The position numbers and the translations under genes are program-made. DNA of 64,000 nucleotides from Nannobrachium achirus (Eukaryota > Chordata > Actinopteri > Myctophiformes > Myctophidae), in contig OY997642.1 in the NCBI GenBank assembly GCA_963921795.1, forward strand, positions 45,564,385 to 45,628,384. Direction: 5' to 3'. The notes beneath the pieces are model-generated. The model searched no databases. It was not told the DNA's origin and saw nothing but the letters and a program-made list of their open reading frames with translations. Below are positions 1 through 64,000 of this stretch, piece by piece. Numbering within the stretch: position 1 is the first letter of the stretch; every line of letters starts with the position of its first letter.

Positions 1-970
1 ATTCCAGCTCTACCCTCTCATGGCTGAGCCGAGAGCAAGGTGAGAACAGAAGCTGCAACCCTCTGGTTCATCCTAAGGCCACCTCCACAAGCCATCTATC
101 TCAACATGGCTTCCCTGCAGCAATAACTATTTTGTTCCCGTTAATGTAATGGCAAGTGTACATCAATCAAGTAGTAATAGCATACATCATATCAGGCGAG
201 CAGTCTCACTACAACAGAGAGATCCCTAGCCGTCTTCAAAATAGCTTATTACATGACGGCATTTACATGTATGTTGCAGACCTGCCAAGCAATGCTGCAC
301 ATTTCTCATGTCTACTACGAGTGCATGCCTATGCCTTAGCCCGGCCATGCAAATAGAGCACATACACAATGCATCCACCCCTGCAAATGGAGCCTGTTTC
401 AATCAGTGAGGAGGCGTAATGGGATGATGTGGAATTGAGTTTTGTGCGAGTGGGGAAATGTCCTCCCTGACAAAGCGGATTTGTGTGGCTCAGTTGAGAG
501 CCGCACAACTGTAATACATATAGCTAAATGTGTGACGTGACCAAGAAGGAAAAAAACGAGGAAAAAACAACACCATAAAACACCACATGATTTAAACTCT
601 CTCTCAACGTTAGGCTCATGGCAATAAAAGAAAGATAGGCTGCGTTAGAAGAGCAGGCCATAATTGGTCTGGTAAGGCAGATATCACAGTAAACACGAAG
701 ACCCAGCACAAGGATCTAAACGCACTTATTTACTAATTTAAAAATACTTTTGCAGGCGAAACTAGATTAGAGAAACTAGGATAAACTAGATTAGAGAAAC
801 TAGATTGCCAGGGTTACGGCAGGTAATGAGGCTGTTCCATTTGCACAAACTGAAAAATGCCACACAACCACATCTTCTTTGATGTTCATATAGCTTTGAT
901 ATTTAGTTATCAATGTCTCATGTCAAGGACTTAAATCCGTATGAATGCACACATCAAGGTAGTAAGTGCT
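1..970. other. Unique non-coding DNA
   Basis: No gene, RNA or recognisable mobile element is visible. Frames are short and show no domain. The only local structure is a 21-bp direct repeat at 759-779 and 783-803 (core ACTAGATTAGAGAAACTAG). Confidence 0.6.
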
Positions 971-1260
971 AGGGCTGGTCAATATCTAGCCTATAACAAT
1001 CACCACTGATACAAGACTAGATATCATCTAGGATTTGGGATATACTGGCATACGTATCGTCCAGGCATTAAAGGTTAAAAATGTTTGTTTCTTGAACTTA
1101 CCTGTCTGTTTTAGTTTAAGTTATTATATTGGCATATTGATGATTATTTACATAACAATCCCAGTGTGTAAATACAGTATTTTGCACAAGCACCAATAGT
1201 CATTGAGGTATTTATTGATAAATATTGTGATGTTTTATTTTGTTCATAGCGATCAGCCCA
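971..1260. mobile_element. Small non-autonomous TIR element (GGGCTG ends)
   Basis: The left end reads AGGGCTGGTCAATATCTA and the right end, on the other strand, TGGGCTGATCGCTATGAA, giving imperfect inverted ends about 290 bp apart. The body (GATACAAGACTAGATATCAT, then CACCAATAGTCATTGAGGTA) resembles a very common teleost interspersed repeat that begins AGGGCTGGGCAATAT; that resemblance is from memory. No clear target duplication abuts the ends, so superfamily is uncertain; a hAT-type MITE is the best guess. Confidence 0.6.
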
Positions 1261-4200
1261 ACATCAAGGCATTCACACCTATTGGAATCAAACGTAGTCT
1301 ATTCTTGTAAAACGCTGTTAATTTCAGTGATGATGAAAAGTAAGTCTCCTTCTTTTTTGTACCCTAAATATCTCCTCAGCACCTGTCAGAATGGATGAGA
1401 GGTTGTCCCATCAGATAAAGTGTCATGGCTGAGACCATGGAGTGACTATTGGGCCAGCTGACACTTAACGTGTTCAGTCAGTGGCCGCTGACTGACATCA
1501 CACGTTGCAACATGACTTGACTTTGACACATTCACTGCTCACTGTTGCTTTGTACACATTGTTTTGTGCAGCATGGCGGATGGGAGATTAGCCTAGGCCT
1601 TAGCCTAGGCCTTGTAACAGTCAAAATACAACCCTCAGACTTGTTACCATTGGGCAAAACATCTCTCGGCGACATTGAATTGACGATATCTTGAATGATA
1701 TTGAAGGAAATTTCCTCCCTGCAGGTTTTGTATTGACTATATGTCGCTGTCCGGATTCAGAACCCAAGCCACACTACAGATAAATACATGGCAACATTAG
1801 CCTTTCACAAGGTTCCCATACTGTAAAAGCCTCAAGGGATGTCTGGTCATGTCTGGTTTTCAGACCAAATCTGTTGGTAACTATCCACGCAATCACCTTC
1901 ACAGACATTGATCTGTGATTGTAGGCAACCCTTTTCACATCTCACCTGAGACAGCAGCGGTGAAGTGAATCCATCACCCATTAAAAGGCCATTACACGTC
2001 ATCCAAATCATCAATGATGAGAAATCAAGTTGTATGGAAAAATCCATATGCTCTGCCCATAATTACTTTTCAGCTTTCCAACAGGGAGAGAGCCTGATTG
2101 AGTGATTGACTCCACATAAAGAGCTTTGTCTGAAAGCATTCTACAAGGTAGGCAAAAATAAGGAACTTGAAACTGGAGCCAAATGGATTTAGCATGTTTG
2201 ACCAGGGTAACATACAACAATCAAAGGTGTTTCTTCAGTTCACATCCACAGTTCTAGACAATGATCACCCCGTGTTTGCACACGGCCTCACTGGAACTTA
2301 GCCGGCGACATTGTGGCTGAGTCGTAGCCATAAAAGTGGAATGCCGGGTTAATGGCCTGTGTGGCTTAAGGTGAAGAAGGATAACCTCAAAGGTCAGCCA
2401 CTGTGGACCAGGAGGGATGTTCCCAACTTCCCATTTGGACATGGACTGTGATTGTGTGTTTTTGTTTTACTTCCTTGTTAGTTTATGCTTTTGAAGAACC
2501 AAACAGATGTGTGGACATTTTAGCATTTGTCCTCCATCTTGTCTGAACACTTTCTCCAGCAGGTTGAAGTTTCATCACAATGTTTGGGTTACCACTCCCT
2601 AGCCAAGACCAACAGGGCACTCATACTAGTCAATGATTAACTGATAAACAAACGACTTCAGATTTAGGCCTACCAGGAGAGAAAGAAAATGTTGAGTTCC
2701 CGGGCCAGCAAGATGGACCCACAGGGAGGTCTCGCCTTTTCATGCCAAACAAAGCGAGACAGACATGTTGTCTTTACATTCACACTGTTCCCTGAAAGTT
2801 CAAGACAGCTTTGAAAGGAACACACCACGGACATATATTTGTTCTCCTCTATTTGTTTGCCCCAGTGACACCAGCTCCTTGTATTGAGCAACAGATTAAT
2901 TGTGCAACACCTGTCTCAACATCTCTGAGCAAAAACTATTTGTTTATAGTTGAATGAACATTTAACACCAGGTGTTGAAAGCTAAAATAAAAGTTGCCAA
3001 AGTAACTGCACACACTCTGGAAAAAAAAAGACCAGGTATTGAAATATTTAAATTTCACATTGCAAGCACTTGGGCTGAGAAGAAAGAAGAAATAATAGAA
3101 ATAGGCACAAAATGTTTCTAAAAGTCACAAGAACCTTTCAAAACCTCTACCCTGCCCTGATCTGGGATTTCAAAGCCCCTCAATGGCTTTTTCTAAGCTA
3201 AATTCTCTTTTGCTGAAACTTTAGCCTCAAGATTGCCTAGGGAGATAAAGACAACTGGAAAAACAGGTTGTTTGGCCTCAGAGTAGGCTTAACACTGTCT
3301 AACGGCAGGGTGCCTCACCTTAGCAGCAGTAGCTAAGGGGACACTCTATGGCCCCTCTATTCAAAGTCCGCTGAAAAAAGAGGGGAGGGCTCACCCCAGA
3401 CAGGGCAATTTGCCAGAGAGCCAGCCAATAGAGTTAAGCCAAGACGAGGTTAAACTATTGTTTTGGCTTAACAAGCAAGAGTGAACAAGGACAAAAGGCA
3501 ACGGGACAAAAGAATAGTAAGAAAATACCTCTCTATTGAAGTGTATCACATCAAGTTACTTTGTTTCTGTTCACAAGAGGTAAGTTAACTTTCATTTTGC
3601 GGGATATGAAGGCTAAGCCAGTTAAGACTTAAGGAAGAGAAAAAAACACCTGTACAGAATTGACTTTCTACTTTGGTTCAGAACTAATCCTTTGTTGGTT
3701 GTTTCATCATTACCATGCTACTACCATGCTGTGGGCACCAATGTCACACTTACCCATGCATGTAAATTAGGTCCCTTACAAATAAATCCTTTTTTTTCTC
3801 CAATTCCCTTTATCTTTGTCAGTTATTCCAGAGAGGCAGAGAAAGAGAGAGGAAAAAAACAATTCCAAAAGAATCCAAGCCAATCCAACAGTATCCCAAG
3901 TAAAATTATCCTTGATGAGAGATGTCTCTTGGAAGAAGAAGAAAAAAAGTAAAAAAAAAAAAAAAAAAAGTAAAGCAGGACCGTGGTTTCCCTGTTTTCC
4001 TCCTCAGTTATTCCATTGACAAATGTTTCGTTAAATCGGAGGAATTGCCTTAAGTCTCTCCAGCGATACGTCTCCAGCTGTGGCAAAGGGAGTAATGTGT
4101 GGTGCTTTTAGGAGGGGATCCTTCACTGGCACTGCTTTTTCACACACTGAGCCGTGTTCAGGCACTGCCTGGGAGGAGCCAAGACCACACATGTGATGTC

Positions 4201-4905
4201 ATAGGTGTTGGATTTCACTGTGGAAGAGGAGGAGGAGGAGGAGGCGGGAGGCACGAGAAGCATTTACCTTCCTGAACTCTGACCAATCAGAGGCGGTCGT
4301 GGGATTTCACCTGCGTGTAGAGAAAAAGGTTTTGAGGTATGAGTACACGTGATGTTATGTGGTCTCGCAGCTAATGAGCCATAAGGCTGTCTTCTTATCT
4401 GCTTTTCTGGGGTGTGCTCAAAACGTCACAGTGAAATCCCCAGTGTTAACAACTCAGAAAGTGCACAAATGGGTCCATTTGGTTACATTCTGTACACTCC
4501 TTGAGTTATAAACGGCTTAATTAGTGCTGACGGTTTTATTGTCTATTTGTGGCACAAATAGAGCCTTCAGAATGTTAAATTTAATCCTTCATATATATTT
4601 TTGTTTTTCAGAACCACAGCAACCCGCCTCACTGGCCACACATGTCACTGCTTCCCACAAAAAGAAAAAAGGAAAGCGACTAACACAAGAAGTCACGAAA
4701 AGTTAATGGGGCTAAATGTTTTTCGTGACCTTGAAGAGATTACATTTAAGCATTCCCATGAGACTTGCAGCAATTACGTTAACGATCTAACAACACTGCA
4801 GGACTGATGCAAGTGCTCCAAATTACTCTGACCAACAAAAAAAAAAGTTGGTGGATGGAAAGAAAATAGAAATGTATGCAACATCCATATTCTCCATACA
4901 GGCAG
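1261..4905. other. Unique non-coding DNA with an A-run
   Basis: No coding exon is recognised across this stretch. An 11-12-bp tandem doublet (AGCCTAGGCCTT) lies at about 1590-1612. An uninterrupted A-run occupies 3951-3969, after a GAAGAA-rich purine tract. A (GGA)n tract sits at about 4224-4243. Nothing else organised was seen. Confidence 0.55.
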
Positions 4906-4906
4906 T

Positions 4907-4914
4907 ACACACGC

Positions 4915-4997
<83 letters not shown>

Positions 4998-5020
4998 GCA
5001 GCAGCAGCAGCAGCAGCAAC
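4907..5020. repeat. Compound microsatellite (CA)n-(GCA)n
   Basis: About 44 CA units with two CG interruptions near the start run directly into eight GCA units from 4995. The CAG-type triplet run lies in no supported gene; the histidine or glutamine tracts it would encode are artefacts of the repeat. Confidence 0.95.
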
Positions 5021-5099
5021 AACCACCAACCAAACACACTGGCTCCTTTTTTTTTGTTCCCTCCGGTCAAACTCCACTAGCCATGGAGCTAATCATCCA

Positions 5100-5570
5100 C
5101 AACAGATGTTCAGAAATGTTCAGTCGGATTTATGGTGAAGCTCAGAGGAACAGCCAAGTCAGCCTCTGGTGCAGTTTTTCTCTTCCGTCCTACAAGGACA
5201 GGGGATTGCACAGAGAGAGAGAGAGAGAGGATGTCAGCACTACCATTCACCCCGGGCCCCCCACCCCACCCCACACACACACCCGAAAACCTCCCCCGGT
5301 CCCTATACCCTCCCTCGCTGAGCCTCGCCATCCGCGACGACGATAGCGCCTTAATAGATTAGACAGCCTCTGGACCTTGGGGAGAAGTTTGCTCATTTAT
5401 CCCAATAATACTGTGCGGACTGTTAACTTGACTCCTACAGCATTGCTTTCCCCTCTCGACAGACCAATAAACATCTTTTATATTAGTGATGTTGATGAGA
5501 GAAACTGCAACCCAAAACACAACCTGGAAGTCTGGAAGCGACTGTGTTTAGGTGAGGACACACATTTATA
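5100..5570 (+). other. CpG-rich patch with possible 5' exon
   Basis: A short GA tract (5211-5229) and C-rich DNA lead into a local cluster of CpGs at about 5311-5350, unusual in this CpG-poor window. Downstream an open frame from an ATG at 5377 runs to a strong splice-donor-like sequence, TTTAG|GTGAGGAC, near 5550. The roughly 60 residues match nothing I recognise. This could be a first exon or promoter of an unknown transcript, or coincidence. Confidence 0.2.
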
Positions 5571-5684
5571 AGTAGCTATAATAACTGCTGAAACGACATA
5601 GTCCCGCTCAGGTGGGGCAGTGTGGGAGAGAGTAGTACCTGCCCACCACCATGGAGTCTACTGCTGTGCATTCCAACATAGAAT

Positions 5685-5975
5685 CAGTGGTGGGGAAAGT
5701 ATTCAAATTCTTTACTTAAGTAAAAGTATCAATACTGCAATGTAGAAATACTCCGTTACATGTAAAAGTCCATAATTCAAAATTTACTTGAGTAAAAGTA
5801 CAAAAGTATTGGCAGCGAAATGTACTTAAAGTGCCAAAAGTAAAAGTACTAATTATGCAGAATGTCCCATTTCAAGTTTTCAAATGGAAGGCATTAATTG
5901 GCATAACGACTAAATCATTAAAATATTAATAATATAATAATAAAATAAAACTGCATGTAATTCCAAACCCAACCA
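5685..5975 (-). mobile_element. hAT-type MITE, truncated copy
   Basis: It starts with CAGTGGTGGGGAAAGTATTC followed by TTTACTTAAGTAAAAGTATC and AATACTGCAATGTA. This is the reverse complement of the right end of the complete element at 15231-16390, so it is the same family in the opposite orientation. The matching end CCACCACTG is not found downstream, so this copy is 3'-truncated and its far limit is approximate. Confidence 0.75.
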
Positions 5976-6904
5976 GTGAAAATGACACTTTTAGGGAGTG
6001 GTTTGTTTGCACCGTTTTGCTTTCCCTAAAACAGGAACCCAAATGGTGCTACTCAAAACTGGAAGATACAAGGGTTTTGCAGTAATACTGTAATACAGTA
6101 TCCATTTGTTTTTTGAAAATATCAGCTGTGTTTGTTTCATTACCGTGCATTTTAATAATGTTGTACGATGCAAACTAACTGACGAGAGAATAATGTAGCG
6201 CATCAAAGAAACTAGGATAGTGGCTAAACAATGAACCTAGCATCTGTCTAAACAGCATGCTTTATAACATTTGGTCTCCAACCCTGCAAGAGAAATATCA
6301 ACTAGTAGCTGAAATCAACCAACCACGCAAAAGTTAAAACAATAATACTCATAGGAAGTGACCGATGTGAGTTGTAATGCGATTTAAAGTGCCTTGTGGA
6401 CTAAACTCACTTTCTCTACACAGAGTCCAAACTCTGTTGTCTGGGCTGCAGAACTGTGTACACAGCACACTTCACAAAATGATAGAGGATATTTCTGTCT
6501 TTCTTTTGTTTACATCTTTGCACAAAACAATGTGGCTCATCTGATTCAACTACACAAACATGATATTAACAATAAGATAACCAGGTACTGATTCTCTGGA
6601 CACAAGCTTCTAAGAAGAAACATGCATTCCTCAACATCTTTTCACAAGATCGGCAGATGGAGAATAACTGTACTGTATGTCTTAGGAAAACTTGGTCCTT
6701 GAGACAGAGATGTGAGAAGTAGATGGGGCTTTCCAGGGCTTAATTATTATCCCCACATGCTGAGCAGAGACCGACTTAAAAGCACAGCACAGAATGAAAA
6801 CTATGTTTTTGCCAATTCAAATGTAATTATTCCCTTGATACCACAGATCTGAAGAAAATCAGACTGTTATTGGTGATAGAGAAGTTCACGAGGAGAATAT
6901 TAGT
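5976..6904. other. Unique non-coding DNA
   Basis: No gene, RNA or repeat array is seen. A phrase near 6230 (AACCTAGCATCTGTCTAAAC) recurs almost unchanged near 40690, which suggests a small fragment of an interspersed repeat. Confidence 0.5.
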
Positions 6905-8026
6905 AGCAAACCAGGCCGTGTGTCCTGGTGGTGTTACTGTATAATAGGCCAATGTAAAAAGGGTGGCATATGTTCTTCACCATAGATCTTTCATGGAAAT
7001 CGGAAGCTGCATGCATGATTTGAAGCATTGTGTTCCAAAAATGTGTTTTGCTAAAGTCTACCTGCTGGTGGCGCTATAACAGGCCAATGTGAAAAAAGGT
7101 AGCATTTGTTCCTTGACCTAGTGGGAATATGTGTGGCAAATTTCACGGTAATCGCAAGCTGCGTTGATGATTTGAAGCATTTTTTTCAAAAACTGAGCAA
7201 TCCTGCAAACTTTGGAAGCTAATATTAGCCAATCAGGATGGAATATGAAATATCAGACGGATCGGACTTGATCACATGACTAGAGATACTGTGTACCGAT
7301 TTGCGTGATTTTTGGATAAATCTCAAGGAGTAATATCCAAAAATGTGTTTTACATAAGTCGGCCCAAAGGTGGCGCTATAAAAGGCTGATGTGAAAAATG
7401 CAGGGCAAAGGTTTATCCTTAGACTCTAGGGAGTGCGCTTACAAAGTTTGAAACTGATCGGTGGAGTTATAGGTAAAACCACAAATCGGCCTGTTATAGC
7501 GCCACCATGAGGCTGATTTAAAAAAAATAAGTGGCATTTCTTCCTCGGCCTAGTGGGAACGTGTGTGCGCGATTTCATGATAATTGCACTTTGCGTTTGG
7601 GATTTGAGGCATTTTGTTCAAAACGGCTCAATCCTACAAACTTTGGAAGCCAATCTTAGCCAATCAGGATGGAATATGCAAAATCGGACAGATCTGTGTC
7701 GATCACATGACTGTCGAGATACTGCCTACCGATTTGTAGGATTTTTGGACAAAATCTGTAAGAGTAGTGCACATAAATGTGTTTTGCGAACATCGGCCAC
7801 TAGGTGGCGCTAGAAAAGGCCCATTTGAAAGATTTAGGGCAGAGGTTCTAGATTGGCATCCAGGGAATGTGTGTGCTCACTTTGGCAGCGAGCGGGCCAA
7901 CGGCGACTGAGATTAGCTGCACACAAACTGCGAGGACGCACGCACGGACACACGGACGGACGGACGGACACACGGACGGACGAAGGGGAAAACATACTCT
8001 CCCCCAAGCCTTCGGCTGGTGGAGAC
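6905..8026. repeat. Interspersed repeat with GGTGGCGCTATAA modules
   Basis: Internally reiterated. GGTGGCGCTATAA-like cores occur near 7066, 7369 and 7803 and inverted near 7494, each followed by AGGC(C/T)(A/G)ATGTGAAAA-type sequence. The block 7420-7720 is nearly the same as 52285-52600, including GAGTGCGCTTACAAAGTTTG and GGTGGAGTTATAGGTAAAAC. It ends in an (ACGG)n-like tract (7935-7983) and CAAGCCTTCGGCTGGTGG, an ending I remember from many teleost genomic repeats. No coding capacity. The class is unknown to me. Confidence 0.75.
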
Positions 8027-8029
8027 AAT

Positions 8030-9778
8030 GGGCCTCATTCATCAATATGGTCGTAAATAGGGTGTATTTTGTTCCTTAAATTTCATCTTAAATTTCAGTA
8101 AGTCCAAACGTCAGTCAAATTCATCAAGCAGTGTGTATATCCCATTTTGTGCTTATCCACAGGTGTATGTCATGATGAATTTGGATGTAAATTTAAGTGC
8201 AAAAACAAGGGTAAAAACGAGAGAGCAGCTTCCATAGTACTTACGGCAGGACCATATATGGTAGAGAGAGCATGACTAAGCACTTTCTGCTCTGGGAACC
8301 CATTCACACTCTAGGCTACTAGAAATTAATCACAACTTCAACTTGGCTATACTGTTGAACTTGATTGTGTCTTGTCAAAAAAAAAAGAGAGAAAAAAAAA
8401 AGAATATGATGCCTATTTTTTCTTCTCTATAGATCGGCACATTTACAAGGCTATGATTAGTCCTCAATCACAAAATAATAAACATGGGATGGATATTATA
8501 ATCCTTTTCTACTGAACATTGCCAAAAAGATAATGTTGAAGGAATATACAGTATGAGCTGTGACACGGCTGCTTTCCGATATGGACCAGACCAGGTCGCG
8601 AGCTTTATTGATTATTTATCCTATATGTATATACTGAGGGGATTTTCTTTTTTTTTAAATTAATATTTCAACACTGTCCTGTAAAGCCACATGTATTCTT
8701 ATCAGACCGAAGGTAAGAGTTATTTTGCTTTTGTATGTAGCGTTATGTGTTGATGTGATCAATAGGCATACAGTAGCCTAGTCTATTATAAATTAAAGCC
8801 TAATCAGTGGAGGGTCGCGACACCCCCCACCTTCTCGCCAACAGAGGAACTTGAACTTGGACTTGCTGCATATAAAAACGTCAACTTGTCTCGTCAAAAA
8901 ACAAAGGCAAAAAAGGAAAGAAAAACATATCGGCATCACATTGACAACATAGTATATGAATTAAAACTGTTCTGATCCTGCAGATTACAAAATGGATGCT
9001 GAACGTAATGCTCTAATGTAGACTATAATATAATAAAGTGGTTTACAAGACAACACTAAAAAATTATGTGGAAATATCCACAAAGTGAAACACTGCTATT
9101 CTTCATCAGAGGTAAGAATATAGGTTAGTGGCAAATACAGTATAGGCCTAGGTAGTGCAGTGGGTCTCAACCAGTGGTCCAGGGACCACAGTGCTGTGCT
9201 GGGGGTTACAAGTGGTCTGGTGGTCTCCTGCTAAATGAAGGAGAGTTGGTAACCAAACAGACCCTTGGGCCTTTATAGATCCATAACTCTTTAAAATGAA
9301 ACCAAATGGACGAGTGCGGGCAGTCATCATGCGGTGCATGAGTGGTCCCCCATCGGCGTGTCCATTTGGTTACAAACTCAGTGACAGCTAATCCACGACT
9401 GAATATGTAATTGTTTGACAATTGACATATTCTTTTATTTTTTAAATACATGTGTTGGCACATGTTGGGCAGAATGGACTAATAAATATTTTATTTGATG
9501 TTTGGCACAATTTAAAATTGATTTTGCATGAAGAAAAAAGCATTCTAAATATGCACCGTGGGCTGATGGCTTATTTCCAGACCGAAAAAAGCATCCTAAA
9601 TATAAGCAAAGATTTACACCATGGTCGGAGGTGGTGTATTTTCCATCGTATTTCCAGCACAAATCCAAGACCAAAATACAATGATGAATTTGACCCCCAA
9701 CTTGAGAATCATCCTAAATGCCGGTAAGAACAAAATATGATCGTATTTTTGGTCTTAAGTGCTTGATGAATGAGGCCC
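8030..9778. mobile_element. Harbinger-like non-autonomous element, 1.75 kb
   Basis: Terminal inverted repeats GGGCCTCATTCATCAA mark both ends (8030-8045 and 9763-9778), flanked by the same 3 bp, AAT, at 8027-8029 and 9779-9781. Such ends with a 3-bp target duplication fit PIF/Harbinger MITEs. The interior is AT-rich and non-coding. Near 9533-9606 a phrase ending AAAAAAGCAT(T/C)CTAAATAT occurs twice. It sits exactly against the end of the preceding repeat, so it inserted at or near that boundary. Confidence 0.8.
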
Positions 9779-9842
9779 AATGAACTGTCCATTCCAATTC
9801 CATGACACAAAGTACATTCAGACTGAAAGTTACCTTTAAATG

Positions 9843-10165
9843 TAACTACTCAATTTAAAACCAATTCTTATGCACAATAACAGCCCTGCATACCTTTTAT
9901 TCTGACAAATCTTTGCCTGAAGTTTCTTCATGTACCGGTATGCATGTATGTATGTATGTATGTATGTATGTATGTATGTATGTATGTATGTATGTATGTA
10001 CCGGTATGTATGTATGTAACTACTCAAAAAACCTATTCTTATTCACAATAACAGCCCTGCATACCTTTTATTCTGACAAATCTTTGCCTGAAGTTTCTTT
10101 ATGTATGTATGTATGTATGTATGTATGTATGTATGTATGTATGTATGTATGTACCGGTATGTATG
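9843..10165. repeat. Tandem duplication carrying (ATGT)n arrays
   Basis: A segment of about 175 bp is present twice in tandem. Each copy starts AACTACTCAA, contains CAGCCCTGCATACCTTTTAT and TTTGCCTGAAGTTTCTT, and ends in an (ATGT)n array (9943-9998 and 10101-10151) capped by GTACCGGTATG. The copies differ by a few substitutions and array length. Confidence 0.9.
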
Positions 10166-10925
10166 CATGCATGCATGTAGACACACAAGCATGGGCGTGC
10201 GTGTGTGTTTGTGCACGCTCGCGCAAATGTACGTGCCTGTGTGTCTGTTTGTGTCTCTATGCCCGCTCATAGTCATACAAAGGAAATGCCTTTATACTCA
10301 TCATTTCTAATTTTCTTTCAGTGAATCTCTTCTCTCCAACATTGTTCTTTTGAAGCCGTTTTGTATTTAGTTTAAGTATTTATAAATATTACTATTTCCA
10401 TTTGGCCAAAGGAGACAGACTTTCTCCACACCAGCAGCCACTTCATAATAAAGGAGAAGATGCCATATCTGGCTTAATCATGACTAGTGGTGCTTCACCG
10501 TTCATGCATTTACAAACTGCCTGCAAAGGAACTTGTTATCAACAGCTAAAGTTTTTAGGCGCATAGGAACTTGCTATCAGTTGCTATAACTGTATATATA
10601 CGTATTGTTTGTCTGTTTTTTTGTATATATGTTTTTTATGGACCATGTGTCTGAAATAAAGTTTATCATCATATCAACAGGTAAAGTTTAGAAGACGCAT
10701 AGGAACAGCTAAAGTTTGGACCATTATTAGACTGTCTATTTTATTAAAGCTCCCACCCCAGTCTACTGGCTGTATTCAGACTTCGAAAACAGTCTGAGAA
10801 TTTATTACATGGTGTCATCCCCCCATCCCCCAATCCTTTTCATTAGATTTCAAATGCTGACAACCTCCTCTTCTCCTCCCATCAGTGTGAGGGAGCTGAC
10901 ACCTCCCTTACCAAAAGTGCCCCCT
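10166..10925 (+). other. Non-coding DNA with a possible retroelement 3' tail
   Basis: GT-rich sequence lies at 10195-10255. At 10625-10675 the sequence ATGGACCATGTGTCTGAAAT with a poly(A) signal AATAAA at 10655-10660 resembles the 3' ends of LINE transcripts in fish, but no reverse transcriptase is present upstream. A short AGTTTAGAAGACGCATAGGA-type phrase recurs at about 10550 and 10685. The call of a LINE tail is weak. Confidence 0.25.
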
Positions 10926-10933
10926 CCCCTCTC

Positions 10934-10988
10934 CACACACACACACACACACATCTAACAATACCCCATTAGCAGTTTCAGGAAAAAG

Positions 10989-11063
<75 letters not shown>

Positions 11064-11068
11064 GAGAG
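10934..11068. repeat. (CA)n and (GA)n microsatellites
   Basis: A short (CA)n at 10934-10952 is followed after 38 bp by a (GA)n run of about 78 bp (10991-11068), broken once by CGAG at 11050. Purely simple sequence. Confidence 0.95.
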
Positions 11069-11591
11069 CGCTTCATTCTGTGATTGTGGGAGGTTTTTCA
11101 TGGGCTTCTCTCTCTACGTGACAAACTGCGCGTGCTGTTGCACAACTCAGAGATCTATCTGTTATGGTAAGAACACCTGGATGCATCCAGACACAGAAGC
11201 TCCTCGGTTGGAGTCATCTGCTCTGATGTCTGATGATGGGCAAACCGCACTGGCTGACAGATGACTTGATTCACTGTGTTTTAAAGACCTGAAGGTTTCA
11301 AATGTCTGCAACGTCTGACAAAGACTGCCAACAACGTTTGTCTTCTGATGGTTAAAAACCTGACTGAGATACATTTGAGTCATATGAGGTGTTATGCTAT
11401 AATTAAGCACATTATAGGCACCATACAAGTGCAATGTAAAAATTAAATGACTATATTCAAGGCAGGCTAGCTGATAACAACCACACCAGCTCCATAACAT
11501 CTAATAATGTATCTGTATTGTGATTATAAGAATACACTGTGCTGACTACAATGCATTATAAGTGTTTTCCAAAGTTTTTTGTTTTAAAGGT
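11069..11591. other. Unique non-coding DNA
   Basis: No gene or repeat recognised. The longest open frame (minus strand, 11500-11162) is 112 codons, with no domain and no coding-like composition. Confidence 0.5.
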
Positions 11592-13611
<2,020 letters not shown>

Positions 13612-13620
13612 TTGTGTGTG

Positions 13621-13694
<74 letters not shown>

Positions 13695-13709
13695 CGGGGG
13701 GGGGGGGGG
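13612..13709. repeat. (TG)n microsatellite with G-run
   Basis: About 38 TG units end in TGGC followed by 14 consecutive G residues (13696-13709). Confidence 0.97.
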
Positions 13710-15230
13710 TCGGTGCATCCAAGCGTGTTTTAACCGGTGACCTTCCGTGTCCTCTCTTTCCACTCTCCGGCCCAGCATGCTTCACTTCGCCCCTTTTTCA
13801 CCTGAGCGCTCTCTTCCCTGTGGTCTCATTTCCAGAGCTCTATTTGTCTTGTTGATGGATGGGATCATTCCACCGAGATTACTGTCAGGTGTGTTTTTTT
13901 GGGACAGATGGCTGCCTTAGCGCCGACACACCACAGACAATAATATCCCATTCATTGCATTCCTTCAAGGTTTGCTAATAGGCCTAGAAGACAAAGACCC
14001 GGGTCCGTGAGACTTGGGGAAAGTATGATCTTGCCTTTCGATAGTCTCCCTGTTTCTATAGTGCCCCAGCAGGTCTGGGCATGCTGTGAGCCGACTGGGG
14101 AGACTTTGATGAATCTAGGAAACTTTCCGTGAAAGGATCCGTAATAAAGCCCAGTGGAACAGAAAAGGGGAGAATCCTCACCCAGCCTAGAGTAGAGGAC
14201 AATTTGTCTCTGCCGAGAGACCCTCACGGTCGCTCTCCCACAATGCAGTTCTGCCACTCCGCACAGAAAGGACAAGGTGCTAGCACTCCAGAAGATAAGT
14301 AGACTATGGATCGCACAGCATTAACTGTGTGAAGTGCTCTTCATACTCGCCGATCATGTCAAATGCCAACATGCAGCAAACCTACACCCACACATGCTAC
14401 AGAAACGAAAACAAAATGCCTATAATTGGAATGTGTTCTGTGGTTTTCACGTTGCTTTGGAAACATTCTCTGCAGGACCAGTCGGTGGTATGGAGTATAC
14501 AGAGCATTTAAAATTCGAATTTACCGTTGGCATGCTGCAAAACAATACAAAGGGGCGGGCGAGGGCGCGTTCAAAAAACACAATCGGATTCAGCATTGTT
14601 TAAAGCTCTTATTAGACCGACTCCCAGAGATTTCAGGCGGCTTGTTTTGCAACACTAAAAATCAAAGGGAGGGATTTCACAATTACTCTCCCTTCACATG
14701 GCACAGCTTGTGATCTGGTAAGAGGAAACAAAACACAAATTATGAGTTAGCCTCTGACACCTAATGAACACCCCAGGACCCATCGGAATGTTTGCGAACA
14801 TAGTGAATCACAGGTAAACCATCAACAAATACTCTAGTTATGTGTACATATACTACAGCATTGGCTGTGAATTGATGCGGCCCACATGAAAAAGTATATT
14901 AAAAAAATGGTATACCTTAAAACATTTCTTATTTGTACTGTTTTGGTGTTTTGGCAGCAGAAAGAAAAAATAAATATTCCTGGCAAACATAGAGGTGTGG
15001 CAGCCAGTAACAGGCTGAGTCACCAGGCTTTAAATCATTTAATAATTCATGGTTCATTAGTAAAAACGTTGAGTCAGGTGACAGGTCTGAGTAATATTGT
15101 CTATTTGATATATTTCCAGGACAATCTTAGAAGGCTTTGAACTTTCTTTTGTAGTCTGCTCCAAGTACCCCTACGCACGCACGCACGCACGCACGCACGC
15201 ACACTCACAAAAGCTTACTGTTCCCACGTG
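13710..15230. other. Unique non-coding DNA; short (ACGC)n
   Basis: No gene seen. GGGGCGGGCGAGGGCGCG at about 14551 is an isolated GC box-like patch. A small (ACGC)n of about 31 bp lies at 15173-15203, just before the hAT target duplication. Confidence 0.5.
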
Positions 15231-15275
15231 CAGCAGTGTAAAGTATCTAAGTACATTTACTAGTACTGTACTTAA

Positions 15276-15954
15276 CCCTTTTAGTGCCTATCCCGAACTA
15301 GTTCGGGATATTCGGGATCAAAAACAATTTTTTATTTGCTATTTTACTTACCCCGAGCTGCTTGGAGCAACGTGGGTGGTCCCGGCTCGCCCAGCGCTCA
15401 CCAACGAGAGACGCTAGATGCTCCGACGATTTATTCCATTGAAAATGGATTAAAATAAAGTTTAGACCCCCCCCAATGTTCACCAAATGTTCATTGTAGG
15501 CGGCGCGACGTATTCCAGGGTGCCTATCCCGAACATGTCCGGGATATTTAATAAAATGAATTATTTTATCGGAGGCCTCAACGAAGCCCCGGTCTAGACG
15601 TCCATCCTTGGCCGGGACTTAGACTCGGCCATCCACGGGCCGTATTCGCGCTAACGGCCAAATCGCGCCACCCACTCCAATAATAAATCACATCTTTAGA
15701 CAGGATTTTCTCCGGATTGTGTCCCCAGACCCAATGAGAAAGTTTTTTGCGACTGAAATAGCTTTAGATCGGGCTTCTAAATGGGTTAGCATTTTGGCTA
15801 CGTGTCAGCTAGCTTCCTCCTCTGGACACCCATAGGATTGACCGGAGTGAAAACACAGGCCAGTTGGGAGAGGGTCGACGAAAGCTATAAAGAAGGTCAA
15901 TGGAGAAATTTCTGGCACTCTAGCACCCCTTGTGGCCGGATGGCACTGTATGAG
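15276..15954. mobile_element. piggyBac-type MITE nested in the hAT MITE
   Basis: It is flanked by TTAA on both sides (15272-15275 and 15955-15958). The ends are CCCTTTTAGTGCC and, inverted, CTCATACAGTGCC, sharing the inner AGTGCC. TTAA duplication with a C-rich terminus is typical of piggyBac elements. The interior is GC-richer than its surroundings and non-coding. It contains the palindrome CCCGAACTAGTTCGGG at 15293-15308 and a related CCCGAACATGTCCGGG near 15529. Length 679 bp. Kolobok elements also use TTAA and are the alternative. Confidence 0.85.
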
Positions 15955-16148
15955 TTAAGTACAATTTTGAGGTATTTGTACTTTACTTGATTATTTCCAA
16001 TTTTCAATACTTTTACTTCTACTCTGCTATCTCGGATCCCACTTTTACTTCACTACATTTATTTGAAAACTTTAGTTACTACGGTAGTTACTTTTCAGAT
16101 ATAAATTATAATATTATAAACCACTTTAGCCCTATTTCATACCATGGC

Positions 16149-16230
16149 TATTTGAAAGTAGGCGATCTACACGCTACAAGCTAGTTGCATTGCGACGCGT
16201 TGTGAGCTTGTAGATCTGCTATTTTCAAAC
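16149..16230. repeat. Dispersed foldback hairpin, copy in hAT MITE
   Basis: The left arm TATTTGAAAGTAGGCGATCT is decayed. The right arm GTTGTGAGCTTGTAGATC followed by TGCTATTTTCAAA is intact. It lies at the same place in the hAT family as the shortened hairpin at 33474-33516. Confidence 0.75.
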
Positions 16231-16448
16231 ATTTTGCTACTTTAAGTATATTTTGAATTTTGATACCAATACGTTCATACTTTTACTCAAGTACATTTTG
16301 AATTTCTGACTTTTACTTGTAACAGAGTATTCTTACATTGCAGTATTGACTTTTACTTAAGTAAAACATCTGAATACTTTTCCACCACTGCCCACGTGGG
16401 AGCAGTAGTAGTGGACTGAGAAATCGTGGTATCTCTTCTGAGTTGAAA

Positions 16449-16865
16449 TTAAAGTTGCAAGTGATTATGTTTGGTAAAGCAAACTACTATTCTGATAATC
16501 ATTGCTGTACAGTGTTTGTTCAATAACAGGGGTCTCCCTGTCCCTCAAGCTCTTTAATAAACAGAAAATGTATTTTCAGGTGGGTTACAAATTTCATCCA
16601 ATCATGTGAGAGAACGCAGTTATCATCTTCAATTGTATAGTGTTCCAATTCTAAAGTTGTCTGCTCAATTTAACTTGTTTATCCTTTATTGTGTATGATC
16701 TCTCAGGAAATTGTTATCACAACCTGAAAATGTATTTTCTGTTTATTAAATAGCTGGGGAAATGGGGAGACCCCTGTTACTGAACAAACACTCTATAGCA
16801 ATGACTACTATGGGAATATAGAGCTATTTAAACACTTGTAAAAATATCACTTACACCCCCTTTAA
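16449..16865. mobile_element. Foldback MITE with TTAAAG ends
   Basis: The two halves are inverted copies. TGTTTGTTCAATAACAGGGG at 16527 pairs with the complement of CCCCTGTTACTGAACAAACA near 16772, and AAACAGAAAATGTATTTTCA pairs with its partner near 16725. The outer ends read TTAAAGTTGCAAGTGAT and, inverted, TTAAAGGGGGTGTAAGTGAT. It is non-coding. The superfamily is not certain; a TA-targeting mariner-like MITE is possible. Confidence 0.8.
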
Positions 16866-17435
16866 ATGAGCCTACTATATAAACTGGGTCATAAAATGAA
16901 ATACCAGTCGCGTTAACAGTAAGCTATAGTATTCTCTCCCAGCAACACGTAGGCCAAGATAAAAACCACAGCTTAAAAAATCCCCCCATTCGTTTCTATT
17001 CATCCACACTACACGCAAATCTGAACACCTTAAACACCACACACACATGCACACGCACACATGCACGCACGCACACAAGCACGCACGCACGCACACACAG
17101 AGAACCTTTCAGCAGATGAACAGCCCGCCAAATGAGGGAGTAATCCATCACTGGTGCCATTTTCTATTTGCAGGGTCCCTCTCCTCAACAATAGCTTGAC
17201 TGACAGTAGAAGATAAGGCCTTCTTTTGACTGAAACACAGAGCGGATGGGAAAACAATAAATAGCTTAGACACCACTCGGCGGTATGAGGAAACAAAAAA
17301 TATGACACGTTTGTCTTTGATCTTACCACAAGCTTTCCATTTATAAGACAAAAAAACTAAAGTAGCAATGTTTGGGTTTAGAAGAGAAAACAGGTCCAAC
17401 AATATTATGATCCAGATTTTGTTTTTCACTTGTAA
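16866..17435. other. Non-coding DNA with a short CA/GCAC tract
   Basis: An imperfect mix of CACA and GCAC units lies at 17038-17098. Nothing else is recognised. Confidence 0.5.
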
Positions 17436-17635
17436 GCCAAGTGAAAATATCAAGTCTTTGAAGGTTACAGACAAGACCTGCAAACGACGGCAGGAGCATG
17501 CGTCTGTCTGTCGAGCAGAAACGTTCTATCTCCAGATTGGATCTTTTAAAGCCCTATTTTACGCTTCATCGCATGACAATGTCTTACAGAAGTAGTGTGA
17601 GCTAGTAAATCTGCTATTTTCACTATCTTATCAAT
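17436..17635. repeat. Interspersed repeat family A, first copy
   Basis: It opens with CCAAGTGAAAATATCAAGTC and TTTGAAGGTTACAG and shares CGAGCAGAAACGTT..TCTCCAG-type sequence with copies at 20768 and 21930. It ends with a single foldback arm (17593-17625: GTGTGAGCTAGTAAATCTGC, then TATTTTCACTAT). It is non-coding and the class is unknown to me. Confidence 0.65.
17593..17625. repeat. Dispersed foldback motif, single arm
   Basis: GTGTGAGCTAGTAAATCTGC plus TATTTTCACTAT is a diverged right arm of the recurring hairpin. No partner arm is seen. Confidence 0.6.
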
Positions 17636-17716
17636 CGATTGATTGATTGATTGATTGATTGAGTGAGTGAGAGAGTGATTGATTGATTGATTGGTTGGTT
17701 GATTGATAGATAGATA
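17636..17716. repeat. (TTGA)n tetranucleotide array
   Basis: About 80 bp of TTGA/TGAT units with GAGT and GGTT variants. It sits at the 3' boundary of repeat family A, so it may be that element's tail. Confidence 0.9.
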
Positions 17717-18500
17717 CGAGTAAACAAATATGAGTATTCTTCAATTAACATTCAAAAGGCTAAAACACAAGCTTGTTTCTATTGTGGTCCTTTGTAAGGT
17801 TGAAATAGGTTAAGTGTATCTGTGTGTTTTATAAATAATAGATTTTCAGGCCTAAATGCAGCCTTCATATCTATTCCTATATAGCTATCAGAGCTATGGT
17901 CACTGAGTTATTGCCATTTGAAGTGTTAAAAACTGCTGTAACACTGTTGGAGCAACGGTGCTCCAGCAGTGTCTCCGGGGGCCATATGAACCCATCAACC
18001 CCTGAACAGTGTTTGTTGCTAGTTTCACGGATTGGAGCAATGGTGCGCCTGTGGCCACTGAGGCCCCCCAAGGGCCACATGATGTGACCCTTGGTGTGAC
18101 CGTTCTAATGGCAGACCCCTGAAGGGTGTTTGTGCCAAGTTTGGTGCGGTTTGGAGCAACGTTGAGCCTGTTGCCTCCGCCCCTGGTGGGACTATTCTCA
18201 TGGCAGTCTCGTCACCTTGTATATCCAAAACCGTTCATTTTATCTATTTTTTATTTATTTATAAAATAGTGAAAATAGACGATCTACAAGCACACAGCGC
18301 CTCACGGTGTTTGTGCCGTCCCCGGTCCACACACAGTCCACCAACCTGTGGACTGTGCCTTTAGGCAAATTTAATATAAGATTTAACTATTTAAAAGTAT
18401 TAACAACAGTTTGTGACTAAATAACTACATTGGATCTATTGGAACATGTTTTTTTTGTCATTTCCTGAAAAGGAACAATTATGGACATACTTTCAGGTTT
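17717..18500. repeat. Repeat mosaic (families A and B)
   Basis: 17768-17860 (TGTTTCTATTGTGGTCCTTT) matches 21760-21830. 17876-18230 holds three rough reiterations of (G/T)TTTG(G/T)..AGTTT(C/G)..GGATTGGAGCAA-type sequence. 18404-18500 (CTACATTGGATCTATTGGAA) matches 21880-21900 and, inverted, 43264-43310. No coding capacity. Confidence 0.6.
18267..18305. repeat. Dispersed foldback motif, single arm
   Basis: TAGTGAAAATAGACGATCTA followed by CAAGCACACAGCGC is a left arm. No right arm follows. Confidence 0.7.
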
Positions 18501-20103
18501 CTACCTGAAAGAAAGAAACAACAAAGTCACACACTCTGTGACATAATAGCCCAATAATAATCCTTTTTAAAGGAAAGTAGGTAATTTAAGCAAGACACAA
18601 TGGACTTATTGATTGGGACCTCTACGCTTCAGAGATGGTTAATGATGAAATTCCTCTAATGATCATTTTCTAAAATTGGGTATAGAGCATTTGGGAAATA
18701 AACTAGTTATATATTAATAACAGTACAGGCCTAATAAGTTTCCTTTTTTCAGCCTTTTCCTTTTCTTTCAAAATGTCTTCTGAGCTTCTGCATTGGGAGC
18801 GTCATTAACCATTCATGGCAATAGGGGTGAGAAATGGACTCAGAGAGCGGGGTGTCCGCACAAAATAATTACAGATATTAAATATTCAACATAAAGCTTC
18901 CTATTATAGCATCAGCACCGCAGAAATGTATAGGAAACAAATCAGAAGATTAATACAAATGTAATATAGAGATGTAAACCTTGACATTTTCCCTCCTCTA
19001 ACATTCAAGCGTAATTGAGACTTTGAGAAGTTACACGTATAATGCCACTGCCATTAACCTTAGTCAAATTTCCGCACAGAGAAAAACACAGATTTGGTCA
19101 ATAGATTTTTAAGACACTGTTGCTCCATAGAGTGGTCCTGTAGAGACTGACTGCAAGGAGAAATAAGTGGATGATGGAAATGGTGCTTGGTGCTCCAGGG
19201 CAAGGGTACAATATTTCAAAAAAGCAAGAGCCTTCTGTGCTATTTTTAACTCTTAATAGACATTTTGGCTGAATTTACAAACTGCCAAAGTGCAGAAAAG
19301 GAAGTGAAAAGAAAATATTGGACCCCCGAGACGGTTACACCCATGAAAAAAAAACACAACCGAGGAAAAATATGACCCTACTTTAGAAAGTAATGAGGAA
19401 GAATTGCAGTCACCATGCTTCATTCTTTATAAGGACTCCCATTATTATTATTATAGCACAAGAACAGTATAGCATAGTAGTATATACCATAAGTATATGT
19501 AAAAATATATCCACATTTCATATTTAATAACTCACACACTATTTACTATTTCAGTGGAAAGAATTTGAAACCAGAAAACATCATGGCTGCTCAAATTCCC
19601 TCATCAATTATTGCCTAAAGCTATGCTTCTGGCCATGACCTCCATCGTCAACAATACATTCAATATGTCAACAAGTGTGGCACCCTTGACAGACCCACAT
19701 CTAGCTACCCGTCAAGGTGAGAAAACACTAGGCGCCAACTTTAAGAGTTGAGCTCAGAAAAATAAGTCATTAGAAATTAATAGATAGACAAACAATAAAA
19801 CCTGTGAGAGATGAAAAGGCAGAAATCTCATTGTTGTAATGATCCAAACATTGTGATTTTTTTTATCCCCTCTCCCCCCCAAAAGAACTCCTTGTAGTAA
19901 ATATCACAAAATTAGCTGATCTAAATAACATGGACGTAAAGGTGAAATCCTAATCCGAGAAATATAGTTTAACAGTAATCAATCTAATAATCTATCTTAA
20001 TATTTCAGTGTTCTCTTTTCAAATCTTTTTATTGAAATACAATGTCGCATTGAGGTAGGTATATACATAATGACACCCCAAATCCCATTCCCATCAGTTA
20101 AAG
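18501..20103. other. Unique AT-rich non-coding DNA
   Basis: About 1.6 kb without microsatellites or recognised transposons, the cleanest unique stretch in the first third of the window. No coding frame above noise. It could hold a conserved regulatory element, but I cannot test that here. Confidence 0.5.
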
Positions 20104-20390
20104 TACCGTAATTTCTGTTCTATAAACCGCACCTGAATATAAGCCGCACCAGCTAAATATAGGAAGAAAAAAAAAGTGTTTACATATATAAGCCACACCT
20201 GACTATAAGCCGCAGGTGTCCTTCCTGCTTCCCGCTAGAGCACCCCTGGTGGCCGTTAGCTGTATAAATCTGTATATAAATCCTTGTTAAAGACCATTGT
20301 AAAACTAACTAACTAGCCATTAGCTGTAAAAAATCGTTGTATAAGCCGCACCGTTGTATAAGCCGTAGGGTTCAAAACATGGGAAAAGAA
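20104..20390. repeat. Interspersed repeat with ATAAGCCGCAC units
   Basis: It begins TACCGTAATTTCTGTTCTAT. The unit (T)ATAAGCCGCA(C) recurs at about 20140, 20192, 20205, 20341 and 20356. Such arrays are a widespread vertebrate non-autonomous repeat in my memory, but I cannot name the family. It is non-coding. Confidence 0.7.
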
Positions 20391-20439
20391 GTAAAAAAAC
20401 TGCCCATAAAAGGTAATGAAAGAAAACCATTTTCTCCCC

Positions 20440-20485
20440 TTCATATTCCCAATTTAGTGTTTAAGCCAATTCCCCATACCCTACT
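20440..20485. repeat. Fragment shared with 47800 region
   Basis: CCCAATTTAGTGTTTAAGCC followed by AATTCCCC resembles CCCAATTTAGTCGTTATGCC followed by AATTAATTCC at 47801-47830. It is probably the same interspersed repeat. Confidence 0.45.
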
Positions 20486-20767
20486 GCTCTACGCGAGATT
20501 AATATTTCCCTGTTGATTCACACCTTTACTGATGCATTTGATCAATGGCCATAAACTACACCAATGATCAACCCCTATCAGTGATACTGTGATCATAACA
20601 TTACTATACGAGCATTTGGATGAAGAACACGAGAGGGAAGAAATAAGGGGAGAAGGAATAAAAAGATATATCTTTTTAAGAGAAGTGCCACTAGAGAGAG
20701 GATATGATTCATTGGGGAAGGTGACACAAGGTGCTTCTAGAAGAGATGAGTTTCCAGGTTTTAGACT

Positions 20768-21240
20768 TAGCCAAGTGAAAATATCAACAGTCTTTGAAGG
20801 TTACAAAGCTGAAACCACGGCAGAAGCTTAGACAACAACATATATCCACTCCGTCTGGCAGAAACCTTGTATCTCCAAGTTTCAAATGTATACTCGTAAA
20901 GTACAGCCCTGCTTCATCATACAAGACTGTCGCAAACAAAACTAGTGGAAATAGCAGATCTACAAGCACACAGGTGTGCGGCGTTGTGTGCTTGTAGATC
21001 AGCTATTTTCACTATTTTGAATCTTTAAAATGATAAATACAAAACAAACGGTTTTGGACATACAAGGTTTCCACCCGACACCAACGATATATCCTCTCTG
21101 TCTGACAGAAACCTTGTATCTCCATATTTCATATTTTTGAGCGGTGGTCACAACGCTCCTATACGTGGCCGTGTGTGTGGGTATGTCTGTCTCCGTCCGT
21201 GTCTGTCTGTCTGTCTGTAGCCTACAGTACCTTTTATGAC
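20768..21240. repeat. Interspersed repeat family A, second copy
   Basis: CCAAGTGAAAATATCAACAG, then GCAGAAACCTTGTATCTCCA (20857), the foldback hairpin, GGTTTTGGACATACAAGGTT (21050), and a second GCAGAAACCTTGTATCTCCA-like phrase (21107). The phrases around the hairpin are themselves partly inverted copies. After 21140 comes GAGCGGTGGTCACAACGCTC, shared with 23820 and 25900. Confidence 0.7.
20946..21020. repeat. Dispersed foldback hairpin, full copy
   Basis: The arms TGGAAATAGCAGATCTACAA and TTGTAGATCAGCTATTTTCA are separated by a short loop around GTGTGCGGCGTTG. Stem about 28 bp with few mismatches. Confidence 0.9.
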
Positions 21241-21287
21241 CACACATGTTAAGGGAGGGGCGCTGTTTTCAGGCCAGGCCAGGCCAG

Positions 21288-21288
<1 letters not shown>

Positions 21289-21359
<71 letters not shown>

Positions 21360-21380
21360 ACACACACACACACACACACA
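21289..21380. repeat. (CA)n microsatellite
   Basis: About 46 CA units with two CG interruptions. It is preceded by four GGCCA units (21271-21290) and followed by GGGGGAAG and a G-run of 10. Confidence 0.95.
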
Positions 21381-21479
21381 GGGGGAAGCGGGGGGGGGGG
21401 TAAGAGGGTGCTGTTGAGACTAGCCTGAATTCATAGATATAGAACACAGAATATGTACAGTACAGTACAGGGTTGGTGG

Positions 21480-22235
21480 GTAAACCACCGCTCAGTTCAC
21501 ACGGGTGTGATTTTTCTTTCTTTTTACCCCCACAAATGATTGCCCTATTTTTTACACTCCTTCCTATGACAGTAAATCACCAAAAATAGCCCAGATAAAA
21601 GCTCACAGTGTTGGGAACTGGTAGATCTACTATTAACAAAAAATGACATGCCCAAAACATTTGAATAATGCTTTTTTTTAATGGAAATATGAGTGTACAC
21701 TGCGTAAGAAATATGAGCACACGTAACATTCAAAAGGATCAAACACACCAAAGCCTGGAGGCTTGTTTCCATTGCGGTCCTTTGTGAGGTTTGAAGTGGT
21801 TAAGTCTGTCTGCGGGGTTTTATAAATGTTTAACTAGTGGTGACAAATATGAACAGGAGCCTGTTAATAAATAATAACATCTACATTGGATATATTGGAA
21901 CGGGTTCTCTCCCCCCAAAATTCCTGAAAAATACCGGTTTTGGACATAGAAGGTTTCCACCCAACAGCAACGATATATTGTCACTGTCGGGCAGAAACCT
22001 TGTTTGTCCTAGTTTCACATTTGTACGCCTTTCCGTTAAGTAAAGCCCTGCTTCATCATACAAGACTGTCGCACAAAACGAGTGAAAATTGCAGATCTGC
22101 AAGCACGCAACGCCTTGCGTTGTGTGCTTATAGATCAGCCATTTTCACTATTTTAAATCATTTTTTAAACGATAAATCCAAAACGAACGGTTTTGAGCGT
22201 ACAAGGTTTCCACCCGACAACAGCGATATATGATG
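21480..22235. repeat. Interspersed repeat family A/B mosaic, third copy
   Basis: 21485 ACCACCGCTCAGTTCACACG plus GGTGTGATTTT matches 24190 and, inverted, 25247. 21760-21905 matches 17768-17860 and 18404-18440. 21930-22235 matches 20860-21125, with the hairpin in the same place. Confidence 0.7.
22082..22155. repeat. Dispersed foldback hairpin, full copy
   Basis: The arms GTGAAAATTGCAGATCTGCA and GCTTATAGATCAGCCATTTT flank the loop region CGCAACGCCTTGCGTTG, which is itself self-complementary. Confidence 0.88.
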
Positions 22236-23479
22236 GGTAGCCGGGAGACGTAATCCGAAAGTGGAACATACATCACCACTGAGTGTTTGTACTGGGTGCA
22301 GTCAAGGGCTCAGCATTCCTTGTGCTGCTAAATTCCAATCGCCCCCGACCCCCCAAACCCCCCCCCCCCCCCCCCCTTTCCAATGCACAACCCAAACCCT
22401 GCGGCCCACTGAGAAACACTGAGCGGGGGCGGGTGGCATAACATGTGGGTAGAATAACACATGAAACTGAAGTGTCCCCGGTATATAAGATAAGCCCTCT
22501 CTCCCACATTGATCACATATTTCAGCAGGAGGTCAGAGCCATAGGTCTCGCTGTGGGGTACTGCCATCACACGAGCAGCAGCATGCCATCGTACACTCTT
22601 GACACTCGCAGTAAGACCTTCGCCCATTTTTAGACGCGCCGGTACACCGTTCCGTGCTATTTTAGGTATCGAAACTTTAAGGGGGGGTTTTCACGGGGTG
22701 GGTTCATGTTCCGCTGTTCATTTTGATGCTGTAAAACATTCTGTTGTCTTTGCTTGGAGCTTAATCTACTTTTTATTTGGTTTAGTGGAAGATGCTTTCA
22801 TAATATGATATGCAACTTGTTTTTATTTGTTAGATTCCTTTATAGAAGCAGTGCTGCGATGTCGGAACTTCCTCTGTTTTTTTATTGTGTCTATGGAGAT
22901 TTGACAGATAGTGCCCGTGTGGTTTTTGGTTTAGTTCAGTGAGACACTTTCAACAGCATTAACCATTAATTTATTGCAATGATATTGCATCGAGTACTAC
23001 AAATTCTCTGCACGACTTGCATAACACAGAATCTGAGCTCACTAACCCACCAGAAGCCGAGCCTAAACCACAGGGTTACTGCATGTACATGACATTGATT
23101 CAACCCTTCAAGGGCATACGTTAAGATTCACAGATATATCATACAATCCATAAAATAAAAAAGATAAAAACACAGAGCCAAATTTCTGGAAGTTTTTTAA
23201 AAAGTTACGGCAATTATGAAATTCACGCCATGTGAAAACGGGCCCTTATTTTGTGTGCCGGAAGTTTTGCTGTACGAAATGTCACGGCAAACGACCTAGT
23301 AATTTCTACTGAAAGTACCGGGAGAATACAAATTTCCCTGCAGTGAAAACGCATACCGTGATTTTTGACAGTTTTTTGACAAGCAGATGCATGAAAGGAG
23401 CCAATAATAACAGTTAAAGCATTGTATTTGGGATTGAAAACGATCTGAATGTAAAGGAATATATAGAAATAAAATACAG
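22236..23479. other. Non-coding DNA with a C-run
   Basis: A C-run of about 18 lies at 22360-22377. At 23185-23350 phrases such as AAGTTACGGCAATTATGAAA and CATGTGAAAACGGGCCCTTA suggest a degraded MITE, but no ends or duplication are found. No gene. Confidence 0.4.
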
Positions 23480-23572
23480 CGGAGGGTTAGATTTTAACCC
23501 GCGGCGGGACCAGAGCATCGCGGAGGGTTAGATTTTAACCCGCGGTGGGACCGGAGTATCGCGGAGGGTTAG
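23480..23572. repeat. 41-bp CpG-rich tandem repeat
   Basis: Two full 41-bp units (23480-23520 and 23521-23561), then an 11-bp partial unit. Each full unit starts CGGAGGGTTAGATTTTAACC and holds the inverted pair GGGTTA...TTAACCC and CCGCGG. The copies differ at three positions. Confidence 0.93.
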
Positions 23573-23579
23573 AAAACCC

Positions 23580-23612
23580 ACAGCTAATCTACAAGCCCAC
23601 AAGTGCAACAAG
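23580..23612. repeat. Dispersed foldback motif, single arm
   Basis: ACAGCTAATCTACAAGCCCA plus CAAG is a diverged left arm, directly after the 41-bp tandem repeat. Confidence 0.55.
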
Positions 23613-23814
23613 TAGCATCAGCGATCCTTTCTGAACCTCTTGTGTTGTTGCATGAAGAATATGTCTTGTAACTTGTTAAATCCATTTGCAGGGTTCAGGG
23701 TGAGAGAGAGACAGAGAGACAGACCAGTGTGGCACCGTTGCCATGTCTGCTAATTTTAAGCGACTCTGGGCTTGATTTCCGTTAAGTTGCTTGTATATAT
23801 TGATAGTTACTGGT

Positions 23815-23940
23815 TGCTTTTTGAGTGGTGGTAGACCGCTCCATAGCATGGCCGTGTGTGTATCCGTGTATGTATCCGTGTATGTGTGTATGTAGCCTGA
23901 ATACCACTGGTGGCCAGAGAGGGTGCTGCTGAGTCTAGTC
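23815..23940. repeat. Fragment of repeat family A/B
   Basis: TTTGAGTGGTGGTAGACCGC and ATGGCCGTGTGTGTATCCGT match TTTGAGCGGTGGTCACAACG and GTGGCCGTGTGTGTGGGTAT at 21136-21185. Confidence 0.65.
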
Positions 23941-23962
23941 TGAGCATCAACTGCAAAAGGCA

Positions 23963-24060
<98 letters not shown>

Positions 24061-24079
24061 CACACACCCCTGGATGAGC

Positions 24080-24128
<49 letters not shown>

Positions 24129-24164
24129 AGACACAGACACAGACACACACACACACACACACAG
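23963..24164. repeat. Compound microsatellite (CT)n-(CA)n-(GCAC)n-(CA)n
   Basis: CT at 23963-23983, then about 17 ACGC units (23992-24061), an 18-bp unique spacer, then (CA)n with four CACAGA units (24080-24164). Confidence 0.95.
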
Positions 24165-24220
24165 TAGTGCTGTTGCGTAGCCTCCACGACCACCGCTCTG
24201 TTCACACGGGTGTGATTTTT

Positions 24221-24258
24221 AGTAGTTGTGAGCTTGTAGATCAGCAATTTTCAAGTCG
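24221..24258. repeat. Dispersed foldback motif, single arm
   Basis: AGTTGTGAGCTTGTAGATCA plus GCAATTTTCAAG is a right arm. No left arm is seen upstream because the microsatellite intervenes. Confidence 0.7.
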
Positions 24259-25096
24259 CTGATGCGACGATGCGTATAGTTTCAAAGTGGTCGTGTGGCC
24301 TAGATAATATCTCTTTATGGGGCTTATTTTCGTACACCTGGTTGCTTATTTCTCTCTCAAAATCTGACAACACTGGTCTTAACTGCTATTGACATTCATG
24401 CCGCCACAATGGTTTAATGAAAACGCTGTCTTGTACGGCTATACCAGCATCTTTGCTGCCAATGAGGGCATGTGAAAACATCTCAAAAACAAAACTTTCA
24501 GTACGTTATGCTAATTATTTTGCAGGAGAAATTCCAGAACTGTAATGAAAACATGCTCATAGTGAAGAAGTAAATGTCACCTGGAGGAGACTGGGGAGGT
24601 GGTGGGCGTTTGATCACTGACAGGCTGCAGAATGTAGCTGTGACAATGCTTAGCAGGCGTGTGAACAGTGAGTAGTGATCTGCTTTAAAAAGACTGCCTA
24701 AACTGAACTGTGGAATTGAGGGTGTGAGTGTTGTAGCTTGTTAGCGAATGAGAACGAAGGGAGATGAGTAAGGTTGAACGTGGAGTGACCGTCTGACTGT
24801 CGTGGGTGTATGTATGCATGTATGTATGTATGTATGTATGTACAGTATGTGTGTATTAACTTGTTAGCGAATGAGAATGAGGGGAGAAAGACTGAGTGTG
24901 GAGACAGTTTGTGTAGCCGTGCCTACCTAAACTATCGCGATGTTTGATTTTTGAACGCTACAAGCTTCTCTGTAAAACAGACAAGAGGAAACAGACTGTT
25001 CTTATGACGCACTCTTGATTGGCTGCGTTATTTACATCAGCATTGTTGTTGTGGAGCCGCCTTTATTAACAGGAAAACTGATGAAAAAGATAGCTA
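24259..25096. other. Non-coding DNA, short (ATGT)n
   Basis: No gene. An (ATGT)n of about 33 bp lies at 24810-24842. The phrase AACTTGTTAGCGAATGAGAA occurs twice (about 24737 and 24859), a diverged local duplication of about 120 bp. Confidence 0.5.
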
Positions 25097-25273
25097 TTGC
25101 ACGCTCCTAAACATTTGAAGGGAGCACACAGACACGCACATCGACACGCACACGGACACATGTACAGTCAGTCCGGTGCTGACAGCACCCTCTTCAGGAT
25201 GGTGACAAACGGTTCGGTTGCACCGGCAGGTAGCAAGAATATGCCTAAAAAATCACACCCGTGTGAAGTGGAG

Positions 25274-25323
<50 letters not shown>

Positions 25324-25960
25324 CATGTGTACCGGTTTTTGTGACATTTGAAGAAAATATGTAGGAAAAGGAGCAAAAAGTGTGTTTTGGAGAAAATTCA
25401 AGATGGCGGAAAATCTATCCTGGCGCAAATGGGCGTGGCCTATATGGGGAGATGCGTCTTGACCCAAAGAATCCAGGGAAAAAAGAATTTTAATTTTCCG
25501 ATCTACGGTTCAAGAGTTACGGGGCAAAACGTAAAGTGGGCCGTTATAGCGCCACCATGAGGCCGAGTGATGTAATTATTTTTCGATTCATTCTTAAAAT
25601 CATTATGAATCTCCTCTCCGAGGTTTGAAACTGTAGCTCCTATGGTTTACGAGAGAAAAATACTTGAAAGTGATTTCTTGCATTGTCCCATTATAAGTCA
25701 ATGGGGACAATTAAGCGTCGTTTTTTGCCGATTACGTCGGCATGGTAAGGCGGATCGGAACGAAAGGTAATAGAACACCATTCCCAGCCGAGCCGCACAT
25801 TTTGATGTATATATTGCGCGAGTGGCGTAAATGGTGCGGCACTAGTTACGCGCCGAAGTCAGGCTACATACACACACACACACACACACACACAGACAGA
25901 CCCACACAGCCACGTATAGGGAGCTGCACACAGCTCCAAAAAACAAGCTTAAGACGCATC
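25097..25960. repeat. Repeat mosaic with (GT)n and GGTGGCGCTATAA relative
   Basis: 25247 AAAATCACACCCGTGTGAAG is the inverse of the 21490 and 24200 phrases. (GT)n lies at 25275-25319. 25539 GTTATAGCGCCACCATGAGG is the inverted module of the 6905 and 51835 repeats. (CA)n lies at 25868-25894, followed by CACGTATAGGGAGCTG, the inverse of 21150. It is non-coding. Confidence 0.65.
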
Positions 25961-25967
25961 ACAGATG

Positions 25968-25992
25968 CAACGTATTGTGAACTTGCAGATTT
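25968..25992. repeat. Dispersed foldback motif, decayed arm
   Basis: CAACGTATTGTGAACTTGCA plus GATT is the weakest member of the set and may be coincidental. Confidence 0.35.
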
Positions 25993-27813
25993 TTTGTTTT
26001 GTTTTGTGTTTGTGTGTATGTATATTTCGAAGAGTTATTGGTGTAAAGGGAAAAAAGGAGCGTGCCTAGTATATATAGCCCTGGGGGAAACCGGTTAACT
26101 AAGTATACAGGGTTAATCTTGAATTGCAGAAGAGGGCATCAGTCACATGCCTTCCACAGGTTAATGTCTCTTCCCAGAGCCGTGCAGCTGATCCAATCAG
26201 ACAGAAGTGTAAGGAGAACTGTAATGTAATTTCTCCCTGCATCTCCCGCTGTACTTCGTCCGGCGTTGGCCTCTAAGAGACCCCCCACAAGGAAGATGTC
26301 CAGATCACTTCAGCTCCTCAAAAATGATTCTTGCCACAGCAGTTTTATCTCCCGCGGTATTAAGAACAGTGTTACCTTTCACAGCAGTTGCAACACAGGG
26401 GGGTGTATGTACAATGTTTGAATAGATTCATGACAAGCAAGTACAGTTTGCGCCTCTTTTTTTTGCATTTCTTTATGAATATTTTCAGTTAAACCAACAG
26501 TTTTTATTCCTCTCCGTTCTAAATCATATTCAACAACACAGGTTTCCACGGTTAAAATTAAACAAACTAAATTAAACAGCAACCAAGTGAGAAATATATT
26601 GAGGTCGTGGTTGTTTTGTTTTGTTCTAATTTCTCAATGAGCATGAACTTGGTATTCAATTAAACAATTACACTACACTCACAACTACTGAGCCAAGGTT
26701 TTAATTGTGTAAGGTAGTAAATAACCACTTCCTATATACTCACAGAAGGGGTTTTTCTCTGTATTCAAATGGTTTTGGTAGATCAAAGCCGCATAGGTTA
26801 TGTGGAAGCTCGCAATGTGAAAACAGCTCACGTAACCCATCTGTCTTGACTTGGGACAATATGGACATTCTTATGGCAGTAAAAGGATATTCTTGGGAAA
26901 TATAACTGCTGTGGTAACACTATGCCTAATTTTCCTGGGGAAAGGTTTTCAAATTGTGTCAGCAGATGGTGAATGCATGTGGGCGGACAAGCCACAGTGG
27001 CAGCAAAATATGTTCACTGTTGAATTAAACTAGCCCCCTGTCCCCTCAGTGACTATGGAAATTAGTCTACATGTCAAATACCGCAAGCTAAATTGGAAAT
27101 TTAAATCAAGTCACAAAGCACAATTAAAATAAACAGGTTGTGGAAACGAGAGCACTGTACTCTGAGGCAAAGTTATGATTCAAATTTCCCGTAATAAGTT
27201 GAGTTAGGTAGGCGGCATCAGAATCTTAATGGATCAAATTGGCTAGGATGTGATGTTTGCTCAATAAACTCCAAATGAATAGGGATCTGAATCTAATAAC
27301 ACAAACCCCCTTCATCTGCTCTACTGATTGACTCACAAGGCACTACAACATACTGTAGTTTTCCTGTATGAATTTTCATCTGCTCCTGTTCCTTTGTCCA
27401 GTCCAGCTAGTGACTCATAAAAAGTCGCTGGCCTCCCCCTCCTAATAACGCTGACAGAGACAGAATAGCTCTTTCTGGCAATATTAACCTGTAGGCTTTC
27501 AGTTGGTAGGGCAAACAGGCCAGTAAAAACCCATCAATCTACATTATTGGCTCATTGAAGGGGCTGGATGTGTAGCGGACCAAAACCCCAGTCTGGGAGG
27601 AAATCCTTTTTAATGGAGGTCTCCCTTTACATGAAGTCTGAAATAAATGTTTCCCCCATTCACCCCTACGGTGGACCTTCCATTTATCATCCACGTTATA
27701 GGCAGCGCAGTCACACACACTATAATTTCCTAATTTAAAGGCTAACTGACAAGAGATTTCCTCCGCACGCAAGTCCAAAGATGAGGAGGGTGAAAATAAT
27801 CACAGCAGACACA
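25993..27813. other. Unique AT-rich non-coding DNA
   Basis: About 1.8 kb with no microsatellite, transposon end or exon that I can support. Frames stay under 80 codons. Confidence 0.5.
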
Positions 27814-27823
27814 AGCCCTTATT

Positions 27824-27834
27824 ACACGGAGGCG
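27824..27834 (+). promoter_or_regulatory. Terminal ACACGGA site, left end outer
   Basis: ACACGGAGGCG, the conserved core of the terminal repeat. It is a candidate binding site for the element's Myb-like protein, by analogy with zebrafish and human Harbinger systems. Its partner is 32849-32859. Confidence 0.6.
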
Positions 27835-27838
27835 CTGC

Positions 27839-27874
27839 CGATCTCATTTTGGATTCGTTTTCAAAATGAGATCG
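27839..27874. repeat. Subterminal hairpin
   Basis: The perfect 12-bp arms CGATCTCATTTT and AAAATGAGATCG are separated by 12 bp, immediately inside the left terminus. Confidence 0.9.
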
Positions 27875-27911
27875 CCTTTACACCTCGCATTGGCTCATAT
27901 TGTCTGCATTT

Positions 27912-27921
27912 ACACGGAACG
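27912..27921 (+). promoter_or_regulatory. Terminal ACACGGA site, left end inner
   Basis: ACACGGAACG lies 88 bp inside the outer site in the same orientation. Confidence 0.5.
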
Positions 27922-28093
27922 CACCATGTAATGCAAAATGCTGTAGTTCATATGCCCGGCCTACAGGTGGCACTGGAAAACCAGTAAAAAGAAGAGAATG
28001 CGCATGCGCTCAAACCAGTGACTTCCTTCACTTCCTGCCTCTCTCTTCCGTCTCCTCTGATAGCTTTTCATTCACAACGTAAACACCAGAAGA

Positions 28094-29700
28094 ATGGCAG
28101 CATCCGCGAGCGCTGGTAAAAAGGCTACATTTGTGTGGACTGACGAGGAGTCAGAGCTACTCCTTCATGTTACACTAGATTATAAAACGAAGAAACTGCA
28201 GGAGAATGTCGACTGGGAGTCCTGCCTGACCAAATACAACGACATATTGGTGGACTTTGAGGCGCGGTATTCACAGTTTGTTGACAACAACAAATTTCCC
28301 CATGAAGTCGGCGCCATCAACAAGGACAAGTTAACAGCCAAACTAAAGGCCGTCCGAACGAAATTCAGGGGTGCGGTGGACACAGGGAAAAGGAGTGGAC
28401 ATGGGCGTGTGGTGTGCCTATATTTCGAACTGTGTTCCGAGATTTGGGGTGGATCGCCTGCCACGAGCGCTATGGCCGAGGGGTTCGAAACGGAGGACTT
28501 GGAATCATCTCCAACGGGACCACCTTCACCACACTCCCAAAACGAACCCAACGAAAGTCAGCCAGCTGATGACACGGCCAACCGCACAAATCATCGCAGG
28601 GATATGCTCCAGGTAATAACATGTGTAACCTTAAAGCTAACGTGCTTCCTCTGGGCAACTGACTTTCCCCCTTGGGACAATAATTAGGTATCTATCTATC
28701 AACTACAGGCTACAGGCTCAACTCAATGCGACATGCTGTGAGCTTGTAGATCAGCTGTTTTGTACAAAAAGTGTAGCCCACAATATTCCCATAATCGCCT
28801 GGTGACATGCTTAAAAGCAGGTTATATAAATGATTAAAAGTAATGGTTTTATGGATTACTATAAGACATAACATGGTTTCATACTTGGCAATAATTCTGT
28901 ATTGATTTCAAGTTAGATTTTGATTTCTAGTAAGCTGTTCAAATGTATTCTCTATGCAAAACTAGCTGTGTCTGCATGGAATACACATTGCACCCCCCAC
29001 GCGTGCCTCCCCCACACCCAGGTTAAACAAAAGCAGCCCCTTTCCAGGTGTCATCTGTGATTATAATTTGCATTGTTTCAGAAAGACAGTACAGACAGGA
29101 AGGAGACAAGACAGTCATCTTCCTTTTTGTGTGCTAAATCAAAGATCAGGATGACAAAAGTAATAACATTTTTCTGTTTTTATTTTCTAGGCATCGCTGA
29201 CCGGCCACAGAACCAACAGGTTGAGGAGAAGTCTTCCAGCTGAACATTTCATGGCTGAAGACCTCAAAATGAAGCAGAAGATGTTGGACTTCATGGCGGA
29301 CTCAGCCAGGCGCAGCGAGGAAGCAGCAGACAGACGCAGTGAGGAAGCATCCAGACGCAGTGCAGCAACCATGGACATTATAGTGGGCAGTATTCAGGAA
29401 ACTTTAGCCCTGATGAAGCGGTTAATTGACCAACCTCGCACTGTACACCCGCACGGTAACAGCAGTGGATATGGACAGTCCCAGTTCATGCCTGGCCAGT
29501 ACCCTGGCCAGTACCCTGGCCAGTACCCTGACCAGTACGCTACACCCCACAGGCGCTCATTATTCTTTGCCGGCGACCCACATCCCTCCAGATCCCATAC
29601 ACCCTCACCAACATTCATGAGCCCCCATCCACCAGCACCAGCCCAAATCACCCCACAGCGGCGAACCCCCTCCCCATTCGAAGCAATTGAAGATGCTTGA
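28094..29700 (+). CDS. Harbinger Myb/SANT-like DNA-binding protein (two exons)
   Basis: The accessory protein of a PIF/Harbinger element. In the family it binds the transposon ends and helps recruit the nuclease to the nucleus. Exon 1 (28094-28612) gives 173 residues and ends at CTCCAG|GTAATA. Exon 2 (29191-29700) follows TTTTCTAG and gives 169 residues. Both junctions are phase 0, so the spliced frame stays open for 342 residues. Residues 13-120 form a Myb/SANT-like (trihelix-type) domain starting FVWTDEESELLL. Residues 130-170 are acidic and S/P-rich. Exon 2 has a charged helical stretch with SEEAADRRSEEASRRS, likely a coiled coil, then a Q/P/Y-rich tail with QYPGQYPGQYPDQY repeats. Without splicing the frame would stop at 28687 after 197 residues. 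The ATG lies in AGAATGG and is the first in frame. The intron is a prediction from consensus sites. Confidence 0.85.
28613..29190 (+). other. Intron of the Myb-like gene
   Basis: It has a GTAATA donor and a pyrimidine-rich TTTTTATTTTCTAG acceptor, 578 bp. It holds a single arm of the dispersed foldback motif at 28720-28763. Confidence 0.75.
28720..28763. repeat. Dispersed foldback motif, single arm in intron
   Basis: GCTGTGAGCTTGTAGATCAG plus CTGTTTTG is a well-kept right arm within the Harbinger intron, so the motif is part of, or inserted into, this transposon. Confidence 0.75.
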
Positions 29701-30152
29701 AGCACAGCTTCACCTCACAGCGTTCCCCATTGCTTTTGCACAAGATTGTAGTATAATACACACATTAGCACATTATACCCTTTTTTCCCCTTTTTCTCAT
29801 GCACAATAACCATGCACAATAACCAATGTCCTTACGCCTGTTGCTATGCTCAGACACTTTATTGTATATTTTACTGTTTTTATTTGATTATTTTTCTTTC
29901 TTACGTGCATCTGTCAAAGACAGTTCAGGTGGCAGTGCGTTTATTTTGCACACGTGTTATTTGTGGTGCCTTATTTTTTACATCTAGACCTCAGGACTTT
30001 TTGGAGTGTGTAGTATATTGTAACATTTTTATATTGTAACATTTTTTGTATATTTTAACTGACTACATATATTTTAAACTGACTACCTCTTGCTTTTGTT
30101 ATATTGTTGACGTGCACTGCACTCTGGACATTTTTTTTGTAAGTGATTGATA

Positions 30153-30158
30153 AATAAA
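30153..30158 (+). terminator. Poly(A) signal, Myb-like gene
   Basis: AATAAA follows a T-rich 3' UTR about 450 bp after the stop codon. A GT/T-rich stretch (AGTTTGATTTGATC) follows as a downstream element. Confidence 0.6.
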
Positions 30159-30171
30159 GTTTGATTTGATC

Positions 30172-30202
30172 AATAACAACTTGTAGATCTGCCCTTTTTC
30201 AA
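30172..30202. repeat. Dispersed foldback motif, single arm
   Basis: AACAACTTGTAGATCTGCCC plus TTTTTCAAG lies just past the poly(A) signal of the Myb-like gene. Confidence 0.6.
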
Positions 30203-30779
30203 GTAATTGTATTTCAACAAATAACAGATGTATATTATTTTGCAAATTTTACTCAAGTTAATCAATGCAGATTTGTATCAATAATTTTACCATTGAGAGT
30301 AGTTATAATTGGGGATCTTTGAAATTAAAATGGTTGGGTAATCACTCCTGGAGCCTTAAAAATATATTCTCTTATGGGGGGTCCCTGGCTTATCTTCTCT
30401 AATGGGGCTGCATGAGTTTGCGAACCACTGACTTACATGATTTCGATGAACACAATAACTGATCAATAAGAGAACGTTTAGCTGCACTGGTTTGAAGAGC
30501 AGCTTATTCCAGCATCAATGCATGCATCAGATGATCTATGGACTATTTTCTTACGATAAACATTAACTAAAGCCTATAACATGATATAATAATAGACCCT
30601 TACAAGACTGTAACTGACAGAGTACAAATGGAACCAAATGGACCCGTTTGGGTTCATTCATTTAGTATATTGATGCCAATGCTTGATATGTTTTATTCTT
30701 AACATTTCAACAGTGTCAAATTATTTATATTGTGGTTTTGCTACCTATATATATATATATATATATATAAAACAAAAAC

Positions 30780-30851
<72 letters not shown>

Positions 30852-30941
30852 TTTTCCCAACACTGCAATCTAGCCATCTGAGTACATTCTATGCACTTTA
30901 TACACAAATAAAAAAACAAGGTTCAAAGTTCAAGGTGGTAC
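30203..30941. other. Central non-coding spacer of the Harbinger
   Basis: Between the two convergent 3' ends. It has no frame of note and is AT-rich. Two (TA)n microsatellites lie at 30747-30770 and 30794-30851, separated by an A-rich linker. Confidence 0.7.
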
Positions 30942-30947
30942 TTTATT
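30942..30947 (-). terminator. Poly(A) signal, transposase gene
   Basis: TTTATT on the + strand (AATAAA on the - strand) lies about 315 bp past the transposase stop codon. Confidence 0.5.
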
Positions 30948-31059
30948 TTCACGTTTTGTACAGATACATAAATGGGTTCACTTTTAAGAATGACTTTTTG
31001 GCAGCTTTTCCAAAAGTATCAAATCCCTGGACCATTATACTACAGTATCAAAGTATAAA

Positions 31060-31100
31060 AAATTGAAGATCTACAAGCTTGACATGCAGCGTGAAGTGAC
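31060..31100. repeat. Dispersed foldback motif, single arm
   Basis: TTGAAGATCTACAAGCTTGA plus CATGCAGCGTG is a left arm in the 3' UTR region of the transposase gene. Confidence 0.55.
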
Positions 31101-31262
31101 ACATTTTGAGCAATGAGCATGTAGACATATCAAATCAAAATAAAAAATATTCAGACATTTTCCACACAAAAAAGACGTGAAGGACATAAAGGCTCAGAGC
31201 ATCTTCAAAGGTACTCGTGCAACAGCGTGGTATATTACAAAAGAAGTTCAGCTTTTCAGTCC

Positions 31263-32546
31263 TTAAGGGTCAAGGTACTCAGCGAGAACCCTCCTCACTC
31301 TCTTGCCCTCGGCCTCATTGGTATCAGTAGTATAACGATTGCACTCTGTGGCAGGCTGTCTGTTCCGTTCTGCTTCCAAGGCTGCCAACGAGACCTCCTC
31401 CGTAGCCTCCTTGTTGGCCACACAAAAATTGTGGAGGACAAAGCAGGAGTAAATGACATAGGGCAGGTCATCCATGTTTATGTCCATAGCCCTTCGTAGC
31501 GCGCCAAATTTTGCCTTGAGCTGACCAAAAGCGCACTCAATGACCATACGTCCCCGACACAATGATAGTCCAAAGTACTGCTCCCGAGGTGAGCTACCAC
31601 CTAGTGCATAGTCCTTCATCAGGTAAGGCAGCAGTGGGTAGGCAGGATCACCCAGAAGATAGACTGGTATAGGCAACTCGTCCTCTACAAGCCGTTTTTT
31701 CATAGCAGGAATCCTGCCACTCTTCAAGTCTTTGTTTATCTGGGAATTGGCAAAAACACGTGCATCATGCACACTCCCTGGCCACTTTACCACAACATCA
31801 ATGAATCTGTACTTGTAATCACAGGTGGCTTGTACATTAAGGGAATATCTGCTTTTCCTGTTGATGTAATCCGTCGAGTTGGCTCGAGGCGCCTGCACGT
31901 CTATGTGGGTGCCGTCGACAGCTCCCAAACATTGCGGCATGCCATGCGCACGTTCGAAACCAGCAACCAGATCCTCCACCTCGCGCTCAGTACATGGTTT
32001 TTTGATGTACTTTGGTCCTAGGTGTGTGGCGATAGCTCTGCAGGTCTCCCGTATAATGACCGATGCAGTCGGTCGGGACACGCCGAAGGAGTTAGCCGTC
32101 TTTAGTATCCTTCCCTCATCGTTCAGGTAATACAAAGTCATTGCAACCCTCTTCAGTGGATCAATCGGTGCCCGCATATTTGTAGTTTCCTTTTCGATAT
32201 GCGGTCGTAGTTCTTCGCACAAGGCGACGAGAGAGGCCCTGGACATGCGGAAATTCACCCTCCATTCACGTTCTCCAACAACACCATTGACAAAATTGTC
32301 CCAGAAATCGCTGGTCCTGCCTGGAACCACCCAACACTCCCTTCTCGTTGCTTTTCTCGTTCTTCTCCGGGGTGGGTTTGTCATGTCTAGAAATTTTAGA
32401 AATCGTTGGTGACGCAAGTGTCCTTTTCGTCGGTGTTCTTCTTCTTGGAGCAGTCGGTGTCGCTCTTGGAGCAATAATTGTTGGCTTAAAAGTTGTAGCA
32501 AAAACTGTAGCTGCTGGCACAAGAACGCTAACACTCCGACCTCCAT
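31263..32546 (-). CDS. PIF/Harbinger transposase (DDE nuclease, HARBI1-like)
   Basis: The nuclease that cuts and reinserts the element. The 427 residues are uninterrupted. Residues 1-50 are Q/L-rich and then basic ([10 protein letters not shown] near 60-69), a plausible nuclear signal. A helix-turn-helix-like segment spans about 128-170 ([20 protein letters not shown], then [12 protein letters not shown]). The DDE_Tnp_4 core follows: GAVDGTHI with D211, GSVHDARVF with D261, GDPAYPL with D300, and [12 protein letters not shown] with E337. D211, D300 and E337 are the expected catalytic triad, and all are present. A downstream LHNFCV motif, usual in the family, is at 371. Length fits the family. 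The start ATG follows two 14-bp direct repeats and a (CAA)n 5' leader. A shorter product from the Met at residue 55 would keep the whole core. No stops or shifts, so the copy looks young. Confidence 0.95.
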
Positions 32547-32597
32547 TGCTACTGTAGTGTTGCTACTGTAGTGTTGTTGTTGTTGTTGTTGTTGTGG
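32545..32597. repeat. 5' leader repeats of the transposase gene
   Basis: A 14-bp unit TTGCTACTGTAGTG occurs twice (32546-32573), followed by seven or eight TTG units. On the coding strand this is a (CAA)n leader just before the start codon. Confidence 0.85.
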
Positions 32598-32788
32598 TGT
32601 GTGTGAGCAACTAGTGGGCTGGACCCTTCATGGAGCAGGGGAGGAGGAGCAGGGGAGGGGGTGTTATGACATCATCGCACTCTCCCTCGCCGATTTCCTT
32701 TATTACACAGCTGCGTATTTGATGCGAAAACGCACTTTTCCACTTTCAGACCCGAATTCAAAAAAGTGTCGGATTAGGTCATAAAAAC

Positions 32789-32800
32789 GCGTCTCCGTGT
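32789..32800 (-). promoter_or_regulatory. Terminal ACACGGA site, right end inner
   Basis: GCGTCTCCGTGT, that is ACACGGAGACGC on the other strand. It mirrors the inner left site. Confidence 0.55.
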
Positions 32801-32848
32801 GTCAAAATGGCCGTTTTACTACTAAAAACTACCTGGTAATAAGAAATT

Positions 32849-32859
32849 CGTCTCCGTGT
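32849..32859 (-). promoter_or_regulatory. Terminal ACACGGA site, right end outer
   Basis: CGTCTCCGTGT, the inverted partner of 27824-27834, 60 bp outside the inner right site. Confidence 0.6.
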
Positions 32860-32868
32860 AAGAGCCCT

Positions 32869-33219
32869 CACAGACAGGCAATGACAAAAACACACCGTAA
32901 CCTTTCTTAACTCCCGGAGAGAGTGCAAAAATATTCCCCATCATGCAAATGTAACTGTGAATAACGAGTAGTGAAAGAAACGACCCGTAACCTGAACTCC
33001 AAAAATAATTCTTGCCCAAGTCTCTCCGGACCTTTTTTCGTTCTCTCTTTTTTTTTTTGACAACGGGGCCACTGTGAGACCACATGCACACCCAGCGGAG
33101 GCAGCCCTGTCCTGGCAGCCCCATTCGTTACGCTCCTGGATTCCTATTACTTCAGAGAGCTTGGTTGGCTGGGAAATCCATCTCCTGGTGTCAGGTTTAT
33201 CAAACTTCTACACAAAAAG
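32869..33219. other. Non-coding DNA
   Basis: Flank between the Harbinger and the next hAT MITE. No gene or repeat was recognised apart from a T-run near 33049. Confidence 0.5.
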
Positions 33220-33601
33220 CAGTGGTGTAAAGTAACTAATTACATTTACTTAAGTACTGTACTTAAGTCCAATTTTGAGATATTTGTACTTATTTACTAG
33301 AGTATTTCCAATTTCCAATACTTTTACTTCCACTCCACTACATCTCAGATCCAAATATTGTACTTTTACTACACTACAATTATTAACTACTAGTTACTTT
33401 GCAGGTATACATTATAATATTATAAAACATACATAAACCACTTCAGCCCTATTTTATACCTACCGGTATATGCTATTTGAAAATAGCTGTTGTGAGCTTG
33501 TGCTATTTTCAAACATTTTGTACTTTTACTTTAGTTCATTTTGAATTACGTACTTTCACTTGTATTCCTACATTGCAGTATTGATACTTTTTCCACCAGT
33601 G
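33220..33601. mobile_element. hAT-type MITE, complete copy
   Basis: The ends are CAGTGGTGTAAAGTAACT and, inverted, CACTGGTGGAAAAAGTAT. The flanking octamers ACAAAAAG (33212-33219) and ACAAAACA (33602-33609) match at 6 of 8. The 382-bp body is the same family as 15231-16390 without the piggyBac insertion, and shows the uninterrupted sequence ACTTAAGTCCAATTTTGAGA across that site. Confidence 0.88.
33474..33516. repeat. Dispersed foldback hairpin, shortened copy
   Basis: CTATTTGAAAATAGCTGTTG plus TGAGCTTGTGCTATTTTCAA keeps the outer stem but has lost the GATCTACAAG segment on the left. Confidence 0.65.
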
Positions 33602-33711
33602 ACAAAACACATGGAGCATGGTCATCCAAGGAACCTCTGTAAAGGTGACCATATCCTTACCTGAGACAAGGAAGATCAAAGAAGGAATGGACACCGACGT
33701 CATTTTAGGCT

Positions 33712-33825
33712 CCATGGCCATCCGCCATGACACTTTGGGTGGCGGAAGTGGCACTGGAGGTTCGGTGAATAACCTTAGCAGTGCCACTTCCGCCACCCAA
33801 AAGTGTCATGGCGCATGGACCGTGG
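33712..33825. repeat. Long near-perfect hairpin, 114 bp
   Basis: Left arm 33712-33756 (with GGGTGGCGGAAGTGGCACTG) and right arm 33779-33825 (CAGTGCCACTTCCGCCACCC) pair over more than 40 bp with a few mismatches. The 22-nt loop itself holds GGTT...AACC. The G/C-rich stem differs in composition from its surroundings. It could be a recently inverted duplication, a MITE remnant or a small-RNA precursor. Confidence 0.85.
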
Positions 33826-33921
33826 TGTGCCAACTTCCGTGTGGGTGTCTTCTCCTTCTTCGAGCCTTCTTGACCTGAGACCTGAGCTACTACAAAGGCC
33901 CAGCATGTGGCTCTCTAATGC

Positions 33922-34497
33922 TAGCCTGGCGGGGCCCGACGTCATACTGCGTTCACTCACTCATTCCTTCCCCAGTATAACGTCTGGCCTTTGGCCTATT
34001 GGCAGCTTGAAAAGTGGGCGGGAGTACTTGCCTTGACAGACAGACTCCTCTAACCAATCAGCGTAGCATAACATCTCTCAGCCAGTCGGAAGAACGGCAA
34101 ACAAACACGTCTTTTCGGCCGATAAACTCCACTAGCGCATCCTCCGTGTTCCTTTTTAATTGTTGTATTTGATTCCAACTCTGAAATAACGGCACTTATT
34201 GCTTGTTTTATGGTTAGAGCGTTAACTGTTACACTTGTTGCATCGCGAGGGCAGCCATTGTTGTTTTGAAAATGCTGCAGCATGCATCTACGTCACCGTC
34301 TACACATGGACCAATCAGGGAAATCTTTTCACTTGTTGTCAGGAAAGACAGCTACGTTTGTTGTGCGGAAGCAGTCACTGATTGGCCCGATCAGAAAATA
34401 ATCAGGATACTCGCTGCCAATACCTGGAAGTCCAGACGTTATACTGGGGAAGGAATGAGTGAGTGAACGCAGTATGACGTCGGGCCCCGCCAGGCTA
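33922..34497. mobile_element. TIR element, 66-bp perfect ends, 9-bp target duplication
   Basis: The first and last 66 bp are perfect inverted copies, starting TAGCCTGGCGGGGCCCGACG. Identical 9-mers CTCTAATGC abut both ends (33913-33921 and 34498-34506). It is 576 bp with a non-coding interior containing several ATTGG/CCAAT pentamers. A 9-bp duplication points to a Mutator-like or Merlin-like element rather than hAT. The perfect ends imply a recent insertion. Confidence 0.93.
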
Positions 34498-34506
34498 CTC
34501 TAATGC

Positions 34507-35999
34507 TTGATTTATATATGGTTGTGCATTGTGTCATGCACCGAAGATTATTGATCTATAAGCTCACAACGTGTGTAGATCAGCTATATTTGATGTGCCA
34601 CACTGGCACGCAAAATTCGGAGGCGGAGGTCTGTTTGTAGTGGAATGTTAATCCGCACTTGACCATATAGGGCTGGCCGCTATTCGGTTTTATTTGCGAA
34701 TGAAACTTCAAAGCTTAATTGTATTCATTTATTTGTACAGCTCGCTTCTCCACTTCTCCAATAGTAAATGTAGCTGTCGTTAGCAAAACATGAGTTACAA
34801 AAGGATGAATTAATACTTGATTTTAATGAGTATTATGACATCACATACACATTAGTAGGGTTGGGCTGGTTACAGTATATTTTTCATTAGCATGCGATTG
34901 ACACATGCAAAAATCTGTCATAATCACCATTTGTTTATGTTTTTCTCAGTGAGTAGCACTACAAGAGCAGCCCATTCTATTCTAAACCAAACGGATAGTG
35001 ATTCATTTTCGTGTAGCCTACACAGCTACCCCTGTAAACCTCCCTACTCCAAGCTACCGTGTACAGGGCAAATGGCTCTGTTCTGTCCTCGTGCTGGTTT
35101 TCCGTTGTTTTTGCCATGCAGGTCAGAATGGGGCACTGTGAGTTATTAACCTCCTCACTCAAATTGTAAGTAGTAGCATTATCTGCATGTAAACCAGCCT
35201 CAGTGACCTTCCTGTGTGCTCTAAATGTAATAGGGCATTTCACTGGGCCCTCTCTGTGCAACAGGGCTTAAGCAGTGGGAAAATGTCACTTTTCCCCATG
35301 AGCTGACATAATAATAAGACACGTTAAGATGCAGCTAACTTCACTTGAAGAACTTAAGACATGTTTTATAGTTTGTTATAAGTTGGGGTCAGACACCACA
35401 CAAGATCTGATATTTTCCATTTTTGAAAATCTTTGAACATTTTGGAATCCATCCTTTTTTTTCTCCTATGTGCCTAACTGCACAAGTACTGCAGTCTACA
35501 ATTTGATAATGGTTTTAGCAAAAGAGAAACAAGGTAAAAGAACAAGACCCCTTTAATTCCCTATCTCATTGCAGGCTGCTTTTGAATTGATTAACCAAAT
35601 GAAAATGGAAAACAGTAGTTAACCTAATTGAGCTCATCACTTATTCTTAATCTTTAATAGCCTACATGATAGGTCTATATCTCTTTTAGAGAACATTACT
35701 TTCACAATAAATGTCTACGAGGTTGAAGAGGCTATGGTTATTTGCTCTGTGCAAAATAGAGAGGAAACAGTGATATAATTAAGCCCAAATACAAAATTAA
35801 CAGCTGCTAACATTAGGTTTCATATAAACACAATGTGTCTTCCTTTCCATCAGTACTCCTCCAGTAAGCTACCAATTCACTATACATCGAATGATTGCTC
35901 AGTAAAACGGATTGTTCTGTAGCTTTCCTGCTACGTGTAGTAGCAGCAGTCTACTGCAGCAGGTTCAAAATGGTTGCCGTGAGACAAGTGCAGGATTGC
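34507..35999. other. Unique AT-rich non-coding DNA
   Basis: No gene or array. A hairpin-motif copy lies at 34549-34592; nothing else was seen. Confidence 0.5.
34549..34592. repeat. Dispersed foldback hairpin, compact copy
   Basis: TTGATCTATAAGCTCACAAC and GTGTGTAGATCAGCTATATT give both arms, but the inner GCTTGT part of the right arm is deleted. Confidence 0.7.
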
Positions 36000-36007
36000 A
36001 TTGAGAC

Positions 36008-36436
36008 TAGGGATGTCAAAAAAGGACCTTTATCAAAATCGTTATCAAAAAGTTTTTCTTTCTTCTGTTTTTCGTTTTTTTACTGGATTGCAATGCACAT
36101 TTACATAATGTACAACATGGCTCTTCAGGTAATTGGTAGCCTAACTGCTACTCTTCATCTTTCTTTTTAGTGTGTCAGTGTACTGTTCACCTAATCTCTC
36201 AAGAACAGATTCTGTGATGCTTACAATACAGAGGGCGCTGTTTTCCCCTTTTCTTTGATGATGGCTACCAAACAATCAAGCCTGAATCAATCACATCATT
36301 AATACTATTATTAGCCTATATTTTGGTTGAAACTAACTAACTAAGCCATAAAATAGCAAAACAAAAAAAATCTAAAATAAAAAACGGGAATATATATATA
36401 TATATATTATTTTTCGATTAATCGTTGACATCTCTA
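36008..36436. mobile_element. hAT-type MITE, TAGGGATGTCAA ends
   Basis: The ends are TAGGGATGTCAA and, inverted, TAGAGATGTCAACGATTAAT. The flanking octamers ATTGAGAC (36000-36007) and CTTGAGAC (36437-36444) match at 7 of 8, a hAT-type duplication. The 429-bp body is non-coding, with (TA)n at 36390-36407. Confidence 0.85.
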
Positions 36437-36444
36437 CTTGAGAC

Positions 36445-39400
36445 TTTGTGACTGACAACCATACATTATTATTTCAATATACAACCATTCATCAAGTTTT
36501 ATTTTATTAAATTTACTTTAGTACTTTGTGCACAATCATTCCCCAATACAGAAGCAAATGATCAGTGTTGTGACTGAACGCATTCAATGAGCGATCTTTC
36601 ATGTTTTGTCAAACGCATTCCCGTTCATTCTGATGTCCGTTAACGGCGCTCGTCGGCTCATTAGCGCGGGCGACCGTCGTCTCGTCTTTCTTTCAAATTG
36701 AAGTGCTGCGTGTGCATCGCCACCTCGTTACGTCTCCCAAGTAACAATCTCTCGAGACAGAGTCAATGATGGCTATGCAAAGGAAGAGAGACAGACCGAG
36801 TGGGCGTCGCCCATCCTTTGATGATGGGTTCCCAGATTGCCCAAGTAAAGCCTCATACGTCGTCGTATGTTGCATGCCGAAAATAGCTGATCTGCAAGCT
36901 CACAACGCGGCACATCCACGAGACATTGTGAGCTTGTAGATTAGCTATTTTAACCATGCGGAAACATGCAGGATGTGTGACGGTTAGAAACCTCTGCCTT
37001 CACAATAAGTGTGCAGGAAGAGTGGGCACCTCAATGTTAAATTGGATGAAATAATTGCTGTGTGTGAGGTTCTATATGGGTTGTGTCAATCATTTTGACA
37101 AATAATAGCTCGCAGCAACATATACAAAAGAAAAGAAGACAAAAAATAACTACGTTAGTTCATGTTGGGGAACCATGAACTTTTGTCCAAAATGTGGAAT
37201 TATGAACTATGAAATGAACTACAGTAGTTCATTTTAGAAGTTGTAGAATTTGAACAAGTTCATGTAGAGAGTGAACTTTCCCAACACTGCATGATATACT
37301 ATATTATTACATTTGCTCACTATATGCCCTATGCCTATGACATTGACTCTTAATGGGATGACCAACCTTTATTTCAACAACAATAAAGACCAAACTTTAT
37401 TGTTTTTTATTGTTTATTGTTTATTGTTTATAGAATGATGTTACCCTAAAGCCTCATTTAGACTTTTGCTCACTGAAAATAATGTGCTGCGTTGCAATTG
37501 TTTAGTTGAAAAGCGGTTATCTGGGTGAGCAATAACGTATAAATTAGGCTTAAAAAACTGGTGTGAACGATCATGGACCACCAAGTGGGTCCTGCAAAGA
37601 GCTAATGCATGCCACGTAATGGGGCAATTGAGGTTTCCCCGCTCCCCAGACAGAGACACAAATCCTCGAGGCCTATCTCTTCCGTTTGCACCCCTGCATC
37701 AATAATACAGACTGACACACACAAGATACTCTCAAGGAGAGCCAGTCACTTTGCTTCGCCAGAGTGCTTACCGTGGAATAAACAAATGAGAAGTGACAAT
37801 CCTTGTGATAGTCCATACATCCTCATGAATAAGATACATGCTCTCCTTCACTCTCCACACCGTAAGCACTGCTCATGTGCTATTCCGTCTGGTGTTGTTT
37901 TCTTCAACAGATGACATTAACAACTTAAATAATATTGTTGGGAGTATCAGTCCCAAAAGATACACAACTAGTTTGGCACCATGAGCCTGAGGGATCATTT
38001 AAAAATGCTATGTGATGTGTGACAGATCATAATTGAGTGATATAAATAGACCTGATGTGTTGATCATTCGAGAACTAGTGTTCTAAGAGCTTGTGAAACA
38101 TCGTTCATGAGTTTCATACAGATCTGTGAGAGCGCAAAAAAGCAGCGGTGTATATATGGCTCCCACTGGGACCTCCGAACAGGGGCAAGGGAGAAGGAAA
38201 AATGGTGTATTACTTACTGCACATAAGAAATGTTTTACAAAGAATAAATAAATAAAACACCTGTTGTACTGCACTGTATGATGTAGAAGATTTAACATTC
38301 TTACAAAGACCTATAAGATAGCAGGAACAAAACAAAGACATTCTGTGATGATGATAATAGAAACAACCCGAGTCCCCATTTTTAAATTCTAAAATTGTAA
38401 ACAGAAAAGTAGATACAGTACATCAGATATCAGATACCCAACCATGCCCACTTGATATAGCCTGAACTCACATGTACCCCTGCTGGACTGAGGTAGAATC
38501 ACCTCACACAGCCTTCTCTGCTGTGTCTCCCTACTGTATCTCCTTCACACTAATTGTATACCTTCTGATAGGAGATCAGAAGAGTAATAGTTTTAGTTCT
38601 GATGTTTATGTAAATGATACTCAAGTATTACAAGTATTTGAATATTTTGAATCTGCATTTAACTCCTTTTTGACCTAAATCAATGTATGTCATTTTAAAA
38701 GCTCTGACCATCTATTTGCTGCACAGGGTGCACATGCTGGGTTTATGGTTTTAGTGACTTTTGAATGGGTTTAATGCAACACCACTTAAATGACATTGTA
38801 AAACTAAAACCAAACCTTGCAGTAGCAAAAGAAAAGGAAACAAAATTATGTCAGACTCAGTAGGTTTCTGCAGCTTTTCTCTAGTCTACAGCCTCTAATT
38901 AGTTGAGACATTTTACTTGGTGGCTGGTTATTTCAGCCATGGGGGGCTGCTGATATGGTAGGTTGCACTGGACTCGCTCACAGGACAAAGATGCCATATA
39001 AAAGGCTGATTCAGGAATCTCTATCCCGTTGCTCTCCTCAAATTATGTAAAACAAGGCCAAATAACCAAGAACAAAGAAGACAATCTGTAACACAAGGTC
39101 ATGCTGGCTGTATGATTCCTGTTAGAGTCAGCACTGGCTGACATGGGAAAAATATTCTTAGCGAAAAGCCAAGGTGGTTTGGTAAATGGACATAACTACA
39201 TCAAAGTGGGAAAGGCAATTTGCAGACACCAGCGATGATCGTTTTAACACTTCGCACAGGTTTACTATACACATAATAGTAATTACTTTGCAGCCAGGGC
39301 CTTGATAGGGATGTTCATTAGCCTATTGCAGAGACAAACACAGTTGATGGATTAAACAACGAAATATAACGAGATGTTCAAACGTACATCCGTCCCAGTT

Positions 39401-40574
39401 GTGGAGGAAGATCAAAGTGTGGCTTGAGGGCCTGGTGAATCCAGGGAGGAGGATTGCAGCAGCAGAGCTCCAAAAGAACAAGTGCTGGACAAGGAGATAT
39501 GACATCAGAGGTTGGCACAGCATTCCCCCAGGCTTATTCTCTCAAAACTGTCAGCCTGCCTTCCAACCATGGACGGGCAAAGACAGAGGGCGCAACATTC
39601 CTCTTAGAAATCCCTTATTCTGGAAGTGAGCCTACAGTAAGTGTCATTTGGTGCCATGCCACCTTAGAGGAGGTGTTTTGATGAAAAGAGAAAATAGAAA
39701 GAAATTGAATCTGGGATATTCTTTTTTAAGATGCCACCCTCGGCATGTCTTCTTCCAACGGTGAAAACCATGAAGCATGCCAGAGAAGAGGCATAAAAAG
39801 GTTCCAGGAAGCAATTAGTACCAGTGGGCCTGGGTTGCTTCTGAGCGGGCGGAACAAGACACCATCACTGCCAGGGTTCAAGTTTTGATTCCACACATAC
39901 AAAAAAAGAAACATTTACTGAATTATCCTGGTACTGCATGGCACCTCAGATAAACAATGTCCTCCAAATGGCATGCGATTCAGTTAAGGAAGTAGCTGAA
40001 GGTTCTGAATGCAGAGCTGGAGGGACCAAACGTCAAATACGGTCCTTCAAAACATGGATGATGTGTGCCTACCACTCAACCTGCTGTTGAAACACTTTCC
40101 TCAATGATATACATATTTTCTGGCTGATGGATGGGCTGTCTGACTGTACTGATGCACACGCCATAAAGAGACATATGTGCTGACAAAGCGTTTGGCTGCA
40201 TACATGCATAGCTTTCATTGGAAGCTTTCATACATACATACAAGACTGTTTCCCAGCATATTTCCGGCAGAGGCATGCATGGAGCAATAGCATGGCTGTG
40301 GGAATCTGTGGAGTTGTGCCTGATGGAATTCCAGCAACTCCTACAAGCAGCGTATTACCCCAGCTATGTCTGACACTTTGAAATTCAGCAGTATGCAAGA
40401 ATCTTTTGCATTTATACTTTCTTAGAAAGTACAAATGCAAGAGTATAAACCCCTTACTTACTTCATTTACTTACATTAATTTTTCTTCCCGGTGGTCAGT
40501 GTCTGTTCAATCTTTTTTCCTTTTTTTAATTATATCAACCCAGCCCGGGATACCTATTACAACTTAGGTATTTA
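36445..40574. other. Mostly unique non-coding DNA
   Basis: About 4.1 kb with no supported gene. It contains one full foldback hairpin (36876-36955) and TTTATTG triplications at 37398-37431. Frames up to about 100 codons show no domain or splice context that I would defend. Confidence 0.5.
36876..36955. repeat. Dispersed foldback hairpin, best-preserved copy
   Basis: The left arm AAAATAGCTGATCTGCAAGC plus TCACAACG and right arm CATTGTGAGCTTGTAGATTA plus GCTATTTT enclose a loop GCGGCACATCCACGAGA. The stem is about 28 bp with three or four mismatches. Outside the stem, ATGC appears on both sides. Confidence 0.92.
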
Positions 40575-40800
40575 CAGTAACAGACACTCTTTATCCAGGG
40601 CGACTTACAGTAAGAAAGGTAAACACATACATTAAATGTATAGAGACACTGTATTGCCTCAGTAATCTAGGATCATAGGTAAACCAAGAACCTAGCATCG
40701 GTCTAAACTGTATAATATAAAAAGAAATTTAAGAATCTGTCCTGGTTCAGAATACAACAGGACAAACATAATATCTTAGGTGTACATGAGCAAAAGCACT
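40575..40800. repeat. Teleost interspersed repeat, TTTATCCAGGGCGACTTACA
   Basis: ACAGACACTCTTTATCCAGG plus GCGACTTACAGTAAG is a variant of a phrase (TTTATCCAAAGCGACTTACA) that I remember as very common in fish genomes. AACCTAGCATCGGTCTAAAC also occurs near 6230. The family name is not known to me. Confidence 0.6.
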
Positions 40801-42194
<1,394 letters not shown>

Positions 42195-43228
42195 GGAGGA
42201 TGGGGTGGCAGACAATGTGTTGTACGGGCACTCTCATCTCACGCTGAAGGCTGTTAGTCTGAAGGTTTATATTCTGCTACAAAAGGTTGGCTGTGCATGA
42301 TGCTATTATTCATACAGACCTCAGATATCGCCCAAAGGCTCTATACCGTGCGGCGTGCGCAGAAATCAAAACAACGGGCAAATCCTAGCCAAGGAATTAG
42401 GACCTTGAAAAATCCCACAAATCTCAGCAGCACAACTTTGAGGATGTTAAAAAATGTAATGGACCCGACCCGTGGGTCCATACTCTCACACTCTCTGAAT
42501 TAAATTAAAACTGATGCGTTTACTGTGTAACTATTAGTCTGCCCCAAAGACAGATGCCCTGTGAGCTGCTTTATATTCTTCTTTTCTATTTTTCTTTCCC
42601 TGCACGCAGCAGCAAAAATAAAAAATCATTGTGGTGGGTTTTTTATGTACATTTTTCAGCAGCAGTTGTGCAGAACTGGAATGTAACAAGAAAAAAGGGC
42701 TCCACAAGTGGAAATTGCACTTGCCAGCTTAACAACGCAAGGCACTTTTCACCTTGAGTGAAATAAAAAGCTGATTTAAATACAAGCCTATCCGGCCAAT
42801 TTTGTCCAAGTGGTTTAAGGAGGGATACAAAATAAAACGTGTGCGTGGGGGTGTGTATGTACGTTTATTACACAAGTTGTTTATGTTAGTTTTTCTAAAT
42901 ATATTAATGCCTTATTTGTTACCAAACAATAGGTTGGGACCCATATACCGGTATATATATATTTTTTTTCTATAGCCTAAAAAGTAATGGTTTTGGCAGC
43001 AATGAAATGCCAACTATGTTAGAAAAGCTTGGTAACTTTATGTCCAGTTACTTGATGGGCCATTTAATTTGAATGAACACATCCAGTAAATCTGTGGGAT
43101 AATGGAGATGCTTGTGTTTCAGTGATGAGTTTGTCTGGAAAGCAGAAGGAGGAAATAGGATACTGGCACATGGCTGGCTGAACGTCACACACTGAGGAAG
43201 TGGCTGTTGCATGTCGTTGCTATCAGGT
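42195..43228. other. Non-coding DNA
   Basis: No gene. A short imperfect (TA)n near 42943-42962 follows a TACCGGTA palindrome. Confidence 0.5.
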
Positions 43229-43700
43229 GTTTTTCCAAAACCATTACTTTTCAGGAAATTAAATCGAACCTGTGTTTCAATGGATCCAATGTAGTTATTA
43301 TTTAGTCACAAGCTCTTGTTCATATTTGTCATTGGTTAAATCTATCTACCAGCAAGACGCCTAAGGGCGAAAAGCGACCTTGTATCTGTCTTGGCCATAT
43401 ATGGATTCTGTTAGTGTGGTTCTCCTAACAGGGCATCATCTGGGATACAATCCCTTTTATGTCCATATATGGAGATCCATAACAGAATCCCTTTTATGCC
43501 CATATATGGAGATCCCTGCTCTGAGTATCTGACATCACAGTGATGTCACCTGTGTCCGTCTTTCACACAAATATCTTAAGAAGCGACTGTCCGATCGACT
43601 TCAATCTTGTCGTGTGTAACGCCAAATATGTTATCTACTGTATGTCTGTCTGTCCTTCTATGCCCATATAAAGTACAGAAGTCATGACATCAAACTCATG
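43229..43700 (-). repeat. Inverted fragment of repeat family B
   Basis: AAACCATTACTTTTCAGGAA and TCAATGGATCCAATGTAGTT are the reverse of phrases at 18404-18470 and 21880-21930. At 43451-43514 the phrase CCCTTTTATG(T/C)CCATATATGG occurs twice as a local direct repeat. Confidence 0.55.
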
Positions 43701-44750
43701 CCACCCAATGTTTTGTGAATCTGAAAGAGTAAAAAAGCAGCACTTCACCGGGGCAAGCCAAAAATGTCTACATTAAGTCCCCCACTCCATCTTGGCCACT
43801 TGGCCCTTCAACACACACAAAAGAAAAGACATTACAAGAGTTCTGCTGATATTGCACCTTTGAATAGACCATACATATTTTCACAAAGCTAGAGTCAAGC
43901 ACCGAGAAGGAAATCGACCTAACCTCATTTCAATATAAATACTAACGGCTTCACAGAGTGGGAGAATATCTGCATGAAATACTTTAAATTGACAATTCAT
44001 ATCTGACATGACTTACACTAGTGCTGACGGTGGCTCCTCCACCTGAGGTAAGCATGCGGTTCTTGTGGTAATGCAGTAGGTGACACATAGCAGCAATTAG
44101 GTAGAACATCTGCAATATGGCTAATATGCCGTCACCATGGAAACACCTGTGTGATTGATGGCTTTGTTAGGAGAAGTAGTTATACACCATTAAACTTGTG
44201 TAATAGTGCATGGCAATCATCTCAATAACCATGCACAAAGCAATTACCAAGTCATTAAAAAAAGGAATAGGCTAATACAACATGCGTTCGCAATAGTCAA
44301 AGATTGACACGCCATAGACTAATCTAAAGTCTTTTCTTATGACAAATCAATCTTTTGTGTGTTCAGTATAATAAAAACGGACTTGATTAATACTTAGGAA
44401 ATGGGTGTACATGGAAATGTCTAGAAATATCTAGAGTCAAACCTCTGTGCATCTATTTCTTTCTTTTTTTCTTCTAAATGTACGCATAAGGCCCAAATAC
44501 ATGTCTTCTGTGGAGGACACTCCTTTATCCCATACAATTATGTAATATTTGAAGAGTGCAAGCTAGAAGTATTTGCTTGGGATAATGTATTCACTTTTGT
44601 CTTGATGTAATTTCACTGTGAGGTGGAACATAAGAGAGAGGGCTCGTACCAATGAATACACTGTCCTTCAGTGCATGAGATGAGAGAAAGGAGACAGAGC
44701 GAAACAGATGTGCTGTTGTTTTTGACGGAACGGCACGCGTGCACGGTTCT
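43701..44750. other. Unique non-coding DNA
   Basis: Nothing organised was seen. Confidence 0.5.
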
Positions 44751-44751
44751 C

Positions 44752-47771
<3,020 letters not shown>

Positions 47772-47960
47772 TGTTTTTTTAGCTTTTTGCCCTTGTTCTC
47801 CCCAATTTAGTCGTTATGCCAATTAATTCCTCCCCACACATTACTGTGTCTTTTCACTGCTGTTGTATCCTACTGACTCACCTGCCAGTGAGGAGCCCCC
47901 ACTGGGAAGACATGGAGAATTCGTCCTACTCCTATCTCTCAACACTCACTACCCCCGTAG
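47772..47960. repeat. Interspersed repeat fragment, CCCCAATTTAGTC
   Basis: TTCTCCCCAATTTAGTCGTT, AATTCCTCCCCACACATTAC and CCAGTGAGGAGCCCCCACTG form a pattern partly shared with 20440-20485. Probably a SINE-like or MITE fragment. Its ends were not found. Confidence 0.4.
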
Positions 47961-48654
47961 GAGTACCGGTATGTGTATGTATGTAGTGACAAATATCAAC
48001 CTCCCCGCCCGGCTTCCCTCCTCCGAACATGGGCCAATTGTTTTTTTGTTTTGTTTTCCAGCATGATAAAGGTCAGTCACTGCTATGGCTCTCTTTGATC
48101 TGCTGGCCTGGATGATTGCTCAGGTTAGTTTCAGGCGCTAGTCGATCGAAAGCATCCTCCGTCTCTAGGCATACTGGAACGATCCATGAGCTCACAAGAA
48201 GAGGAAGTACACACAGTCCTTGACCATGATATGCTGCTTGAAATGCAAACAAGCCTCTGGATAATGGGATAAGTCAGCAATGAATGTGCAAACGACCACA
48301 AGTAATTTTTTGCTTATCTTATAAATATTTTTTTGTTTGTTAAGCAGCCGTTTTGGAGGACTCCGGCCGGTTGTTTCCAGAGCTAGATATGAAGGTTACT
48401 AACTATTATGGGATTCCAGACTTATCTCACTTCAAAAGAGTGCAAAATATGCAGCATGTACTGATTTATATCCATATTAATCTACAGAATTAGCATTACT
48501 GACTTACTGGCACAAAACAACCTCGGAAACCTTCAGCGATGCAATGCCTGTTTTTATCAGCTCTGTTTTTATCAGCTCAGTCTGGCCCAGAGTTAAACCT
48601 AAGACAGAGTCCATAGGTCTCCAATAAGTGTTTTCAATTAAAAAAAGCCTAATC
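47961..48654. other. Non-coding DNA
   Basis: Nothing organised was seen except one TACCGGTA palindrome at 47964-47971. Confidence 0.5.
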
Positions 48655-48713
<59 letters not shown>

Positions 48714-48733
48714 ATGCGCGCGTGTGTGTGTGT
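48655..48733. repeat. (GT)n microsatellite
   Basis: About 36 GT units with a GCATGCGCGC interruption near the 3' end. Confidence 0.95.
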
Positions 48734-49373
48734 ATTTGTTTGATTCAGGTTATTCTGGCAGCGAATTAAATGCCCATACACCACATTGCTTTAAGATCAA
48801 AGTGCCTCAGCTTTGTGCACAAACTACAGAAACAGAGATAAGACCCATTGCAAATGCAAAGGGAGAAATATCTCTTATGGCCAGACCTTTCCAAATGTTT
48901 AGTTTGTGTTCATGTTCAGGAAACTCTCCAAGGAAAACACTTAGGTTCACTACAATGTCAGCAAAAGTGTGAATATGAGACAGAACATCATTTCTTGACA
49001 GCACAAGCAGATGGTGGAAAAGAAAACTACATTCGGTGACATCTGCAATAAACAATTTGTGGGAAATAGGACAGGAAGGATGCTAGAGAAGTAGGAGACA
49101 GGGATACTAGGGTCCTATTCTTAAATGACAAGTTCTGGTTGTGTTATTGTATGTTTTAAAAAAAATAAAATAATAATAACCTACTTACAAGTAATTTTTT
49201 TATTATTATTATTTTATTTTCCAGTTGGTTTGGCCCAGATTCCTAGCATGTAGGTTGCTTTCAACTTCAATCTCATTCGCTTTTCACACGTTGATGAATC
49301 TTAACATTTCCCAGTACTGCTTAAAATAACTGTGGTGGTGCAAGGGTACTGTCCACCACTGCAGAGGCTAAGG
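48734..49373. other. Non-coding DNA
   Basis: A TAATAA/TTATTA-rich inverted stretch lies at 49158-49220. No gene. Confidence 0.5.
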
Positions 49374-50106
49374 CAGTGATATTCAACTGGTGGCCCGTGG
49401 GCCAAATGCGGCCCTAGCGAAGCTTTCTTGTGGCCCCTGGAGAACATTCCATATTCCAATGTAAAAATAAATTGTGCTTCACCATTGTGCTAGGTAGCTT
49501 GGCAACATACAAGAGCTCAACAAATGAGTTCTGAGTGCAGTTCCTCCATCCATTTGAAACCATTACTGGATCTTGATTCTGGAGTGGATATTGTCCATTT
49601 GCCCCAAAGAAACAATTCATCTGGAGTATGTCCATCTTTCATCTTCTCCATCATCATTAACTTCAAACACATCTTGTGCTCTTATCGAGTGCTCAAAATA
49701 AAAGCAAAAACCTTTCATTCATACGAACATGTAAACACTTCACCTTGCCAGCCTGCCTCAAATACTCTTCCCGCAAAGATGCTTCCATGCCAATGACCCA
49801 TGTAGAACATACTAAAATACTGTATCTACTTCCTCTTTTCTTAATATCAAAATCTAAGCCTGTGCTCAGGACTGGCACAGAAAACATCAAAATGCATGAA
49901 GTGAAGCAGGCCCTAGGTTACCATAGCCTAATGGACATACTGTACATGTCCATTGTTGTGTCTTATAGGACATATAGCGAACAACAAACGGTCAAGTGGT
50001 TATCCTTGAACATTTGTGTTAATTTCTATTGTCACAGCCTTGTGGCCCCCGACTTCAATTGATTTTACAATTGTGGACCCCTGCCTGATCTAGTTGAATA
50101 CCCCTG
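49374..50106. mobile_element. hAT-type element, CAG-TATTCAACT ends
   Basis: The ends are CAGTGATATTCAACTGGTGG and, inverted, CAGGGGTATTCAACTAGATC. The flanking octamers GGCTAAGG (49366-49373) and GTCTAAGG (50107-50114) match at 7 of 8. GGCCCGTGGGCCAAATGCGG near the left end is characteristic of a vertebrate hAT group. The 733-bp body shows no intact transposase; an internally deleted or decayed copy. Confidence 0.87.
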
Positions 50107-50215
50107 GTCTAAGGGGTTAAGTTCAAATCCAGCTTGGATAAGCATCTATATATTCTATATGGACACAATGGTCTGTGTTCGGGAGAGGGAAGCTGTTTGT
50201 TTTAGTTTGACACAA

Positions 50216-50216
<1 letters not shown>

Positions 50217-50305
<89 letters not shown>
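50217..50305. repeat. (CA)n microsatellite
   Basis: About 43 CA units with almost no interruption. Confidence 0.97.
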
Positions 50306-50307
<2 letters not shown>

Positions 50308-50678
50308 ACACATATACACACTTACTTTTAGGTTAGGGTAGCTCCTAGGTGAATAATCTATGTTATTTAACGAGCCGGTAGGAGTAACCCGTAACAAGGA
50401 TTTGTGTGAATAGTCTATAAAACAGTGCAGCCCCTACTAAAGGTTTCCTAGGAGTACATGTTGCCTCCAATTACTGCCATGCCTTAACCTGTTGTTTTTA
50501 ACAAGGACAAATATGTGTCAAATAAGTATTACACTGTGATATGCGGCCCTGTCATACCGATTTGCACAGTTCTGGTCAGCAGCCTGGCATTGAGGATCCA
50601 TTTCCCAACCTTCAAGGTGAGAGTAAAGGGTGATTTATACTTACCGGTAGTTGAGTGCCAGTGTCACACATCGTGACA

Positions 50679-50749
50679 TAATAGCTGATCTACAAACTCA
50701 CTGCCCGCTGCAGCATGACGCATTGTGAGCCTATAGATCTGCTATTTTC
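50679..50749. repeat. Dispersed foldback hairpin, full copy
   Basis: The left arm AATAGCTGATCTACAAACTC and right arm CATTGTGAGCCTATAGATCT plus GCTATTTT flank the loop CCCGCTGCAGCATGACG. Confidence 0.88.
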
Positions 50750-50830
50750 TGTGCATGACACCGTATGCAACAAACATCAGGCATAATGCTGGACGTAGCC
50801 AAAAGCAACTCTGTATTCAGAATTCAGATC

Positions 50831-51047
50831 AGTGGCCATGTGGTTAGAGCGTCCGCCCTGACACTGGGAGGTTGGGGTTCAATCCCCACCGGGTCATACC
50901 AAACACTGTAAAAAATGGGACCCAATGCCTGCCTGCACTGGCACTCAGCATCAAGGGTTGGATTGGGGGGTTAGATCAACACTACTGATTCCCAAGCACG
51001 GGGTCAAATGGTGAGAACAAATCTTGCGTACATATTTGACAAATAGT
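50831..51047 (+). mobile_element. tRNA-derived SINE
   Basis: The head has RNA polymerase III promoter boxes. The A box is TGTGGTTAGAGCGTCC (50840-50855) and the B box GGTTCAATCCC (50876-50886), followed by ACCGGGTCATACCA and a body with AAAAATGGGACCCAATGCCT and CACTCAGCATCAAGGGTTGG. This head-body pattern is that of teleost tRNA SINEs. It ends GGGTCAAATGGTGAGAACAA without an obvious A-tail. No 3' LINE partner is visible. Confidence 0.85.
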
Positions 51048-51834
51048 AGGACATTAACCTTTTTTATTAACTAGTTTACAGCAAGCTGTGCCTGATGTGA
51101 TCCCAGTCATTCAGAAAAAAGAATCCAGCTCATCTCACAGAAGAGACATGCTAAAAGCACTTTGTTGAAGGCAATAGAACCTAGTTGCTAAGCACATCCC
51201 TATCGAGCAGGAAGAGCGATCTTTGCCGCAGCGCTAGCGACCAGGGCGGCACTTGATGTCAGTGAGGGGTGTTGAACGGGAGGAGTGGGACAGAGGCACT
51301 AAATCCTGGGGGCCTCCTCACTGCCAGGAGTGTCAGTAATGTACAACAGCAGTGGCAACGACAGTTCTCAACGGGCTGGAAAATTAAAGCCCGGCCCAGG
51401 CCCAAATGAGTTGAAGCCTGAGCCTGATCATAATTACATTAATCAGCCTGAGCTCGGCCCTATCTGAAAACAAAAGTGGCGGCTTTGCGCATTGGCAAAT
51501 GCTCAGATAGCACTACGGGATGAGGATGAGAGAAATAGATAGGGATTCATGCGAGAGAGAGACTAACCAACTTGCTACAGGTAGTAGGTGAATATATTTT
51601 TGAGGTGCGTGGCCCTGTGTAGAGGATCCAAGAACACATGTGTGTGGTTGATTTTGGTCTGTCAACTGAAATGGGGTCCAAACCCCGGTTCAAGAATCTA
51701 ACTCAACAATATAATATTCATTCATTTAACTCCAGTGATTCATGTATTAATGTGTTTATTTTAATCATGAACAAACTTTCATAAGAACTGTAACCATGTT
51801 TCATGTTTCCAAAATATTTTATAACTAGAAGCAG
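51048..51834. other. Non-coding DNA
   Basis: A stretch at 51380-51470 (AAAATTAAAGCCCGGCCCAG and TGAGCTCGGCCC) looks like an old repeat fragment. No gene. Confidence 0.45.
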
Positions 51835-52615
51835 TGCTCTTCCGAGCACAGGTCTCCACCAGGCCAGGCATCCTGGTGGTGCTATAATAGGCCAATGTAA
51901 AAAGTGTGGCATGTGTTCTTCACCAATCTTAGACCTTTCACCATGAGGCTGATTTGAACATTTTGTAGTGTAATTTCTTTCTTGGACTTTTGCGAATGTC
52001 CGTGCACAATTACAATCGCACGCTGTGTTCATGATTTGAGGCATTTTGTTCGAAGCGGATCAATCCTGCAAAGTTTGGAGGCCAATCTTAGCCAATCAGG
52101 ATGGAATATTTAATATGGGTCAAATCCGTCTTGATCATAAGACTGTAGAGATACTGTGTACTGATTTGTGTTAATTTTGGGTAAAATCTGAAGGAGTAAT
52201 ATCGAAAAATGTGTCTTACATAAGTCGGCCTCCTGGTGGCGCTATAAAAGGCTGATGTGAAAATGCAAGGAAAATGTTTTTCCTTGGCCTCTAGGGAGTG
52301 CGCTTACAAAGTTTGAAACTGATCGGTGGAGTTATAGGTAAAACCACGAATTGGCCTGTTATAGCGCCACCATGAGGCTGATTTAAAATATTTTAAGTGG
52401 CATTTCTTCCTCGGCCTAGTGGGAACGTGTGTGCGCGATTTCATGTTAATTGCACTCTGCGTTTGTGATTTGAGGCATTTTGTCCAAAACGGACCAATCT
52501 TACACACTTTGAAAGCCAATCTCAGCCAATCAGGATGGAATATGGACAATCAGACAGATCCATGTCGATCACATGACTGTAGAGATACTGTCTACCGATT
52601 TCAGCACTGCTGGAA
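51835..52615. repeat. Interspersed repeat with GGTGGCGCTATAA modules, second copy
   Basis: Related to 6905-8026. It shares CCTGGTGGTG..CTATAATAGGCCAATGT, CCTGGTGGCGCTATAAAAGG (52230) and the inverted GTTATAGCGCCACCATGAGG (52358), with several hundred bp nearly the same. It lacks the (ACGG)n tail and CTTCGGCTGG end of the first copy, so it is 3'-truncated at about 52600. It starts after CTAGAAGCAGTGCTCTTCCG. Confidence 0.8.
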
Positions 52616-53013
52616 GAATACTTCTGTGGATCCCTCTCATTATATTTTGCCAACAAAGCAAATTACCCAGAATATCAAACCCTTTTTTGGGTTGCTCAGG
52701 GCAAAGTGAGACACCACCCACCTCCGCACCATCCGTTGCTATCCTCCCACTCCTGATCAAATCAAGTTTATAGTTCTGCAACTTTACCTTTCTTGCTCCA
52801 TCTTCTGGTGTACTTTTTCCAATGCCAACTTCTTTTCAATCTCCACTTGTTTTGTTTTATCAAGCTTCAACAGTAACATAAGCTTCTTCTTTTTGTTGCT
52901 CAAATGTCAAATTAATGGATGCCAAAAACGGTAGAGAAGCCAAGAAGGCAAGACTTCTTGGGCCTTTAGTTTCCACAAAAAGTACATTTTATGTTAAAGG
53001 ATTAGATATTCTT

Positions 53014-53493
53014 TTAAAGCTATACTCTGGAAGTTGCTCAACTACTGGTCAGTAGCGGTATTGCAGGTATTTTACAAAAAACGTGGTCATGTCTGCTTTT
53101 TTCGGCCATAGAGTGGTCTCACGTCCCTCTGCGAGCAGGCATTCAGGAGTAACATGCTACGACACCTCACCAGTGTAAACACTGCTGTTGAGACAAGCTA
53201 CTTCCTGAGAAGACGGCAAGACGCGCTGTGATTGGCCGGTAGTTTATGATCCGCGCTGTGAATGGCCGGTAGTGTATGATCTGGGAGACACGTATACGGA
53301 TTGATGCAGATGACGTAATTTTGCCGGGAAATGCAGTCCCGGTCACGGCCACACGGCTCAGTAGAAAACATATAAAGAAAAGGCTTTTGGGGCTGAAATT
53401 AACGGAGTGGGTGTTATAAAACTTTAGCGATTTAATAGTTAGGACAATTTTAAGATTTGTTTTATTAATAAAGTTACATAGTATAGCTTTCAA
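53014..53493. mobile_element. MITE with TTAAAGCTATACT ends
   Basis: Left TTAAAGCTATACTCTGGAAG and, inverted, right TTGAAAGCTATACTATGTAA form the termini. A 30-bp direct repeat with CGCGCTGTGATTGGCCGGTA lies at 53222-53281. It is non-coding. The ends are shared with 57119-57342. Superfamily uncertain. Confidence 0.7.
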
Positions 53494-54107
53494 GTAATTA
53501 GTGTCAGATATTTCTTTAAAACAAAATGTACTGTTCTTTTTAACTACAATATATACGGTAGATTTGTCCTAATGATTTCATGCAGGTCCCTAATAAATGT
53601 CTAACTTCAGGTATTCCTCTGCAGATTCCCTTGACAATTACTATGCAAAATAAACGTGGTCCTTCCATAGCCGGAAGTTGTGAATTACCACACTAAATAC
53701 AAATTGAAAATGTGAATCTGCTTTTTCCCTAACCATATTAATATCTCTGTTGCACTCCCTTTCAATGCAATTACCTTGGCCCACACAAGATGGAAAGGAT
53801 TAAACATTCCCTGCGAGTTCTCTGACTAAGCCAAAATCACATGAGGTGGGTTAGCACAGAAGACTGCGCAGCAAAGCAAAGAAAGGGGGGGTTTAGGAAA
53901 ACAAGCTAATCAACATGCACAGACAGGAAGCTGTGCGAGTCCCGAGTCAAGCTGCCAAGCCGCTAGATAAAGATCTGTCTGACACGTAGCCTTTGAAATA
54001 ATCCACTTGTAAGTACACACCAGTTAAGAAACATTAACATCCAGCGAGGGAAAGGTGCATTTCTGACATGGGTGAGGACAGCGAGGGTGAGGAGATGGGG
54101 GGCAGTG
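53494..54107. other. Unique non-coding DNA
   Basis: Nothing organised was seen. Confidence 0.5.
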
Positions 54108-54249
54108 TGGACACCTAGGCCTGTCAGTTATTACATAATCGCGTGATCGCAATTATTTGAGAGCGTCGCAATTATTTTTGCATTATCACCATAAATGTTT
54201 CCATGTTGAACAATGTTCATATATTTTCAAACATTTTCAAAAATATTGG

Positions 54250-54284
54250 AAATAGCACATCTACAAGCTCACAACAGTTGCTTA
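54250..54284. repeat. Dispersed foldback motif, single arm
   Basis: GAAATAGCACATCTACAAGC plus TCACAACAGTTG is a left arm inside the hAT MITE. The palindromic element inserted directly after it. Confidence 0.7.
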
Positions 54285-54930
54285 TAGTAAGGGGAACATA
54301 AGAAAATCTGCGAAGTAAATCATTACCAAGAAATGTCTTCACCAATGTGTTTCTAAAGGTGTGTAATAATATGTACTAAAAGGTTGAAATTCAACTCCCA
54401 GGGGAAACCTCATAAAAAAAAATATTCGTGTTTGTGTCCCATTAACTTTACTATACAGGAAAAACTACACAAAATAAATCTGCTTTAAGTAACATGTGAG
54501 GGGTCAAACTAGGGGTTTTTCATTTACAAGCATTTGTTTTGCGCGAAAAACATTCCATGGGCAACAAATGGCCCCCACAAAACGGTGAAAAGTGATGATT
54601 CATCGTTTTGTTTTGTGGGTCCGATTTTAGCCCAAGGAATGTTTTTCGTGCAAAACAAATGATTGCAATGGATTCAGCATCATGAAAAACCCCTAGTTTG
54701 ACCCCTCACATGCCACTTAAAGCAGATTTATTTTTTGTATTTTTATCCTGTATAGTAAATTAATGGGACACAAACACAAATCAGTTTTTTTATGAGGTTT
54801 CCCCCGGGAGTTGAATTTCAACCTTTTAGTACATATTATTACAAACCTTTAGAAACACATTGGCGAAGAAATTTCTTGGTAACGATTTACTTCGCAGATT
54901 GGTCAAATTTCTTATAAAATCCCCTTACTA
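54285..54930. mobile_element. Foldback MITE, 646-bp near-perfect palindrome
   Basis: The left half (to about 54600) and right half are inverted copies at about 90 percent by eye. TAGTAAGGGG pairs with CCCCTTACTA at the tips, GTACTAAAAGGTTGAAATTC with its complement near 54815, and AACTAGGGGTTTTTCAT with ATGAAAAACCCCTAGTT. TTA flanks both tips (54282-54284 and 54931-54933), fitting a Harbinger-like TTA duplication; a TA duplication with GTAAGGGG tips is equally possible. It is non-coding. Confidence 0.93.
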
Positions 54931-55126
54931 TTATCAGTCGTTGTCAGTCATTTATTTGTATATTTACGTTACGTGTCTTGTGCAATTTTTCTTCACAAAG
55001 TCAAAAGGTCAAACAGAAATGTTATTTTTAAGCTCCAATGTTCAATGCCAAAACACAATTGCAATTGTTTGTATGACAATTGATCGTCAAGTAAAATGTC
55101 ATGATCGTGACAGCCCTATGGACACC

Positions 55127-57118
<1,992 letters not shown>

Positions 57119-57342
57119 TTAAAGCTGTAATATGTAACTTTTTTTAAATCTGTATGGTAGAGTATGTTGATACAATATTTGGTCTCCGTGCTCTTAAGAC
57201 ATTTAGATCGTGTCTGGTTTGACAAGTGGTACTGCTTGAAGGTCAGGCTCTATTCCCTCAGTGGTAAAGATTTCAGCACTTGTGCCGAAGACCCAAGTTC
57301 AAATCCCAGATAGAATATGAAAGTTACAGAGTGCAGTTTTAA
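57119..57342. mobile_element. MITE with TTAAAGCTGTAAT ends enclosing a tRNA-like segment
   Basis: Left TTAAAGCTGTAATATGTAAC and, inverted, right TTAAAACTGCACTCTGTAAC are diverged inverted ends of the 53014-53493 type. The segment 57257-57310 has A-box-like CTCAGTGGTAAAGATTTC and B-box-like AGTTCAAATCCC spaced as in a tRNA, so a SINE head or tRNA pseudogene may be captured inside. Confidence 0.55.
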
Positions 57343-59039
57343 GTCTAGTAAACTGATATACCCATAATATTTATGTTGTTCATATACAAGAGATAGTCTG
57401 GTTTGAGAAACCAGTGAATAGAAAACGTCACGCTGCTTTGTGAAGGCTGATGGAGTCCATGCCAAGAGACCGCACACTGCGCTATGGAAGAATTAAATGT
57501 AGACTAACAAGAACAGATTGATGTTTGTATGGCATGTTTTCTTACAGCTAGAGCTGTTATGATGACGACCAGGGTGCCACCGTTCTTTTTGTGCTTTACA
57601 GATTTGTTTGTGCTGCATTAGAGTTGATTAATGCCATGAATGGCTTCTTTTCTTTCCCCTTTCTTTCTTCTAATTAGAAATGTTTCAAATAGCGTGGGTG
57701 TGTGTTTCACTACTGTGTGTTCATCATGTTACTGTATCATGCAATGTCTAATGTAAGTCTGAGTACACAAAACCAGGTAAGGAAAGAAGCTGCGTCTATA
57801 TTAAATGCTAAAAAACAGCTCCATATTTAAATATATGTTATATTTATTACAACCGGCAGGCAAATGAATTCCCCCCCAATCTCACTGAAACCACAATATT
57901 ACCTCAAAATCGCAACATTACATTACTTTCTTTCTGCAGTTCGGAATATTCCATAATGTTATAGCTCTGCTTCACTGCTTAACCTTGAAAAGTACTTATT
58001 TTGTTTGGTAATGTTGTGCAACCAAGTCTTATAATTTATATTATCGTAGTCCATATATAGAGGCTAGAACAACTTTTCATTGAGGTCACTGTATTTCCAT
58101 TCCAGTGAAGCAAGGATCTGGGGCATGAATCCTATACAGTAGTTAAATACAGTGCGAGAATGGAGTAGTTAGTAGCAACAATATTAGAGCTTATTTCCAG
58201 TAGAACCTTTTTCCCCTTCAAATTGCAAAGTATTTAATTCAGACAAAGGGCTATTAGGACAATAGTGAGAATTGGCTGATGGGTAGTCAACCTAATGAGA
58301 GAGGAGGCATTATTACGCTATATTATAAGGCGAAATGGTAAACCAGTGCATGGTGAATATCACCCTGATACTGACCATGATACCGAACTGATGTTTCCAG
58401 CATTTTCATTATCGCGATAATATCGTAAATCACGATTTCTTTTGTCACAATAATCGTGATATGACATTTTCATATCGTCCCATCCCTAGTTTTCAGCCAA
58501 CATTGATGTGACCAGCTCTTTTTCTGTGTTATCTGTCTATCTGCAGTCACCTTGGCTCACTGGTCACAATAATCAGGCATGCAAACGTGTAGCTTTTCAG
58601 TGAAAATAGCTGGTGGGTCTGGCGAGATGTTGCAACTCACTCTCAAGCCGTGGAGATGACATGGGACAACACAACATCAGACCAAACGGCAACAGACATG
58701 GGATTCTACAAGTCATACATGCACAGTAGAATGTGGATGTACAAAAGTGACAACTCAAGCCTCAAGAGGCACCACCGAGCAAGCCGCAGGTGAGTTAGAG
58801 AGCTGAACGCTGCGAAGTCCACTTCAGCCGACTTAGCACTATTCAAATTGCATACCAATAGGATATTAGGGACAGAATGGTAAATCCTCATGTCCCCTCC
58901 CCAGTCAACATGCAATGTTGCGAACAGCCCATCCCGTCATATACTGCTGTATGGTGTAAATCCGTCTCCAACCATTATCTGTTTGACCGCACAGGTGTGA
59001 GCGTTGACAACTCAAGAGCAATTTCCATACATTATACAT
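57343..59039. other. Non-coding DNA with a small TIR-element end
   Basis: 58375-58488 (TTATCGCGATAATATCGTAA and ATATCGTCCCATCCCTA) matches the end of a common fish hAT-type MITE (TAGGGATGGGACGATAT inverted). The other end was not found. The rest is unique. Confidence 0.45.
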
Positions 59040-59700
59040 ACAGGGGTGCCGAATAAGTAAATTGCGATCAACCAGTCGATCACAAAGGCTACTCTGGTAG
59101 ATCATGTGCCATTCACAAAATCCCTCCTACCTATGGCATCTGCCAATTGAATAAAGGTGAGTAGATAGATTAACATGAAGAGCTGCCAGTCTGCTGCACT
59201 CGCGTCTTGAAACCCACACAATGCAACGTTTTGTTTTAAAAACTGGCAGTGCAGTGCACAAACCAACACCAGTAGGAAATTGTGAAGTTATATAAAGAAA
59301 AGACAAAATGTACCACATCCAAGCAGAATGGGAGGAAGACTTTCCTTTCCACCATGTCCCATTTTGAAATGTGTTTGCCTTATATGTAACCAAGAAAGAA
59401 AACATGGAGAGGAACAGCACAACTGTGCGTTTTCATCAGGAGGGTTTTCACAGATATGACAGCAAAAAAGGAACTATTAGAAATGTTAGCAATGAAAGAA
59501 CACACACAGGGAGGTGGTGAGGAGGACATTTCTCAGATATTCAAAAATGTTGTTGACTAAACCCAGCTCCTTATGTCACCACCGATGGTGTGCCTGTGAT
59601 GTGGGCTAGTGCATTTCCTGACTTTATTAACAAACTCTGCATAATACAAGGAAGGGACCCCTCCTAAAGCTATTGAAATGTATTACTCTGTGCAAATGTC
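59040..59700 (+). pseudogene. Decayed hAT transposase (GTF2IRD2/ZBED-like)
   Basis: From 59363 one frame reads FEMCLPYM, then after a stop FIRRVFTDMTAKKELLEMLA and MKEHTQGG..EEDISQIFKNVVD, then after a further stop and a frame change TTDGVPVMWAS. This order is that of the hAT-type transposase domain in GTF2IRD2- and ZBED5-like genes (from memory). At least two stops and one shift break it, and the rest of the transposase is absent. The upstream part (59040-59110), with GATCAACCAGTCGATCAC and GGTAGATCATG, resembles the non-coding flank of such elements. It is not functional. Confidence 0.65.
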
Positions 59701-59712
59701 TCTGTGGCTTGT

Positions 59713-59800
<88 letters not shown>

Positions 59801-59895
59801 CGCATGTGCGCGTGTGTATGTATGTGTGTGTGCATGCGCGTGCGTGCATGTGTGTGTGTGTGCGCGCACACACGTGTATCTGTGTGTGCGTATGT
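59713..59895. repeat. (GT)n microsatellite with complex tail
   Basis: About 40 uninterrupted GT units (59713-59793), then a degenerate tract of GCGCGCAC, TGTGTGTATG and GCATGCGCGT pieces. Confidence 0.95.
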
Positions 59896-62600
59896 GCACG
59901 CATATTTGGAACACTGGATGATGCCTGTTGTTTCAGAATCATTGACAGTGCTGTAGTGTTAGTCGTATGTAAGCCTTTGTAAGGGTGTTTTAGTTATGGG
60001 ACAGTGAGCTAACGTTGCTTGTGTAGGTGGTGAATCTTTCATTGCTTCTCTTGCTCATTTGCCCCACTATCTCCCTCTGGGGATGGGGGGGATGAGAGGG
60101 GTTTAACCATGATAGTTTCCAGCTTCCTTCTCGTGCACCCATGCAACACCACCTCCATGTTGGATACGATCGCAAACGTCAAACCAAACCAAAATCAAAT
60201 AACAAAGCTGCTGGATATTTTGCTAGCTTACAATCACTAACTGATAATTAGAGCCTAAGACTTGCTTCATAATTGCCCCCCACACACACATGTTTAGCTT
60301 GTTTTTCCCTCAATTCAGCGTTCTCACACAATTATCTCTAGCTTCGTCTTTTTTCTCTCTCTTCCACAAAGCTGCTGGCGACAAACAATTTACAGCGAGT
60401 ATTCTCACTAAATCTTCAAATCATCCATTTGTTAGACCAAACTGTGTGGGAACAGCAGCTTCTGCCAGCCTGTGCTCAGGACTTCTTTCATCCTGAATGC
60501 CTGCTTTACCTTTATCGGAGTCACCTGCCTTCAATTGGTGTCATGTGTCTGGCTTTTAATTTAATCACAACATTTGACAACATTCCAGACACCGACCCGC
60601 CAATGAATCCAGTTCCCAGCAAGGAATTCAAGTCATGTCAGGCAATGAGGAGAATTGGAGGGTAGCCTACATGGAGTTTTGTTCAAAATATAGCTGCTGC
60701 AACATACAAAACAAATCACTTTCCGAGATTAAAGGACCATACCAGTGGCCTGGCCTTGCAAATTTAGGCCATTGCCTCTCTGACTCAATCTACATTGCTG
60801 CCAAGTTCAACCATGTTCCATAGCATACCAGCAGGGGTTTGTTAATATTTGCGAGGAAGACCATTGAATTCCTGAAATTGCAGTCCAGTATATGTATACG
60901 TGAGTACTATTCTGGAACTTATGGAAACACAGTCTTTCTACAGAGGGTGACATCAAAATAGTAGACAGTATGTATAATTCTTTGAAGTGTTATAAAGTAT
61001 AGGAGGGTAGAATTTTATCCTCAGATTTGAACTATTTTGAAAGTCAATCCCATATGAAAGAGTAATAAATATCTGTGCCCAAAAAAAGTCATCATTCTTA
61101 GTTACAAATATTAGTCTCAGTAAGTTAGGGAACAGAATATTTGTATTTATTTATTTATTTATTTATTATTTTTATTTTCTGCCTTTATGCCAAAATAATT
61201 ACAACAGTATTACCATGTCTGAGTAGGCTAAAGCCGGTATACTAAATGAAACGATATTGCTCTAATATCACTGGCAAGCCATTCTACAATTAGCCTATTA
61301 ATTACGGAGACAAAAATCACAATACATGATTATTCATAATAAGCGGCGCAGCCATGCTGTTCTTTATTTCCTGTCTATTCATTCCTTGCTTGACCATAAC
61401 CCCTTTTGTCACACGCTGTCAACACTAATGGACTGTCATGGAACGGTGGCCCTGTCAGGGGGAAGACAGAGGGTGTTCTGGGAGCCTGAGCTGTAGTGGC
61501 CCCATGTGGAGGCGGAGCTGTCATCTGCGCCCGTCTCTGGCAACGAACCCCGCCACCCACTCCCTAAAAATCTCCTCCATCTGCCTCATCAGTGGGGCAG
61601 GGGCGAGTGCAAGCGATGCACTTTCCTGCCAGTCACTTCTTTTGCGCTTTCCTCGAGCGCACCTAACAGTCGCCATTCCGTAAATCGTGAAATTGAGTAA
61701 CGGGAATTCTGAGGCCAGAAACATGGGTAGAGCAGATGAAATGAACTGGGTTTGGTTGTATTAAAAATATTAAAGAAAATGTGTTTGCCTTTGCAGGGCA
61801 GAGCAGGTCAGTCAGTAACTGAACATATAATTTCTATAGGCTAAAAGCAAACGGTGCAGTGGCTCGACAAAGTAGTACAGGTAGCGTGAAGCCAACCTAA
61901 TGGTCAGCACCTGTTTTCGGCACCTGAAAGTGCACGAGTTTCCCGTGCTCTGACTGTCAATGGGCCTGTATAACAGTGATTTGTACCAGAGCCATGGTAA
62001 TGGCTTGGACAGAGACCCCCTTGAGGGGAGGAACTGAGAGAAAAAGACACAGGAAAGCTGTAGTGCTGTTATCTGTCAGACGAGAGGAGAACGTGTGAGC
62101 TAAAAACAACAACATCAAGCCACACAAGACCGTGTCTGACAACACACAACACAAAGACAACATATTCTTCTGCATATAGAATTGTAACGTTTGTTGTCAC
62201 ATTCAACCTTTGTTTGCACTTGCCAACATTGTCTTTGCAACCTGTGTACCGGTATGTTTAATTGTACTGTAAGTACAAACAGGATAAAAGACCAGAAAAA
62301 CAAGCAAACAAGGCTGATATTCTCCAAGGACAGATCCACTAGCGTCCCTCATGTGCCTGCATGCCCTACTGGCATTAAATAATTCTCTTGCAATGCAGCA
62401 ATCCTAGCTGTGCAGAAAGAGAGACTGTGTATTGTTCACCGCGCCCAATGTTTAATCTACATAACCGACATGAATTTGTCACAGTTTCTCCTCTTTGAAG
62501 CATGGTGGTGTATCGTGTGACATTTAAGTCCGCCCTGATAAGACTGTCTGCTGTTTGACCTTCACATGATCATCTGCATCAGTGTGGGCGCACAGCCTCT

Positions 62601-62601
<1 letters not shown>
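59896..62601. other. Unique non-coding DNA
   Basis: No supported gene. An (ATTT)n of about 26 bp lies at 61141-61166. A CpG-richer patch (61440-61680) has open frames of 64-81 codons without a domain. Confidence 0.5.

Positions 62602-62672
<71 letters not shown>
62602..62672. repeat. (TG)n microsatellite
   Basis: About 35 TG units, followed by two GCACGTGCAAGTGTGTG-type units (62672-62713). Confidence 0.95.
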
Positions 62673-62673
<1 letters not shown>

Positions 62674-64000
62674 ACGTGCAAGTGTGTGCAGTCTGTGCAC
62701 GTGCAAGTGTGTGTACACGTGCGTGCGACGTGTGTGCGCGCAACCATGTGCTCCTGTTGTGTGTGTTCTAATTAGAAGAGACCCCAGAATAGAATAGAGT
62801 TGACAATGACAAGCAAAACAAATGACACTGGCCAGTGAGCCGTTGCTCCATTTGTCCCCAACCGGTGCTGTCTGAAATGAAAGAGCACGTCATCCACTCA
62901 CTTCTGCTGACAGGGCAAGCACGCAGCCGGGGCAGTGAGCCCTGACACGCGTGTTGCACCTTCCTGTTGTTTCCTTGTACAACATCAGGGGGGTAACCTT
63001 ACCGTCCACTGAAATGGTAACAGGTTTCACCATGCGAGAACAAGTGTGGTTGTGGATGAAACCCACCCTGTGCATGCACTGTTCAGTGCAGGAGTGATTT
63101 TACACAATTCAACACGGTATAAAGACAAAATACAAAAAAACTCTTTGTTTTAAATGATAAAACAAGACTTGTGGATAGTGAAACAATGCACTTTTTGTGT
63201 GTTTGCCCATCGAAAGTTTTAATTAGATACCATGCGTGGTAAGAATGCAAAGCCATCTGGGACCCATCTGAGATGGTAAGAAGGCAGATGAATAGGGAGA
63301 GTTTCTACATCTGACTACAGGCTTTGCTTTGCATACTAATGACGAGCTAACTGATGTGTGTAGAATATCATAGTCAGGTTAGCCTACATTTCTCGCAGAG
63401 GTAAAGCTATTCTAAAAGAAGTCTAAACGTGATGCCATTTTTTAGACATCTGCAGGGACTGGATTTGGGCGTAGTGCCAGCTGGTGTAAAGTTGAGGTTA
63501 CATTGAGGGCGCTGTGCCTTCAAGAGAGAATTGTGAATTGGTGCTAGCTAAGCGTATTAAAAAAATAATGGTGGGTGGACATTTTTCAATGCCTTTCGTT
63601 TGTTTGTAATTTCAATGGTGCAAATTAATTTTTCATTTGTTGCACTCATGTGATTTGGATGTTTTTGTGTTATTGTCTCCCTCTTGAGTCCAAATACTCT
63701 CATTATTTGAATTAATCTACAACTTCTCATTCTCAAGGCATGCTATATTTTCTCCCTCCACGGTAAGGAACTGTGTATGTATGCAGCATTGTAAATCTAA
63801 CCCAGCTGTCTAATCACCTTATGCATGCCAGAAATGTAAATTGAGCAAACTGCATTATTGTCAAAATGTGCTAGAAGAAAGGTAATAAAGAATGACTGAA
63901 CTTCCAACTTGGTAGTAAAGCCAGAGAACAAAGCATGTTCAAACATTTCCCGCAAAATTGTTTAGATTTCATAATGCAGTTTGATAAACAAAGTAGGCCT
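62673..64000. other. Unique AT-rich non-coding DNA
   Basis: No gene, array or transposon end. The last 500 bp are dense in AATTA/TAATT and ATTTGAAT motifs, as in many conserved vertebrate enhancers, but this cannot be judged without alignment. Confidence 0.45.

Follow-up and report, generated by a model that had tools for sequence, protein, structure and literature searches.

Bacterial REPINs or REP doublets and the palindromic elements of Rickettsia are short palindromes found in many contexts across a genome. Teleost Angel MITEs are imperfect palindromes that are kept despite sequence divergence, and a fold-back amplification model has been proposed for them. In mitochondria, repetitive hairpin-forming and double-hairpin elements are short and potentially mobile, and those of Allomyces lack flanking duplications (PMC2800124, available part). 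The CMITEs of the coral Acropora are about 100 bp long, target TTAA and are linked to piggyBac, and comparison of their families shows stronger conservation of a 75-bp internal region than of the terminal inverted repeats (PMC2872659, available part).

The motif described here, from a 64,000-nucleotide stretch of the Nannobrachium achirus genome (the window), is a 71-bp near-perfect palindrome with arms of 35 bp (AAAATAGC...GCTATTTT). It resembles REPINs as a short palindrome repeated in many contexts, whereas REPINs are bacterial and are moved by RAYT transposases. Angel, likened by description, is a whole element, in contrast to the shared core seen here. The mitochondrial hairpin elements, likewise likened by description, belong to organelle genomes, whereas this palindrome resides in a nuclear animal genome with transposons as hosts (PMC2800124, available part). 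The likeness to CMITEs, again by description, consists of a conserved internal core and, tentatively, of a TTAA target and a link to piggyBac; however, the available part of PMC2872659 does not describe the core as a palindrome and estimates approximately 1600 copies in A. millepora, against about a million arms here. The hairpin core in this genome is, unlike that of CMITEs, also found in elements with other end sequences.

A preliminary description of the window listed 16 places for the motif, and it is present, at least partly, at all of them. Eight copies of GATCTACAAG occur in the window (0.13 expected), as do 14 copies of a 20-base core with up to three mismatches (0.01 expected), and a 28-column arm profile scores above 12 bits at 15 of the 16 places. 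A 71-bp hairpin at 16155..16225, with a full-consensus right arm (48.1 bits) and the other arm degenerate, lies inside a family E element, which we take to be a hAT MITE. This element extends on the forward strand over approximately 15955..16391, as its similarity to sampled copies spans about -200 to +166 relative to the hairpin (near-duplicate loci L002, L003, L004 and L008 omitted), and contains TAAACCACTTTAGCCC at 16117-16132. A second copy of the element, with TAAACCACTTCAGCCC at 33434, carries a strongly shortened hairpin at 33474..33516, which lacks the core, falls below the profile cut-off and was identified by direct reading. Shortened centres are seen in a family B variant with GCACAC arms (20948..21009) and in a family B hairpin (22085..22145), and the centre is mostly lost at 34544..34592, where one arm scores 22.9 bits. 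A 72-bp hairpin, with imperfect inverted flanks GCATG...CATGC, is located at 36880..36951, and a 71-bp degenerate hairpin at 50678..50748 adjoins AGGGTGATTTATACTT, presumably a Harbinger MITE end. Other host elements include what we take to be hAT and Harbinger MITEs. A degenerate hairpin at 21583..21636 (27.0 and 17.3 bits) is an additional copy, beyond the 16 listed places.

The single arms on the forward strand are located at 18272..18299 (40.0 bits, with an outer flank resembling family B), 23577..23604 (12.2 bits), 31059..31086 (24.3 bits) and 54249..54276 (37.4 bits, with an outer flank resembling the family P1 hairpin L025:6832). Those on the reverse strand are at 17593..17620 (30.4 bits), 24224..24251 (38.9 bits), 25973..26000 (18.6 bits), 28734..28761 (40.7 bits) and 30171..30198 (17.0 bits). 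The weak arms at 23577, 30171 and 25973 are the least certain.

The exact 14-mer core GATCTACAAGCTCA has 202,460 matches (101,817 + 100,643) in the 1.66-Gb genome, against 2 (1 + 1) for the reversed control. In a 264-kb sample, comprising the window and twenty 10-kb stretches and including 11.3 kb of N, the profile detected 140 arms above 13 bits (loci L001-L008 omitted here, in the clustering of outer flanks and in the per-locus listing of arms) and none in the reversed sequence. Arms were found in 23 of 25 sampled stretches, and extrapolation from these gives about 1.0 million arms in the genome. Exact 15-nt arms face each other at a spacing of 0-30 nt at 24,844 sites genome-wide, and perfect centres of 33 exact bases occur at 379 sites; both controls gave 0. 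The genome-wide core counts and the spread over the sampled stretches therefore refute chance or an assembly artefact as the source of the motif, leaving it a negligible probability. Of the core strings searched in the texts of papers, one each matched in two publications with unrelated topics, a further search matched none, and a 19-mer of the motif had no match in viral contigs. The single match in prokaryote genomes, to a bacterial MAG, compares with about two expected by chance and was discarded. The GC content is 42.4% in 188.7 kb of genome sequence.

The outer flanks of 139 arms fall into 72 clusters, 57 of which have one member. Across 44 arms from 22 flank families, whose representatives were picked by hand, the identity between families stays at chance (0.23-0.40) from position -25 to -1 and then lies at 0.71-0.95 at 23 of the 24 positions within the unit, with a mean arm identity of 0.81; the profile was started at AAAA, so that this edge is partly set by the search, and the sequence beyond it was unconstrained. 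The exceptional inside position (0.33) is a variable A/C site. The differing contexts and conserved arms noted previously are borne out, but the loop, then described as varying, varies in a paired way. Both sides are changed in 23 of 43 pairs, which none of 500 shuffles reached, and the two arms carry an identical substitution in 54 cases, against 22.9 +/- 4.5 (50 pairs, with near-duplicate loci L002, L003, L004 and L008 omitted). The DNA of 36865-36970, around the hairpin at 36880..36951, folds at -30.2 kcal/mol with a z of -7.5; the z for the hairpin at 50678..50748 is just -2.2.

A strong fold and covariation are also expected of RNA, and an RNA-borne element, such as a SINE-like unit or a small-RNA hairpin, could have spread via reverse transcription. 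However, neither a shared tail nor a direct duplication is present at the edge in any of the 20 printed flanks or of the 22 families examined, and no Rfam family matched the window at gathering score; such an origin is very improbable.

Some of the hairpins form the core of a longer MITE, since 9,025 sites genome-wide have an TTAACCACTTGAACCC end at a distance of 18-48 bases from the hairpin edge (reversed control 0). Ten of 17 left arms run into the hairpin, counted with near-duplicate loci L002, L003, L004 and L008 omitted. In family D, TTAACC...GGTTAA is found at both ends in three of seven aligned copies; the same ends bound L028:386-495, from which the hairpin is deleted, and the ends of the L020 element read TAAA/TTAA. 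The CCACTTGAACCC element has inverted ends starting with CC, as in family D (CCACTTGAACC...GGTTCAAGTGG), and a CC start is typical of piggyBac-type MITE ends (PMC2872659, available part). Matches to piggyBac transposase that are free of internal stops are numerous in the genome; of 952 candidates, 116 were scored.

Families A, D, D2, E and P3 and the L020:202 element have in common a TTAACC-type end beyond the hairpin, and the apparent sharing therefore partly reflects common descent. It is possible, although somewhat doubtful, that all copies derive from one ancient MITE superfamily whose hairpin is an internal core needed for transposition, with arms and ends having diverged too far to be recognised and nothing transferred between families. 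Besides the common end, this agrees with zebrafish Angel, which retains its palindrome despite strong divergence, and with the alignment of 23 hairpins in four families. Arm identity there is 0.93-0.97 against 0.62-0.69 for the flanks in family A, and the arms are somewhat more alike than the flanks in families B (0.89-0.90 against 0.82-0.88) and C (0.85-0.94 against 0.76-0.89). The greater likeness of arms in some families adds weight to a common core and would be expected if the core were constrained, although the copies were chosen by arm score. In a gapped alignment, arm and flank divergence are equal in six of nine clusters, but gaps flatter the flanks, which have lower scores in most clusters when compared ungapped. 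The coral CMITEs, tied to piggyBac, offer a parallel in an internal region that outlasts the terminal repeats between families (PMC2872659, available part). Against a common core, the arms and flanks of family D are about equally alike, and identity between families drops to the chance level no more than one base from the edge. The earlier proviso that the motif might be only an internal part of one larger repeat applies to some copies, namely where the hairpin edge follows the TTAACCACTTGAACCC end, but 16 of the 22 hand-picked families showed no TTAACC-type end close to the hairpin, and the sampled copies are not all members of one larger repeat. These ends were sought with near-duplicate loci L002, L003, L004 and L008 omitted and with an end-motif profile that was seeded with ends beside hairpins and is biased to near flanks.

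The entire 71-bp unit is an inverted repeat, as the termini of a classical MITE are, but the direct target-site duplication of such an element was not seen: none of the 22 families has direct repeats of at least 4 bp at the unit edge. Exact 3-bp direct repeats occur there twice (0.43 expected), and the longest shared direct word within 20 bp shows no excess (4.14 against 4.14). Instead, the palindrome continues approximately 4-6 bp beyond the unit as a family-specific inverted repeat. With one pair taken per family (an earlier run had 53 pairs, including duplicates), 4.09 of the first eight outward positions are complementary against 2.48, a value as high in none of 5000 shuffles, and 2.41 against 2.21 at positions 9-16. 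The first outward position lacks complementarity in eight of 22 families, and families P1, P2 and P3 have about 6-11 complementary flanking bases. Of the two origins proposed initially, the evidence tilts to template switching over movement in trans, given the inverted flanks and the lack of a direct duplication.

Flank repeats that are inverted rather than direct, and their length in P1, P2 and P3, would also follow from insertion into the centres of existing short palindromes, such as cruciform or hairpin tips, the inverted flanks then being the two halves of the target. Near-joined flanks do occur in a few of the short forms (TTGTGACACAA and TTGTCACAA in family C, TTTGCCAAAATTTGGCAAA in P3); however, these are members of a graded deletion series, and, by eye, the exact joined form GCCAATTGGC is absent from 68 P3 forms and TTGTGCACAA from the 100 listed of 204 family C forms. 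Palindrome targeting is accordingly quite unlikely. No clear pre-insertion site was found among joined flanks in the sample or as the single-TTAA site of family D, whose exact pattern had no match. With L002, L003, L004 and L008 omitted, the candidate empty sites L027 and L011 were dropped as a palindrome deletion and an ambiguous case.

Short forms in three families resemble deletions of the palindrome. The suggestion that single arms are truncations thus holds in part, as deletion explains the single arms and short hairpins in those three families for which short forms were listed. The P3 form CTTTGCCAAATG (seven of 68) may reflect template switching and would fit a CAAA-repeat deletion equally well.

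Our tentative preference is that the 71-bp palindrome, the core of an TTAACCACTTGAACCC-ended MITE lineage, has been passed as a unit to other non-autonomous families, a reading that lies close to that of an ancient common core. Entry of such a unit into a new element may occur when the copied strand switches onto the hairpin, and the returning strand would recopy the few bases at which it began, producing the inverted flanks. The hairpin would then be amplified by whichever transposase mobilises the host element, and arm-to-arm copying could maintain the matching of the arms. The strongest form of this proposal, a protein-free 71-bp palindrome that parasitises the transposons of an animal nucleus by hairpin-primed strand switching without direct duplication, with mutual repair of its arms and about a million arms spread via many MITE families, is unlikely.

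If the hairpin is just a conserved MITE core, it represents a far larger instance of the puzzle posed by CMITEs, in which an internal region outlives the ends. If the unit does move between families, it would be a transposon parasite about as numerous as a major SINE, and hairpin-templated copying and palindrome deletion could be followed in thousands of natural experiments within the genome. The old idea of fold-back multiplication of palindromic MITEs would then become testable by occupied and empty sites.

The preliminary description placed a small foldback motif at 16 positions in the window, and the motif was present, at least in part, at all 16. Two core strings occur there 8 and 14 times, compared with 0.13 and 0.01 expected by chance. 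The window is part of contig C5 of a 1.6585 Gb genome in 564 contigs, and the exact core GATCTACAAGCTCA, a 14-mer within the arm, has 101,817 forward and 100,643 reverse matches genome-wide (1 + 1 for the pattern read backwards). An arm profile of 28 columns, used with a cut-off of 13 bits, detected 140 arms in the window and twenty 10-kb stretches, taken at round positions on contigs C1–C12, and none in the reversed sequence. Five further stretches drawn at random bring the number to 25, or 238.7 kb once N is excluded. These 25 stretches contained 149 arms, with 0 in the control, and the genome total extrapolated from them is about 1.04 million arms with a standard error near 17%; their 35 exact cores compare with 29.1 expected from the genome count.

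In the canonical hairpin the arm AAAATAGC(A/C)GATCTACAAGCTCACAACGCGTCGCA is followed, after a single central base, by its reverse complement. Of the 100 elements in the window and first twenty stretches, 46 are hairpins with both arms and 54 have one arm only. In a set of 50 pairs, with those of sampled loci L001–L008 included and near-duplicates excluded, 71 bp is the commonest length (23/50); 22 pairs are shorter, with a minimum of 38 bp, and five are longer. Exact 33-base centres were found 379 times genome-wide and exact 15-nt arms, with 0–30 nt between them, at 24,844 sites, with 0 in the reversed control of each. Adjacent cores in the first 200 kb formed 38 inward pairs, one outward and no direct pair. 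The loop, reported as variable, does vary, but not randomly: centre variants, among them CGTCGCA, CCTCGCA, CGGCAC(C/T) and CATCGC(A/G), recur in both arms. The arms covary. In an ungapped alignment of 16 hairpins, both sides were changed in 23 of 43 pairs and 87.2% of the cells were paired, figures inflated by kinship because five families contribute two related hairpins each; none of 500 shuffles was as high, and shifting the partners by 1–3 columns gave 33–44%. A young copy folds into a single 40-bp stem (−52.9 kcal/mol, z −20), and four window copies fold more weakly (z −2.2 to −10.2).

The edge of the unit is sharp in a comparison of 22 flank families, picked by hand and represented by one hairpin each. 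Between-family identity is 0.23–0.40 at 25 positions outside the arm and 0.71–0.95 inside, the sole exception inside being the variable A/C site (0.33); mean arm identity is 0.81, and the flanks are at chance level. A good part of the families have inverted flanks: outward positions 1–8 are complementary across the hairpin at 4.09 of 8 positions versus 2.48 by chance (0 of 5000 shuffles), individually significant at positions 1–4 and 6, with no excess at positions 9–16 (2.41 vs 2.21). Complementarity is missing from the first outward position in eight families and, where found, the inverted flanks are family-specific (e.g. ATAGTG, GTTGCGTGCTG, TTTGCCAA, TTGTG, TAGTG and ATTTG). Direct duplication is absent, with no direct repeat of at least four bases at the edge in any of the 22 families; a 3-base repeat occurs in two, versus 0.43 expected.

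In the sample, a hairpin lies within 300 bp downstream of 17 of the 23 matches to TTAACCACTT(G/T)A(A/G)CCC (at most two mismatches). With an end profile, built from ends next to hairpins and thus biased towards near flanks, 19 of the 160 near flanks scored higher than 10 bits, chiefly 38–57 bp out, compared with one far flank, one wrong-strand and two reversed-sequence matches. An iterated left-arm profile gave 17 matches (E < 0.05): ten continue into the hairpin (one of these shortened), three represent the opposite end and another three (L022, L020, L016) lack a hairpin; the remaining match, L028:386–495, is a TTAACC...GGTTAA unit from which the hairpin has been deleted. Genome-wide, TTAACCACTTGAACCC followed 18–48 bases on by AAATAGC, a pattern that covers the end and stops at this heptamer, occurs at 9,025 sites (reversed control 0). 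The 100 sites listed are mostly of one arm, ending in ...TTTAGCCA or ...GGTTCACCA; C1:139076, 223786 and 2231406 adjoin known cores, and C1:10007070 is the hairpin of locus L009. Because these four end-plus-heptamer sites adjoin cores or coincide with the L009 hairpin, the hairpin is, in part of its copies, carried by a longer, TTAACC-ended MITE, 191–196 bp in length (three family D copies). The left arm of this element can fold into a small stem of its own, CCCCAG...CTGGGG or CCCCAA...TTGGGG (L024:1454–1491, L028:455–495, L007:302–336), which seems to covary. Matches to piggyBac transposase without internal stops are numerous in the genome (116 scored of 952 candidates). On contig C2, 16 listed matches fall within half a megabase (71346413–71843994), all on the plus strand and 15 without internal stops.

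Outer-flank clustering of 139 arms gave 72 clusters, 57 of them singletons; since each hairpin contributes both its sides, the contexts number a few dozen, an inexact count, rather than 72. We take families C and E to be hAT MITEs, and the host near window position 50678 is presumably a Harbinger MITE. Family A has two hairpins per element, one close to each end. A 454-aa open frame on the minus strand at window 31263–32627 encodes a Harbinger-like transposase (DDE_Tnp_4, E 6.3e-30). Near the start of contig C1, the hairpin-adjacent flanks of four loci (L001–L004) are about 97–99.5% identical, and these loci are a recent repeat with the hairpin inside. The window also contains a ~430-bp repeat unit in tandem at 7006–7848 and 52009–52696, 44 kb apart, and two 78-bp copies at 9857–10105, 171 bp apart and each followed by TATG microsatellites.

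Short forms of the palindrome were collected genome-wide in three families, at 68 sites for P3, at 204 for C (100 of them listed) and at 50 for E. The partial palindromes grade into one another in length; in E, some identical forms recur as well. Frequent junctions, judged by eye, lie at short direct repeats in P3 (CAAA 7/68, TTTG 4/68) and at CTATT in C (five exact and two changed forms among the 100 listed of 204). Palindrome deletion can thus explain the single arms and shortened hairpins. No exactly joined flanks were seen among the short forms listed, the few closest being one to three bases away, and true empty sites are masked by the graded deletion products. The opposite of loss, tandem growth of the GTAGATCT part, was found at loci L042 and L031. 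Exact cores also stand in short direct arrays at C1:469826–469962 (37–43 bp spacing) and C1:744594–744655 (22–26 bp), so that arms occur in tandem too.

Our leading, still tentative, reading is that the hairpin has been passed as a unit between MITE families. Alternatively, it may have been inherited as the common core of one old superfamily, as proposed for coral CMITEs in the portion of PMC2872659 consulted. The choice hinges on whether divergence is slower in the arm than in the sequence around it, and on this the sequence comparisons are mixed. Gapped pairwise alignment, which favours flanks, gave similar arm and flank identities in six of nine clusters, more similar arms in two and less similar arms in one; ungapped, flanks score lower in most clusters. 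In family-wise alignments, where every copy was picked by arm score and the bias is towards arm likeness, arms and flanks were 0.93–0.97 versus 0.62–0.69 in family A (12 hairpins), 0.89–0.90 versus 0.82–0.88 in B (four), 0.85–0.94 versus 0.76–0.89 in C (four) and 0.86–0.94 versus 0.89–0.93 in D (three). Because of this mixed evidence and the choice of copies by arm score, inheritance as a common core is nearly as plausible as passage between families.

If the hairpin is passed between families, its transfer to a new element would proceed by strand switching on the hairpin, repair may keep the arms matched, and the transposases of the host elements would provide amplification. The core strings had no relevant occurrence in the literature text searched. 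Bacterial REPINs and Angel MITEs behave similarly to this hairpin. Mitochondrial hairpin elements do so as well, according to the part of PMC2800124 consulted. A bolder and rather unlikely reading is that a protein-free 71-bp palindrome parasitises other transposons, inserting via hairpin-primed strand switching. We class the hairpin as a very abundant palindromic core common to MITE families.
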